64,000 bases of DNA, taken from NCBI RefSeq assembly GCF_963576615.1, contig NC_088711.1:10038869-10102868 (forward strand), read 5' to 3'. Positions 1 through 64,000 of the stretch are shown here, in pieces. The notes under the pieces are model-generated. The model had not been told where the DNA came from. It did not search any database and was given only the letters and a program-made list of their open reading frames with translations. Source of the stretch: Watersipora subatra. Its lineage: Eukaryota; Bryozoa; Gymnolaemata; Cheilostomatida; Watersiporidae. Position numbers and translations under genes: made by a program. Every line of letters starts with the position of its first letter. The first letter of the stretch is position 1.

Positions 1-690
1 TCAAGATACGGACAGAATTTTGAGCAGATTTCTTCTTTGAGATACGAGTAATCTTTTACATACCGACTGGTTCTCGATGGCCACTATATAGCCAAGTATG
101 CGAGATACCGCGTTCAAGAACAGCACCGGTCGGTTTTTTCCTCAAATCAATTTGAAAAGCTTTTAAAAGGTTGGCTAAAAGTTATAGTGATCACGAGTCA
201 AAACCCACCAAACCAAAAACAGATAATCAAAATTAAAACAACAACATTGAAGTAAATTTATTAAAGGATTAAAACTTAGCTTCAAGTGTGTATCTATTAA
301 GCTAAAATAATTTAAATTAAATTCAGTTTCTGTTACGTATAGTGTCACAAAGGTTTAGTGTACCGAACGCATTGCCGTCAAACCTCTCAAACCGCCGTTA
401 ACCGCTACATCTGTCTCGGAGATAAGAACTCCATACAGTACTGTACGTAGCGATATTACATTTTATTGCAGATTTTAATAGCTAAATAGGTATTTGTTAC
501 CTTTTTACAGAATTACAACAGTTGAAAACATGTTTTTCCACCATAATATCTGGTTTTATGTGGTTTTTTCATAGTATGGTAACAGATTAATTTGTATTTA
601 GTTGTTTTATATAAGAAATAATGCGTGAGTCACGAATAAATTGACATGAGCTCAGTCTCAGAACGCATTAAGCTTGTATGTCGAGGTATG
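1..690. repeat. Dispersed repeat, inverted relative to 34036-34522
   Basis: Blocks of this stretch reappear as the reverse complement near 34.0-34.5 kb. Examples are the GGTTGGCTAAAAGTTATAGT block near 170 and the CGCATTAAGCTTGTATGTC block near 665. The two copies are diverged and interrupted by indels. I see no coding frame in it and cannot name the family. It ends just before the hAT element that starts at 724. Confidence 0.5.
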
Positions 691-723
691 ACTGTATTAT
701 TTGAATATAGTTATAATCCCATA

Positions 724-1815
724 TAGAGCTGGCACAGGTAGCTCGTCCGGTTTTGACCTATCGGGTCAGAGGTGCCCAGATCAGGCTACCCAACCCTCGA
801 GTCTTCCTATACACAGACAAGGGTAGGTTTATGGCTAAACGAGAGCGATTGTATATCGCTTTTTAAGTGTGATTGAAATAGAGTCGCGCTTAGTCCTAGC
901 GCTGAAGGACTAGGCAAAATAAAACAAGGTGAGTCAAGACTATATTTTTACGTCTGCGACAATAGTCTTTGGACTATAGGTTTCACACCGTTTTTTGGCA
1001 AGAAATAATCAATCAGAAGTCAGTCACAAAAGGAAAAGACCAAGTTATTTGTACAATATGCAAAAGCAAGTTAAGCTACAAAGAAGGGTCTACCACAATA
1101 CTATTGAGGCATTTACAATGAAGGCATCCTGAGGAACTTAAAAGCGCATCTAAGAACCTTCAATCCAGCAAAGAACAGAAGAATGATAAAAAAGAAGGTA
1201 AACAATCGACTTTAGCTGCTTTTATGAATGAAGAATCAAAATTGTCAGCAAGCACCCTACAGGCGATAGGTATTATGAAGAATATCATCAAGATGATCAC
1301 AGTAGACTTGCAGCCTCTTAGTTTCACAGAGAACAAGGAATTCAGAGACCTGGTGGCATCGTCTTTCACTAATACCAAAAGTTTTAGGGAAGTGATGGAT
1401 TTTTGCTTTCCACTATGCTGGGTTATCTATTTCTGTATTTGTAAAGTATTTCTTAACTAATCTTTTTTTGTTGATTATAATAGCAAAGTTGAAAATAAAA
1501 TCTGTAATAAAAACCCTCTAGCCAAAGTCGTGCCATTAATCTATCACCCATTGAATAGCATTGATCCACCAATGTTTAGCCATAAATTGTAGATTGCATC
1601 TATAAACCAAGCCACAAAATATAATGATTGGTGTGATAATGGGTTCTTTTATTTTAGGTTATTGATGTCACAACATTAGGCTGTAATAGAACTATCTCTT
1701 AACCTTAAATGAATAAAAGATCGCGCATGCTGACCAGGCCCGACTCGATCTTGGCCCTCAGTGCTAACCCTGAGTCTGGCCCGACCCTGCATTCCTTGGT
1801 CTCATTCCAGCTCTA
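724..1815 (+). mobile_element. hAT-type DNA transposon, internally deleted
   Basis: The ends are a short terminal inverted repeat: TAGAGCTGG at 724 and CCAGCTCTA ending at 1815. They are flanked by a perfect 8-bp direct repeat ATCCCATA at 716-723 and 1816-1823. An 8-bp target duplication is the hallmark of hAT transposition. The 1.1-kb interior carries a BED zinc finger frame near 1024-1480 but no catalytic hAT core, so this is a deletion derivative that would need a transposase supplied in trans. Confidence 0.85.
1024..1460 (+). pseudogene. BED zinc finger (ZBED/hAT transposase N-terminus), broken
   Basis: The frame beginning near 1024 reads a BED-type finger: VICTIC supplies a CxxC pair, followed by LLRHLQ, a TGA stop, then RHPEEL, which supplies the two histidines. 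After the stop the same frame stays open from the methionine at 1224 to 1460, with text such as STLAAFMNEESKL, the usual spacer between BED finger and transposase core. The in-frame stop and the missing catalytic domain make it a pseudogene. It sits inside the 724-1815 hAT element and is presumably its original transposase N-terminus. Confidence 0.7.
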
Positions 1816-1879
1816 ATCCCATACTATATTAAGTGGATTGAAGCGCTTTGCGATAATGCTCACACATCTAAGCAGAAAA

Positions 1880-2290
1880 TAGCGCTGACATAACAAGTAT
1901 CTGCCTCCTTTGGTGTATTGAACTTTATATGTTCAGATAATACAGTAGATCATGCTATGACAGCTAAGAAATAAGATATTTTGCAGACTTTCTCAGAAGC
2001 AAACTACTTGCTAGTAGTCCATGCCACACAGAGAGTAATGGTTTAGCAGAGAGTGCAGTCAAAATGTTGAAACGCTAAAGGGAAGGGAAAAAAGAATATG
2101 GCATTCTTGGTATATAGAACAACCTTTTTATCACCAGTTTACTCTCCTAGTTAACTACATGTAATGTTTGGCAGAGTTAAAGTCAAGAGTTAGTTAAGCC
2201 AATTTGGGTATTAGCAGTAAAGGTAAAATATAATATGAGAGAACTTAAAACAAGAGGAGTAAAAAGTAAAAGTGTACAAGTGATTAGGAT
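1880..2290 (+). pseudogene. LTR-retrotransposon integrase remnant
   Basis: Scattered frames resemble the end of a Ty3/gypsy integrase core: SDNTVDH near 1935, then SSPCHTESNGLAESAVKML near 2015-2070, which carries the SNGxxE segment with the third catalytic acid, followed by a stop. Further text near 2130-2180 (YSPS, then FGRVKVKS) matches the region after the core. Stops and frame changes occur every few tens of codons. No LTRs are recognisable around it. The interval to about 3680 holds no other frame I can assign. Confidence 0.5.
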
Positions 2291-2299
2291 TTTAAGGAT

Positions 2300-3685
2300 A
2301 GGGCATCAACAATGCCCGAGTCAGAACCATGGCAAGTTGTGTAGGTGAAGGCACCTATGAATGCTGGCTCCTAAAAACAGTATTAAGGAGGGACTGCACA
2401 CCAGATAGTTATTGTTTAACAATTGGTTTGAGCAAAGTTAGGAGAAACATACGGCATCTGCATGTTTCCAATAAAAAACAATACTAGTGCTTACACTGGT
2501 AGTTATGAGTAGGCTATACTGAGCATAACATCGCCAAAAGTTTCTGTGAACGGTTTGATGGTGGTGATGCGTCTAGCACCAGTTGTAACCTGGCAGACAT
2601 AGTAGTTGAGCATGAAGCTGGTGAAGAGACCACACGTTTTGATGATTCAATCACAGAATCACCAACAACCTTGGTAAATGGTGGCACAAAGATTGGTGAC
2701 TTGACTGACTTTAGTTAAGAGACCCAAGCCTGAACCAGTCCTATGATGAAATGATCTTAAGGGGTACAGTTACCCAACATGGTCGAGCCAACAGACTCAA
2801 AGTAGACTGACTGTTATGATTACCAGTTCCACATAAGAGTTGCTGAGCACATGGTTGTAAGCAATGTTGCAATGTTAAAGATCCTATCAAAGTCTAAACA
2901 TGACTAAACAATCATAGGAAGATAAAGATAGTAAGAGTGGATGCCAGAAGAAAAGCAATAATGGCAAGCAGAGATGGTGAAACAATGGTGAGAGATTTTA
3001 GGAAGCAGCAAGGTACTAGAAAAGGTAGAAATCAATTGGCTACAAGTCGTACATATATAGTTGCGCAAATGTGGAAAAAAGTCTCTGGTGCATGGGAATG
3101 GAGGTAAGTTATGGTATATGGTTTGCAAGGCTAGACACAACTGTCCTAGCAACGCTTGTAGGAGATATGGTGACACCTATGGTGATCTTACACACATATG
3201 CAGTAGTAAGTATAATCACTAAAAGCATATTTGCTTTTAGTGATTATACGGCCAAGCAAAAAATTGAGATGATCAAGACATTAAAACTTGCTAGTAGAAT
3301 ACGGTATGTGAGAACAGAAAAAAGTGCACCGTGGATTTTTATAAACCTAACTTGAAGTTGGTGAATTGATTGACTAAACATCGGGTGAACAACTTGACCA
3401 AAAGTAAGCACTTAGTTGGGCATACCATGTAAACATGCTGTGCCACAATGTTTTCAAGCAGCAAACACCTTAGCAGTGCACCTCAGCTCCTATCTTATCT
3501 TCGATCTATGACAAGTTCAGCGCCTATAAATGGTATGTAGAGTACAAACTGATTAATAACTGACTTGTTGATAAAACACTAACCTTCGTTAAATCAAATA
3601 TATGCTACCTTTGACAAGTCAATGATGAACTCTTTTTTTATCAATGCATTTGCATTAATCCACGTAGTCACAAATACTTGTAGTA
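2300..3685. other. Unassigned repeat-rich DNA
   Basis: Open frames of 90 codons (- strand, 2904-3176) and 94 codons (+ strand, 3071-3355) overlap each other. Neither resembles a known family nor has convincing splice context. A 16-bp inverted repeat, TAATCACTAAAAGCAT and its complement, lies near 3212-3246. This may be decayed flanking DNA of the integrase remnant. Confidence 0.3.
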
Positions 3686-3689
3686 AACC

Positions 3690-5470
3690 TAGAAATCCTG
3701 AAAAATATTCAAGCAAACAAGCTATATGAAATGAGTGATGGTCTGAAAAGGGTCATAGGGGAGCAACTCAACGGAGTAGCCCAAACTAGATGCCGTGTCT
3801 CATGACGCTGCAATTATTCAATATTATGCGATATCCAATGCAGGGAGGGCATTCATTTCTGATGAACTGATGAAAAGACAAGGAACCATGCCGACATATA
3901 TATGGGAAGAACTTCGGGGACAGAGCCTTGCCTGTTGGAATAGTCTACGTATCTGTTTTAATTGAGTACTAGCTGTTAAATTTCCTTTGAGTAATATTTT
4001 GTTTATACGTTTCTCGAAATAAGATTTTGTATTTATTTTTTTCATTGTCAAGATACGTTTTGATGTTTCTTGAGCGTACTGTTCCTAGAAATTGTATGTA
4101 AATTTCACACTACGATGGCTAGTCGTCACTCAATAATTTTTTGTTGTTGCAAATGTAAAAACTTCACAAAGTCGGCAGTTAGCAAGGCGATATGATTAGT
4201 CAGCTTACACAATAACTGTTAAGCTCTAGCCAGCCCACTTATGCAATATAAATACTCCTGCAATTTTTGTAAGCAAACCAATTTGTGTTTTGCTCCTGAG
4301 AGACACATGGATATATTACTTTAATATAATTGTTTATTACTATTATAGTATTATTTATATATTGTTATCGCTTTCTGATCGTCAGTTAAACAACTGACCG
4401 CAAGCTAAGAGAAGGTATGATGATTAAAATTAAAGTGTAACAAATGTTCCTACAAAGAGTTTAGCCTCCACCTGTTGGGTCCAGCAAGTTGTATTGTAGG
4501 AAGCGTTGAGGTCAGCGCACCGTGTTGGCTTCAGCAGAGCACATGTGAGTTGGTTTCAGCTCCTTCCTGTTGGGTACAGCAGGTTGTATTGTAGAAAGCG
4601 TTGAATTCAGAGCACTCTGTTTGTCTCAGCAGAGCCCTAATGAGTCGTCTCAAAAACGTATTACAGATACACCAGAAGTAAGAGATGTTTCTATCATTCC
4701 AAAACGAGTTTGCTTTACACTTGTAGTAAACCTAAAGGTCGCGAAGGATGAAAAGGGCCTTGGGAGAGCCACTGTGCAGAGTAGGCCAGACTGAATGAAG
4801 GTATACTAATTTCCGATGGACTGATAAAAAGACGAGGCAACCGGGGCGATATATATAAACTAGAGACTTCTACCACAGAGGCTGGTCTAAAAAGACGACA
4901 GATGCCTTTCACCAAGATTTATAGAAAGTTTTACACAATTGAGAATCTTTAACAAATTTATTTGTACTGTTTGCATGTTTGTAAAATTAATTTATGGTTG
5001 TAATTTGCTGTCGGAATATTATAGGTATGTGTTCTAATTAGTTACTAGCTGCCAAAGCTTTTTTAATTACTATTTTTCTGTTTTTGTTTTTGCATTTTCT
5101 CGAAATAAGGTTTTGTATTTATTACTTTTTGTTTTCAGGCTGCGCGTTACTGTTTCTCAAGAATATTGTTCCAATATTATTATATGTAATTTTTCACCGG
5201 CTTTCTGTTGGTGTCTAGTTAGTTGCACCATAATGGCTAGTTGTCACTCAATAATTTTTTATTGTTGCGACTGTGAAAAACTTGCAGTCAGCAAAGTGAT
5301 ATAATTGGTCAGTTTGACCAATAACTGTCAAACTCTAGCCCACCTGCTTATGCAAGGTGGGCAAGGCAGGCAAGGCAGCTTTGTTAGGCAAGGCAGCTTG
5401 TGTTTGGCTCTTGAAAGAGACACATGATATTATTAATATAATAATATCATTTGTGGAGAAATATTACTTC
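3690..5470. repeat. Two diverged tandem copies of a ~0.7-kb repeat unit
   Basis: Unit A lies at about 3690-4360 and unit B at about 4725-5470. Shared landmarks in the same order are TTTCTCGAAATAAG near 4012 and 5097, ATGGCTAGT, CACTCAATAATTTTT, and the end segment AGAGACACATG. Unit B contains small insertions, such as the repeated GCAAGGCAG motif near 5365. No long coding frame spans either unit. They could be paired LTRs or a complex satellite, but I could not identify TG/CA ends or a target duplication. Confidence 0.55.
4464..4660. repeat. ~97-bp minisatellite, first block (two units)
   Basis: Two adjacent units share CCTGTTGGG, CAGCA, GTTGTATTGTAG, AAGCGTTGA and CAGCAGAGC in the same order. 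Two further units of the same family occur at 5560-5795, after repeat unit B. The array is therefore split by, or duplicated together with, the 0.7-kb unit. Confidence 0.65.
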
Positions 5471-5559
5471 TGATCATTATTAATTGACTAGCACCAAGGT
5501 CGGAGGAGATTGCAGCAATAATTAATTAATTAAAGATTTATTGCTCCTACTAAGAGTTC

Positions 5560-5795
5560 AGTTCCCTCCTGTTGGTTTCAGCAATGATATACAGCCCCCA
5601 TGGGGGGCTGTATATCATTGGTTTCAGCAGGTTGTATTTTAGAAAGCGTTGGGTTCAGCTCACTCTGTCGGCTTCAGCAGAGCACGAGTGAGTTGGTTTC
5701 AGCTCCCTCCTGTTGGTTCTAGCGGGTTGTATTTTAGGAAGTGTTGGGCTTAGTGCACCCTGTTGGTTTCAGCAAGCACAAGTGAGTTGGTCCCA
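5560..5795. repeat. ~97-bp minisatellite, second block, with inserted hairpin
   Basis: This block has the same unit as at 4464-4660 (CCTCCTGTTGGTT, GTTGTATTTTAG, AAGCGTTGGG, CAGCAGAGCAC). The first unit is interrupted at 5582-5620 by a nearly perfect palindrome, after which the repeat resumes with GTTTCAGCAG. Confidence 0.65.
5582..5620. repeat. 39-bp near-perfect palindrome (hairpin)
   Basis: CAATGATATACAGCCCCC is followed directly by ATGGGGGG and CTGTATATCATTG. The arms are about 19 bp with one base of C/G-run length difference and essentially no loop. It splits a minisatellite unit. Confidence 0.8.
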
Positions 5796-6244
5796 AGTGC
5801 GTATTATAGTCTCATTAATACACAAAAAGTGAGAGTTGTCCCCACCCCATTCTAACGAGTTTTCTTCATTCGATAACCAATTGATAACCAACCAAGAACT
5901 GGTACCTCACCTTTTCTTATTCACCATCGTGAATAGCTTTTGAAATAATTTTTACTAGCTAAGAGTCTAGCAAATTGATTTGAATGTTGGAGGTTTGTAG
6001 TTAAATGCAAGGAAGCACGTTAACTCGTGTCGTTATAAAAATATTCTAAACAAGACTGGAATCCGTTCAATAAGTAATCGGCTTTGCTGCATCAAAACTA
6101 TAAACATGAAATCAGGAAAACATAATACTTTCATCAGATTATATTATGAGTTCGTATGCAGCATTCCTACAGTAAATTTACTCAAAATCTCTCGGAATCT
6201 ACGGCTGTCATGCAGACTACAAACTTATTATATGGGGCCAGAAC

Positions 6245-6571
6245 TAGTGCTGGAACGATATCAATAAATCGTTTCGGTACGATATGATGGCGTAGCCAAC
6301 CGATATATCGAAATATCGGATATGTTATTCGGAGTTGTCTTACCTGCCAAAAAAGGCTGCCATGGAAGAACAACTCCTTAATGAATCCATGTAGCAGTAT
6401 AATTCTTTGAAGAATCGGTTATCAAACCGAGTAGAATATATATTATCGTCGATATCGTCAAATATCGACGATATCCGATATTTCGATATGGACAGAAAGC
6501 ACTCGGTACGGTCGGTATCAGAAAGTGATATCGACGGTATACCGAAACACCGTAATATCGTCCCAGCACTA
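6245..6571. mobile_element. hAT-type MITE with perfect 8-bp target duplication
   Basis: The element is 327 bp, begins TAGTGCTGGAACGATA and ends TATCGTCCCAGCACTA. It is flanked by the perfect direct repeat GCCAGAAC at 6237-6244 and 6572-6579. The interior is rich in ATCG/CGAT steps and forms further internal inverted repeats, such as CGATATCGTCAAATATCG near 6450. It carries no coding capacity. Its TIR differs from that of the 724-1815 hAT element, so a different transposase family moved it. Confidence 0.9.
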
Positions 6572-7107
6572 GCCAGAACACGAATGAAAATAGCCGAAAA
6601 TATCTAAGGACGAAAATGCATGAAATCATCTGCTTTCATATCTATAAGACCAGAGGCATTGAGTGTACATTACACTCGATGGCTCTGTATAAAACACGAG
6701 ATCAGCCGTTTATTGGTACACGCACCGTAAATATATAATGTCTCTTTCACAGAACTTGGGCACACCAGCGCTTCAAACTTGACCGTTTCCATGTTTTACT
6801 CGTGTCGTCAACATGTAGCAATTCAGTTTCCTCGTTCACGTTTGTAACCTTTTTACTCATTAATTTAGCCATCCACGCGTTGTGCAACGTATCATATTAA
6901 AATATTGATTTTCACTCATTTCTGTATTTAAAGGCAAAAGTTAGACATATAATTGAACTAATTGTAGTCTACCAATAAAAGCTGGTTGCCTATTAATCTC
7001 ACAGTTCACAGACAACCTGACGCTCTTCAAACTGGAATCGAACGGTTGACTATATGATAAAGCTGTGTTATTGTAGCAAGGTTGTATTACAAATAGATCA
7101 CTTTGAT

Positions 7108-7281
7108 TGTAGAATGTATTGCCTATGTAGAATGTACAGCCTATTGCAATGCTTATATTACGTCATGCTTGATGCAATGACTTTGTGTTAGACTATGTAC
7201 ATGGACTATTGAGTTGCGTTTTGGATTTGAATAAAAGTACTAGTGATCTTTTGCTTACTGAGTGTTTGATAAACATACCAC
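7108..7281 (+). repeat. 5' LTR of the 7.1-11.1 kb retrotransposon
   Basis: It starts TGTAGAATGTATTGCC and ends near AACATACCAC. An AATAAA lies near 7230 (GAATAAAAGT), as expected for the LTR poly(A) signal. Confidence 0.85.
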
Positions 7282-7334
7282 TACCGACTGTCAGCCGACA
7301 CTAAAAGGATTATGCACTGATTAAACAGGAGCTA

Positions 7335-7859
7335 ATGACTGCTTTTGGAGTAAATAACTTTTGCGCATATGGACAACTACAACGAAGGATATACAAAGAA
7401 GGAGAAACTGTTGATGTCTACCTAGTAGATTTGCGTAGGCTAGTAGCTCTGATTGGCCAAACAGTACCAGAACCCTTGTTGAAGTGTGCTTTTGTGGCTG
7501 GGTTACCAATTGATGTAGCTACCCAGATAAAATCCATTTCAGCAGTTGAAAAACTTTTATTGTCAGAGTTGGCCATGAGAGCAAGAATGATTATGTCTAG
7601 CAATGGTGGAGCGCAAGGAGTCTGTGCAATGGGGTATGTAGGCTCAAAACCTGCTGGACAGATTTGTTCAATTTGTACTGGCAGAGGTCATGGAGCCCAC
7701 CAGTACCCATCCAAGGTTGTAAAGGGTGCAAAAAGGCTAATAAAGTGTTACAACTGTCAAGAGCTTGGCAATCACATAGCTAGAAATTGCCCTAAGGCTA
7801 AGGGACACGAGCATGGGGGAGTGTCTGCACCGGATACTCTCCCCGCTACAAGTCACTGA
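7335..7859 (+). CDS. Retrotransposon gag-like protein with CCHC zinc knuckle
   Basis: The frame is 174 codons and would encode the nucleocapsid-like part of the element. Near the C-terminus two knuckle-type segments occur. The first, CSICTGRGHGAHQY, is degenerate because the last Cys is replaced by Tyr. The second, CYNCQELGNHIARNC, is a complete CX2CX4HX4C knuckle. The N-terminal half (EGETVDVYLVDLRRLVALIG) matches the gag segment before the knuckles. The start chosen is the first in-frame ATG and the true element start may lie upstream. The protease region follows in another frame. Confidence 0.75.
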   Translation: MTAFGVNNFCAYGQLQRRIYKEGETVDVYLVDLRRLVALIGQTVPEPLLKCAFVAGLPIDVATQIKSISAVEKLLLSELAMRARMIMSSNGGAQGVCAMGYVGSKPAGQICSICTGRGHGAHQYPSKVVKGAKRLIKCYNCQELGNHIARNCPKAKGHEHGGVSAPDTLPATSH

Positions 7860-7860
7860 A

Positions 7861-8420
7861 CAAAGAGATGCTACCATTTGTTGATATATATGTAAACAAA
7901 GCATCAGCAAGAGTTCTTGTAGATACTTGTTGCAAACAGACTGTGGTTTTAGATGATTTTTGTGTTAAATTGGGTAAAAAGCCTAGCGGTCCTGTTTGAA
8001 TTGTCAGCATGTTAAACAGTAAAACTACTGAGTGTAAGGGTGAAACTGTTTTAGAAGTCAATGTCACAGGAAATGAAGAGCTTCCTCTGCAGTGCTTGAT
8101 TGCGCCAGCACTAGTAGGTGGAGCACAAGGAATATTGGGAATGGATGCTATTGCTAAACTCGGTGGAGTTAATGTTGATGTTCACAATGGTGTTAAGTTT
8201 GATGGTGAGGTGAAAGTGATAAGTGTTGGCACAAGACACCAGAGTAGTTTAGAAATTGATGATAAAGATTTCATAGCATGGTTTGATGGTAGTGCATGAT
8301 TTGTCAAATGGAAATGGAAAGATGATGAACCGATTCTACTAAATCATTGCTCTGAATACAAGATAAATGATGATGACAAAAAAGAGTTTGATGAAGAAGT
8401 GCAACGCTGGATAGATGATT
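7861..8420 (+). pseudogene. Retrotransposon aspartic protease, broken
   Basis: A decayed retropepsin-like domain. LVDTCCKQTV near 7917 occupies the active-site position where the family has D-T/S-G, so the glycine is changed to cysteine. A stop (TGA near 7997) breaks the frame before the 8009-8299 segment, which holds the second hallmark GILGMDAIAKLGG. It is placed between gag and RT as expected for this element. Confidence 0.65.
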
Positions 8421-8425
8421 AATGG

Positions 8426-9199
8426 TTGGAGTTATATGATAGCACAGTCCATGGTCATGTAGAGGGGATAATTCCATTGATGGCTGCAAAACAACCAAAC
8501 AAGCCCAATAAGATTCACCCATCGATTCCATTGATGGCTGCAAAACAACCAAACAAGCCTAATAAGATTCACCCAGTTATGCATTTCCGTGAACTCAACA
8601 GCTATATTCACAATAATCCAGGTGTTGAGACTGCAATCTGCCAAGAATATATGCGAAATTGGAGGTTAGGGGGAAGCAAAGCATGTCTGTTAGATTTGGA
8701 GAAGGCTTATCTACAAATTCATATAGAGCCCAGTCTGAAAAGATTCCAGGCAGTGAAGTACAGAGGTGAAACGTATGTAAAGACACGCATGGGGTTTGGT
8801 TTGAATGTTGCTCCCAAGATAATGTCCAAGATCATAAATAAAATGCTGTCATTGGATGAACAGATTTGCAATGGAACTGATCACTACATTGATGAAATTT
8901 GGGTAAACGAGGAGGTGGTTCAAGCTGATGTTGTTAGAGCTCACTTACTAAGGTTTGGACTTGTGGCAAAAGACCCATTGACACTATCAGATATTTGTGT
9001 TTTGGGTCTTAGAGTAAACAATGCAGAAGATGATTCATACAACTGGAAGCGAGATGGTGATTTGCCTGTAGTTTCAGAAAAGTTTACGAAAAGAAACCTT
9101 TTTTCCATTTGTGGCAAACTAGTTGGACATGACTCAGTTGCTGGATGGTTAAGAGTTGCTTGTAGCTATGTAAAGAGATTGAACAATGACATAGACTAG
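8426..9199 (+). pseudogene. Retrotransposon reverse transcriptase, inactive
   Basis: RT motifs run in order: KIHPVMHFRELN, then CLLDLEKAYLQIHI (first catalytic Asp), then TRMGFGLNVAPK, then DHYIDEIWVN. In the last motif the family's YxDD box reads YIDE, so one catalytic aspartate is lost. Near 8472-8575 a segment of about 60 bp encoding IPLMAAKQPNKPNKIHP is tandemly duplicated, inserting about 20 residues. The frame closes at 9199 with a TAG inside what should continue toward the RNase H connection. Confidence 0.8.
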
Positions 9200-9319
9200 T
9201 CTGAAACAGTTCCTATTTCTGTGAAATCTTTGTTGGATGAAATATTTCAAAAAGTACAAGAGCAAGACCCAGTGAGAGGCAAACGGGATGTCGAGAAGAC
9301 CTCTCAGTGTACTGTGTGA

Positions 9320-9616
9320 TGTTATGCCAGCAACCTGACTCTCGGAGTGTCTCTGGAGGTAGATGGTTACACTGTTGAGGATGCAGCATGGCTACGTAAA
9401 GAGGATGATGGTGCTCATAACAGTGTTGCTGAGCTAGAAGCTGCATTAAAAGAAATCAACCTAGCGCTAAAATGGAAAATGACAAATGTGCAAGTGATCA
9501 CAGATTCAGCTACTGTTTATAGGTGGATAAATTCAGTGATAGAAGATACCAAAAGGCCTAAGGTTACTGGCCTCAGTGAGTTGATCATTCGACGTAGACT
9601 TGGAATTATTGGTTAG
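9320..9616 (+). pseudogene. Retrotransposon RNase H domain, interrupted
   Basis: The frame 9347-9616 carries AELEAALKEINLALKW and VQVITDSATVYRWI, the second and third catalytic segments of RNase H (E, then D in TDS). A TAG at 9614 interrupts it. The reading continues in the next frame with KLVPSSENKLDVLTRVPKKW, the normal end of this domain, fused to the integrase frame. Confidence 0.7.
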
Positions 9617-9643
9617 CTGATTGATGAATATGGGTTAACACTA

Positions 9644-10510
9644 ATGATCAAACTTGTTCCATCAAGTGAGAACAAATTGGATGTCCTAACCAGAGTACCA
9701 AAGAAATGGCTACAAGTTGTTGCATGCTCAGGGGTTGTACCTTCTAACACAGATGAGATAGAAGACGTAAAGAACGTTCATCAATATCACTACTTTGGTG
9801 TCAGCCAAACCCTGTACTTGGCACAGAAAAGGCTTGGACGAACAATCAAAAAAGACATAGCTGAGCAAGTAGTGAAAACTTGTCATATGTGTAAAAGTGT
9901 GGATCCTCATCCAATCAAATGGGATCATGGTCAGCTAAACGTAGCAAATGTATGGGAGCGCCTTGCATCAGATATCACTCATGTGAACGGTCGACCTTAT
10001 CTGACTATTATTGATTGTGGGCCTAGCAGGTTTTCTCTTTGGTCCAAACTGGCTAATCAAACATCAGACGTAGTAATCAAACAGTTGGACAATGTGTTTC
10101 GAAAACGTAGACCTCCTAAGGAGTTTCTGAGTGACAATGGCCCATGTTTCACAAGCGCTAGAATGAAAGAGTTTCTGCAGAAATGGAGTGTAGAGCAGAT
10201 CCTCAGCTGTGCCTATAAACCTGCTGGAAATGGAATAATCGAAAGACATCACTGTACTATAAAGAGAGCAGTCATAAGAACTGGTAAAGGACCTGAAGAA
10301 ATGGTATATTGGTATAACAATACACCAAACTCCAATGGTATAGTGCCTGTGGAAGAACTATACAGTTATCGCAGTGACTTAGCAGGGGCGACCAAATCGA
10401 CAGAAATACCACAAAAGCCTAATGACAATAGAGACTGCAGCCTTAACCCATACAAAGTTAGAGACACTGTTTATGTCAAGCCAGTTAGTGCTAGGTGCTT
10501 TGACAAGTAG
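9644..10510 (+). CDS. Retrotransposon integrase (288-codon frame)
   Basis: The longest open frame of the element. It contains the end of RNase H, an HHCC zinc-binding motif (HQYH, then TCHMC near 9884), and the catalytic triad of the DDE core: ASDITHVNG near 9967, FLSDNGPCF near 10123, and GNGIIERHHCTI near 10228. All three acidic residues are present. The C-terminal segment with PYKVRDTVYVKP is the usual post-core region. The stop at 10508-10510 separates it from a short downstream frame (10523-10717) that continues with TNRHVSDLRLAHQ. Confidence 0.8.
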   Translation: MIKLVPSSENKLDVLTRVPKKWLQVVACSGVVPSNTDEIEDVKNVHQYHYFGVSQTLYLAQKRLGRTIKKDIAEQVVKTCHMCKSVDPHPIKWDHGQLNVANVWERLASDITHVNGRPYLTIIDCGPSRFSLWSKLANQTSDVVIKQLDNVFRKRRPPKEFLSDNGPCFTSARMKEFLQKWSVEQILSCAYKPAGNGIIERHHCTIKRAVIRTGKGPEEMVYWYNNTPNSNGIVPVEELYSYRSDLAGATKSTEIPQKPNDNRDCSLNPYKVRDTVYVKPVSARCFDK

Positions 10511-10903
10511 AAATGCCAAACAATGACAAAAATAAATTCTAGCACTTCGGTTGAAGTCGATGGCACAAATAGGCATGTGTCTGACCTTAGATTGGCTCAT
10601 CAAGACGACATTGCAGATGGTACACATGTATCAACTATGCCAACTAGAGACTATAATCAGGTCAAAGTTGAGTTTAGTATTTCAGACCTGCTTGATAACA
10701 ATACTCAGTTGAATTGAGAGCATGTTGACCCTGATCTCGATCAAAATAGTGACTTTGAAAACAGACCTGTTCGAGATAGACATCTTCCTAAATGGTTACC
10801 AAATTTTTTGCTGTAATGGTTGTACAAGTCACTTAATCCCTGAGGTCTGTTAGTTTTTAGGCTGTATGGTTTTACAACAGTTGATCTTGAGATCAAGAGG
10901 GGA

Positions 10904-11078
10904 TGTAGAATGTATTGCCTATGTGGAATGTACAGCCTATTGCAATGCTTACATTACGTCATGCTTGATGCAATGACTTTGTGTTAGACTATGTACAGGG
11001 ACTATTGAGTTGCGTTTTGGATTTGAATAAAAGTACTAGTGATCTGTTGCTTACTGAGTGTTTGATAAACATACCACA
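10904..11078 (+). repeat. 3' LTR of the 7.1-11.1 kb retrotransposon
   Basis: Nearly identical to 7108-7281 and preceded by the polypurine tract AAGAGGGGA. The direct repeat TTGAT follows immediately at 11079-11083. Confidence 0.85.
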
Positions 11079-11153
11079 TTGATGAATGAGAGTTTAACTA
11101 CGCTATAACCAAACAAAAAATAAGTTACTTAAGTTCATTCACAAGCTTCCCAT

Positions 11154-11278
11154 TGTTAGATATTCAGACAGATAGTCCCCTTTGTTCAATAAGGTCAAGG
11201 TTACAACAATGTATAATAGAAAGGTCAAAAACTTTTAATAGAATTGTAGAATAGTAGATGAACTACATACAGCAAACA
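11154..11278 (-). repeat. 3' LTR of the 11.15-16.24 kb gypsy element
   Basis: Matches 16104-16236 with scattered substitutions and an 8-bp length difference. The LTRs are visibly more diverged from each other than those of the neighbouring element, indicating an older insertion. Confidence 0.8.
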
Positions 11279-11354
11279 TGTTCCCCATCAAAGCAACTAC
11301 AACGTGATAACATAAGCTGAGTTAAAACAGCATGTAAACCTATGCGAATTAAAG

Positions 11355-11980
11355 TTTGTTAATTCTTATGTAAATGTTTTTGGCTATTTTATATTGAACG
11401 CTAAGTGCAATGGCCATGAGTACTCACTCAAATGTTACGTAGCTGATTGTAGATCTAGCCTTTTGTAAAGTAATGCGGTTAAGCACATGGCGGTCATTAG
11501 CTCCGTGGTTGGTGCTGCCGGGTGTGGCACAACTTTCGCAGTTCGGCCTAATGCTGCGTTGGGTAAGATTAAAGGCAAACCTGTAACCATCAACCTCAAC
11601 AGTGACATAAAACCTACTTGTATCAACACCCCACGTCGCATCTCTTTTTCAGTGTTAGACAAAGTTGACAAAGAACTAAATATAATGCTCAGTCATAACA
11701 TCATTAAACCGGTAACACAACCCACTGAGTGGTGCTCCCCCATAGTTTCTGTCCAGAAAAAGTCTGGCGATGTACGACTCTGCGTAGACCTTAGGGCTGT
11801 CAACCGCACAGTAGTTAGGGAAAATTATCTTATACCATTCTTCGAAGAACTGACAGCCAAGTTTAGCAATGCAACAGTATTTTCTACACTCGACGCTCGC
11901 AGCGGCTACCACCAGATAGCTCTCGATGAGGAATCAAGTCGGCTGACCACATTCATCACACACAGAGGCAGGTTTAGTTT
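11355..11980 (+). repeat. Inverted duplicate of gypsy PR/RT segment (14378-15009)
   Basis: This stretch reads on the + strand what 14378-15009 reads on the - strand, with only a handful of differences (for example near 11550, 11583 and 11627). It contains the RT N-terminal frame 11487-11984. Homology stops exactly where the reverse complement of position 14378 is reached (AGGCAGGTTTAGTTT), and AT-rich DNA follows. The copy is far closer to its source than the two LTRs are to each other, so it arose well after insertion. Confidence 0.85.
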
Positions 11981-12076
11981 GTAAACCCAAAAAAGATTTA
12001 TAAAAAAAACAGATAACAGTATCAACCAGTTTAAAAAAATTATGTTACACATCAGTAAGCACATGATGGTCACCGA

Positions 12077-12301
12077 CTATAGTGAGTACCGACGAGGAAG
12101 ATTAACCGCACGGCTTGACCTGGTGGTACTCCTCAGCAAGACTTGGTGATTGACTGGTTGAGGTTTGTGATCAGTATCAGTAAGGCTAGGATTGTCAATT
12201 ATAGGTAGTGGTAGATTGGCTGGCTGGCTAGGTATTGGTGGTTGCGGAGTGGGGTATGGGGATGGTGATGAATGACTGGATTGCGATGTTTGTGACGGCA
12301 A
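12077..12301 (-). pseudogene. Proline-rich C-terminal tail of gypsy polyprotein
   Basis: The 74-codon frame is rich in Pro, Ser and Gln and ends with TTRSSRAVNLPRRYSL. Many gypsy integrases end with this kind of low-complexity basic tail. It is in another frame from the integrase core at 12398-13045. Confidence 0.5.
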
Positions 12302-12397
12302 GAGCTGGCGCCTGTCCCGCCTAAACCTGCACCCAGTTTGTTGATTCTGAACTATGTATGATCTGGGTGTTGCGGCCTTTCACATTACATCATAGAT

Positions 12398-13045
12398 CTA
12401 GTCACTCCACTCCCCATTGGCTCGTACTCGAACTGGAGAGCCAGGTGTCAACTGACTGAGAGGTTGATTGAGAGCTGATTGATCGTAATACCTCTTGGCA
12501 GATAGCTTTGCCTGTAAGTTATTTCCCAAGACTCTTTCAGTATTCACGCTAGGGTTCGTGAAATGCCTGGGCAGTGATGTTCTGACGTCGGCACCTAACA
12601 TTACCTCATTAGGGCTGTATCTCGTAACGGTCTTGGAGCATCTATATATTATTAAGGCAGCTGCTGGGTCATCTTGTGACAAGATCTTCTTGGCTGTTTG
12701 AATGGCTCTTGCAGCAGCCCCATTAGACTGGGGGTAATACGGGCTGCTAATCACATGGTCTATACCAAGGTCAGTCATGAACTTAGCAAATTCATAACTA
12801 TTATAGGGAGGACCATTGTCACTAAGTAGTTTGATGGCTTCTAGTCCATCTTTGCTCGCCCCCCAGCGAGCAAAGATGGACTTGAGCTTCTGAATAATAA
12901 AATGTGATGTGGTGTTTTGGGTGTAGATAATCTCAATGTAATGGCAGTATAAGTCTACGACTAGTAAGTATTTTATACCCTTGTAGTCAAGTAAGTCTGT
13001 CGCAATGGTATACCATTTACTCTCAGGAATGCTCTGTGAAATCAT
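12398..13045 (-). pseudogene. Gypsy integrase core, catalytic Glu lost
   Basis: The 215-codon frame holds ATDLLDYKG (first Asp), LLSDNGPPYNS (second Asp) and SPYYPQSNGAAARAIQ. In the last motif the glutamate expected in the SNGxxE motif is alanine, so the triad is incomplete. The chromodomain-free C-terminus carries LTPGSPVRVRANGEW. It is preceded on the - strand by the integrase N-terminal region (13219-13488). Confidence 0.8.
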
Positions 13046-13218
13046 GGCTCTTTTCGGTTGGCGGGCTTATGCTTGTTACAGAATTCGCACGCTGCTATGT
13101 GGGACTGAATATCACTGTTTGTGCTTGGCTACCAAACCGCCTGTGCTGCCCTAGATTTACATTTTCCCAACCCCCAATGACCTTCATGTATTGCAGCAAG
13201 AATATCTCCCCTCAGTAA

Positions 13219-13488
13219 TTATGGAATTACTATTTTATTCTCAAAGAGAAGAATGTTTTCTGCAACATATAGGTTGGAGCGTACATGGAATAAAGGGTGT
13301 AGTGCCGGGGAAACATCTTTGCTGTAGTTGGGTCCCCCATCTACAGTATAATAAAGTGGTTCTACCAGGATGCTGTCTTTCCGTGTAGCTTTGATGATAT
13401 TGTTTATTCTAGTGTCAGATATGGGGAGATTTGTTTTTACTGAGTTGAGATGCTCCTCTATTTCTTCAGTCAGTCTTACATCTGGCAT
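13219..13488 (-). pseudogene. Gypsy pre-integrase region
   Basis: The 89-codon frame contains NIIKATRKDSILVEPL and LFHVRSNLYVAENILLFENK, the segment linking RNase H to the integrase zinc finger. The zinc finger itself, expected between this and 13045, is only partly readable because of frame breaks near 13050-13218. Confidence 0.65.
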
Positions 13489-13504
13489 GTCACTAGGGTC
13501 TGGT

Positions 13505-14160
13505 GATCAAGAAAGAGTATCAGGAATGACCATCTGTGGCCCTGGAAGATTTCTTGCCACCGGATTATATCGCGTGAGACGCATCAGTAATCACTGACAA
13601 TGGGGTGGTACTGTGTTCAGGTCCTTACTGTTAATCATGGGTACCAATGGAGAATGGTCACTGACCAGGTCAAATTTCACCAAGCCGCGCAAGTATTGGT
13701 CAAATTTCTCGTAAGCCCAAATTTGGGATAAATTGGGATCCCTATTAGAATAGTTGGAATGTTGGAATGCTCTATTGGATGCTAGTTGGATAGCTTTCTG
13801 TTGGTATAGTTTTTTTCGGTCTCATTAGTAGTGCGGGATGCAAAAGACACACAACGGCCTTCTTGACAGATCATTGCCCCTAAACCATCAGTAGATGAAA
13901 CGGTCTATTATGACCTTCATTGCTTCCTCCTGTGGTTGTTCCCAGGTCCAGACAGTCTTATTTTTTAGCAGCTTGTTCAATGGGCTGGCAAGTTGTGAGA
14001 CGTTTGGGATGTATCGTTGCATGTAGTTCACCGTACCAAGAAAACGTCACAGAGTATGAACATCTTTGGGATGACCGAGGGCCTCAATCGCTGTCAGCTT
14101 GGATGGGTCTGGTTTTATGCCTCTAGCATCGAACATATGGCCCAGAAATTTGACTTTAGA
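13505..14160 (-). pseudogene. Gypsy RNase H region, deleted and frameshifted
   Basis: The - strand text EAMKVIIDRF near 13905, followed in another frame by GLGAMICQEGRCVSFASR, shows the start and active-site region of RNase H with a short internal deletion. The copy at 56.08-56.26 kb retains residues here (LRYYDNKLPVSLYA). Further on the frame is lost. Confidence 0.6.
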
Positions 14161-14871
14161 CTACCTGTATGAGCACTTGTTGTTGTTCAGTTCCAGTCCA
14201 TGTTCTGCGACTTGCTTCAAAACTACCTCTAACCTTCGATCATGTTCTTGCATGTCGTGACCAAAAATAAGTATGTCAACTTGATAGACAGCAACTCCTT
14301 CACAGCCCGATAGAATTCCTTCCATGGTCCTCTGAAACAGCTCGCTGGCACTGAATATTCCAAATGGTAGACGTGTGAAACTAAACCTGCCTCTGTGTGT
14401 GATGAATGTGGTCAGCCGACTTGATTCCTCATCGAGAGCTATCTGGTGGTAGCCGCTGCGAGCGTCGAGTGTAGAAAATACTGTTGCATTGCTAAACTTG
14501 GCTGTCAGTTCTTCGAAGAATGGTATAAGATAATTTTCCCTAACTACTGTGCGGTTGACAGCCCTAAGGTCTACGCAGAGTCGTACATCGCCAGACTTTT
14601 TCTGGACAGAAACTATGGGGGAGCACCACTCAGTGGGTTGTGTTACCGGTTTAATGATGTTATGACTGAGCATTATATTTAGTTCTTTGTCAACTTTGTC
14701 TAACACTGAAAAAGAGATGCGACGTGGGGTGTTAATGCAAGTAGGTTTTATGTCACTGTTGAGGTTGATGGTTAAAGGTTTGCCTTTAATCTTACCCAAC
14801 GCAGCATCAGGCCGAACTGCGAAAGTTGTGCCACACCCGGCAGCACCAACCACGGAGCTAATGACCGCCAT
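14161..14871 (-). pseudogene. Gypsy reverse transcriptase, YxDD box altered
   Basis: The 236-codon frame has TPRRISFSVLDKVDKEL, WCSPIVSVQKKSGDVRLC (palm/finger), STLDARSGYHQIALDEES (first catalytic Asp) and RLPFGIFSASELFQR. The active-site box reads YQVD followed by ILIFG, one Asp being replaced by Val. The equivalent frame at 56505-57218 still reads YQDD. The segment right of 14372 is nearly identical in both copies, whereas the part left of it differs by about 8%. Confidence 0.85.
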
Positions 14872-14889
14872 GTGCTTAACCGCATTACT

Positions 14890-15174
14890 TTACAAAAGGC
14901 TAGATCTACAATCAGCTACGTAACATTTGAGTGAGTACTCATGGCCATTGCACTTAGCGTTCAATATAAAATAGCCAAAAACATTTACATAAGAATTAAC
15001 AAACTTTAATTCAATATTGGCTTTAGATAAAACAGGTTTATCAATAAGTAAGTCATAAGTGGTTTTGGATAATACGGTGACATCAGCACCTGTGTCAACC
15101 TTGAACTTTATGTTTGTGTTGTTCATAGGGATACTCACAAACCACGGCTCGCTGTTGTCATGTATTTGTGTCAC
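14890..15174 (-). CDS. Gypsy aspartic protease domain
   Basis: The 94-codon frame contains KFKVDTGADVTVLSKTTYD, an intact retropepsin active site (DTGA), preceded by PWFVSIPMNN. It ends with CYVADCRSSLL, upstream of the RT frame. It would be part of a Gag-Pol product and shows no internal break within this segment. Confidence 0.75.
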   Translation of the reverse strand: MTQIHDNSEPWFVSIPMNNTNIKFKVDTGADVTVLSKTTYDLLIDKPVLSKANIELKFVNSYVNVFGYFILNAKCNGHEYSLKCYVADCRSSLL

Positions 15175-15204
15175 TGCATCTAGGTAGTAGGTCTTTCCTT
15201 GAGC

Positions 15205-15525
15205 TCATTGCGGCATATTCTGATCGACAATTTTTGCAGCAGCCGGAGTTGATCTGGCTCTACTCCTGCACTTCTTGGCAAAGTGGTTTAGCTTCTGGTC
15301 ATGGTAACATTGTTTACCGAATGCTGGGCATTGTTTTCTCTTGTGTTTAAGGCCACCGTTATTACAGCTAACAGCTTCTTGGTAGTTGGCGTATGACTTT
15401 GTCACTGCCTGCTTGTCGCTATTTTTCTGGCTGGTGCCACAGCTAGCAGCAGGTAATCTGCTAATCGAATCAATCTCTACTTGTTTAGCAACCTCCTTTC
15501 TGACTAGCTCATGGTGTCGAGACAT
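15205..15525 (-). pseudogene. Gypsy gag C-terminus with degenerate zinc knuckles
   Basis: The 106-codon frame includes two knuckle-like segments, CNNGGLKHKRKQC and CYHDQKLNHFAKKC. Each lacks its second Cys (Gly and Asp in its place), so neither would bind zinc normally. It continues upstream, after a frame break near 15530-15740, into the gag N-terminal part at 15741-16003. Confidence 0.65.
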
Positions 15526-15740
15526 AAATAGCCTTGCTAAGGTCTAGGTTTTCCTCTAGCCGTAGCTTTGCAGACAGTTCTTTATCTAGCAGTCCAACGA
15601 CTAATGTGTATCTGATAGTTTTGTCTCTTTCTGCTGCAAACTCGCAGTGCTCACTGAGTTTGTGTAAGTTCCTAATAAAGCTCTCAATACTCTCTTCTGC
15701 TCTCTGAGCTCTTGAATGAAATATACTTCAAAGATGAATT

Positions 15741-16003
15741 ATGTTCCGCTTTGGGTTGAAGTCATCCAGAAGCTTCCTAGAAACTATATCAAAATCCTTC
15801 TCATTATCATCAGTAAATGTAAATTTTTCATACTATTGTTCAGCATCACCACCCATAGTGTATAGAAGAGTTGCTATCTGTACACTGCCGTCCTTATCCA
15901 ATAAACCAGTTGCTACTCTATACAGTTTAAATCGTTTCATCCATTTTAGAAACGATGCTGGTGATGAAAAATCAAATCCTTGTGGTGCCTCTAGTTTAGA
16001 CAT
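15741..16003 (-). pseudogene. Gypsy gag N-terminus
   Basis: Read on the - strand from ATG at 16003: MSKLEAPQGFDFSSPASF, then WMKRFKLYRVATGL and VQIATLLYTMGGDAEQ, then a stop. This is the capsid-like start found in many gypsy elements. The start codon lies 101 bp inside the 5' LTR boundary. Confidence 0.7.
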
Positions 16004-16103
16004 GATTGTCAGCTAAGAATAGGTACTAGATGGCTACGAGCAATCAGCTAAGAGTAGGATTAAATAGATAGTTTCACAGACAAAGGAGGACACGCTGCCA
16101 CCA

Positions 16104-16236
16104 TGTTAGATATTTAGACAGGAAGTTCCTTTATTCAATAAGGTCAAGGTTACATCAATGCGTAATAAAAAGGTCAAGAACAATCAATAGAACCATAGAG
16201 TTAGTAGAATAGTAGATGAACTAGTTACAGCAAACA
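16104..16236 (-). repeat. 5' LTR of the 11.15-16.24 kb gypsy element
   Basis: Delimited by homology to 11154-11278 and by the CCCAT target duplication at 16237. The - strand reading contains the AATAAA poly(A) signal near 16137. An identical copy lies at 58451-58583. Confidence 0.8.
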
Positions 16237-16241
16237 CCCAT

Positions 16242-18303
16242 AAATAACTGTATAATAGGAACTTTCTTTTTTATTCTGTAGATGAATTAAGCATCATTAA
16301 AAGTTTATTTAAGTTGTGTTGCCTCGCAGGTTAAAACTGCAAGCAGACAGTATGTTTGTTTCTTATCTCGCAGTTAGAGATGGATTTGCATTTTGGCCAT
16401 GAGTTTGCTAATTATCAATGACAACTGCTCTCAAAGACATAGTTGTATTTTGAAAAAGGATGGAAAAATAACTTCATGATGTGATGACATAACGCATTAC
16501 TCACGAAGCAGAAGACATTAGCATTGCTACTAATTTTTTTGAACCACAATGAGAACAGAGCGAAACTTGTGAAAAATTGCAATTCATAAAATATCTGCAA
16601 GAACCATTTTTTCAGGCAGACAATTCTATATTTTTGTTTATTATACTAAATCACTATGAATTGCTGTTTAACTTCTCTTACGTTATCACCAAGATCCATC
16701 CGACCAGCTCGACCACCTAGGTGTTCGAGGTTAAGTCTCCATCTTCTTATTTAGCTCTACAACTTTTGCGATGATGTATACCATGATATATTTCAAATGC
16801 CTGTTCTAGCAGAGCATTTGGAAATTTTAACTAGTGTAAGTCAGATATTATGTAAGCTAGATACCTGATAGTTTTATTTACTCATGCTTTCTATGTGAGT
16901 CTTTACCATCAGGCATATGCACCCAGAAAAGCCATTTATGTTGCCGTGAAATAATGTAAACTCGAGAGTAATCCTTTATAGACTTGAATTAGCTACTAGT
17001 GGGCCTATGCTCCATGATTGTTCCCAAAGGTGGTATTAATATTCTCAAAGGATTTACAGATTTGGGTATCAACAGAGCAATAGTTTTACTGTTTTTTTAT
17101 TTGTTCTATATCATCACTTATTGTTTTTGTGAAATTAGTTTTATGTTTTTCGTCTGTCGTAAGTCTATCAGTTGCTGCTTTAGAGTATATAATTATGTTG
17201 TTTCATTTTGATTCGCTAAGTTTTTGGAGAATTATTTATTATAGTTTAGTTCGATACAAGAGGGACTTCTACATGTAAATGCTGTTCATGTTGGTAACAG
17301 TGTGTTATATTAGGTATAAGAGTCAGGATTGATGTCAGTTTTATTACATTTCTTTAAAAAATTGGAATCACCGGCATTTGGTTCAGTCCAGCTGTGTGTA
17401 CATCAACACTTTCAAACTGTTCTTGAACAATTACTTTCCCAGCTTGTTATTCTGATACTACTAAAGCAAGAGACTTGGCCACAGCTAGTTGGTCTTGTCT
17501 TTTAAAAACCTTGACAAGTGAAGCCATTTCAACTATTTTTATATATTTAATACAGTTAAGAAATGCAAAATCAATTTGTTGTTGTATAACGTATATTGCC
17601 TGTTCAATAGCGATCATCAATTTTTAAAATTCTTTGTATTTTAATTTTCAGCAAATAAAGTAAACTGAAAAAAAAACAACTTTGCACTAAGTGTTAATTC
17701 ATTTGGTAGTTCACAAATGCTGTTTAAACTGAAGAAAATTAGCATAATTTTTTGTTATACCAATATCTGGAATACACATGCAAGGCAAGAGCATATGATA
17801 ACAGCAATTATGATATTGGACCGATGCCAAATCTAACAATAACTGTTTGTTCTATATTCTAAGGCAAAGATGCGTATTGTAAATAAAAATTGTACAATAG
17901 TGTTTGGGGTGTATTCTATGTGGTAGAAAACATTAAATTTACACCCTGTTGTTTTTAAGACAGATCATTATATGATAGTATATATGCATCCGTTGTGATA
18001 TTTCACAATGATATTTTTTGCTAAAACTGTTAGATTAACGAATCAACCAAGATGTATGTTTATAAATTAAACGTTCTTTCACATAAATGAGCCGTCTAAA
18101 GTATTTTCTGAGTTCTTGTGTCGTAATTTCGCTCGTTAGTCATCATCTTGATTGTCTTCTGTTTGTCAGCAAATTGCTACAATTTAAGTATTTCATTCTG
18201 AAGACAGGAATAAAGGTGAGACATGAACATTGTATTTGCTGGAGATGAAATATTCCTCATTTCTGTTTCTTGTTGTTTTCTTGACTAGAATCGGAAGCCA
18301 GGC
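16242..18303. other. 5' flank of EXD2, no supported gene
   Basis: AT-rich DNA between the gypsy element and EXD2 exon 1. Open frames of 60-70 codons on both strands look like chance. The interval is repeated at 58584-60645 with about 0.3% differences. It should hold the EXD2 promoter, but I cannot point to a core element with confidence. Confidence 0.5.
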
Positions 18304-21300
18304 ATGACTGGAAACAGCCTTCTGCAGAAAAGCTTTGCGACTGCAACACTCTTGGCTGCTGGAGGTATATTTATCAATTGTACCTGGGCTTGTTCTGAAA
18401 CATGAACACATGAGTCAGCAATGGCACTAATGGCTGCTGTTAAATTTTAGCTATTTCAAAACTACGTGTATTTATGAAGAGTTGATAGATAAAATCAGTT
18501 TCTTTTGTTGCTTGATACAAGTTGTTCCGCATGTATGTAAGACTCAATATATGCATTTATCTTCATACTTTAGTTCATCAAATACTGTAAGATTGTTGGA
18601 TGAAGCATCAACCACAATATCTCACGTCGATGGTGTTCTTTAAAATTACTGCAGTTAGCTGCACTGTGTATGCTGTACATAATATTGAGAGCTTCTATTG
18701 TTACTATTTGTTACTATTTAACTGTTGATGCTTTCTTGTAGGCTTATTAATCTATTATTTGTTTCAAAGAACAAAACGAAAACAAGGCAAACCAGCCGTA
18801 CAAAATATTCAAAGTAATATTTATGATAAAGTAAAATCTCTCTGCAAGGAATGCATCGAGCAAGCAGAAGTTATTCTTGTTGAGTCAGAATGCGACTGGG
18901 ACCGAGCTTACACACTGATATGTGAGGATCTCGCCACTCTCAAGGTGATAAAAATATTTTAGCCTCGGTTTCACCCCTTTTCCTTATTGGAGACCCGGTT
19001 TTTTAACGCAATAGGAATTTATATATTTTGCCATACCTCGCCTATAATGGGAGTTGTTAATCAAATTACATTGTCAAGAATTTTTACTCGGATCTGTTGA
19101 TGCATTTATGCCCATCCTTTTCTTCTATTTTAAGAATAAACACTTTCACATAGTTCATCAAATTTAAAGCATTACATCGGCTAACTTTTGCTGAGTTTTT
19201 AAGCTTACCTTTAAAGCATAGATTTCCAATATTACAGTCAAACACACCATTTTGATCACAATGTTTGTTTTGGTACATACCTCCTTCATGTATTATAGTA
19301 TGACAGTACAAATAATCATGCCATCGGTTTAGGCACAATTGGGTATAAGGTTCCATTGCTGGTCTAAAACAAGCTTTATGCTGAAATGCACGCTGCCACC
19401 TGGTTCATTTGCGCTTCAATATAGCAGCATGAGAAGCTACTGCAGAGCTTTTTTCAAGGCATTCTGCTTAGTGTTTGCAACAAGTGCCTCATACTGACAT
19501 TTGTTCTTATTCTGATTTAAAACTGCTGTTTAAACTAAAGATCGTCACTGAAAGTTTGTACAAAGGGTTTAAGCTGAATACACCAAGTTATTGGCTTGAG
19601 TTAAACAAATAAAAAGTGGCATGAATACCTATTGAATATATAAAATGTTCATGCATTCATTTTAAAGGTTGACTTGCAACCAAATTCATATTACAGTTAT
19701 TTGGTATCAGAAAATTCACCATGTCTTACTCTGCTGTGTTGTAAGTGAAAAATATGTGGAAATGTGATTACATTTCCTTAAAAGCTCAAAAACGAACAGT
19801 TAATCACAGCCACACGAGACTGCCGTAGATTGGAATCAATTTATTTCTCTGATGTACTCAAACAATTTGGTTATTGTTTTGACATTTGATGTTATCACGT
19901 GGATTGAAAGGCCATTAAAAGGCTTAATATAAAACTTCTCGTAGCACTAGTTTATGACAAACACTTTGGGTTCTACCGGAAAGCCCGTATCAAATATAGA
20001 TGCTCGCTACTTTACGGTTTTGTTTCGACTTGGTCTAATCGTCTAGTCGTAATCTGATCATGTGGCCCATACTTCCTGTCAAACAGTGCGAATAATTTCT
20101 GCAGCATTTTTCGTCTATCACAGGTGACCAACAGCCTCGTCATGTTTATCAGCGGATGATATAAACTCCTTCGAGCTAAGGTTACAAAATTAAACGAATT
20201 TTTACAGTGGGTTTTGAGATATCAGTGCTCAAAATGACAGCATTACAATGATGATGAAATAGACGCATAATGACAATAGACATGGTTTTATTGAATGCAT
20301 GAAGTATATTTGTGAAAATATTTCGACGATTGAGGTTGCATGAAAGTGTAAACAAGCCGTCTTGTTCAGCTACGTCCCATTTAAGCCGTTTGGGAAAGGG
20401 ATTCCAATCTCTAGCGTTTTTGTGATGGCTGCGATTAACTGTTCGTTTTTGAGCTTTTAAGAGCTTGTAATCACATTTCTACATATTTGGCACCTACAAC
20501 GCAGCAGAGTAAGACATGGTGAATCTTTTGATACCAAATAACTGTAATGTGAATTTTGTTGCAAGTCAACCTTTAAATATTTCTGTCATATTTTTAGAAT
20601 CATATTTGTGTATCATTCTGCAAAACTCCCTTTCTTGTACCTTATTTATGCCATCGGCGCAATTAGTCTTTATTTAATATGAAGTCATTGACATGGTAAA
20701 ATGGTATTTTTGCATGCTCCAAATTAATTTATTGCTGAGGACTAAAAGGCTATGGCAACCATCTTGCTGCCTTGCCAGTAATAATCTCACCATTATGATA
20801 ATCAATGATAAACTTAATATCAACTTCATCATCTTATTTATGAATTTAGTTTCTTACATCGACAATGATTGTTCTGTTACATCTATCAGCCGTGCTAACA
20901 CGGCGTAGATAATTTCATGTGACGCGGTAACGCTGTTCTGTCATCATTTCCTTTTAGATACTGTTCTACATTTCTAAAAATTTTCTTCCTTATTTTTTGT
21001 CAAATCATCATGATAAAATTTGTGAATTCAATGTGATAGTATATAACTAATATTTTGATAAGCATGAGTATAGTTTATAGTGCATTTGTATTGACAAAGG
21101 GTAAGAGGAGGTAATTCCCCTCTATCATAAACTGGTCTGAAAAGAATGAGAAAAAGTTATTGAACGAATATTCACATGCTACACCTGGTATTGAATGTCA
21201 ATGTTTCAGAATAAATGTTAAATGATAAAGCTGCTGGTGTTCATTCTAGCAATGTTAACATTAACCCTTTGAAGTGTTTATGTTCATTCCTTTAGCTTAT

Positions 21301-24300
21301 CAGTGTATGATTATTATTATCAGTGTACAGGAATTCTTATCTGCTCTGAATATCGGTTGTCAAACCTTTGTGAGAACATAGCTTAGATAGACTGGAGCGC
21401 TTGCTTTGGTTGTCATGCAAATATTTTTGAAAATCCTGGAAACGAATATCTGTTACTAACAGCGTGACTAGATTCATGTTTAGATATAAGGTATCTTTTA
21501 ATAATTTATCTTTTAATTAACTCATAAAAAACTACTAGGGAAATAAGCACTGTTCCATTTTTTCACATAGTGAGTACATTTCACACAACTTTTACCAGGT
21601 GATTGGAATGGATTGTGAGTGGGTCACAAAAGGAAAAAAGAGAAAACCTGTGTCAATGCTACAGTTGTCCACGTTGCATTGCACAGCCCTGGTTAGGTTG
21701 CACTTATTTACTCTACACATTCCTGGTTCTTTAATTGCTCTCATCGAAGATAAAACGTAAGACATTAATCTCTATCCATGTACATGTAAGTTAGGATAGT
21801 GTCTACTGTGTTTACCTCTATTTCTCTACGCTAGTTTGAATCACCCACATTGATTTTAATTTTAGTACATTGCACTGACTACATCGTACTGACTATATTG
21901 ATTGACTACATCGTACTCACTACATCATACTGACTACATCGTACTGACTATATTGATTGACTACATCGTACTGACTACATCATACTGACTACAACGTACT
22001 GACTACATTGCACTGACTACATTGTACTGGCTACATTGTACTGATTATATTGTACCTACTAAATCGTCCTGACTACATTGCACTGACTAGATCGTACTGA
22101 CTACATTGCACCGACTACATCGTACTGACTACATTGCACTGGCCACATCGTACTGACTAATTTGCACTGACTACATCGTACTGACTACATTACAATCACT
22201 ACATCGTACTGGCTACATTGTACTGATTATATTGTACCTACTAAATCGTCCTGACTACATTGCACTGACTACATCGTACTGACTACATTGCACCGACTAC
22301 ATCGTACTGACTACATTGCACTGGCCACATCGTACTGATTAATTTGCACCGACTACATCGTACTGACCACATCGTACTGACTACATCTACTGATTACAAT
22401 TACATGGCTGTGTTACCAGGTCATATTAGACAATTCAAATGTCTTCTGCAAATTCCAAGCTTGAGCAGGCTTGCTGAATAGCCTCGATTCAAGATGTGTC
22501 ATAGATTTGTATTGTTGTCATCAATGTATTTTTATATAATTGTTCTATATCATAGATGCAACTTTCATGACACCCGATAGCGCATTGCCACTCTAAAAAA
22601 TAATATATTTTGTCAGCTTTAGAAGTTATCCACCCTTTGCATGCATATTAGGAGCAACTAGCTGGTAGGAATTCCTGTGTATGAACAAACATATTTTGTA
22701 TTCTTGTCTTTCTGATACATATAAGCAGATTTTTAACAGATATTATGCTGGTTTGTTTTTAGAATTCTCAAAGTAGGTGTGGGAGTTATGGATGACAGAG
22801 ATAAGCTTTTTACAGATTATCTGATGTCTATGTTTGGCTGTGTCGACCTCCGATATGTGGCTGGCAGGTATAAAAAATCCTGGTGAGTGGAATATGCTAT
22901 TTGTCATTATTGTTATAGTTCCTATTTGTTAGCTCCTGTTTGAGAATAGCTATTCCACAACTGTGTCATGTAGGAACAAAGGTGGCCTTCAAAGCCTAGC
23001 TCAAGAGGTTGCTGGAATCTCACTGAACAAATCCAATCAGCTAAGATGCGGAGATTGGGAGCAAGAACAGCTACCACACAGCATGGTGACTCTCATAAAC
23101 AGAATGATATTTACTGTAGTTCATTCACTCTGTGTTATGAATTCCTTGGTACACTTTTAGTGCAATTGCAAGATGCGCTGTTATTAGTTTTTATAATGGC
23201 CTTCTCTGGTAGCTAATTTATAAGTGTTAGAAATCTCTAGTGATCAGCACATCACTCGTTTTGAGAAATTGATTTTCCAACAGTTTGATCTTAAGGTAAT
23301 AGTCAAATGCACCACTAGTTTAAATTTGCAGTGATTGCGTTCACCTCCTAATATACATGTATCTATTATATATATGTATATATATATATATATATATATC
23401 TATTTTATATATACAGGTATATATATATACCGTAAAACCTCTAATTAACGCTACCTCTATTTGAACGCCACCTCCATTAGACCGCCGTTGACATTATTTG
23501 ATCTATGAGCCCATTATATCAATTGATCAGTAGAATAGTGTCCACAAAATCGTATTAATAATTCATCGTTTACATTAATAACAGTTAATTCTCTCGTTGT
23601 CCAATTCCAAAACTTTTAGGATATCTTTTGCCAAAACTTTAAAAAACAATACCATAGAAATAATCAATAACTGCCACAGGCTAATAGTAGTTCCTTGTTT
23701 AACGCCATCTTGATACTTCGAAGTACATGTATATAAAAAGCGGTTTACATTTACGATGGTAGATGAATGACTAGTTTTAGGGTGAAGGTTGTGTTTAGCG
23801 AGCAAAACTTTTACGCGTTGCATTTGTGCTAAATACAATGGGTAAAAGTATTGCTCTGCCAAAAAACTTGTTTGGACGCTAATATCGACTAGTTCAGTAG
23901 TGCAAAGGAAAAGTTGAGTTTAGAAGACATTGTAAAAGGCATTGGACAACCAGAAGAAACACATGCCATCGAAAGCAACAGTCAGAACGCAGCTATTCGA
24001 TCAATCGATGCAAATATCTTTGTTTTAAAAATGTTAACTTTTGTTTCTGCATGTAATATAAGTATGGTTCATTTATGTCACGTGTTCATGAGTATATATG
24101 TTTGTAGCATTTGATCGATTATCGTTATATAACTTATAAATTCGCAGATTTGTATCATATTATTTAATAGCATTCTTGCAGTTATTTTAACACAGCTTAC
24201 AATGGATTGACGCTCGTAGCACCTCTTCTATAGCATATAAAAAGCTAACGTTGGCTGCAAACTGCAGCAAACATATTAATGAGTGCAATGAGATTTTATT

Positions 24301-25086
24301 CAACATTGGTAAATATAAATATAAAATAAAAATATGCCTTTAAATTTAGATCGGAACAAAAAATTGAAAGCGCCAACAAATCGCGAAGCAAGGCACAGGC
24401 TATAATATAGATCATAGATCACTTGCAAGCAATAGATAATAACTGGTAGAGATATCCTTCGGCTTCCCAATGCATATTTTATTTAGAAATCTTTGACAAG
24501 TTAAAGGTAAATTAGCAGATTTATTGCATCCAGAAGTTTTAACATTGCTCTACCGGAAGAAGAGGGCAAAATATAGGTGATATTTGTTTCGTCCGAAACA
24601 GAACTAAATTTATCTTCCCAAAATTCTGAGGAGCCATTTGAGAAATATAACGCCAGCCTCTATTTGAACGCCACTTCCAATTGACCACTACTAGAGAGGA
24701 AGGGTTGAAAAGTAGAGCGCCTTGTCGTTCAATTAGAGGTTTTATGGTATATATATATATATACAATATATACACATATATACAATATATATACATATAT
24801 ACAATATAAATATATACCATAAAACCCATAAAAGTATATGCTCCCTTTGGTTCGGTTGAGCTTTCAGTGAGAGGTGCAGCACTATTAGCTTTTGTGCATA
24901 GCTCATCACCATTGTGATTTGAGCTTTTTGGTGTCAGCACATTGACTTTCTTCAAGTCTGTGAGGCAGCTCACTTGTTTCATGGCAGAAAGTCAACTCTC
25001 ATTAGTAATGGGATTTGTGTCCCTTGCCTGCACTGAGTTGCACTGATGAGGCTTCATTAGCCGAGACAGTACTGTCTGTAGCATGA

Positions 25087-25173
<87 letters not shown>

Positions 25174-28100
25174 CTGTGCTATCCGGCGTTGCCCGGTATT
25201 AATAATCAGCTTATAAACAATGAGAGGTAATGAGAGTATCCTGCCACTTGCTATTAGCCTGGTACATTGTCAATGGATAATTTGAGTAAGCTTACTAATA
25301 AGAGCTAACTACTTGCTCTCTCATGATTGAGTATGCATAAAATTACACTAGCTACTGCTCTCCTTGATGTTGCGTCGTAACGGAGAGCTGTAGTGTATTT
25401 GCATTCATATAACGACTTATATTGCTCAATAAGTCCATCAAGCTCGTGTGGCTTAATTGGTAAGGAATTGGACTGGTGATTGAGTAGTCCGAGATCTAAT
25501 CATCTGTGATAAGGATTCTTTATTCCAAGATTTTAATAGCTATAGCTTGACAAACACACAGACAAACTTTGAGAAATATATAGATTGGCAATAATTTTAT
25601 TTCAAACAAATTTTTGTTCAAATTAGGCCATACAACAATCTTAAATCAAAACAAAAAACCAGCAACAGTTAGCCAATATAATCAAGTAAATGTTTGACGT
25701 AGAGTGTTTAAAATACTTTTCTCTGGTATAGTATATATATATACATGCGTAAAACATCTTTCACTGTCTTAAATTGTAAAGAAAAACTGAGCAAGACTAG
25801 ACTTGTCTCAATTTTGACGTTTTCGCGCCACACCTTAATACTCTTCAGTTTTGGTGTTGTTAGTTGTATGTATATGCACTAGCAAAAGTCATATGAATTC
25901 ACACCAGGCCGCATCCTCCTTGACCTTGTAGAGTTGCTATGCAGCCAAAGACTCTCAATCGGGACTCGCCATATTCATGTGTCTCGTGGCATTGAAGCTT
26001 ACATCTCTCATGTGGGAAAATGAGGCCAAAGCAATTTTCGCAATACAGACACGAGCCCTGCCCATGTGCCATGGCATCGTAGACCTCCGCTACAAGGCCG
26101 GCAGCGTGAGTATTCTTCATTTGGTCATTCAGTGCTTACAGATGTCTGCAGGATAAATAGTCATTAAATTACTTATCAATATTTTATTTTATTTACAACA
26201 TCTTGCAGTCAAATAGTCGAGTTAAATTTTGTTACATTTCTGAGCATGTTTTATATTTTTATATAATTACGTTACCTGATTCATAATAATTCAACTTGTA
26301 TTAAAATATATAAAGCTGATAATTCAAACATACAGAAATATTGTGAATAATGAATAGTCTTCCATGTTAACTGATGACAAGGTATGCGAAAAGAGAATAT
26401 GACTTTGCGCTGCATTTTGTAGCTAGTTTTTCTTTTGAATAAAATATATTGTCGATTGTATTACATAGCAGATGTAATATTTACTTTTATGTATGGTATT
26501 TTTATGGTTCAGATTCACATTGGTAGTTGTCTTGATATCAGCTTCTTTTACTTTATCTGCTTAGTCATTTCCTTGATGCTGTCAGCTGAACTAGAATAAT
26601 ACCGGTGTGTTTACGGCGGTTTAGCTGTTCAGGAAGAAAGCAGCAGAGTGGTTTGTCTATCTTGAAATTGGCTAGCTACTCAACACATCTTATCAAGCCA
26701 TATATATATAACACGTGTATTCAATGGTCAATTGTTAAATACGTGAAACTGTATGTATAGCAGCACAACAGAGTTGGTCTGGTGTTAAATCTAAATGAGT
26801 TGATTGGCTGAAAGGAAGTGTAAATGAGTTGATTGGCTGAAAGAAAATCTAAATGAGTTGATTGGCTGAAAGGAACTGTAAATGAGTTGATTGGCTGAAA
26901 GGAAATGTAAATGAGTTGATTGGCTGAAAGGAAATCTAATTGAGTCTATTGGCTGAAAGGAAATGTAAATTAGTTGATTGGTTGAAAGGAAATGTAAAAT
27001 ATGGATTGATTGGCTGAAAGGAAATGTAAATGCGTTGATTGGCTGAAAGGAGATCTAAATGAGTTGATTGGCTGAAAGGAAACTTAGATGAGTTGGTTGA
27101 CTGAAAGAAAATGTAAATGAGTTGATTGGCTGTAAGGAGATCTAAATGAGTTGATTGGCTGAAAGGAAATTTAGATGAGTTGGTTGACTGAAAGAAAATG
27201 TAAATGAGTTGATTGGCTGTAAGGAAATGTAATTAAGTTGATTGGCTGAAAAAAAATGTAAATAAGTTGATTGGCTAATAGGATTTTGTTGGTTCACTTC
27301 AGCCTACACCTGGCACTGCAGCCATATCAGTTGTATCAACACCTTCCATTCGGGCTCCATCCAAGTGCATCTCTTCTAACGCTCTCCGCTCTAAGGCTAT
27401 GTACAGTAATTGTGTGATGCAAGCTCCAGATGGTCAGGTGCTTTGCGTTTGTGACGTGAGGAAGGCGCAGTGGTATTGTGACAAGGAGCTCGCAGGTAAC
27501 CTATTGTAATTGCTTCGAAATGCTAACTGCTGCGCAATACATCAGCCAGCAATCTGTAGTGTGTTGTAATGTCTAGATAAAGTGTCTGAGGAAGGAGCAG
27601 AGGAGCTGGTCATCAGGCTAAGGTTTGAGCCAAGAGGAAGGCCGACCACTGAGAGAGACTACTACCGATCTCGTAAGGAAAACATCTGCGTTGTATGCGG
27701 AGCTGATGAATCTTTTCTCAGAAAGAATATTGTGCCTAGAGAGTATAGGAAGTAAGTGTATTATTTTAATAAATTCTCATAAAATAAATAAGTGGATTTC
27801 AAGTTTCCTGAAAGCAGTTTCTAAGATGAATTTGCGGTATTCTCACATAGTAAACTTTGTACTACCTTAGTGTCTTAAGTTGTGTTTATTTTGGTGTCGA
27901 GCGCTGCTACAGGCTTAGTCCAACTGCAGCGGGTAAGAGTGATAACTACCGACTGTCCATGCACTCTATTCATGTAATATAATTTCTCTATGCTCTTTCT
28001 CATTCTGTAGACATTTCCCTGAAATTCTAAAGTCGCATTCTTCTCACGATGTGGTGCTCCTGTGCGCTTTATGCCATCAAAAGTCTGGTATCTCAGATCA

Positions 28101-29455
28101 GCGGTATAAGATGCACTTTGCCGATCTCTGTAATGCTCCCTATACGACTGGAGCAGTAACTGTCAATCAAGAATTGAAGAAAGTTAAAAGTGCGGCGAGG
28201 TAAGTGCCCTCAATTAAATTCACAGTGGTTGAGACTGTTCAGATGGCCCAGTGAAGCAAAAGTTGCATGAACTGGAAACCTTGAGGGCATCATAAACTGT
28301 ATGCTTTAATTAAGAGTTGCCTTGTAATTGGATATCATGTGGGCGTGTTATATACTCGATGCCATGCAGAGGTGTTGTACTCTGTATACCATGTGGACCT
28401 GTTGTGAACTGGATACCATGTGGGCATGCTTTAAAGTGGATATTATGTGGACGTGTTTAAACCTGATGTTATGTGAACTTGTTGTAAACTGTATGCTTTG
28501 AGAGCAGTCTGTGAATTGAAAGGTATGGTGAACACGGGTTAGAATTTGGAATTACATGTCGATGGGACTGAATAGCATAATGTGGCTATGTTCATTAGTA
28601 TGAATGTACGCATTATATAAATATACCGGGTAGGTAACGGAAGGGATGGCCAATCACTACTATATCATGACTGCACTAACTAGCCTCTCAACAAACCGTT
28701 TCTTACTGCACACTGTAACTGAGAGTAGTTTCTCGTCAAATGTTTACTTGATTTTGTTTGTAAAGAGCACATACATGTACTTACCTGGAACATGGCTGAT
28801 TGATGATCGGCATTTCAAGGAGCCTGCGTGGTGATGTCTCGTGTCAACACTAACATATTGCTATGGGTCTTTCTAGAGTCTGACCTGTCAGTCACATTGG
28901 TTCATGTGCACAAATGCATCTGTTGTTGTTCTGTTAATCATAACAGATTTTTTATGCAGAGTCCTTCATTCAGGCTTACATGGTGTCACGCCGTATCGTA
29001 TAATACAATTGGTCCAGTGGGCTCAGCTTATTTTAGAACTCTGAATGGATATATGGATAAAATTCCAGCCAAAAGAGTTGAGGAGTGCAGAAGCATATTG
29101 AGAGAGTTTTACAAGACGGATGATATTACTCGTGAACACATAGAGTCAGCGTCATCTCTCGATGAGCGGTGAGCAGATGAAAGACTTACTTTGGTTCTTT
29201 TTTTAGGCCTATTCATTCGGACATCTTTGACTTTAGGAACCATATGCTTTTAGAGTGATAGCGAGTGATGTTCCCTCTCACGGATATTTAGTTGTACAGT
29301 ATATGGGTCAGAGAGGGCAACTCCAGCATTTTGAGAAGCTCTGGAGACAGAGGTTCATTGACAAAATGAAGCCAGAAAACCTCCATGAACTCTGGCGTGT
29401 AGATTATGATCATCTAAAAATGACAATCCCTTGCTGTGGAGAAGATTTTGTATGA
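18304..29455 (+). CDS. EXD2: EXD2-type 3'-5' exonuclease (11 exons, ~567 aa)
   Basis: Predicted exons: 18304-18364, 18742-18944, 21599-21756, 22763-22867, 22974-23085, 25932-26105, 27303-27495, 27577-27751, 28011-28199, 29037-29168 and 29254-29455. All introns are GT-AG and all phases join, giving 568 codons including the stop. Residues 11-25 (FATATLLAAGGLLIYY) form a membrane anchor followed by basic residues; human EXD2 has such an N-terminal anchor and is placed at mitochondrial membranes. The DEDDy exonuclease motifs are complete: MDCEW at 92-96, KVGVGVMDDRDKL at 144-156, YAAKD at 216-220. A C-terminal zinc/HNH-like region has CVVC at 374-377, KHFP at 395 and LLCALCH at 411-417. EXD2 family members degrade nucleic acid and are implicated in end resection and mitochondrial functions. 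The length is slightly below the human protein (621 aa). A second terminal exon lies at 30365-30581. Confidence 0.95.
19666..20572. mobile_element. Foldback/MITE in EXD2 intron 2, TTAA-flanked
   Basis: The 907-bp element has long terminal inverted repeats (about 180 bp). It begins AGGTTGACTTGCAAC and ends GTTGCAAGTCAACCT, flanked by TTAA at 19662-19665 and 20573-20576. The arms remain readable through AAAAGCTCAAAAACGAAC / GTTCGTTTTTGAGCTTTT. TTAA is the piggyBac-type target, but the flanks extend the palindrome by one base each side, so the assignment is tentative. There is no coding capacity. The second copy lies at 62008-62914. Confidence 0.75.
21863..22396. repeat. 14-bp minisatellite in EXD2 intron 3
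   Basis: About 35 copies of a unit close to CTGACTACATCGTA, alternating with CTGACTACATTGCA variants. A higher-order repeat is visible: the block from GGCTACATTGTACTGATTA near 22028 recurs near 22211. It begins about 110 bp after exon 3. Confidence 0.9.
23368..23429. repeat. (AT)n microsatellite
   Basis: Interrupted AT dinucleotide tract abutting the left end of the TA-target transposon. Confidence 0.8.
23430..24747. mobile_element. TA-flanked DNA transposon (pogo/mariner-like), non-autonomous
   Basis: In EXD2 intron 5. The left end CCGTAAAACCTCTAATTA is mirrored by the right end CAATTAGAGGTTTTATGG, with TA on both sides. Each end is followed inward by iterations of a CTATTTGAACGCCACC motif. 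Weak frames inside (23575-23862 - strand; 23914-24114 + strand) are unrecognised. Tandem versions of the same terminal motif occur at 39758-40110 and 46078-46215. Confidence 0.7.
24760..25087. repeat. Unassigned interspersed repeat end
   Basis: Lies between two AT-rich tracts in EXD2 intron 5. The segment CACTGATGAGGCTTCATTAG followed by CCGAGACAGTACTGTCTG resembles the 3' tails of retroelements, which often end with such a hairpin. No protein domain is readable, so the family is unknown. Confidence 0.3.
25088..25170. repeat. (AT)n microsatellite
   Basis: An uninterrupted run of about 41 AT dinucleotides, ending where the SINE begins. Confidence 0.95.
25171..25583 (+). mobile_element. tRNA-derived SINE, family 1 copy (EXD2 intron 5)
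   Basis: Starts TAGCTGTGCTATCCGGCGTT and contains ATCAGCTTATAAACAATG. It carries a tRNA-like part near 25445-25500 with GTGTGGCTTAATTGGTAAGG (A-box-like) and a degraded B-box near GAGATCTAATC. Related copies are at 32034-32403 (+), 41270-41703 (-) and 41715-42063 (-). Confidence 0.7.
26787..27280. repeat. 29-bp minisatellite in EXD2 intron 6
   Basis: About 17 copies of a unit close to TAAATGAGTTGATTGGCTGA followed by AAGGAAATG. It runs to within about 25 bp of the exon 7 acceptor (27301-27302), so the array occupies the branch-point region of that intron. Confidence 0.95.
28330..28500. repeat. Degenerate ~30-bp repeats in EXD2 intron 9
   Basis: Four to five imperfect units built on GATACCATGTGGGCATG and TGTTGTGAACTG. 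No coding sense. Confidence 0.55.
29254..29455 (+). CDS. EXD2: EXD2 terminal exon, version A
   Basis: The acceptor TTTTAG at 29248-29253 joins in phase 2 to exon 10 (ends 29168). An earlier AG at 29236 would bring a stop into frame. It encodes VVQYMGQRGQLQHF, LWRQRFIDKM and VDYDHLK, ending CCGEDFV. The GED near the end resembles the vertebrate EXD2 C-terminus, so I take this as the canonical end. Confidence 0.85.
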
Positions 29456-30364
29456 AAAATTTGAGAGGTAAAGAATCTCACAATTTGTTATTTTTTCGTG
29501 CGAACAAAATAATATTTTATTTTGCCGTTTTCAAAATTGTTGTTCAAATGTACAATTGCTGATATTACACCAGTCTACGCCTGTATTAGCTGAGTCCAGA
29601 GGGTAATTGTTGAAAGCCTGTTTCGTTACCATAACTTAGGCCTGACTAGTTAAACATACGAGCAATACCTTTTCACTCCCTTGTCCACCTTATTTAAAGG
29701 GATCTCAAGAGCTGCGACATACAGATCTTCTTCTACACTGCGATCTAATGTCTTTGGGCCGACACATAGTTGAAGTTGTAGCGTCCCAACTAAACAGCAG
29801 ATGCAAAAAATTAATAGCGTTTTATTAATTGGCAGAACCTTTCAAAAATTAATGCGTTGTAAGTACTTGATTAAATATTTTGCGCAAAAAATATTGTGTT
29901 AATTCGTCTCCAAAAATTCTTTGTCTATATTTTCATATCTTTTATAGGATATTCATATTATTTCAGAACCAAAATAATTAGCCCCTGGCCAGTTTGTTTA
30001 TATTTTATATAAATATGTAATGAATATGAAAAGATTTTGGTTTTTTGATTACTTCTGCATATAATAGATTAATCAGAAAACCAAAAGATCTGTTTTGATC
30101 TAGTTGTGTTTTCTTATGGATCCGTTTTCATTGAACTCTCTCAATTCTCTTACATAATTGCCAAATCACATCCGAAATGGTTCTTTGCACGGATGCCTCT
30201 CTGGAGCCATCGCCTCTGCTGCACTGTATTAAACAGAACTGATTGGCTTTGTTTACCTAATAGAAGGTAGTCTCATGTTTGTGAAAGTGCTTTTCTAGTC
30301 TCTATTCGTTCTTGTGCCATGAAGTTGAAATAATGTAAAATTAACTGGAATTGTTGCACTACAG

Positions 30365-30581
30365 TGATTCCACTCCTCAAGATCATGGGAGGATCGTGGT
30401 GCAGTATTTTATGGACAACTCGAGTGTGCAAGAGTTCCAGAGATTGTGGAGAGTGAGATTTCTAGAGGTAATGTCACCCAAACACTTAGGAGAGTACTGG
30501 CATGTTGACTACAATCATCTAGACTATCTCTGGGTTAAAACAGACAGAGAGATGGATGGCTCTGACACCGACTCCTCTTAG
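30365..30581 (+). CDS. EXD2: EXD2 terminal exon, version B (alternative)
   Basis: Follows the acceptor CACTACAG at 30357-30364 and is open in the same phase as version A, so exon 10 could splice to either. It encodes GRIVVQYFMDNSSVQEF, LWRVRFLEVM, SPKHLGEYW and VDYNHLD, then an acidic serine-rich tail ending DGSDTDSS. Over about 42 aligned residues it is about 50% identical to version A (shared VVQY, LWR, RF, M-P, W-VDY-HL), so it is an old exon duplication kept open by selection. Use as a mutually exclusive last exon is inferred, not shown. Confidence 0.8.
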
Positions 30582-31181
30582 ACTTCTATAGCCATTGGCT
30601 AGTTTGCGTAACTTAAAGCTAGTGTATTCCTTGCTTCAAATGACTTGACATTCCTGTGGCTGTGATGATCATTTTTAGAGTACAGTCTGTTTTATGAAAA
30701 TATTGTTGTGCATTGGTAACCGACTAAAGTTGGTTTGACAGGACTGACAACAAGGTCTTAACACATTCCAGATGCAGGTTTTAATAATGTTATACAAAAC
30801 AAGGCACTTTCTTATAAAATTTTGTAATTGACACTTTTGTGAATTACCAACAGTAGTTCATTATAATCGAACTTGAATCTGAGTATTGCAGGTTTTAGGG
30901 ACAAGCTCAACTTAACTTAAATGTTTTGGCATATTTGTTTACATTGCAATGATTTCACATGTTATGAAAGTAATACTACTACATTTCTGATTGATGGAAG
31001 CTCTTACATATCTTAGAGTATTGTTATTCCGCTAGTAGTTTGATTAGGTTTTTTGAGTTTTAGGATAACAGTTTCTGAGCGTAGGTAAAGTTTTATAAGC
31101 TGACAAGAATCTTTTATCAGCATATATTAGCCTGTCAATGATAGTTTCGTTCAGAATTATTAGTGAGAGCATCAAATCATT

Positions 31182-31193
31182 TTTATTAATAAA
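31182..31193. terminator. Palindromic double poly(A) signal between convergent genes
   Basis: TTTATTAATAAA is a perfect 12-bp palindrome and reads AATAAA on both strands. It lies 601 bp after the EXD2 version-B stop and 317 bp after the stop of the - strand ankyrin/TPR gene, the expected distance range for both 3' UTRs. A second + strand AATAAA is near 31228. Use is inferred from position. Confidence 0.5.
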
Positions 31194-31510
31194 TCAATTA
31201 AAAGTAGAAATAGTTCTAAATGACTACAACAATAAACAAGTCATACAAATTATAGTAACAAAAATTCAGCTATATAGAATATAATGATATAAATAGAAGA
31301 TAAAATGTATCCTTAATATGAGTAGGAAAGACTCCCTCACTTATAAAAAGGCTACTTGCCGGCAGTCAAGTCAATACTACAATACAAGGAGGAAACTGTT
31401 AACAAATATACTGTCAATAATATAAAACAACATTAAACTTCTTAAGCCTCCTTCTCATGTGTAAATCGAAAAAATTTGTACAGATACAATGACATTACAG
31501 CATCATTGAG

Positions 31511-34500
31511 TTAGTACCTGCGACGGTAGTATTGGCAGAAATAATCATTGTTATATGTCCTGATCGTATTTTTGCCATGCTTCGCAATATGTGCCTGTTG
31601 ATGGATCCTTTCAGCAAGCTGTATTGCCTCATCATAGTAGAACAGTGCATGAGAAAAATCTTTTGTGACTTCGTAGTATCGACCAAACTTTTCATGTGCA
31701 ATCATGTAATCACGAGTAGGATTCGCCTCTGAGTCCATCTTCAGCTCTTGGAGAGACTTTTCAAAGGTTGAGATGATCGTTGCAGGACGTTCAGCCAGTA
31801 AATGATTTACCCTTGCCAGTTTGACTCCATGTGTTACCCAGCCTTTTGTACCACGCTCAACAATTAGTTCAAGATGCTTTTTAGCTTCTGTAAGATACCC
31901 TATGCGTGAACAGTTTCTTATAGTTGCATAATTGTAGTACTCATCCACGAGGAATCTCAGAACTTCAAATGGATACCGTGGACGTGTACCTGTTCATAGA
32001 ACAATAATTATTAGTATTAAAATATGTGTATACTAATGAATGCCAGGTGTTGTAATAAAAATCAGCTTATAAACAATGGCAGGTAATGCGGTTGACATTG
32101 GCTAATTTGGGTAACTTGAAGCTGGTATATTGTTAAACTTGCTATAATAAGAGCCGTCAAAGCCGTGATTCGTGACGCCATCTCTAGTGACGTTACGTGT
32201 CACACAGCATCGTTATGCTTATTTGATATAATGACTATGTGCACGATTAATTCATTGTATCGCAAGTAGACCGTGTGGCTTAATGGGTTAACTCGCTGCC
32301 TCTAGAACTGGCGGTTACGAGTTTCAATTCAGTGCAATGCGGATTGTTCGTTGCTAGATTTCAATTGTTATAGCTGGATACACACTTGACAGATGGAGAT
32401 TTACATATATATATTATATATATAATATATATATTATATATATATATATACATGTTCATAGATAAAACCGATTGCAAATATAAATAATTCCTCTATATAT
32501 ATCATACACTCGAATATAAATCTGACAAATTTAAGATGATATATAGGTATATTTTTTAAACCTAAAATGTATTGTTGGAAGAATTATATCCTATACTGTC
32601 ATACCTTGACATCAGGGATTACGTGTTTGTCCCAATTTCCATTTCCATAACATTTCCATAATTCATTTCCATATTATTTCCATTTCTATAACATTTCCAT
32701 AATTTATTTCCATATTATTTCCATAATTCATTTCCATATTATTTCCATAACATTTCCATAGTTTTTTCCATTTCCATAACATTTCCATAATTTATTTCCA
32801 TATTATTTCCATTTCCATAACATTTCCACAATTTATTTCTATATTATTTCCATTTCCATAATTCATTTCCATATTATTTCCATAACATTTCCATAATTTA
32901 TTTCCATATTTTTTCCATTTCCATAACATTTCAATAATTCATTTCTATATTATTTCCATTTCCATAACATTTCCATATTTCTAAAATAAAATTTCCATAT
33001 CCATTTCCATAAAATTATGGAAATATTTATGTTTATGAAAATGGATATGGAAAAGTAAACATTTCCATAATATGTTTAGCGATCCCTGGTGTGTACGTAT
33101 GTGTGCGCGCTTGCGTATCAAATGAGCGTGTGTGTGTGCAATCGTCCAATCTTCCCGAACATCTGATTAATTTATACATAATATGAATATGATATTTGCT
33201 TGCTAATATACTTTATTTAGGGTCCAGGCAACATCAAAGCTGTATGCTACCATTGCCTATAACTGAGCCAGAGACGATTTGAGATAGTTTCTTTCAGACT
33301 CCCTTAATAGTTTCTGTAATACCACTGACGTTAGCTGGGTGTGTGGTACCATTGTCTGTACAAGTAGCCAAGTCCCGAGACAATTTGAGTTAATTTCTTC
33401 CAGACCCCTTTAATAGTTTTTGTAATATCACGAATGTTAGCTGGGTTTGTGTACTACCATTGTCTATACATGTAGCCTAGTCTATACAATATAACTCCCC
33501 TCTGTTTATATCTTGGATTACGTGTATGTTACAATTTCCATAATTCATTTCTATATTATTTCCATTTCCATAAAATTTCCATAATTCATTTCCATAATTT
33601 CCATTTCCTTTCCATAATTTCCGTATTATTTCCATTTCCATAATTCATTTCCATATTATTTCTATTTCCATAACATTTCCATAATTCATTTCCATATATT
33701 TTTCCATTTCCATAACATTTCCATAATTTATTTCTATATTTTTTCCATTTCCATAACATTTCCATAATTTATTTCCATATTATTTCCATTTCCATAACCT
33801 TTCCATAATTTATTTCCATATTATCTCCATTTCCATAACATTTCCATAATTCATTTCCATATTATTTCCATTTCCATAACATTTCCATAATTCATTTCCA
33901 TATTATTTCCATAACATTTCCATATTTCTAAAATAAAATTTCCATATCCATTTCCATAAAATTATGGAAATATTTATGTTTATGGAAATGGATATGGAAA
34001 AGTAAATATTTCCATAATATGTTTAGCGATCCCTGCTTGACATACAAGCTTAATGCGCCTTGGGAATGAGCTTGTATGTCAATTTACTCGTGTCTGAAGG
34101 CAGTCACCTGTCTCTTTCGAGACAGCCATTGTGGATATTGGCAGCCTGAGAGACTTGACAGCAGCGCGTTCGGTGCACGAAACTTGTGACGCTATGTAAC
34201 ACGAAATTTAAATGTAACTTAATTGAATTTAGCTTACTGAACACACTTGAACCTATGTTTTAATATTTTCCTAAACTTACTTCATTTTTGTTGTCCTATT
34301 TTTTATTATATATGCTTCCGGTTTGGCGCTTTTTGCCTCGTGTTCACTATAACTCTTAGCCAACCTTTTGGAAAAAATTTTCAAACTGATTCGAGGAGAA
34401 AGACTGACCGATGCTGTTCTTGAAAGCGGCCTGTCGTATACTTGGCTATCGAGAACTGTCTTGTATGCTCATATCTCAAAGGTTACCCATATCGCAAGAA

Positions 34501-37500
34501 AGGAACTTGCTTGAAAGTCTGCATGTAGAGACATTTTCACAATGCCATAAACCACAGCCATTCATATTGCGATCACATACCTGTGCGAGCCCGGTACTGT
34601 TTTTCCACAGCTGGTTTTTCGCGGTTGTACAAGTCAATTGCCCATAAATTCAGAAGAGCCTGCGAAATGTTGGATGAGCACATGAAATACCAATCTGGAC
34701 TCTCACTACATTCTCGACTGAGATCAAGCGCTTTCGTAAACCACTGTGTTTTATCCCGTAGGTCTTCAGTCTCATACGCAATCTCAAGGCTAAGCTTTCC
34801 GATCCTCATTCTGAATTTTCTGTCACAGCGGTATCTATGCTGGCACTTCTCAGCTTCACCTATGCATGTTTCAAGTGAATACTCATTACAGCCAAGGTCA
34901 TCTTTACATGCTTCCACGAGTTGGACAAGTTCACGTTCCAGAGCAGTGTCAGTACGTTTCCACACAATCGATGTTCGCACTTCTGCGATCAACAAGAAAA
35001 GGTCTCCACGATATTTATTTGTGCAGGCTTTAGATAATGTGAGGAAGTTAAGAAAGGTTTTTTTAAGAATTTCTGTGAAGAAATCTTGTTTGCGAAGAGA
35101 GGTTTTTTCCTTGAGTATTCCCACTAATATTTTAGTGTGAAAGTAACAGCAGTAAGCCACAAGGTCGTCATCCTTAGTGAACGATTGTGCTTCCTCTGTA
35201 CATTCTTCAAATATCTGACAGCTTTTATCTCTAGCCTTCTCTGAGCGATCTGTCCTAGCTAACCAATAGGCATAGTCTACTTTGGCGTAAAACCGTGCTT
35301 TTCCACTTCGATTAGAATACGATTTCAAGACCCTTGTTGCTATTTCTTCTAGCTCATCTCGATGGTCACCTGTTTTCAGCAGATGTGCACCTTTGTTACA
35401 GAGAGCCTGAATGCCATCGGGATCCTTATCCAGTGCAGTGCGAATTAACTGATCTGCGTGTGCATATTTTTCGTACAGTAGACATGTAGCAGCGTCATAG
35501 TTAATACATCGTTTATAGCCTAACGCTAACGGAGTTCTTGTTTCAATCAAACCGTACTTGTTCCTAATGGTTGCCGGAGAAAGCTCTATGTTCAAGAGTG
35601 AGAACGCAAAACTATAGAAGAACTTGTGGAAATCATTCTCCGAAATCCAATGATCAACTACAAGCAATACAACAGTGATTTATCTGGCAAGTGAAATTTC
35701 CCATGTGATTATATAGTGAGCAGTTTGCAACATCAAATACGCTTCATTTGAAGAATGAACGTATAAACAAGTACAAATAGGCCTGAGGTTAGCCTGTCTT
35801 GACAAACTGTTGTTTTTGCGGAGTTGTCCCCCAGCAAGTGCGGCTAGCAAAACAGCAGCTTGTCACAAGACGCACTGCACCTGATGCGTCAGCTGCACTG
35901 AAAGGTAGTTGTTCTTTTCCATCTATGTGGTTATGCTATGTCGGTCGCTCCATTGGTAATCATAACACATTTCGCGCAAAAATTTTTGTAGAAAAATTAA
36001 GATAAGAACGTTTAACCAGAGACCAGTCTCTGCGGTAAACTTTAGTAGAACTTAGAAACTTAGGCAACAGCAACAACTAAACATGTCATTATTTGTGCGC
36101 TCAGTCAGTTTTATTTCTATTTTTGTATCAGTCAGTATTATTTGTTCTTATTGATTTTATTTGTAATTTATTTTATTCTTAAGTTCTACTAAATTTTACA
36201 GCAATGACTAGCCTTTGGTTAAACGTTTTAATCTTATAATTTTCTACATAAATTTTTGCGCGAAATCCGTTATGATTACCAATGGAGCGACCGACATAAC
36301 GTCGCAGCCAAGCAGCATAGACAGAAGAGAACAACTCCCTTTCAGTGCAGCTGATGCATCAGGTGCAGTGCGTCTTGTGACAAGTTGTTGTTTCGCTCGC
36401 CGCGCTTGCCGGGGGACAACTCCGTAAAAACAACAGTTTGTCAAGACAGGCTAGCCTGAAGTGTTCTAGAATAATTATCATAAGCTCTTTGTGCCTTAAG
36501 TTCAAGCCAACTCTGAAAACGTAATTTAAATCTACCTATATAAAATGTGAGTTTCATGCCAAATCAAGTCCATCTACTCAGTCTGGTATCTAACATCGAC
36601 GATAAGCTAATTTTTATGACTGTTATTTCTGCTATGTAAGACTGCTCTCGCCTACTGGCAGGACCACTTTACAAAAATCTGTTCCGCTATAAATGTTTTA
36701 TGTAGAACAACAGATTCCACAAAACATTAATAGTGCATGTCACACTTTGACATACACTATCAATGACAGCTTTACTACGCCTCCAGTTGTTGACTAGCTG
36801 ATGACAGCAAAATTGTACCTAGGCTGAAGCATTTACTTTAGATTTTGCAGGGCTGACCAACGTGTTAAAGGAGAAACTTTTTTAATAGCCAATTATTTGT
36901 GAACTTAAAAACAATCGTACATGTTTACGTTTAAATAGAAAATAAAATGCAGCCTGGTTCGTCAAACATTGCAAGAAGCTTGCAATACTAATATACTAGA
37001 TGGTCTACTAGTGTAGTTGGAATTCAAAGATTAACTTTAATGCAAAATGAAGAAACAAGAGGCAAACCTGATGATACCCACTATGAAATTCTTCTAGACA
37101 AATATTCTAGACACTATTCTAGACAAATATTAGGCAGGCACTAATAACTGTCAAAAATCTGATATCTTACTGCAACTGTAGAAACAGATAAGATATAGCC
37201 TAACTCCTTAAATACGCTCTGAAAAAGAGCAAAAAATTTTGTGAAACTTTACGCTGATTCTCTATAGCTTCCATGTGTTTAGTGTGACTAACTGCATCCT
37301 AGTGTATATTATACTTACACTTCAGTAGGTCATCAATAAAATTTTGTTGTCCTCCAATGCAATAAACAGATTCTGCTTTATCATTTGTTTTATAAAGAAA
37401 CTCCTCTCTTTCTTCCCGTTTGATTTCATTGAGGAGCATCCACAGGACCATCGGACAGTTTGATTGAGCAGCAAGATGTAGTGCGGTATCTCCATCTGGT

Positions 37501-39102
37501 GTTGGTTTTAGAATGCATCTCATTAACTCCTCATGGGACAGCGACTGAAAGAAAACTTCCAAGACCTCGATGCTTATCGTTTTTACAGCAACATGCAGTG
37601 CTGTCATCCCTTGCTCGTCCTTCTTGTTAATTTCAGCCTCGGGCGTCGTATTACACAAATTATCTAATCGCAAACCTACCAAATGTCTGTCACCCTTTTT
37701 AGCCAGTTCATGCAGGCTTGAGCTGTTTACCGTTCGGACAGTTATAAGTAGTTGCTGAAGCAAAGATGACTCTGTTGTGTAGTTCGCAGGGTAACAATTA
37801 TCGTTATCCCTGGCATCAAGAAGATTAGTACAGTCATCAGCTGCCTCATCTAGCAAAATGATAACCGTTTTAACATCCCCTTCGGCTACAGCGATGTGCA
37901 ATGCTGTCTTCCCATCAGCTGCCTGACATAATAAATAATGCCATTTTTCGTCTTTCGGGAACTTATCCATTAGAGTTTTGACAGTTTTGGATGAATTTCC
38001 ACCAGCTGCTGCACAGTGCAGCAGAGTCAAACCTCTGCTATCTGAAGTTCTCGTCTGAGCAACATCCAATTGCTGTTCCAATGACAATTTGTTCATCATA
38101 GATGTCACGCGTTCTTCATCATCCATATAACACAACCAAGACAACGAGTTCCAGCCCATTTCATCGACTTTAGTGCAAAAGTCAGTCCTGTTTTCAGGAG
38201 GAACCATCTCTAATATAAAGGAGATGATTTCAGAGCTGTTATGAATACGTTGCACTGAAATTGAACTCCATGGCTCCGCTGCATTGCTTTCGTTTAACAA
38301 TACAAGATCGCCATCAAGTGAAGCATTGGTTGCCAGTAGATTATCCCCTGTGCGATCTACTTCAACAAGTATTTGCCCAGTTTCATCATTAACCAGTGAA
38401 AAGCTATTCACAGAGTTGATCGCTACACGCCTCACACCTCGGCTTGGGCAGTCTATCTTGCTGCTATCCATGATAGCAAAGGTCAGTTCTACTCCATTAT
38501 ATTTCATCGAGAATATTGAATTGCTTATATCAGCGAGTCCAATAAAATGACTTGATGTGGCTACACCTGAATTTGCATCTCTGTCATTTTGTTGATGCTG
38601 TGAAAATGATGTAGCTTGTCTAACAAAACAAATTTTCGAGGTGCCATCACCCACAATCGGACATCCAGGAATATACATTCCTTTGTGTCGTTGCTCATGT
38701 AAATAACGCTTGATATCAAGTGTGTCATTTCTTGCAACAGCTCTTCTAATTCTTGTGGTATCTTCATGGGCAACGTGTTGTATGACTAACCCTGAATCAC
38801 AAAATGATCAGAAAATTAAGCAAAGTTAGTAGGGAGAAGGAAAATGCACATATAATAAATGCCCTACAAAAACACAAGCGATTATCTACACAAAATGATT
38901 TAATACATTTAGCATAATGATCAGCAGACAGTATCATGAAGGATATCAAATATTAAAATTCTGATGTAGAAATCATTGAGCTCAAATTGAATCAGTGACA
39001 TAATGAAGTTTGATGATTGTGTACCACAATAGTTAGTTTAGTAAGCAGCATAAAAAAGCAAAGAGTAAATTACTTTCATGACTCACCAGATGGTCGAGGC
39101 AT
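31511..39102 (-). CDS. Ankyrin-repeat/TPR-like protein (4 coding exons, ~1,014 aa)
   Basis: Predicted coding exons on the - strand: 39102-39087 (within 39129-39087), 38791-37319, 35657-34581 and 31989-31511. All junctions are GT-AG and phases agree throughout, giving 1,015 codons with the stop. The start is the ATG at 39102 (MPRPSG). The acceptor before 39129 implies an upstream non-coding exon, though the frame is also open to that acceptor. Residues about 44-250 have no recognised fold. About five ankyrin repeats follow (GLTLLHCAAAGG near 259, DGKTALHIAVAEG near 298, SLHELAKKGD, QGMTALHVAV, DGDTALHLAA near 439). Exons 3-4 are helical TPR-like repeats (AHADQLIRTALDKDPDGIQA; ALFYYDEAIQLAERIH), reminiscent of IFIT-type proteins. 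There is no signal peptide or membrane segment. Likely a cytosolic scaffold; I do not know its function. Confidence 0.85.
32034..32403 (+). mobile_element. tRNA-derived SINE in ankyrin/TPR gene intron 3
   Basis: Shares ATCAGCTTATAAACAATG with the 25.2-kb copy. Its tRNA-like part is better kept: GTGTGGCTTAATGGGTTAAC near 32272 and the B-box-like GAGTTTCAATTC near 32319. It ends in an AT microsatellite (32404-32453). Confidence 0.7.
32404..32453. repeat. AT-rich microsatellite after SINE
   Basis: Imperfect TATA tract directly downstream of the SINE tail. Confidence 0.8.
32622..33090. repeat. TTTCCATAA minisatellite inside hAT-like ends, copy 1
   Basis: Dozens of iterations of CATTTCCATAA / TTCATTTCCATATTATT. 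The stretch starts with CAGGGATTACGTGT and finishes with TTTAGCGATCCCTG, which resemble an imperfect inverted repeat of hAT type. Near 33000-33060 the strand asymmetry flips (TTATGGAAATATTTATG), forming a hairpin just inside the right end. No clear 8-bp target duplication. Confidence 0.7.
33200..33480. repeat. ~135-bp tandem duplication
   Basis: Two diverged units, near 33230-33340 and 33360-33480. They share ACCATTGTCT, TTTCAGACTCC/TTCCAGACCCC, TTAATAGTTT, TGTAAT and TTAGCTGGGT in order. It lies between the two minisatellite elements. Confidence 0.65.
33520..34036. repeat. TTTCCATAA minisatellite inside hAT-like ends, copy 2
   Basis: Same architecture as 32622-33090, ending with the same hairpin and TTTAGCGATCCCTG. 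The left end is less well kept (TTGGATTACGTGT). The two copies differ in the number and arrangement of internal units. Confidence 0.7.
34036..34522. repeat. Dispersed repeat, inverted partner of 1-690
   Basis: Reverse complement of blocks in the first 690 bp of the window, including GACATACAAGCTTAATGCG and ACTATAACTCTTAGCCAACC. It lies in intron 3 of the ankyrin/TPR gene, ending about 60 bp from exon 3. Confidence 0.5.
35790..36454. mobile_element. Long-TIR foldback element with 9-bp duplication (MULE-like)
   Basis: Intron 2 of the ankyrin/TPR gene. Arms of about 265 bp (35790-36055 and 36181-36454) are inverted copies starting TAGCCTGTCTTGACAAACTG, with only about 125 bp between them. Flanks are GCCTGAGGT and GCCTGAAGT, a 9-bp direct repeat with one mismatch. 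Very long TIRs plus a 9-bp duplication suggest the Mutator superfamily. Both arms contain mirror-image open frames that are not genes. Confidence 0.8.
38792..39086 (-). other. Intron 1 of the ankyrin/TPR gene
   Basis: The donor GTGAGT abuts 39087 and the acceptor TTGTGATTCAG abuts 38791 on the - strand. Nothing else recognised inside. Confidence 0.7.
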
Positions 39103-39129
39103 GGCACTCAACAATAAGTTTCTATCAAC

Positions 39130-39710
39130 CTGTAAATACAAAATTGTTACAATATAGTGAATTTCGTGATTTTTTTAGCAAATTAATTAGAAAATAACAA
39201 TTCTCTAAATAACTTGCAAACTCCAAAAGAAACAAAGTAAGGGGTACAACATATAAAACCCGTTTGTCCCATGAAAAGATTTGCCTTACAGCAGTAATTT
39301 TGTACTGATGATGGACTATTTCCATGCATTTTGAAGCTTTAACTTCAACAGTAAAGAAAATCTACATGTATAAGTTGCAAAACACTTGAACAAATAGCTG
39401 ATGTCAAAATACCTTAAGCCTGGCAAATAAAAATTTAATGTTACCAGTTTCTGACGCTATGGACAGGCTTGCAAATAGATTCACAAAATGGATTCCAAAA
39501 GTAGATTCAAAGTGAAAAGAGGGAATGCACAAATTGATATATTTGCTGCATGTTGTCTGCCATAAAAAGGAAAACAGATTCATAGATTTACAAATGTGTG
39601 AATGAGTAATTTAAAAGTGATTCGTTAATGCTTATTACAAACTATATGCTTATACTGCTATGTTTGTGTGTTACTAGTTGGAGTTACCTATTAGTATTAA
39701 GTTTTTACGT
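39130..39710. other. 5' region of the ankyrin/TPR gene, nothing recognised
   Basis: AT-rich DNA upstream of the acceptor at 39130-39132. It should contain a 5' UTR exon and promoter, but none can be defined from sequence alone. Confidence 0.4.
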
Positions 39711-40170
39711 CTAACAAACCTATCATTGATTTAATAGATACAGCATAAAAGATATATACCGTAAAACCTCTATTTGAACACCACCTCTATTAGACTGCCA
39801 CCTTTATTTGAACGCCACCTCTATTTGAACACCACCTCTATTTGAATGCCACCTTTATTTAAAAGCCACCTCTATTTGACCGTCACCTTTATTTGAACTC
39901 TATTTGATCGCCACAATAAAAAAGTTGAAAAATACATGTGACAAACCTATCATTGATTTAATAGAAACCGCAAAAAAATATATATCATAAAACCTCTATT
40001 TGACCGCCACCTTTATTTGAACGCCACCTCTATTTAAACACCACCTCTATTTGAACGTCACCTTTATTTGAACGCCACCTTTATTTGACCGCCACTATAG
40101 AAAAGGGTTGAAAAATACATGTGACAAACCTATCATTGATTTAATAGATACAGCATAAAAGATATGTATT
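39711..40170. repeat. ~20-bp iterated motif array with higher-order units
   Basis: Tandem copies of CTATTTGAACGCCACCT-type units at 39758-39915 and 39990-40100. They are embedded in about 200-bp higher-order repeats marked by ACAAACCTATCATTGATTTA near 39713, 39950 and 40127. The motif is the same as at the ends of the 23430-24747 transposon. Confidence 0.85.
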
Positions 40171-41265
40171 TATATATGATCATCACTTGAACTCCAACAA
40201 ACTCAAGCCCGGCATAGGCTTCCTTGAAATTAATTTAAAAAAATTGAACTTTGTTCTTCAAAGATAAATTGTTTTTTGAAAACAAGGAGCAAGTTAACCA
40301 TGATCCATAAAACTTTGCAATAGTTCTATTTGAAACAAATAACATAGTAAAGCATGATCAAAAATCATACACTTAGATTATTGCTGTACATTGTAAAATG
40401 TTATCTGGAAGTGGCAATGTGCAAATTTTACCTATCAAACTACACAGGTTTAGCAACGCTCTAATTATCAAAAAAGTTTAAAACATGCAATCGGAAAATG
40501 AAAAAATTAAGCCAAAAGCTACTTGGCAGACAGCCAGAAATTTTTATTCACATTTTTTGTTCACAAGTGTGAATTTCAAAATCCTGTGAATAGATAACTT
40601 CCACGAGGCATTCAGAAATTCTCTTTTTGCAGCTTTGAGGCATTTTCCATACAGATAAGCGAATTTGCAAACGCATATGCGAGTGGTGTAGCTATTGAGC
40701 TATGTAGCTCAAAGCATGTTAACTTTACAAGGTAATTGGCATATTTACTATAAATCACATAAGCAATGTCAAAAGAGGTTTTTGTTATGAGAATGCAATG
40801 CTCATGGGAGACTAACACAAATTAAGCTTAGTATACTAGAATGGACGCCGCTTAATGCACTCATGAATAATGTTATCAATTGGTTAATATTCTTGGAATT
40901 CCTCTTACCCGCCGAAAAGAACAATATGCATTACAAATATGCTGCTTACTGTATTCAATCAGTACATCGGTTATTGTTATCCATTTTTGCCAAACTGGAA
41001 ATAAACAAAATATGGAAACCATGATATTATGCTTTTAATTATGAGTAAAAAGAGAATAACCACTTTATTTTGTTCTGACGAAATGATAACACAATTTCTA
41101 AGACTTATTGTACAAAATTTTGGGAGACTTGTTAATTCTGTGATCCATAATTAATGTTTCTGTAAAGGTACCAGGTGAGCCGTTATAACGGCTTCACGTA
41201 GTGAAATACCTGTGCAAAGCCGACCATCCGGCTAGTTTATCTACAATATACATTTGTATATCTAT
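40171..41265. other. AT-rich intergenic DNA
   Basis: No open frame longer than 68 codons. A short palindrome (GCCGTTATAACGGC) is near 41180. Nothing else supported. Confidence 0.4.
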
Positions 41266-41269
41266 ATTT

Positions 41270-41703
41270 CTAAATGTTGGTATGTGTCTGTGTATGTCTC
41301 ACTATAACTATTAAAATCTTGGAATCAATAATCCGTATTGCAGATTTGATCTCGGACCCTCCCCTTCATCACTCTCATACCTTACCAATTAAGCCCACGA
41401 GCTTGATGGAATCATTAGGCGATATATGTCGTTATATGGGTGCGAATACGCTACCGCTCTCCGTTACGACGCAACATCATGGAGAGCAGTAGCGTAATTT
41501 TATGCATGCTCAACCGTGAGAGAGCAAGTAGTTAGCTCTTATTAGTAAGCTTACTCAAATTAGCTACTGGCAATGTGCCAGGCTAAATAAGCCTGCGTAA
41601 AGAAGCCTATTTAGAGAATAGCAAGTGCAGGCAACTACATTACCTCTCATTGTTTATAAGCTGATTTTTAATACCCGGACAACGCCAGGCATTCAGCTAG
41701 TAT
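41270..41703 (-). mobile_element. tRNA-derived SINE, - strand copy
   Basis: Read on the - strand it starts AGCTGAATGCCTGGCGTTG and contains ATCAGCTTATAAACAATGAG. It keeps GTGGGCTTAATTGGTAAGG followed by GTCCGAGATCAAATCTG, the clearest A- and B-box-like pair of the family here. It is close in sequence to 25171-25583. Confidence 0.75.
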
Positions 41704-41714
41704 ACCTATATAAA

Positions 41715-42063
41715 TGTGAGTGTTTGTCTGTCCATAAAGTTTTACTAACGAAAAAACCAATTCACAAAGGATTCAATCTTGCGACATTCGGTTCTGGAGG
41801 CGTCGAGCTTACAGATGAGACTACCCCTTCAACTGAGCATAGTGGTCAATAATAGTAAACATGTTCATTAAATCGGTTGAAATGTAACGATTACCAGCTG
41901 GCCTCACGGCCTCACTAGGTTAATGCCAATATTGTACGAGTAATAGAACAGCCTATAAACAGTTGCAATTAGTGTAGTGTCAAGGTATAGTAGGAGGTAA
42001 GGTAATGTAATATTTATAAGCTGTTTTTTATTCCCTGCGCAACGTAGGGAATTCAGCTGATAT
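41715..42063 (-). mobile_element. SINE family member, diverged, head-to-tail with the previous copy
   Basis: On the - strand it begins AGCTGAATTCCCTACGTTGC and AACAGCTTATAAATATTAC. The 3' part holds GGGGTAGTCTCATCTGTAAG and a degraded tRNA-like end. It lies directly beside the 41270-41703 copy in the same orientation. Confidence 0.6.
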
Positions 42064-42284
42064 CTTTTTAAAAACGAGAATGTGTATGGGTGCAGTGTCA
42101 AAGGATCTGCGTAATTGCGTCGTTGTGTAAACAGGTGAGGTAAGAAGCAGAGGCTTTTAGTGGTAGGAAAAAAGCCGCAACCCGCTTGCTTCAAAGGCAT
42201 TATAAAATTACCTGTGAAATATTGAAAAAATGCTAATGCTTGAATGACCAGTGTTACATTGGAAGAATGGCTCATAAAGATGAA

Positions 42285-42997
42285 TAATCAGCTGACAAAA
42301 ATATTGTACATGTACTCCTTGTTGACAACTGCACAGCGCATACTGTTAGTGTAACCATGAATAGCATAAAGTTAATCTTTCTACCAACCAATGCAACATC
42401 GCTTTTCCAGCCTTTGGATCAAAGAATCATTCGGTCATTAAAAGCTCATTACAGAAGAGAAATGCATGCCAATGTTTTATACTAAATTGAAGATGTTATA
42501 AAAATGAATGCAAATAACTGGGCACAAAAACTAATCTGCTCAAAGCCTTGCATTTGTTAGCCTTGTTGTGGAAGCGTGTTTCGGAAGAAACAATTCAAAA
42601 CTGTTTCAAGAAAGGGGGTTTCTCGAGTACCACTACAGCCACAACAATAGAGGGTTTGTTGCTAAAAACCAAGTGGCACGCGTAAACCCATCCACTTTGA
42701 GGAGTGGATGGTTGTGGACAATAACCTCCAGGTGGCTGCAAAGTTAACGGAGGCTGATGTCTGCGACGCTGTTACACAGGCTGGGGAGAATGAAGTAGTC
42801 ACTGACGATGACGTAGAGGAAAATCAACCAGCAGTGCACATTCCAACAAATAAGGAAATGCAGAAGCACTTCGCATGCTACAGTTTGGAATGCAAAATTA
42901 ATCTCCTTAACATGAGCTACATTATGAATACTTTATAAATGATTTGCTGCGAGAAGACATGAAGCAGACAAAGCTGGATGATTTCCTAAAAAAATAA
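42285..42997 (+). pseudogene. Tigger/pogo-type transposase C-terminal part, frameshifted
   Basis: VLLVDNCTAHTVSV near 42307 carries a catalytic Asp of the DDE domain. It is followed by IKLIFLPTNATSLFQPLDQR and IRSLKAHYRRE, the classic Tigger/CENP-B-like signature, then a stop. The frame 42708-42938 holds the acidic linker (DDDVEENQPAV). The end KQTKLDDFLKK, stop at 42997, is the usual C-terminus. The DNA-binding and N-terminal catalytic parts are missing. CAGTAGACGTTCCTATAACG near 43043 may be the right TIR. Confidence 0.8.
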
Positions 42998-43059
42998 TGT
43001 ATTGTACTGTGTCTGTTATAAGTATTACTGTTTATTAAACACAGTAGACGTTCCTATAA

Positions 43060-44202
43060 CGTAAACTCCACCTAATGTAAAGAATTTATATAAAGATTTT
43101 GCTTCGTATTACACTTTCCATATACTACGTTATATGGAAAGTGTTAAGTTATACAAGTTCTCAAATTCAATTTGAATAATGAGAATCCTGTAGTTAGTCT
43201 TAAAATATTGCTTTCTCTCTTGCCGCACTTGGCAGAGAAAACGACATTAAGGGTTATACCGCATACAAGTACCGTGAAAATCTAGTTCACTGTGAGAGAT
43301 CGTCAGGGATGTTATGTCGATAAAGCGCATAAAGAAGTAGCTGGGCAATTATTCAGAAATACTTGAAGCGCCAGTGGCTTGAAAATGCTTGAAAGCGTTA
43401 AAAGAGTTGGCCAGCCAATCTTAATGTCAAGAGTCGGAGTAGGCCTATCATCGGAAGCTATCTTTTATTCTAACCTTGAACCCTGGAGACAGATGGACGA
43501 TGGACTATTAGACACCGAGCTTATTATAATAAAGATACATATTTGTTTTACTTGATTGTATTACTTTATTTTTGGTATTAACAAAAATAATCACACTAAG
43601 CAGCGTCCATTGTACTTTGTTTTTCATTAGTTTGGACAATTGCAGAAAATCGTTGCTCTCGAATATTTATACAGTAAATTAAATGAAAGATGGATGATAT
43701 AACATACATCATGGAGATTAATGATTTCTGTATAGAAATATTCACTGTATAGAATACGTGATTTAATTCACGTATTAACAAAGGTTGTTAGGTGGCGGGT
43801 TTAAGCAAAACATTTCAATGCAATGACTTTTTCCGCAAGTTTTCATATGCACTCTGGATAGTTGTCTTTACACCATCAATCAGACTGGAAGGAGCAAAGT
43901 CATTTTAAAATTTGTGAGTACCAAGTACATAAAAATTTAGTGAAACGCAGACCAAGAAAAAAATTGCAATGGTAAGAAGTGTGAATAAACTAAGTCGCTT
44001 GTAAACATCAGTGGAAAAACAAAAAAATCAAGAGTGCTGAAAACTAACAATAATTCATGTACCAGGTTCCTGACTAAAGAATTTCCCAGTACCACAAGCA
44101 AACGAATACATGCAACAAGAAAAAAAAACAACATACGATAACAATGCGGCATATGCCAGTTTTAAAGTACATCGGTGTAGTAATAGTCTATAAACACGAT
44201 GA
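43060..44202. other. Intergenic DNA, no supported gene
   Basis: Contains a short inverted repeat (ACACTTTCCATATA / TATATGGAAAGTGT near 43110-43151). Open frames are under 75 codons and hydrophobic by A/T bias. Confidence 0.4.
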
Positions 44203-44206
44203 TTAA

Positions 44207-45803
44207 TCCTTTCGCAACTATATTAGTTAATTAAAATTTTGTGTATAGAGTGAATATATTTGTACAACGACTAACATTTTGCACACAGGGATACATAAAA
44301 CGTCATAACTTTTTTATTTACAGGAATAGCTACATGAAATTTGAAATACATGTAACTTACACACATAGAAATCTTTACAAGTGATATTTTTTAAAGCAGT
44401 CACCTTTGCACAACCCCACCCCATAGTCCTTGTACCATGTAGTAATTCTGGTGCCTTTGTAGTTGCCAACACCTCAGTTGCTAGCACATACCGCACTTTT
44501 ATTTTGCTTTTTGGTCTGGAATGCTTTCCAGGAAGTGTCTCTCAGTCTTTCTGCTAGCAGGTGTGCCAATACTAGGTCTTCCGACTTGACTGCGTGGTTC
44601 CTTGTAGTCGCCAATCAAGCTTTCGACAACGCCGGTAATAAATTGGTGATGAGTCAGTGATTTGCCGGTCATATTTGAATTTTTTTTGCAACATATGTAT
44701 GCATTTGTGAGAGTTTGGTCAATCAAGTGAAACACTACTTTTTCCAGCATTTTACTGTTCAAAATTTTCCCGCATACGCCTCTGTCATCTGATCACTCAA
44801 ATCAATGCCACCCATTCCTGCGTTGTATTCCTGTACCGTCTAGGGATAGTTCGGGGGTCACCGAATCGTCGTCGCACCACTTGCACTTGTTTAGCAGGTG
44901 CATGAGTTGTTAGTAATTGTACCTGTTTGCGATTCATCCAGTTTATTGCTATCATGCTTACTATTGTGCATGCAATAAAGTCTCTTTTCTGTTTCAGTTT
45001 CTGTTTCATTTCTGGTGGAAGTCCTTTACGGCTGGAGTGAACAGTGCGGGTGACGTACACTCTTTTTTTCAACATTTCTTCACAGAGCGGAACACTGGTG
45101 TGATAACTGACTACAACGCAATGATGATTTCTATTAAAGAGGCCAGATATCAGCGTTTCACACACTTTGTAAGGCTGATCGTGAAGTGATGTGGGCATTC
45201 TACTTGTGTGATAGAGGATTCGGAAACAGTAGCCTGTTTTTGCATCGCAAAGGTTATATTTTTTTCAACCCCATTGGTGGTGTTGCTTTATTCGTATGTA
45301 CTTGACAAGGTTATGGCGACCCTTGAATCCAACAATAGATTCATATATCGATATTGTACATGACAGTTTGTACTGCTGTGACCATGTAGCATTCAGGTGG
45401 TCAAACACTGGGCGGAATTTGTATATCTGGTCATACTCTGGAAAACCATGTTTTGGTTCTTTATTACGATCTGAGACATGAAAGAAACGCTTCCACTAGA
45501 GTCAGATTCATCACTTGCAGCCACATAGCCAGCAATATTTTCTTCGTAGTTGGTTCTGGTAGCATTTCTTCGACGTGGTCTCTGTGTTTGACTTGCCATT
45601 TCTTGGGTATAACTAACTATTACAGCGAACCCAATAACATTGTTGAATAACATAAAGCTAAAAACATAATTCGGTGAACTAGACATGAAACAGCCAATAA
45701 CAGAGCGTCTGACAAAAAACTATTATTAGAATTTCCCAAACGACATAAATGTCGTTATGCTCAAAACTACCGGCGACATTAATGTCGCTCAACTTACAAA
45801 GGG
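44207..45803 (-). mobile_element. piggyBac-type transposon relic with TTAA ends
   Basis: Flanked by TTAA at 44203-44206 and 45804-45807. Ends read TCCTTTCGCAAC (left) and, on the - strand, CCCTTTGTAAGTTGAGC (right). A GCGACATTAATGTCGC palindrome sits just inside the right end. The interior encodes a broken piggyBac transposase on the - strand. The length (1.6 kb) is shorter than a complete element. Confidence 0.85.
44314..45686 (-). pseudogene. piggyBac transposase, broken into several frames
   Basis: From the N-terminus: 45686-45393 (SQTQRPRRRNATRTNYEEN, an acidic N-terminal region). Then a frame near 45400-45200 with FKGRHNLVKYIRIK and CDAKTGYCFRILYHT. Then 45198-44797 (SYHTSVPLCEEMLKKRVY, TVHSSRKGLPPEM, THAPAKQVQVV). 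Then 44762-44499 (HHQFITGVVESLIGDY). The C-terminal Cys-rich finger is barely readable near 44400. The order is that of DDE_Tnp_1_7 proteins, with stops between segments and part of the N-terminal catalytic region missing. Confidence 0.85.
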
Positions 45804-46077
45804 TTAAGAGATACTCTTTTAAAAGGAACTAGATAGTGAAATGTTTCTATCAACAGTTAGAGTTTACAAGTCAAGGGCCTTTCTGAATTATACCCTACGC
45901 TCTGATTGTGTAACTGTTTGATTGTGAGCCTTTAGTGAAAACCTTGTCTGTGCAAGGGCACCTGCACTTGGAATATTTAACAATGGCTCACTAGGTAAGT
46001 GCGCTTCAGAGTTCGGAAAACCGTGTATATCCCTTCACCGTGGGGCATACGCGACACTTGCCGGCTGAAATGCATTC

Positions 46078-46215
46078 GCCATAAAACCTTTATTTGAATG
46101 GCACCTTTAGTTGAACGCTACCTCTAATAGAAGGCCACTATATAAGAAGGGTTGAAAAATATAGTGCCAGCCTTTAATTGAATGCCACCTCTAATTGCCA
46201 GCCACTGACATTGTT
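46078..46215. repeat. Iterated GAACGCCACC-type motif
   Basis: Same family as 39711-40170 and the ends of 23430-24747: CCATAAAACCTTTATTTGAA, then several degenerate units, and AAGGGTTGAAAAATA in the middle. Confidence 0.7.
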
Positions 46216-46920
46216 TGATCTTCACAAACACATAATAGAAATTGATCAATAGAGAAGTGTCTACAAAATAGTACTAATATAAGACTAATAATATAGACTT
46301 GGGTCCGATAACAATTCGGACCGTAATCTGATTACCGGAAGATGCATTTACCTCTCTTGACTGGGGTGCATTTGCAAGCTTAAAACAGTGAGGTGTATGT
46401 ACACCCTGTGATTTACAGGAAGTATTTACTTCTACCAAAACAAGTACACCCTGGTACCATAGAAACTATATTTTATTCAAGGAAGGCAAAGAATTGAGTC
46501 GGAGCATCAAGACCACTTCAGATTGGAGAAGTCGAATGAGCACCCTATAGTGTTGATTTAGCACACCCTTTGTGTTGGCAATCTAACCTTGGGCAGCTAG
46601 CAGACAGATCTGACAACAGTTTCTTAAGGGTATACGACCCTTACTTTGGCCCAGTAGTGCCTACCACTGTTGCTACTCACAGTTTTGTCTCGTCTTCAGC
46701 TATCCTCCCCTTCTGTTAAATATGTAATGACAGTTATAATCTGTTTTCTGTCCGAGTTTTAGCATGCAATCATGAGACTGGATCCAGTCTTGATCAACAC
46801 AGTGCTAAGTGTGGGTGCAAACACTGTGTGATACACACTCATTATGAATGCCCATCAGATTAAGCCATTCGCCAATTATGAGCTGAGTTGTTGAATACCC
46901 GTTTTCAGTCAGTATGTAGC
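46216..46920. other. Unassigned intergenic DNA
   Basis: No supported frame. A CACTGTGTGATACACACTCA segment near 46820 resembles the GCGCACACACTCTCAGCATG region near 49180, so these may be decayed LTRs of the gypsy relic in between. Confidence 0.3.
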
Positions 46921-46970
46921 AGTAGCTAGCCAGACTGGCCTACAAAATGGCGTTCTTATTAAGGAAATCC

Positions 46971-47258
46971 TTAATAATTTGAACCACTCGCTCTGCCTGT
47001 GTATTGCTTAATTTTGTCAACATTTTTATTACATATATAAACCGCCAGTTTAGACCAGGGTCTATTCGGAGGTGGTGCTGTGTTAAGATGATCGCATGAA
47101 CCTCTCCGATATTCTGTGCACAGCAAACATAACTTGACTAACTTGTGTATCTCTGAACACATCCCAGGCCGCCATGCGCTTTCATTCCACAGCAAATGAA
47201 AGTGTATAGTGTATCTTATGTGCCGTATAGATGTCATCAAGCACTCTACACCTATCAA
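46971..47258 (-). pseudogene. Gypsy integrase zinc finger region
   Basis: Contains AWRPGMCSEIHKLVKLCLLC, the CxxC half of the HHCC finger, followed by PPPNRPWSKLAVYICNKN, the entry to the core with the first catalytic Asp replaced (VYIC). The core beyond is missing. Confidence 0.7.
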
Positions 47259-47740
47259 CTTTCGGAATAAACACTATCCCAGAAGTATATATTATCATCA
47301 GCTGCCATCAAGAAGGCTCTGTTTGTGTAGTATTTCTAAACAAGGAGATCAAGTTGATAGTAGGTCAGCCAGCATTGGATGTTATATTTCAACAGAGTAG
47401 CAAATTCTGTATTCATTTGAGGTGATGATTGCAGGTTAGCCAGTCTTCTTACAAAAAAGGGCAAAAAACCCTTGATTTCTGCAACCAACATCCAACCCCC
47501 ATTTCAAATCGGCACGTCGAGAAGAGGTGCCTGGGACAAAGCATGACAGTATCTTAGAACCAGTTTCTCGCCTGGAGTGTAGTGAATGATGTGAGAATAA
47601 GTTAGACTCCTCAGCCTAAACCTCTGAACACTAATGCAATTTGGTTTACTCTTTGTTACCTGGATGGGCTAACAAAGATGCATGGTCCATCGCAATCCTG
47701 AACTGCTTGCCCGCAAGGTAATTAAAAAAATTTTACGTGA

Positions 47741-47953
47741 TCAACAGAGCTGCAAGATTTTTTCTATCTGCACATATCTATGTTCTGTGGCTGACTGTGA
47801 ACAAGAAAAGTAGGTGACAAGTCTCCAGCCCGTCTCTCCCTTCTGCAACAAAGTGGTTCCCAGTCCAAAGGCAACTGTATTTATGCTGACCATAATCTTA
47901 GCTTTTATGTGAAATGGTTGGAGCATTGGAGCACTAGCTATAATAGACTTCAA
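47741..47953 (-). pseudogene. Gypsy RNase H fragment
   Basis: SINTVAFGLGTTLLQKGE corresponds to the first RNase H segment, in which the family Asp is Asn. It is followed by SCSQSATEHRYVQIEK with the catalytic Glu retained. Confidence 0.7.
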
Positions 47954-48139
47954 CTTTGGAAACTCTGTGTTCTTTTGAGGCAGCTAGCGCAAACAGCTCG
48001 ACCCTGAAGCTAAGACTTCTGCAAAAAAAATTCTCAAGCAATTGATCATGCCAAAGAACCTCTCCAATTCCTTCTGTTCTGTATTCACATATCCCAACAG
48101 TCTTTTCTGAATTGATATGAATCTCACTTTGTGCCAGAA

Positions 48140-48806
48140 GACCAGCTAATGTCCTGTTGAATTTCTAAGGGTTCGAGGTAATGCCTGCATTTTTCAGTCT
48201 GGACAGCATTGCCTGCAGTCTCATATTGCATTCTTCTTGAGATTACACGCAATTCAGAATATCATTCATTTGACATATCACCCCATCCAGACCTTAAAAT
48301 ACCTGCATCTTCTGCTAAAACACTTCTGAGTAAATCTGTGGCAACAAAATACACCAAACGAAGTTATGAGTAGTCAGCTTCCGAGACATTCCTTTCAACG
48401 GCATTTGCCTATAACTACAATTGGCATTAAGCTTAGCCCATGTCTTGGAGTAACCGAGTTCGACAAGGGCTCCTTCGGTAGAGGCGATAGGTGATACACT
48501 TATCATATCACCTGGTTTAGTGAAGTCAATATAGAAACGAATCTTCCCATTAGGCCTTGGAACAATGAGACAGGTTAAGCACCACTGTGTAGGTCCACCG
48601 ACCTTCTGTATTATTCCCAATTTTTTATGCATAGCAACTCCTCTTTCAATGGTTGCTTCCTGGTGTTTTTTGGGTACTGTCAGGGCAAATGGCTTGTGGT
48701 TGTCCTTCAAAGCAATTTCTACCGCCATGCGCAAAGACCACAAACCTAAAAATAATTCCTTGCACAAGTACATGGCTACCCATCGGTCAGCACTTACATT
48801 ACACAT
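48140..48806 (-). pseudogene. Gypsy reverse transcriptase fragment
   Basis: GGPTQWCLTCLIVPRPNGKI and IRFYIDFTKPGD give the finger/palm region, followed by TWAKLNANCSYRQMPL, where the catalytic Asp is Asn. The active-site box region, readable after 48315 in another frame, gives QMND instead of YxDD. Multiple breaks. Confidence 0.7.
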
Positions 48807-49447
48807 TAAATCTATCGTGTGTAGTGGCAGCTAGCCGAGGACTAACACTGAGCATTCCGGCTAGAAGGTCACAAAGTAATGGCATGTATTATAAGCTGAG
48901 CAATTGCGTAATAACTAGCTCAGCTGACAGAATCAAGTCGGCACCGCCAGGGCCACCTCGGTTGTTTTGAACAAAAGAGTCAGCGCAGCTACCTATGTGG
49001 CTATACTCAGCTTGGCTAAGCCAGCTACATTATGGTCTGGATACAAGAGCTGAGTCACGTACAGAGGTTACATCACAAAGGAAGATGGCGGGAAGTGTTA
49101 AGCAGGAGGCAGAGCCTATCATGAGAAGAAGCATATAAAAGGAGCTTGCCTAGATCGTTACAGCAGTGTTGTACTGCGCACACACTCTCAGCATGAATGC
49201 TCATTAGTTGCACAGTGACATACATGTATATTTATATATATTGCTCAAATATATATTATGGTGGCTAACACTTGGTATGTTTATTGTTGGACTGTCTTGT
49301 GGAGAGTAAAAGAACGGGCAGGTTCCTTTACAAATGTTCAGCTTAGATATTGCAGGCTTACCTAGTCGTGAGGCCATGAGCACTTTACAAAGTACACTGT
49401 TTCTCCCGCCATCACTTTTTTTATCAACAAGATTACCACAGCTTTGC

Positions 49448-49654
49448 CTACCACCTCCAGCCTCTGATTACACAGCCAGCTAACTGAACTTTATTTGTAG
49501 GTAGTAAACTGATCTGGTGTGTTTCAATCATGTGGGATGGGACAGCTAAAACAGCTGCACCGGTATTCCCTTTAAACCAGATGGGCAACTTATTTATTGA
49601 TACATAATAGTACAAACTTTTTTCGTTTTGATCATAGAGTCCACATCTAGTCAT
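49448..49654 (-). pseudogene. Gypsy aspartic protease fragment
   Basis: IWFKGNTGAAVLAVP occupies the retropepsin active site with Asn in place of the catalytic Asp. Positioned upstream of the RT as expected. Confidence 0.6.
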
Positions 49655-50060
49655 GCACTATTCTCATGGAACAAGCCACCCATCTCCTCAGCTGCGGACT
49701 CTACTTCATCCATTTGTCCAAATAGCTTGTATATTGGAGACTTTTCCCAATGTCTTTTAGTTTTGGGTTTATGGCACGTTGAACCTACATCTGGACATTT
49801 CTTGTTCTTACGTAAAGCTTTCATACAGAATTTCCCAGGGTTCTTCTTAAAGAGGAGCTAGAGCTGTTGTAGTCTGTAAACCTTCTGACCTTTTTTGACA
49901 GCCGCATATAAATTGTTTTCCATGTGTCCTGAAGCCTGGCAGACTGTAAATGATTGCTAATTCATTGCTAAACTTTTTGAATAATATGTTTGTTAAAATC
50001 AAAATCATCAATATCCACCAAATATTTGCACATTTATTATCGATGACACCCATCACCATG

Positions 50061-51690
50061 TGATCCGGATGAGATCAGCTCAAACTTCACCATACTCAGA
50101 CAGGTCTGCTTGACTCTGCATATTCACAAACAATTAATGAATAGACTACCTTTGATGTCTTAATAAAATAAAATTCCTGCTGTTATATATAACATTCTTA
50201 ACAGGTTCAAAATAGTCATCAAACCCTCGTGTTAGTTAATTTTCTGGCACGATCTTCAGCAGACGCTTAGTTATCGCGAAACACAAACTGATTTTATGTT
50301 GGAATACAATTATGACCCGTTTGGATCAACATATTTGCTATCTGTGCTTCCATCTGAGGTGAGAGTCTTTGAACATTGCTGAGTAATTTTTCGCAACCTT
50401 GTAAGTTTAGAACTGCATTTAGAAAGTCTTCCAAACCGACCTAAGATTATTAAAAAGAAATAATTACGCTTGCAAAATCGATCTCCCTTAGCGCTGTCTG
50501 TCATTATTACTTACAACTTTTCAATAAGCAAATATGAATGTAATCTGGAAAGTGATGCTCATTTCCTGATTTATTAAACACATTAACGCAATGCGGCTAT
50601 AGCCGCCTGGAATGACCATCGGAGCTTACTTCTGATACCATTTAATGTATCCTTTTAATGGATCTATTTAATGTAACCTTTTAGAGTGATCGTAAGCATC
50701 CCTCCTCTCCAGGATACGCGGTAGCAGTATAATTAGTCGTCTATTACGCTTGGCTTCCTTGTCAACATCTATAACAACCTAGTCACGTTTACATCACGTG
50801 ATTCGTTACGTTTCATGCCTTCGGTGCTTTACGGTGCCCGTGGGCAAGCCGATTAGCCCACGCTACACGGTTCTGGTCGAAAAGCGTTAAGCTAACATGG
50901 ATCCACTTATTCTTTTTGTTGGAGCGACATTTTGTCCAGCTATCACCATGGCGATCAATGTGTATACAACAATCAGATGCAAATGCTGGAAATTTAAATA
51001 CTGTAGACGTAACAACAACTTGTTTTGGTCTTTTGGAGTACTTGAACTATAACATCTTATTCTTTATTTGCCCATCTATAAATTAAAACATAAAAAGGCA
51101 ACTCTGAAACATTGACCAAATAGCAGTATTACAGAGCACTCCGGTGACGACAAACCGTAAATAGCGGATACTTTACCATACCTATCAAATCATGTAATAA
51201 TAATTATTACTGAATAATAAGTTAAAAAACAACTACATAAACTACTGTTTCGTAATGAAAAAATATAGCAGTGGGTGTAGGTGAGAGGAGAAAGCATTAG
51301 TAGTGTCAGATATCAGTTCTGGAAGAAAACCAGGAGAACCTATTTTGCCAAGGAAACCAGCAACTATTATGACCTATGATGAAAACAATACACGCAGAAA
51401 GGAAATTTAATCACCTATTCATCTTAGCACAACAAACAGACCACCCCAGGATGTCAGATGCTAGCTGGACGAGGAAAACCACAAATCACTGTATCTCACC
51501 ATAATATATACATTTATTTATATGCTTATTCAGATTCAACACAACTCATCAAAATATTGCATAAACATTGGAAGGAGAGACGTGAGAGCTGAGCAGCCAT
51601 CCAATCCTATATAGAGCCAGTACAGAGTAGAAGAGAGCCTCCATGCGTACATCCCCGAGCTACAATAAAAAGATTGACATAAACAATAAC
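50061..51690. other. Intergenic DNA, no supported gene
   Basis: A 14-bp perfect palindrome GCGGCTATAGCCGC is at about 50592. The AT-rich stretch near 51190-51280 resembles 55220-55330 (AATAATAATTATTA, then CAACTAC...AAACTGCTG), indicating a dispersed repeat. Open frames are under 65 codons. Confidence 0.4.
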
Positions 51691-51759
51691 TGCATGACTT
51701 GAGCTTACACTTTAATCTTTGTATTTTATGTTTTTTTTACTTTATGTTGGTTTTAAATT

Positions 51760-52228
51760 TTATGTTTTATGCTAATTTTTGTTATTATACACTAGCAATG
51801 TCAAAGCAGTCCTCAGAAACTATCAAACTCATGAAAAACAGTCCTTTCAACTATGTCTCCATGGGATTCCATTTAATCATGGAATTTCCGACATGCTGGA
51901 ACGCATACAAAATAAAGCTGTGAGGTTCATTAAAAATATTAAAGGCAGAGATGTGTCCGTCTCAGAAGAAAAATTCATGTGTGGCTTAAAGTCTTTAAAA
52001 CACAGAAGACAGCAACAGAGATTGTCTTTGTACATTAATATCGTATCAAACAAAGATACGTTTCCATCCATCCATGACACACTGACCGAAATGAACGCAT
52101 CTACTCACTACATGACCACACGTTCTAACAATCTAAACGCCCTTTCCTGTGACTCTGGTCAGTTTTTGCAGGGATTCATTCTCAGGACATCTCGGGAAAT
52201 CCGCACTGGGGAGATTGTAGCGGACTAA
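51760..52228 (+). pseudogene. Non-LTR retrotransposon (LINE) ORF2 C-terminus
   Basis: The frame 51779-52228 has MLERIQNKAVRFIKNI, VSEEKFMCGLKSLKHRRQQ and RLSLYINIV. This is the thumb/C-terminal pattern of jockey/CR1-type reverse transcriptases (LExIQNRAxRFI, then SLxxRRxxxRL). It ends TSREIRTGEIVAD. The upstream RT core is absent, as expected of a 5'-truncated copy. A GGGTCCCTCTC 3' UTR follows. Confidence 0.7.
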
Positions 52229-52229
52229 C

Positions 52230-55200
52230 AAAAAAACAAAAAAAAAAGACCTAGTGATCGGAGGGTCCCTCTCTTGCTTCTCATGAGGCTCTAGGGACTA
52301 AACATCATCCAGATCCAGATTCCCAAGGAGCTGGCTTCTAGCAGCAAGCAGAGCCTCAAAAAACATAAGCTTCAAGAATTTTCACAGCTAAAATAAATTT
52401 TTTAAAAATATGACATTTATAGTAATGAAAAGAATGGAGCGAAATACATACTCCAGAATTTTTCTAGATTTTTAAAGCTAAAAACAAAAGAGATAGAGAC
52501 ACATTTATAAATTCCACACTCGGAAAATTGGCTAAGTTTTTTAAACATCATGGGCTTCCCAGAAAGATGAGCTCACCCGCTCCACTACAGCTGATCTGTT
52601 GCGATATGCACAGTCAGCGATTGCACAAAGTGTGCAAAATGCTGACTAGAAGCCAATTAAAAGTTGTTATTCTCAGATGGCTTGTATATAAGGAGCCTCT
52701 GAAAGTGATTAAGATAAGAGAAGACAGGCCAGAGAGAGGCCACGCCGGACAGGCCAGAGAGAGAGCGGGCCAGGGAGGCCAAGTGGGTGAAATTGTATAC
52801 CCCTTTTACAACTGTTGCCTCGAAGAGATAAAGCCATTTGGCTGATTACTACGATAATATTTGTACGTTTCTGAGGACACATTTTATCGCTCATTTTGAC
52901 GAGATATACACTTATTATACTACGAATTACGAATTACTTGAACAAATTTCTTTATTCGTTTTATGCCCAAGTGAGGCTTGTTATTGATAAATATACTTTA
53001 TATCGAAGCCTGAGATAGGCCAATCTATTATTGATACGACAACAATATTTGAGTTTGCAACCAGCACTTGAAATTGACGCCCTAGAGAGGCTATATACTG
53101 ATAAAACAACACTCATTCTACAGAGGAACATACATTGGTGCCCAAGCGAGGCAAGACAACTACTGAGCTGGCAGATAAGTATAAAATATTCTGGAGAAGA
53201 CAACTTGTGTCAGAATTGCAGATACGGTAACAGATCATACACAAAATTCGCAGGATTGATTTGACAGTTGATTGATATAGAGAACATTTCTTTACCTGGC
53301 AGGAAGAGCCACTTTGCCAGTTCGAAAAGATTTATTTGTTACGTGAGAAAAACAGTCAGGAGTGCTTCCTTACACAACATTATATAGAACCACACTAAAA
53401 CACAATTGCATTTATAAGTTGTATTTTATTAAATTTTGAAACTTTCATTTAGTTTGAATAATTATATACATACATATTTATAAAATATTATTAAATTTTC
53501 TCCAGTGACAAAGCTGTAGCTTTGCACCACACTACGAGTAATTTAGAAATACATTATATTTATACAAACAAAAATATATTTATATAATTTAAATATATTA
53601 TATTATTTCGTTTATTACATATATTATTTAATTTATTATTTTCATAATTTTTCTCCCGTGACAGTAGTCAGCAGTGGTAACAGTGTGGGTGTGCGCGAGT
53701 GTGTAGTAACTAATACTAAAGTAGTACTGGTAGTAGTAACTAATACTAAAGTAGTACTGGTAGTAGTAAGTAATAATAAATAATAATCATAATAATATAA
53801 TAATAATGAAGTAGCAGCAATACAACCAAAACCCCATAAGAATTATGAAAGGAAGGCAGATGAAAAGAATAAACTTTTGCAATGACAGTTAGGCCCATTC
53901 TGTAGTATCTAGGACATGTAATGAAGCCAACTAAGCTCTATATTCTGTGTTTCTATAGTTGAAATCGTTTCTGGCTTCAAATTTTTTTTTCTATCTAGCA
54001 CTGCTGTAGAGCTGTCAAACGGGAAATAATCAGAGACTCGAAAAAATTCATTCATAATGAACCCTTCGTGTCTCAGCGCTTTTGTTGATGCCGCTGACGC
54101 GACTGGATCAAAAGAAAACCCACAACCAATACCAAGTACAGGTGTAAAGTTTAAAATAGTAACATGGGATGTTTGAAAGCTTGATAAGATGCCTATCACA
54201 TCATTTAAAAACCACCGGTGAAATGTTTCTAATGCCTGTGGTAAGACTTGTCAGGTGCTTTCAAAAATTTTTTGCTGCAGCCTAATGCAGCACAAAAGGT
54301 GGCATTGTTTTGTTTATAACTGATGGAGTTTGAGAACTATTTTGTAGCTAAGCAAGTTTTATTGGCACCATTCAGATAGTAAAAAGAGAGCAAAGGGCAG
54401 GAGTATCACTATAATATGTGATGAATCACTAACATATGATTGGCTAACAGAAATACACGCGACAACACTAGTAAACAGTTGTATCAAAAGTAGGTCAAAA
54501 ACTGAACATCATTAGTAATTAAAAGAGAAAACAGCTCCTAGATGCTAGAACATTAACTGTGAACTATAAAGTTACAAACAAGTCTTATAACAACAATAAT
54601 AAAATGCTTCAATTAAAACAATATGATCAATGCGATAGATAGTGAAATTAGAATGGCTCGTTTTAAAAATTTCTGCAACTGCTAAATCTTTAGAGGAGAA
54701 GTTTGGGGAGAGATATATCTCTGCTCTCAACAATGTTGACAGGAAATCCCGAACAAATGCCAGAAATTAGTGAAAAAAAGAACATGCTGCTGACTGCCAC
54801 CATCTCGCACAATATTACTGGATAACTGCGTTTTCATGTTGTCTACACAAATATTTTATTCCTTTCTAGCAACAACTAATTCCATCCTGATGCGGGAAAA
54901 ATTGGAAAAATGAAAACAAGTGAAAATTTTATATACCACCATTATTATTATCATCTTTTATTATTTAGTTACCTTTAGTATTGCATTTTCCTTATTACTT
55001 GTGCAATGAGTGATATAAGTAATAAGTCTAACAACTAATGAAAGGTATGTGTGGCCTGTGTGGGTGAAACATGTGAGACAACTGAAGTTTGTAACAGAGC
55101 GGAGACCACGTATTATTCTTGCAATTAATTATTATAATTTAAAAACAAATATAATAACAATAATATTAATTGATGTTCTGATCAATGAGAGTTGAGAAAC

Positions 55201-55400
55201 GGGCAATAAATAACTAAATACACAAAATAATAATTATTTTATAATAATAATAATGACTATTATTATTGAATAATAATTTAAGAAGCAACAACTACTAAAA
55301 CTGCTGTGTAATTATCATGAGTGTTTAATAAGGAGAAACTATGTTATACACAATTAACCCGAGTCCACACACAACATCAGTGTTAAATTTGTCTTGTCAT
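52230..55400. other. AT-rich intergenic DNA with simple repeats
   Basis: Includes a GGCCAGAGAGAGGCCACG-type purine-rich patch near 52727-52790 and a weak duplication around GCCCAAG(T/C)GAGGC at 52969 and 53140. AAT-rich runs occur near 53770 and 55230. A 96-codon - strand frame (53909-54199) is the only notable open frame, and I do not recognise it. Confidence 0.4.
53706..53768. repeat. Tandem 32-bp duplication plus (AAT)n
   Basis: AACTAATACTAAAGTAGTAC followed by TGGTAGTAGT is present twice in direct succession, then degenerate AAT repeats. Confidence 0.8.
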
Positions 55401-55409
55401 CTTATTCTA

Positions 55410-55620
55410 TATATATATATATATAAATCTCAATATTATTAGTCCATCTGTACATTCGTCTGCCCAGCTACAGTGATAAAGTTTTAAGAATGAGAAAGCT
55501 GCTGCAAACTGGATTTGAACTCACAACCTCCAGTTCTGCAGACTTCTATTTACCCAATACACTGTCTAACTGGCAGTGTATTTGGTAAATACTATGTTAA
55601 TGATAAATGGCTGTCTGTCG
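55410..55620 (-). mobile_element. tRNA-derived SINE, second family
   Basis: Read on the - strand, GTTGTGAGTTCAAATCCAG near 55535 is a good RNA polymerase III B-box. An A-box candidate with GTGTATTGGGTAAATAG lies upstream. The tail runs into an AT tract near 55410. A local inverted repeat (ACCCAATACACTG / CAGTGTATTTGGT, 55553-55588) lies upstream. Confidence 0.55.
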
Positions 55621-56170
55621 AGAACCGACTATGACTTGCATTTTAGTGATGCATGGGTCAAGCAGTATGGTAGAGATGAGGTGACCCAGTTCTCAGTATG
55701 TACCACTTCCGTAACTGTCATATTAACCTGAAGGGATGCCTTTGCAACACGTTCCGTCTGACAGAGCCAGGTAACCATTTCAATTGCTCAATGTGCGCAG
55801 GACAGAGGTAGATCTTTAATGTGCTCACGTTGTCAGTGTGGTACACGGGGCCTCCAAGTTGTGGTCTAGATCCGAAAGACCAAGCAATTTAGGATTGAAA
55901 GCTTGCTGAGAGCTCTTTGTCATATCGGCATTAAAGATGTGGTTGCGTCAAATTTGAGTTGATCTTAAAAGAAAGCATTTTTTTTTCTCTATCAGTTGAT
56001 ATGTTGTTTGTTGTGTTAGGCGATCTCATTGCCAAGATATTTGAAGATTAAAATCGAAAAAATCTGATCGCGGTAAAAACGCTCAGGCCAAAAAAACATT
56101 CCCAGACTTGCCCAAAATGATGTCACGCGTGATATATCTGTCAATGTATCTCGTATTCACATCGGCTACT
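55621..56170. other. Unassigned DNA left of the hybrid gypsy copy
   Basis: No recognisable frame. It has no counterpart left of the 11-16 kb gypsy element, so it is a candidate for the original left flank of the second gypsy copy. Confidence 0.35.
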
Positions 56171-56504
56171 TGCGATAAAAGTCTCGCATACAGAGAAACT
56201 GGGAGCTTGTTATCATAGTATCTAAGGCCGGGAGAACCTTTAAGACGGTCTATTATGGCCTTCATCGCTTCCTCTTGTGGTTGTTCCCAGGTCCAGACAG
56301 TCTCATTCTTAGCAGCTTGTTCAATGGGCTGGCAAGTTGTGAGAGGTTCGGGATTTATCGTTGCGTGTAGTTTACCATACCAAGAAAACGTCGCAGAGTA
56401 TGAACATCTGTGGGATGACTGATGGTCTCAATCGCTGTCAGCTTGAATGGGTCTGGTTATATGCCACTAGCATCGAACATATGGCCCAGAAATTTGACTT
56501 TAGA

Positions 56505-57218
56505 CTACCTGTATGAGCACTTGTCGTTGTTCAGTTCCAGTCTATGTTCTGCCACTCGCTTCAAACCTACCTCTAACCTCCGATCATGCTCTTGCATGTC
56601 GCGACCAAAAACAAGTATGTCATCTTGATAGACAACAATTACTCCTTCACAACCCGATAAAATTCCTTCCATGGTCCTCTGAAACAACTCACTGGCACTG
56701 GATATCCCAAATGGTAGGCGTGTGAAACTAAACCTGCCTCTGTGTGTGATGAATGTGGTCAGCCGACTTGATTCCTCATCGAGAGCTATCTGGTGGTAGC
56801 CGCTGCGAGCGTCGAGTGTAGAAAATACTGTTGCATTGCTAAACTTGGCTGTCAGTTCTTCGAAGAATGGTATAAGATAATTTTCCCTAACTACTGTGCG
56901 GTTGACAGCCCTAAGGTCTACGCAGAGTCGTACATCGCCAGACTTTTTCTGGACAGAAACTATGGGGGAGCACCACTCAGTGGGTTGTGTTACCGGTTTA
57001 ATGATGTTATGACTGAGCATTATATTTAGTTCTTTGTCAACTTTGTCTAACACTGAAAAAGAGATGCGACGTGGGGTGTTAATGCAAGTAGGTTTTATGT
57101 CACTGTTGAGGTTGATGGTTAAAGGTTTGCCTTTAATCTTACCCAACGCAGCATCAGGCCGAACTGCGAAAGTTGTGCCACACCCGGCAGCACCAACCAC
57201 GGAGCTAATGACCGCCAT
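56505..57218 (-). CDS. Gypsy reverse transcriptase, active-site box intact
   Basis: 237 codons and near-identical to the 14161-14871 frame for its N-terminal two-thirds. The box YQDD followed by ILVFG and the STLDARSGYHQ motif are both intact. The frame ends at a stop at 56505, before the rest of RT/RNase H, so the polyprotein is interrupted here in both copies. Confidence 0.85.
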   Translation of the reverse strand: MAVISSVVGAAGCGTTFAVRPDAALGKIKGKPLTINLNSDIKPTCINTPRRISFSVLDKVDKELNIMLSHNIIKPVTQPTEWCSPIVSVQKKSGDVRLCVDLRAVNRTVVRENYLIPFFEELTAKFSNATVFSTLDARSGYHQIALDEESSRLTTFITHRGRFSFTRLPFGISSASELFQRTMEGILSGCEGVIVVYQDDILVFGRDMQEHDRRLEVGLKRVAEHRLELNNDKCSYR

Positions 57219-57236
57219 GTGCTTAACCGCATTACT

Positions 57237-57521
57237 TTACAAAAGGCTAGATCTACAATCAGCTACGTAACATTTGAGTGAGTACTCATGGCCATTGCAC
57301 TTAGCGTTCAATATAAAATAGCCAAAAACATTTACATAAGAATTAACAAACTTTAATTCAATATTGGCTTTAGATAAAACAGGTTTATCAATAAGTAAGT
57401 CATAAGTGGTTTTGGATAATACGGTGACATCAGCACCTGTGTCAACCTTGAACTTTATGTTTGTGTTGTTCATAGGGATACTCACAAACCACGGCTCGCT
57501 GTTGTCATGTATTTGTGTCAC
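57237..57521 (-). CDS. Gypsy aspartic protease domain, second copy
   Basis: Identical in frame and residues to 14890-15174, with the DTGA active site intact. Confidence 0.75.
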   Translation of the reverse strand: MTQIHDNSEPWFVSIPMNNTNIKFKVDTGADVTVLSKTTYDLLIDKPVLSKANIELKFVNSYVNVFGYFILNAKCNGHEYSLKCYVADCRSSLL

Positions 57522-57551
57522 TGCATCTAGGTAGTAGGTCTTTCCTTGAGC

Positions 57552-57872
57552 TCATTGCGGCATATTCTGATCGACAATTTTTGCAGCAGCCGGAGTTGAT
57601 CTGGCTCTACTCCTGCACTTCTTGGCAAAGTGGTTTAGCTTCTGGTCATGGTAACATTGTTTACCGAATGCTGGGCATTGTTTTCTCTTGTGTTTAAGGC
57701 CACCGTTATTACAGCTAACAGCTTCTTGGTAGTTGGCGTATGACTTTGTCACTGCCTGCTTGTCGCTATTTTTCTGGCTGGTGCCACAGCTAGCAGCAGG
57801 TAATCTGCTAATCGAATCAATCTCTACTTGTTTAGCAACCTCCTTTCTGACTAGCTCATGGTGTCGAGACAT
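57552..57872 (-). pseudogene. Gypsy gag C-terminus, second copy
   Basis: Same 106 codons as 15205-15525, including both degenerate zinc knuckles. The lesions are therefore older than the duplication. Confidence 0.65.
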
Positions 57873-58087
57873 AAATAGCCTTGCTAAGGTCTAGGTTTTC
57901 CTCTAGCCGTAGCTTTGCAGACAGTTCTTTATCTAGCAGTCCAACGACTAATGTGTATCTGATAGTTTTGTCTCTTTCTGCTGCAAACTCGCAGTGCTCA
58001 CTGAGTTTGTGTAAGTTCCTAATAAAGCTCTCAATACTCTCTTCTGCTCTCTGAGCTCTTGAATGAAATATACTTCTAAGATGAATT

Positions 58088-58350
58088 ATGTTCCGCTTTG
58101 GGTTGAAGTCATCCAGAAGCTTCCTAGAAACTATATCAAAATCCTTCTCATTATCATCAGTAAATGTAAATTTTTCATACTATTGTTCAGCATCACCACC
58201 CATAGTGTATAGAAGGGTTGCTATCTGTACACTGCCGTCCTTATCCAATAAACCAGTTGCTACTCTATACAGTTTAAATCGTTTCATCCATTTTAGAAAC
58301 GATGCTGGTGATGAAAAATCAAATCCTTGTGGTGCCTCTAGTTTAGACAT
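58088..58350 (-). pseudogene. Gypsy gag N-terminus, second copy
   Basis: Counterpart of 15741-16003. One base near 58075 (CTTCTAAG versus CTTCAAAG) and one near 58216 differ between the copies. Confidence 0.65.
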
Positions 58351-58450
58351 GATTGTCAGCTAAGAATAGGTACTAGATGGCTACGAGCAATCAGCTAAGA
58401 GTAGGATTAAATAGACAGTTTCACAGACAAAGGAGGACACGCTGCCACCA

Positions 58451-58583
58451 TGTTAGATATTTAGACAGGAAGTTCCTTTATTCAATAAGGTCAAGGTTAC
58501 ATCAATGCGTAATAAAAAGGTCAAGAACAATCAATAGAACCATAGAGTTAGTAGAATAGTAGATGAACTAGTTACAGCAAACA
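58451..58583 (-). repeat. Gypsy 5' LTR, second copy
   Basis: Same as 16104-16236, followed by CCCAT. The matching duplication on the other side is absent because the left half of this element is of different origin. Confidence 0.8.
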
Positions 58584-60645
58584 CCCATAAATAACTGTAT
58601 AATAGGAACTTTCTTTTTTATTCTGTAGATGAATTAAGCATCATTAAAAGTTTATTTAAGTTGTGTTGCCTCGCAGGTTAAAACTGCAAGCAGACAGTAT
58701 GTTTGTTTCTTATCTCGCAGTTAGAGATGGATTTGCATTTTGGCCATGAGTTTGCTAATTATCAATGACAACTGCTCTCAAAGACATAGTTGTATTTTGA
58801 AAAAGGATGGAAAAATAACTTCATGATGTGATGACATAACGCATTACTCACGAAGCAGAAGACATTAGCATTGCTACTAATTTTTTTGAACCACAATGAG
58901 AACAGAGCGAAACTTGTGAAAAATTGCAATTCATAAAATATCTGCAAGAACCATTTTTTCAGGCAGACAATTCTATATTTTTGTTTATTATACTAAATCA
59001 CTATGAATTGCTGTTTAACTTCTCTTACGTTATCACCAAGATCCATCCGACCAGCTCGACCACCTAGGTGTTCGAGGTCAAGTCTCCATCTTCTTATTTA
59101 GCTCTACAACTTTTGCGATGATGTATACCATGATATATTTCAAATGCCTGTTCTAGCAGAGCATTTGGAAATTTTAACTAGTGTAAGTCAGATATTATGT
59201 AAGCTAGATACCTGATAGTTTTATTTACTCATGCTTTCTATGTGAGTCTTTACCATCAGGCATATGCACCCAGAAAAGCCATTTATGTTGCCGTGAAATA
59301 ATGTAAACTCGAGAGTAATCCTTTATAGACTTGAATTAGCTACTAGTGGGCCTATGCTCCATGATTGTTCCCAAAGGTGGTATTAATATTCTCAAAGGAT
59401 TTACAGATTTGGGTATCAACAGAGCAATAGTTTTACTGTTTTTTTATTTGTTCTATATCATCACTTATTGTTTTTGTGAAATTAGTTTTATGTTTTTCGT
59501 CTGTCGTAAGTCTATCAGTTGCTGCTTTAGAGTATATAATTATGTTGTTTCATTTTGATTCGCTAAGTTTTTGGAGAATTATTTATTATAGTTTAGTTCG
59601 ATACAAGAGGGACTTCTGCATGTAAATGCTGTTCATGTTGGTAACAGTGTGTTATATTAGGTATAAGAGTCAGGATTGATGTCAGTTTTATTACATTTCT
59701 TTAAAAAATTTGAATCACCGGCATTTGGTTCAGTCCAGCTGTGTGTACATCAACACTTTCAAACTGTTCTTGAACAATTTACCAGCTTGTTATTCTGATA
59801 CTACTAAAGCAAGAGACTTGGCCACAGCTAGTTGGTCTTGTCTTTTAAAAACCTTAAAAAGTGAAGCCATTTCGACTATTATTATATATTTAATACAGTT
59901 AAGAAATGCAAAATCAATTTGTTGTTGTATAACGTATATTGCCTGTTCAATAGCGATCATCAATTTTTAAAATTCTTTGTATTTTAATTTTCAGCAAATA
60001 AAGTAAACTGAAAAAAAACAACTTTGCACTAAGTGTTAATTCATTTGGTAGTTCACAAATGCTGTTTAAACTGAAGAAAATTAGCATAATTTTTTGTTAT
60101 ACCAATATCTGGAATACACATGCAAGGCAAGAGCATATGATAACAGCAATTATGATATTGGACCGATGCCAAATCTAACAATAACTGTTTGTTCTATATT
60201 CTAAGGCAAAGATGCGTATTGTAAATAAAAATTGTACAATAGTGTTTGGGGTGTATTCTATGTGGTAGAAAACATTAAATTTACACCCTGTTGTTTTTAA
60301 GACAGATCATTATATGATAGTATATATGCATCCGTTGTGATATTTCACAATGATATTTTTTGCTAAAACTGTTAGATTAACGAATCAACCAAGATGTATG
60401 TTTATAAATTAAACGTTCTTTCACATAAATGAGCCGTCTAAAGTATTTTCTGAGTTCTTGTGTCGTAATTTCGCTCGTTAGTCATCATCTTGATTGTCTT
60501 CTGTTTGTCAGCAAATTGCTACAATTTAAGTATTTCATTCTGAAGACAGGAATAAAGGTGAGACATGAACATTGTATTTGCTGGAGATGAAATATTCCTC
60601 ATTTCTGTTTCTTGTTGTTTTCTTGACTAGAATCGGAAGCCAGGC

Positions 60646-63600
60646 ATGACTGGAAACAGCCTTCTGCAGAAAAGCTTTGCGACTGCAACACTCTTGGCTG
60701 CTGGAGGTATATTTATCAATTGTACCTGGGCTTGTTCTGAAACATGAACACATGAGTCAGCAATGGTACTAATGGCTGCTGTTAAATTTTAGCTATTTCA
60801 AAACTACGTGTATTTATGAAGAGTTGATAGATAAAATCAGTTTCTTTTGTTGCTTGATACAAGTTGTTCCGCATGTATGTAAGACTCAATATATGCATTT
60901 ATCTTCATACTTTAGTTCATCAAATACTGTAAGATTGTTGGATGAAGCATCAACCACAATATCTCACGTCGATGGTGTTCTTTAAAATTACTGCAGTTAG
61001 CTGCACTGTGTATGCTGTACATAATATTGAGAGCTTCTATTGTTACTATTTGTTACTATTTAACTGTTGATGCTTTCTTGTAGGCTTATTAATCTATTAT
61101 TTGTTTCAAAGAACAAAACGAAAACAAGGCAAACCAGCCGTACAAAATATTCAAAGTAATATTTATGATAAAGTAAAATCTCTCTGCAAGGAATGCATCG
61201 AGCAAGCAGAAGTTATTCTTGTTGAGTCAGAATGCGACTGGGACCGAGCTTACACACTGATATGTGAGGATCTCGCCACTCTCAAGGTGATAAAAATATT
61301 TTAGCCTCGGTTTCACCCCTTTTCCTTATTGGAGACCCGGTTTTTTAACGCAATAGGAATTTATATATTTTGCCATACCTCGCCTATAATGGGAGTTGTT
61401 AATCAAATTACATTGTCAAGAATTTTTACTCGGATCTGTTGATGCATTTATGCCCATCCTTTTCTTCTATTTTAAGAATAAACACTTTCACATAGTTCAT
61501 CAAATTTAAAGCATTACATCGGCTAACTTTTGCTGAGTTTTTAAGCTTACCTTTAAAGCATAGATTTCCAATATTACAGTCAAACACACCATTTTGATCA
61601 CAATGTTTGTTTTGGTACATACCTCCTTCATGTATTATAGTATGACAGTACAAATAATCATGCCATCGGTTTAGGCACAATTGGGTATAAGGTTCCATTG
61701 CTGGTCTAAAACAAGCTTTATGCTGAAATGCACGCTGCCACCTGGTTCATTTGCGCTTCAATATAGCAGCATGAGAAGCTACTGCAGAGCTTTTTTCAAG
61801 GCATTCTGCTTAGTGTTTGCAACAAGTGCCTCATACTGACATTTGTTCTTATTCTGATTTAAAACTGCTGTTTAAACTAAAGATCGTCACTGAAAGTTTG
61901 TACAAAGGGTTTAAGCTGAATACACCAAGTTATTGGCTTGAGTTAAACAAATAAAAAGTGGCATGAATACCTATTGAATATATAAAATGTTCATGCATTC
62001 ATTTTAAAGGTTGACTTGCAACCAAATTCATATTACAGTTATTTGGTATCAGAAAATTCACCATGTCTTACTCTGCTGTGTTGTAAGTGAAAAATATGTG
62101 GAAATGTGATTACATTTCCTTAAAAGCTCAAAAACGAACAGTTAATCACAGCCACACGAGACTGCCGTAGATTGGAATCAATTTATTTCTCTGATGTACT
62201 CAAACAATTTGGTTATTGTTTTGACATTTGATGTTATCACGTGGATTGAAAGGCCATTAAAAGGCTTAATATAAAACTTCTCGTAGCACTAGTTTATGAC
62301 AAACACTTTGGGTTCTACCGGAAAGTCCGTATCAAATATAGATGCTCGCTACTTTACGGTTTTGTTTCGACTTGGTCTAATCGTCTAGTCGTAATCTGAT
62401 CATGTGGCCCATACTTCCTGTCAAACAGTGCGAATAATTTCTGCAGCATTTTTCGTCTATCACAGGTGACCAACAGCCTCGTCATGTTTATCAGCGGATG
62501 ATATAAACTCCTTCGAGCTAAGGTTACAAAATTAAACGAATTTTTACAGTGGGTTTTGAGATATCAGTGCTCAAAATGACAGCATTACAATGATGATGAA
62601 ATAGACGCATAATGACAATAGACATGGTTTTATTGAATGCATGAAGTATATTTGTGAAAATATTTCGACGATTGAGGTTGCATGAAAGTGTAAACAAGCC
62701 GTCTTGTTCAGCTACGTCCCATTTAAGCCGTTTGGGAAAGGGATTCCAATCTCTGGCGTTTTTGTGATGGCTGCGATTAACTGTTCGTTTTTGAGCTTTT
62801 AAGAGCTTGTAATCACATTTCTACATATTTGGCACCTACAACGCAGCAGAGTAAGACATGGTGAATCTTTTGATACCAAATAACTGTAATGTGAATTTTG
62901 TTGCAAGTCAACCTTTAAATATTTCTGTCATATTTTTAGAATCATATTTGTGTATCATTCTGCAAAACTCCCTTTCTTGTACCTTATTTATGCCATCGGC
63001 GCAATTAGTCTTTATTTAATATGAAGTCATTGACATGGTAAAATGGTATTTTTGCATGCTCCAAATTAATTTATTGCTGAGGACTAAAAGGCTATGGCAA
63101 CCATCTTGCTGCCTTGCCAGTAATAATCTCACCATTATGATAATCAATGATAAACTTAATATCAACTTCATCATCTTATTTATGAATTTAGTTTCTTACA
63201 TCGACAATGATTGTTCTGTTACATCTATCAGCCGTGCTAACACGGCGTAGATAATTTCATGTGACGCGGTAACGCTGTTCTGTCATCATTTCCTTTTAGA
63301 TACTGTTCTACATTTCTAAAAATTTTCTTCCTTATTTTTTGTCAAATCATCATGATAAAATTTGTGAATTCAATGTGATAGTATATAACTAATATTTTGA
63401 TAAGCATGAGTATAGTTTATAGTGCATTTGTATTGACAAAGGGTAAGAGGAGGTAATTCCCCTCTATCATAAACTGGTCTGAAAAGAATGAGAAAAAGTT
63501 ATTGAACGAATATTCACATGCTACACCTGGTATTGAATGTCAATGTTTCAGAATAAATGTTAAATGATAAAGCTGCTGGTGTTCATTCTAGCAATGTTAA

Positions 63601-64000
63601 CATTAACCCTTTGAAGTGTTTATGTTCATTCCTTTAGCTTATCAGTGTATTATTATTATTATCAGTGTACAGGAATTCTTATCTGCTCTGAATATCGGTT
63701 GTCAAACCTTTGTGAGAACATAGCTTAGATAGACTGGAGCGCTTGCTTTGGTTGTCATGCAAATATTTTTGAAAATCCTGGAAACGAATATCTGTTACTA
63801 ACAGCGTGACTAGATTCATGTTTAGATATAAGGTATCTTTTAATAATTTATCTTTTAATTAACTCATAAAAAACTACTAGGGAAATAAGCACTGTTCCAT
63901 TTTTTCACATAGTGAGTACATTTCACACAACTTTTACCAGGTGATTGGAATGGATTGTGAGTGGGTCACAAAAGGAAAAAAGAGAAAACCTGTGTCAATG
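60646..64000 (+). CDS. EXD2: EXD2 second copy, 5' part (window ends in exon 3)
   Basis: Exons by homology: 60646-60706 (start codon and membrane anchor), 61084-61286 and 63941 onward. Coding sequence and all splice sites match the first copy with no difference I could find in the coding bases. The frame stays open to the window edge through the first exonuclease motif (MDCEW). If the duplication is real, this is a second complete or partial EXD2 gene in direct orientation. Confidence 0.85.
62008..62914. mobile_element. Foldback/MITE, second copy (EXD2' intron 2)
   Basis: Counterpart of 19666-20572 with the same TTAA-flanked inverted ends. Two base differences were noticed (near 62326 and 62755). 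Confidence 0.75.

Follow-up and report, generated by a model that had tools for sequence, protein, structure and literature searches.

A four-unit tandem array with EXD2 and an ankyrin/TPR gene in Watersipora subatra, and a hybrid seam within its truncated gypsy element

The stretch of Watersipora subatra DNA analysed here (the window; 64,000 nucleotides, positions 10,038,869-10,102,868 of the 67.1-Mb contig C4) contains a long, nearly identical direct repeat, and it was asked how this repeat arose: by recombination between two retrotransposon insertions, by some other exchange on the chromosome, or by a fault in the assembly. All coordinates are given in the window frame, extended past 64000 where needed. 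The sequence-only reading had proposed a duplication of about 42.3 kb, with some 16 substitutions and two indels between 56719-64000 and 14372-21658. Alignment of these two segments gave 15 substitutions, one 4-bp indel and one 1-bp indel, in agreement with that count. The value of 42.3 kb holds as the repeat period; it does not hold as the length of the near-identical block, which covers just 36.7 kb (14372 to approximately 51.1 kb).

The genome searched was the 783.7-Mb assembly of 239 contigs, and twenty 10-kb stretches around the window (C4:9998869-10262000; 263 kb) were compared with themselves. Instead of the two copies assumed previously, the self-comparison revealed four head-to-tail units of 42-47 kb each, all on the same contig and in the same orientation: U1 (13900-56242), U2 (56243 to about 99348), U3 (about 99349-143434) and U4 (143435 to about 190.5 kb). 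The window covers U1 and the beginning of U2, and cuts into the four-unit array; in the self-alignment the portion of U2 that lies right of the seam and copies U1 occupies 56764-64000. Past the window the repeat continues, 13900-51889 being 99.7 % identical to 56245-94220. A 1-kb DNA probe found at least four matches in the genome (such counts are lower bounds for repeats), every one within the array. The second set of EXD2 and ankyrin/TPR genes predicted to lie to the right is present beyond the window, and ten of ten tested pieces of the two genes were found in every unit. The 42-kb stretch carrying both genes stands in tandem four times on one chromosome.

EXD2 is a DNA-end-processing exonuclease gene that is usually single-copy. 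The EXD2 gene of U1 (18729-30578, plus strand) comprises seven ORF pieces, which were placed by position and by eye except for two exonuclease exons, 21602-21757 and 22975-23106. The sole match of each of these exons among the PDB sequences was EXD2, with weak E values of 0.0016 and 0.02, respectively; with the Pfam exonuclease model one exon scored below the cut-off and the other had no match. A genome search with the exonuclease family model hit three places on contigs C7 and C8 and missed the array itself, so it provides no count of EXD2 genes. Among the papers listed for EXD2 with tandem duplication, none dealt with such an array, as judged by titles and abstract openings. Between the two exonuclease exons there is a 14-bp minisatellite, which extends over approximately 0.5 kb in U1 (21866-22398) and about 2 kb in U4 (150775-152775).

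The ankyrin/TPR gene of U1 (31514-38807, minus strand) consists of an ankyrin piece (37302-38807; Pfam ankyrin, E = 2.1e-21) and two TPR-like pieces (34576-35679 and 31514-31993), one of which matched TPR_2 and the other coatomer-epsilon, both below the cut-off. The best four of 108 genome matches of the ankyrin exon lie in the array at 96-100 % identity, and the next one is at 32 % (85 of 558 candidates scored). Between U1 and U3 the ankyrin exon demonstrated dN 0.009, below dS 0.035, and the TPR exon dN 0.020 and dS 0.019; the latter values could be a hint of diversifying selection in the TPR exon, which is not claimed here. The ankyrin exon of U2 contains an in-frame TGA stop, absent from U1 and U3.

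For the seam, the unit starts were aligned, with U1 designated A, U2 H, U3 B and U4 C. Up to 56718, H carries the base of B at 38 of 38 sites informative for A versus B, and from 56764 rightward it carries the base of A at nearly all such sites. The switch falls within 45 bases that are identical in U1, U2 and U3, at 14372-14416 in U1 and at 56719-56763 in U2, where U3-type sequence on the left meets U1-type sequence on the right. The unit-wide alignment placed it in the same interval: in 13900-14371, 37 sites have H=B and none H=A; in the gypsy part, 14372-16240, 90 have H=A and 2 have H=B; and the total for 14372-25100 amounts to 502 and 10, respectively, five of the last ten falling in a U1-private cluster at 17438-17538. 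The start of U2 (56243-56763) does not differ from that of U3 at any of 521 bases, in comparison to 19 differences from U4 in 518 bases of the same region. The divergence of U1 and U3 beside the crossover interval is 7.9 % (37/471) on one side and 5.1 % (69/1354) on the other.

The identity of about 92 % reported earlier to the left of 14372/56719 was confirmed (13900-14371 versus 56245-56718, 37 mismatches in 471 aligned bases), but homology ends at approximately 13899 and 56242-56243, with no alignment further left, and not at about 56175. The copies are arranged head to tail, as in a duplication made by non-allelic homologous recombination (NAHR), with a hybrid seam for which both parents can be identified, and the switch lies inside a homologous stretch, the 45 identical bases of the gypsy start common to U1 and U3. 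A hybrid of this kind, whose two parents both stand in the array, is what marks a crossover between units that paired out of register, and the site patterns support such a crossover-type exchange between misaligned units well. They also support the unequal homologous recombination proposed from the letters alone, with the U1 start and the U3 start as the two parents on the same contig.

The nature of the recombining sequences had to be revised. An old gypsy element, A, lies over the left border of the array (11154-16236, minus strand) and was recognized by an LTR-like match of its ends (11154-11278 and 16104-16236; 80.6 % over 134 bp) and by its ORFs, minus-strand pieces with RT, RNase H-like and integrase-like domains named by eye, without HMM. 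Seventy-seven bp from it there is a neighbouring LTR retrotransposon (7108-11077, plus strand) with 174-bp direct ends that are 97.7 % alike and with zinc knuckle, RT and integrase pieces. The RT region of element A has 26 more matches outside the array, at no more than 91 % identity. In the sequence-only reading a single-copy segment had lain between two separate gypsy insertions, which recombined; the 94 % resemblance between the gypsy starts of U1 and U3 speaks for this version. The array copies A, B and C were compared with six insertions elsewhere at sites where all six agree. At 89 sites A, B and C carry one and the same base that is absent from the six other insertions; private differences number 46 in A, 26 in B and 31 in C, and 41 are common to two copies (undirected counts, without polarity), and at 8 sites the three are all unlike the six others yet not alike among themselves. 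In the tree the gypsy copies of the array were grouped with 100/100 support, and they have a right flank in common over about 9 kb. Because of the 89 distinguishing bases, the single clade formed by the gypsy starts of U1, U3 and U4 and the common right flank, one insertion suffices and two are unneeded. Every internal gypsy copy, moreover, ends at one shared founding joint, and further units and seams are present, so that recombination between dispersed retrotransposons is scarcely credible as the source of the duplication. The gypsy copies of the array descend instead from one insertion that was carried along in an older tandem array.

The joint in question, at 56242/56243, fuses the end of a unit to a point inside the gypsy element and recurs at approximately 99348 and 143434. 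The other gypsy start, predicted near 99 kb, was located accordingly at about 99.35 kb. In H, B and C one and the same unit-end sequence abuts the gypsy sequence at a common breakpoint, and in A the gypsy sequence continues through this point. On this sequence pattern the joint is read as the founding duplication of the array. Since A and the unit end have, by eye, at most a few bases in common at the joint, it was likely formed by end joining, the pathway being deduced from the small microhomology. The right-hand source of the joint was not found at the end of U4 in the self-comparison of 263 kb, where the nearest-to-joint stretch of the unit end still recognisable is 55714-55934; because this source is not preserved there, end joining stands as a probable pathway.

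Element A contains in addition an inverted 635-bp copy of its own RT segment (11346-11980, plus strand, from 14378-15012; 99.4 % identity), the two being 2.4 kb apart. Among the 40 genome matches scored, from 57 candidates, one spans the joint of the inverted copy at 11980. Two of the four differences between the inverted copy and U1 lie at sites where the inverted copy retains the base found in U3, in U4 and in all six insertions elsewhere, U1 and U2 sharing a changed base; at the remaining two the base of the inverted copy stands apart (at one of them together with U4). The changed base common to U1 and U2 at two sites indicates that the inverted copying came before the U1/U2 exchange, and a single event producing both the inverted copy and the crossover is ruled out by the same two sites. 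The end of the inverted repeat, 14378, falls in the crossover interval 14372-14416. It could be imagined that a fold-back at this U1-private inverted repeat led to a DNA break and so set off the exchange by which the array was enlarged, but this idea is given little probability since it is a single coincidence picked after the fact.

One crossover does not account for the whole of U1 and U2. The tract recently common to the two (14372-51100) contains 50 substitutions in 36,710 aligned bases (0.14 %), while the end block of U1 (51101-56242) differs by 0.9 % from the end of U2 and by 0.8 % from the end of U3. The distances among the three end blocks are about equal: 41/4672 (0.88 %) between U1 and U2, 37/4703 between U1 and U3, and 44/4678 between U2 and U3. 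The copies are therefore not equally alike from seam to seam (0.88 % in the last 5.1 kb versus 0.14 %; Fisher p = 5e-16 for 41/4672 versus 50/36,710, an optimistic value since the sites are clustered). A 434-bp stretch within the end block (51886-52319) is kept in U1 and deleted in both U2 and U3, with TTCC at the deletion edges. The 5-kb unit-end block at odds with a single crossover goes beyond the sequence-only reading, as do the four units and the founding joint.

The end block at 0.88 % and the deletion common to U2 and U3 call either for a further exchange or for a single long conversion. In the latter case an older, full U2 would have been overwritten by U1 over 36.7 kb (56719 to approximately 93.4 kb) by long conversion or double exchange, sparing the first 0.5 kb and the last 5 kb of the unit, a single event that accounts at once for the 0.9 % between the ends of U1 and U2 and for the deletion in U2 and U3. 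Gene conversion tracts are mostly under a few kb, and a tract of this kind would be much longer than usual; the start of the old U2 would also have to match U3 over 521 bases though the ends of these units differ by 0.9 % (44/4678). Because of the exceptional tract and of the identity between the starts of U2 and U3, for which this reading has no explanation, the overwriting of an older U2 is considered rather unlikely and a second exchange is preferred.

Older exchanges are also visible in the divergence between U1 and U3, which per kb amounts to some 3-9 % from 14.9 to 25.9 kb and to 0.3-2.3 %, with most values near or below 1 %, from 26 to 51 kb. Within stretches that are otherwise nearly identical, short clusters of differences of U3 from U1 were observed at 34.75-35.25, 38.25-38.5 and 44.5-44.75 kb, the first two in the TPR and ankyrin exons. 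Conversion from U4 was tried as a general source of the coding-exon clusters, using sites in 34532-35789 and 36454-39417 at which U3 differs from U1 and U2, which agree there, and found no support: U4 agrees with U3 at 20 of 58 sites, with U1 and U2 at 36 and with neither at 2. A run of five sites at 34618-34925 at which U3 agrees with U4 could possibly be a small conversion tract from U4. In 28720-29136 (approximately 71.06-71.48 kb in U2) ten substitutions separate U2 from U1 in 417 bases, partly in an EXD2 exon. A>G or T>C changes account for seven of the ten. At all ten sites U3 has the base of U1, and U4 has that of U1 at 8 and that of U2 at 2. Local hypermutation might have produced this cluster, or conversion by an allele not seen here.

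False duplications do occur in assemblies, as described in the available part of PMC9516828, and U2 could have been the other haplotype of U1 joined to it through the repeat. The divergence of 0.14-0.9 % fits an allelic difference, and near-identical adjoining copies are a feature of false duplications as well as of this array. A DNA transposon of approximately 1.24 kb with short inverted ends and a TA target duplication (97217-98454) is found in U2 and is absent from U1 and U3; its family is abundant, the best 40 of 2378 candidates scored (its own copy included) all being 99-100 % identical. Together with the TGA in the ankyrin exon this transposon sets U2 apart, yet both could be of allelic origin. 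The left flank (10800-13899), on the other hand, occurs once in the 263 kb if gypsy pieces and the 174-bp end of the neighbouring element are disregarded, and two probes, the 1-kb DNA and the ankyrin exon, revealed no copy on another contig. The 45 identical bases at the switch would seem too few for an ordinary overlap join where the sequences are 5-8 % apart. Unlike the false duplications covered in that part of PMC9516828, the array demonstrates a hybrid seam with both parents and two distinct seams (56.2 and 99.35 kb) where an assembly artefact needs one, which makes this origin of U2 improbable.

A history composed of an old gypsy insertion with a founding joint, then an out-of-register crossover that made U2, then a second exchange is judged probable. 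The order of its events is relative and was deduced from divergence. Gypsy insertion A would have sat at the left border before there was an array. The founding duplication, probably through end joining, would have fused the right end of the unit to a point inside A, as a result of which each internal seam bears a truncated gypsy start. The units would then have diverged by about 5 %, and the 635-bp inverted copying inside A (0.6 %) would have preceded the U1/U2 exchange. Subsequently chromatids may have aligned with a shift of one unit. A crossover in the 45-base identical stretch of the gypsy RT would then have linked the start of the unit at that time second in line, now U3, to that of U1, leaving the hybrid seam that is observed and presumably inserting U2 as a new copy of U1. 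A second exchange would have given either U1 or U2 a new end of about 5 kb, and the transposon and the ankyrin stop of U2 would probably have arisen after the duplication.

The mechanism is a textbook one, unequal crossover being a well-known route of gene-array growth. Unequal crossing over and concerted evolution of tandem repeats are known from cases of the Bar, globin and CMT1A type, which resemble this array in the direct gain of tandem copies, the hybrid seam and the mosaic divergence of units; here no phenotype is known, and the crossover site is within paralogous copies of a single retrotransposon insertion and not between two separate ones. Of the described cases found, the maize P1-wr cluster (PMC2686159, PMC3014980) comes closest. 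As far as the available parts of these two papers go, it is likewise a head-to-tail gene array that grew by recombination of misaligned repeats, with non-homologous end joining probably involved when it formed and with repeats ordered by nucleotide variants. It comprises eleven 12-kb units in a plant, in comparison to four 42-47-kb units with two unrelated genes here, and, unlike in what those parts describe, the latest crossover in the bryozoan array was mapped to 45 bases within a truncated gypsy element.

The locus offers an unusually readable record of how an array may start, at a low-homology joint, and then grow, by crossover between misaligned units, and both parents of its newest seam survive on the same contig. 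It also cautions that a near-identical repeat is not automatically a haplotig or a retrotransposon-to-retrotransposon event. In Watersipora subatra the genes co-amplified in this way are EXD2 and the ankyrin/TPR gene.
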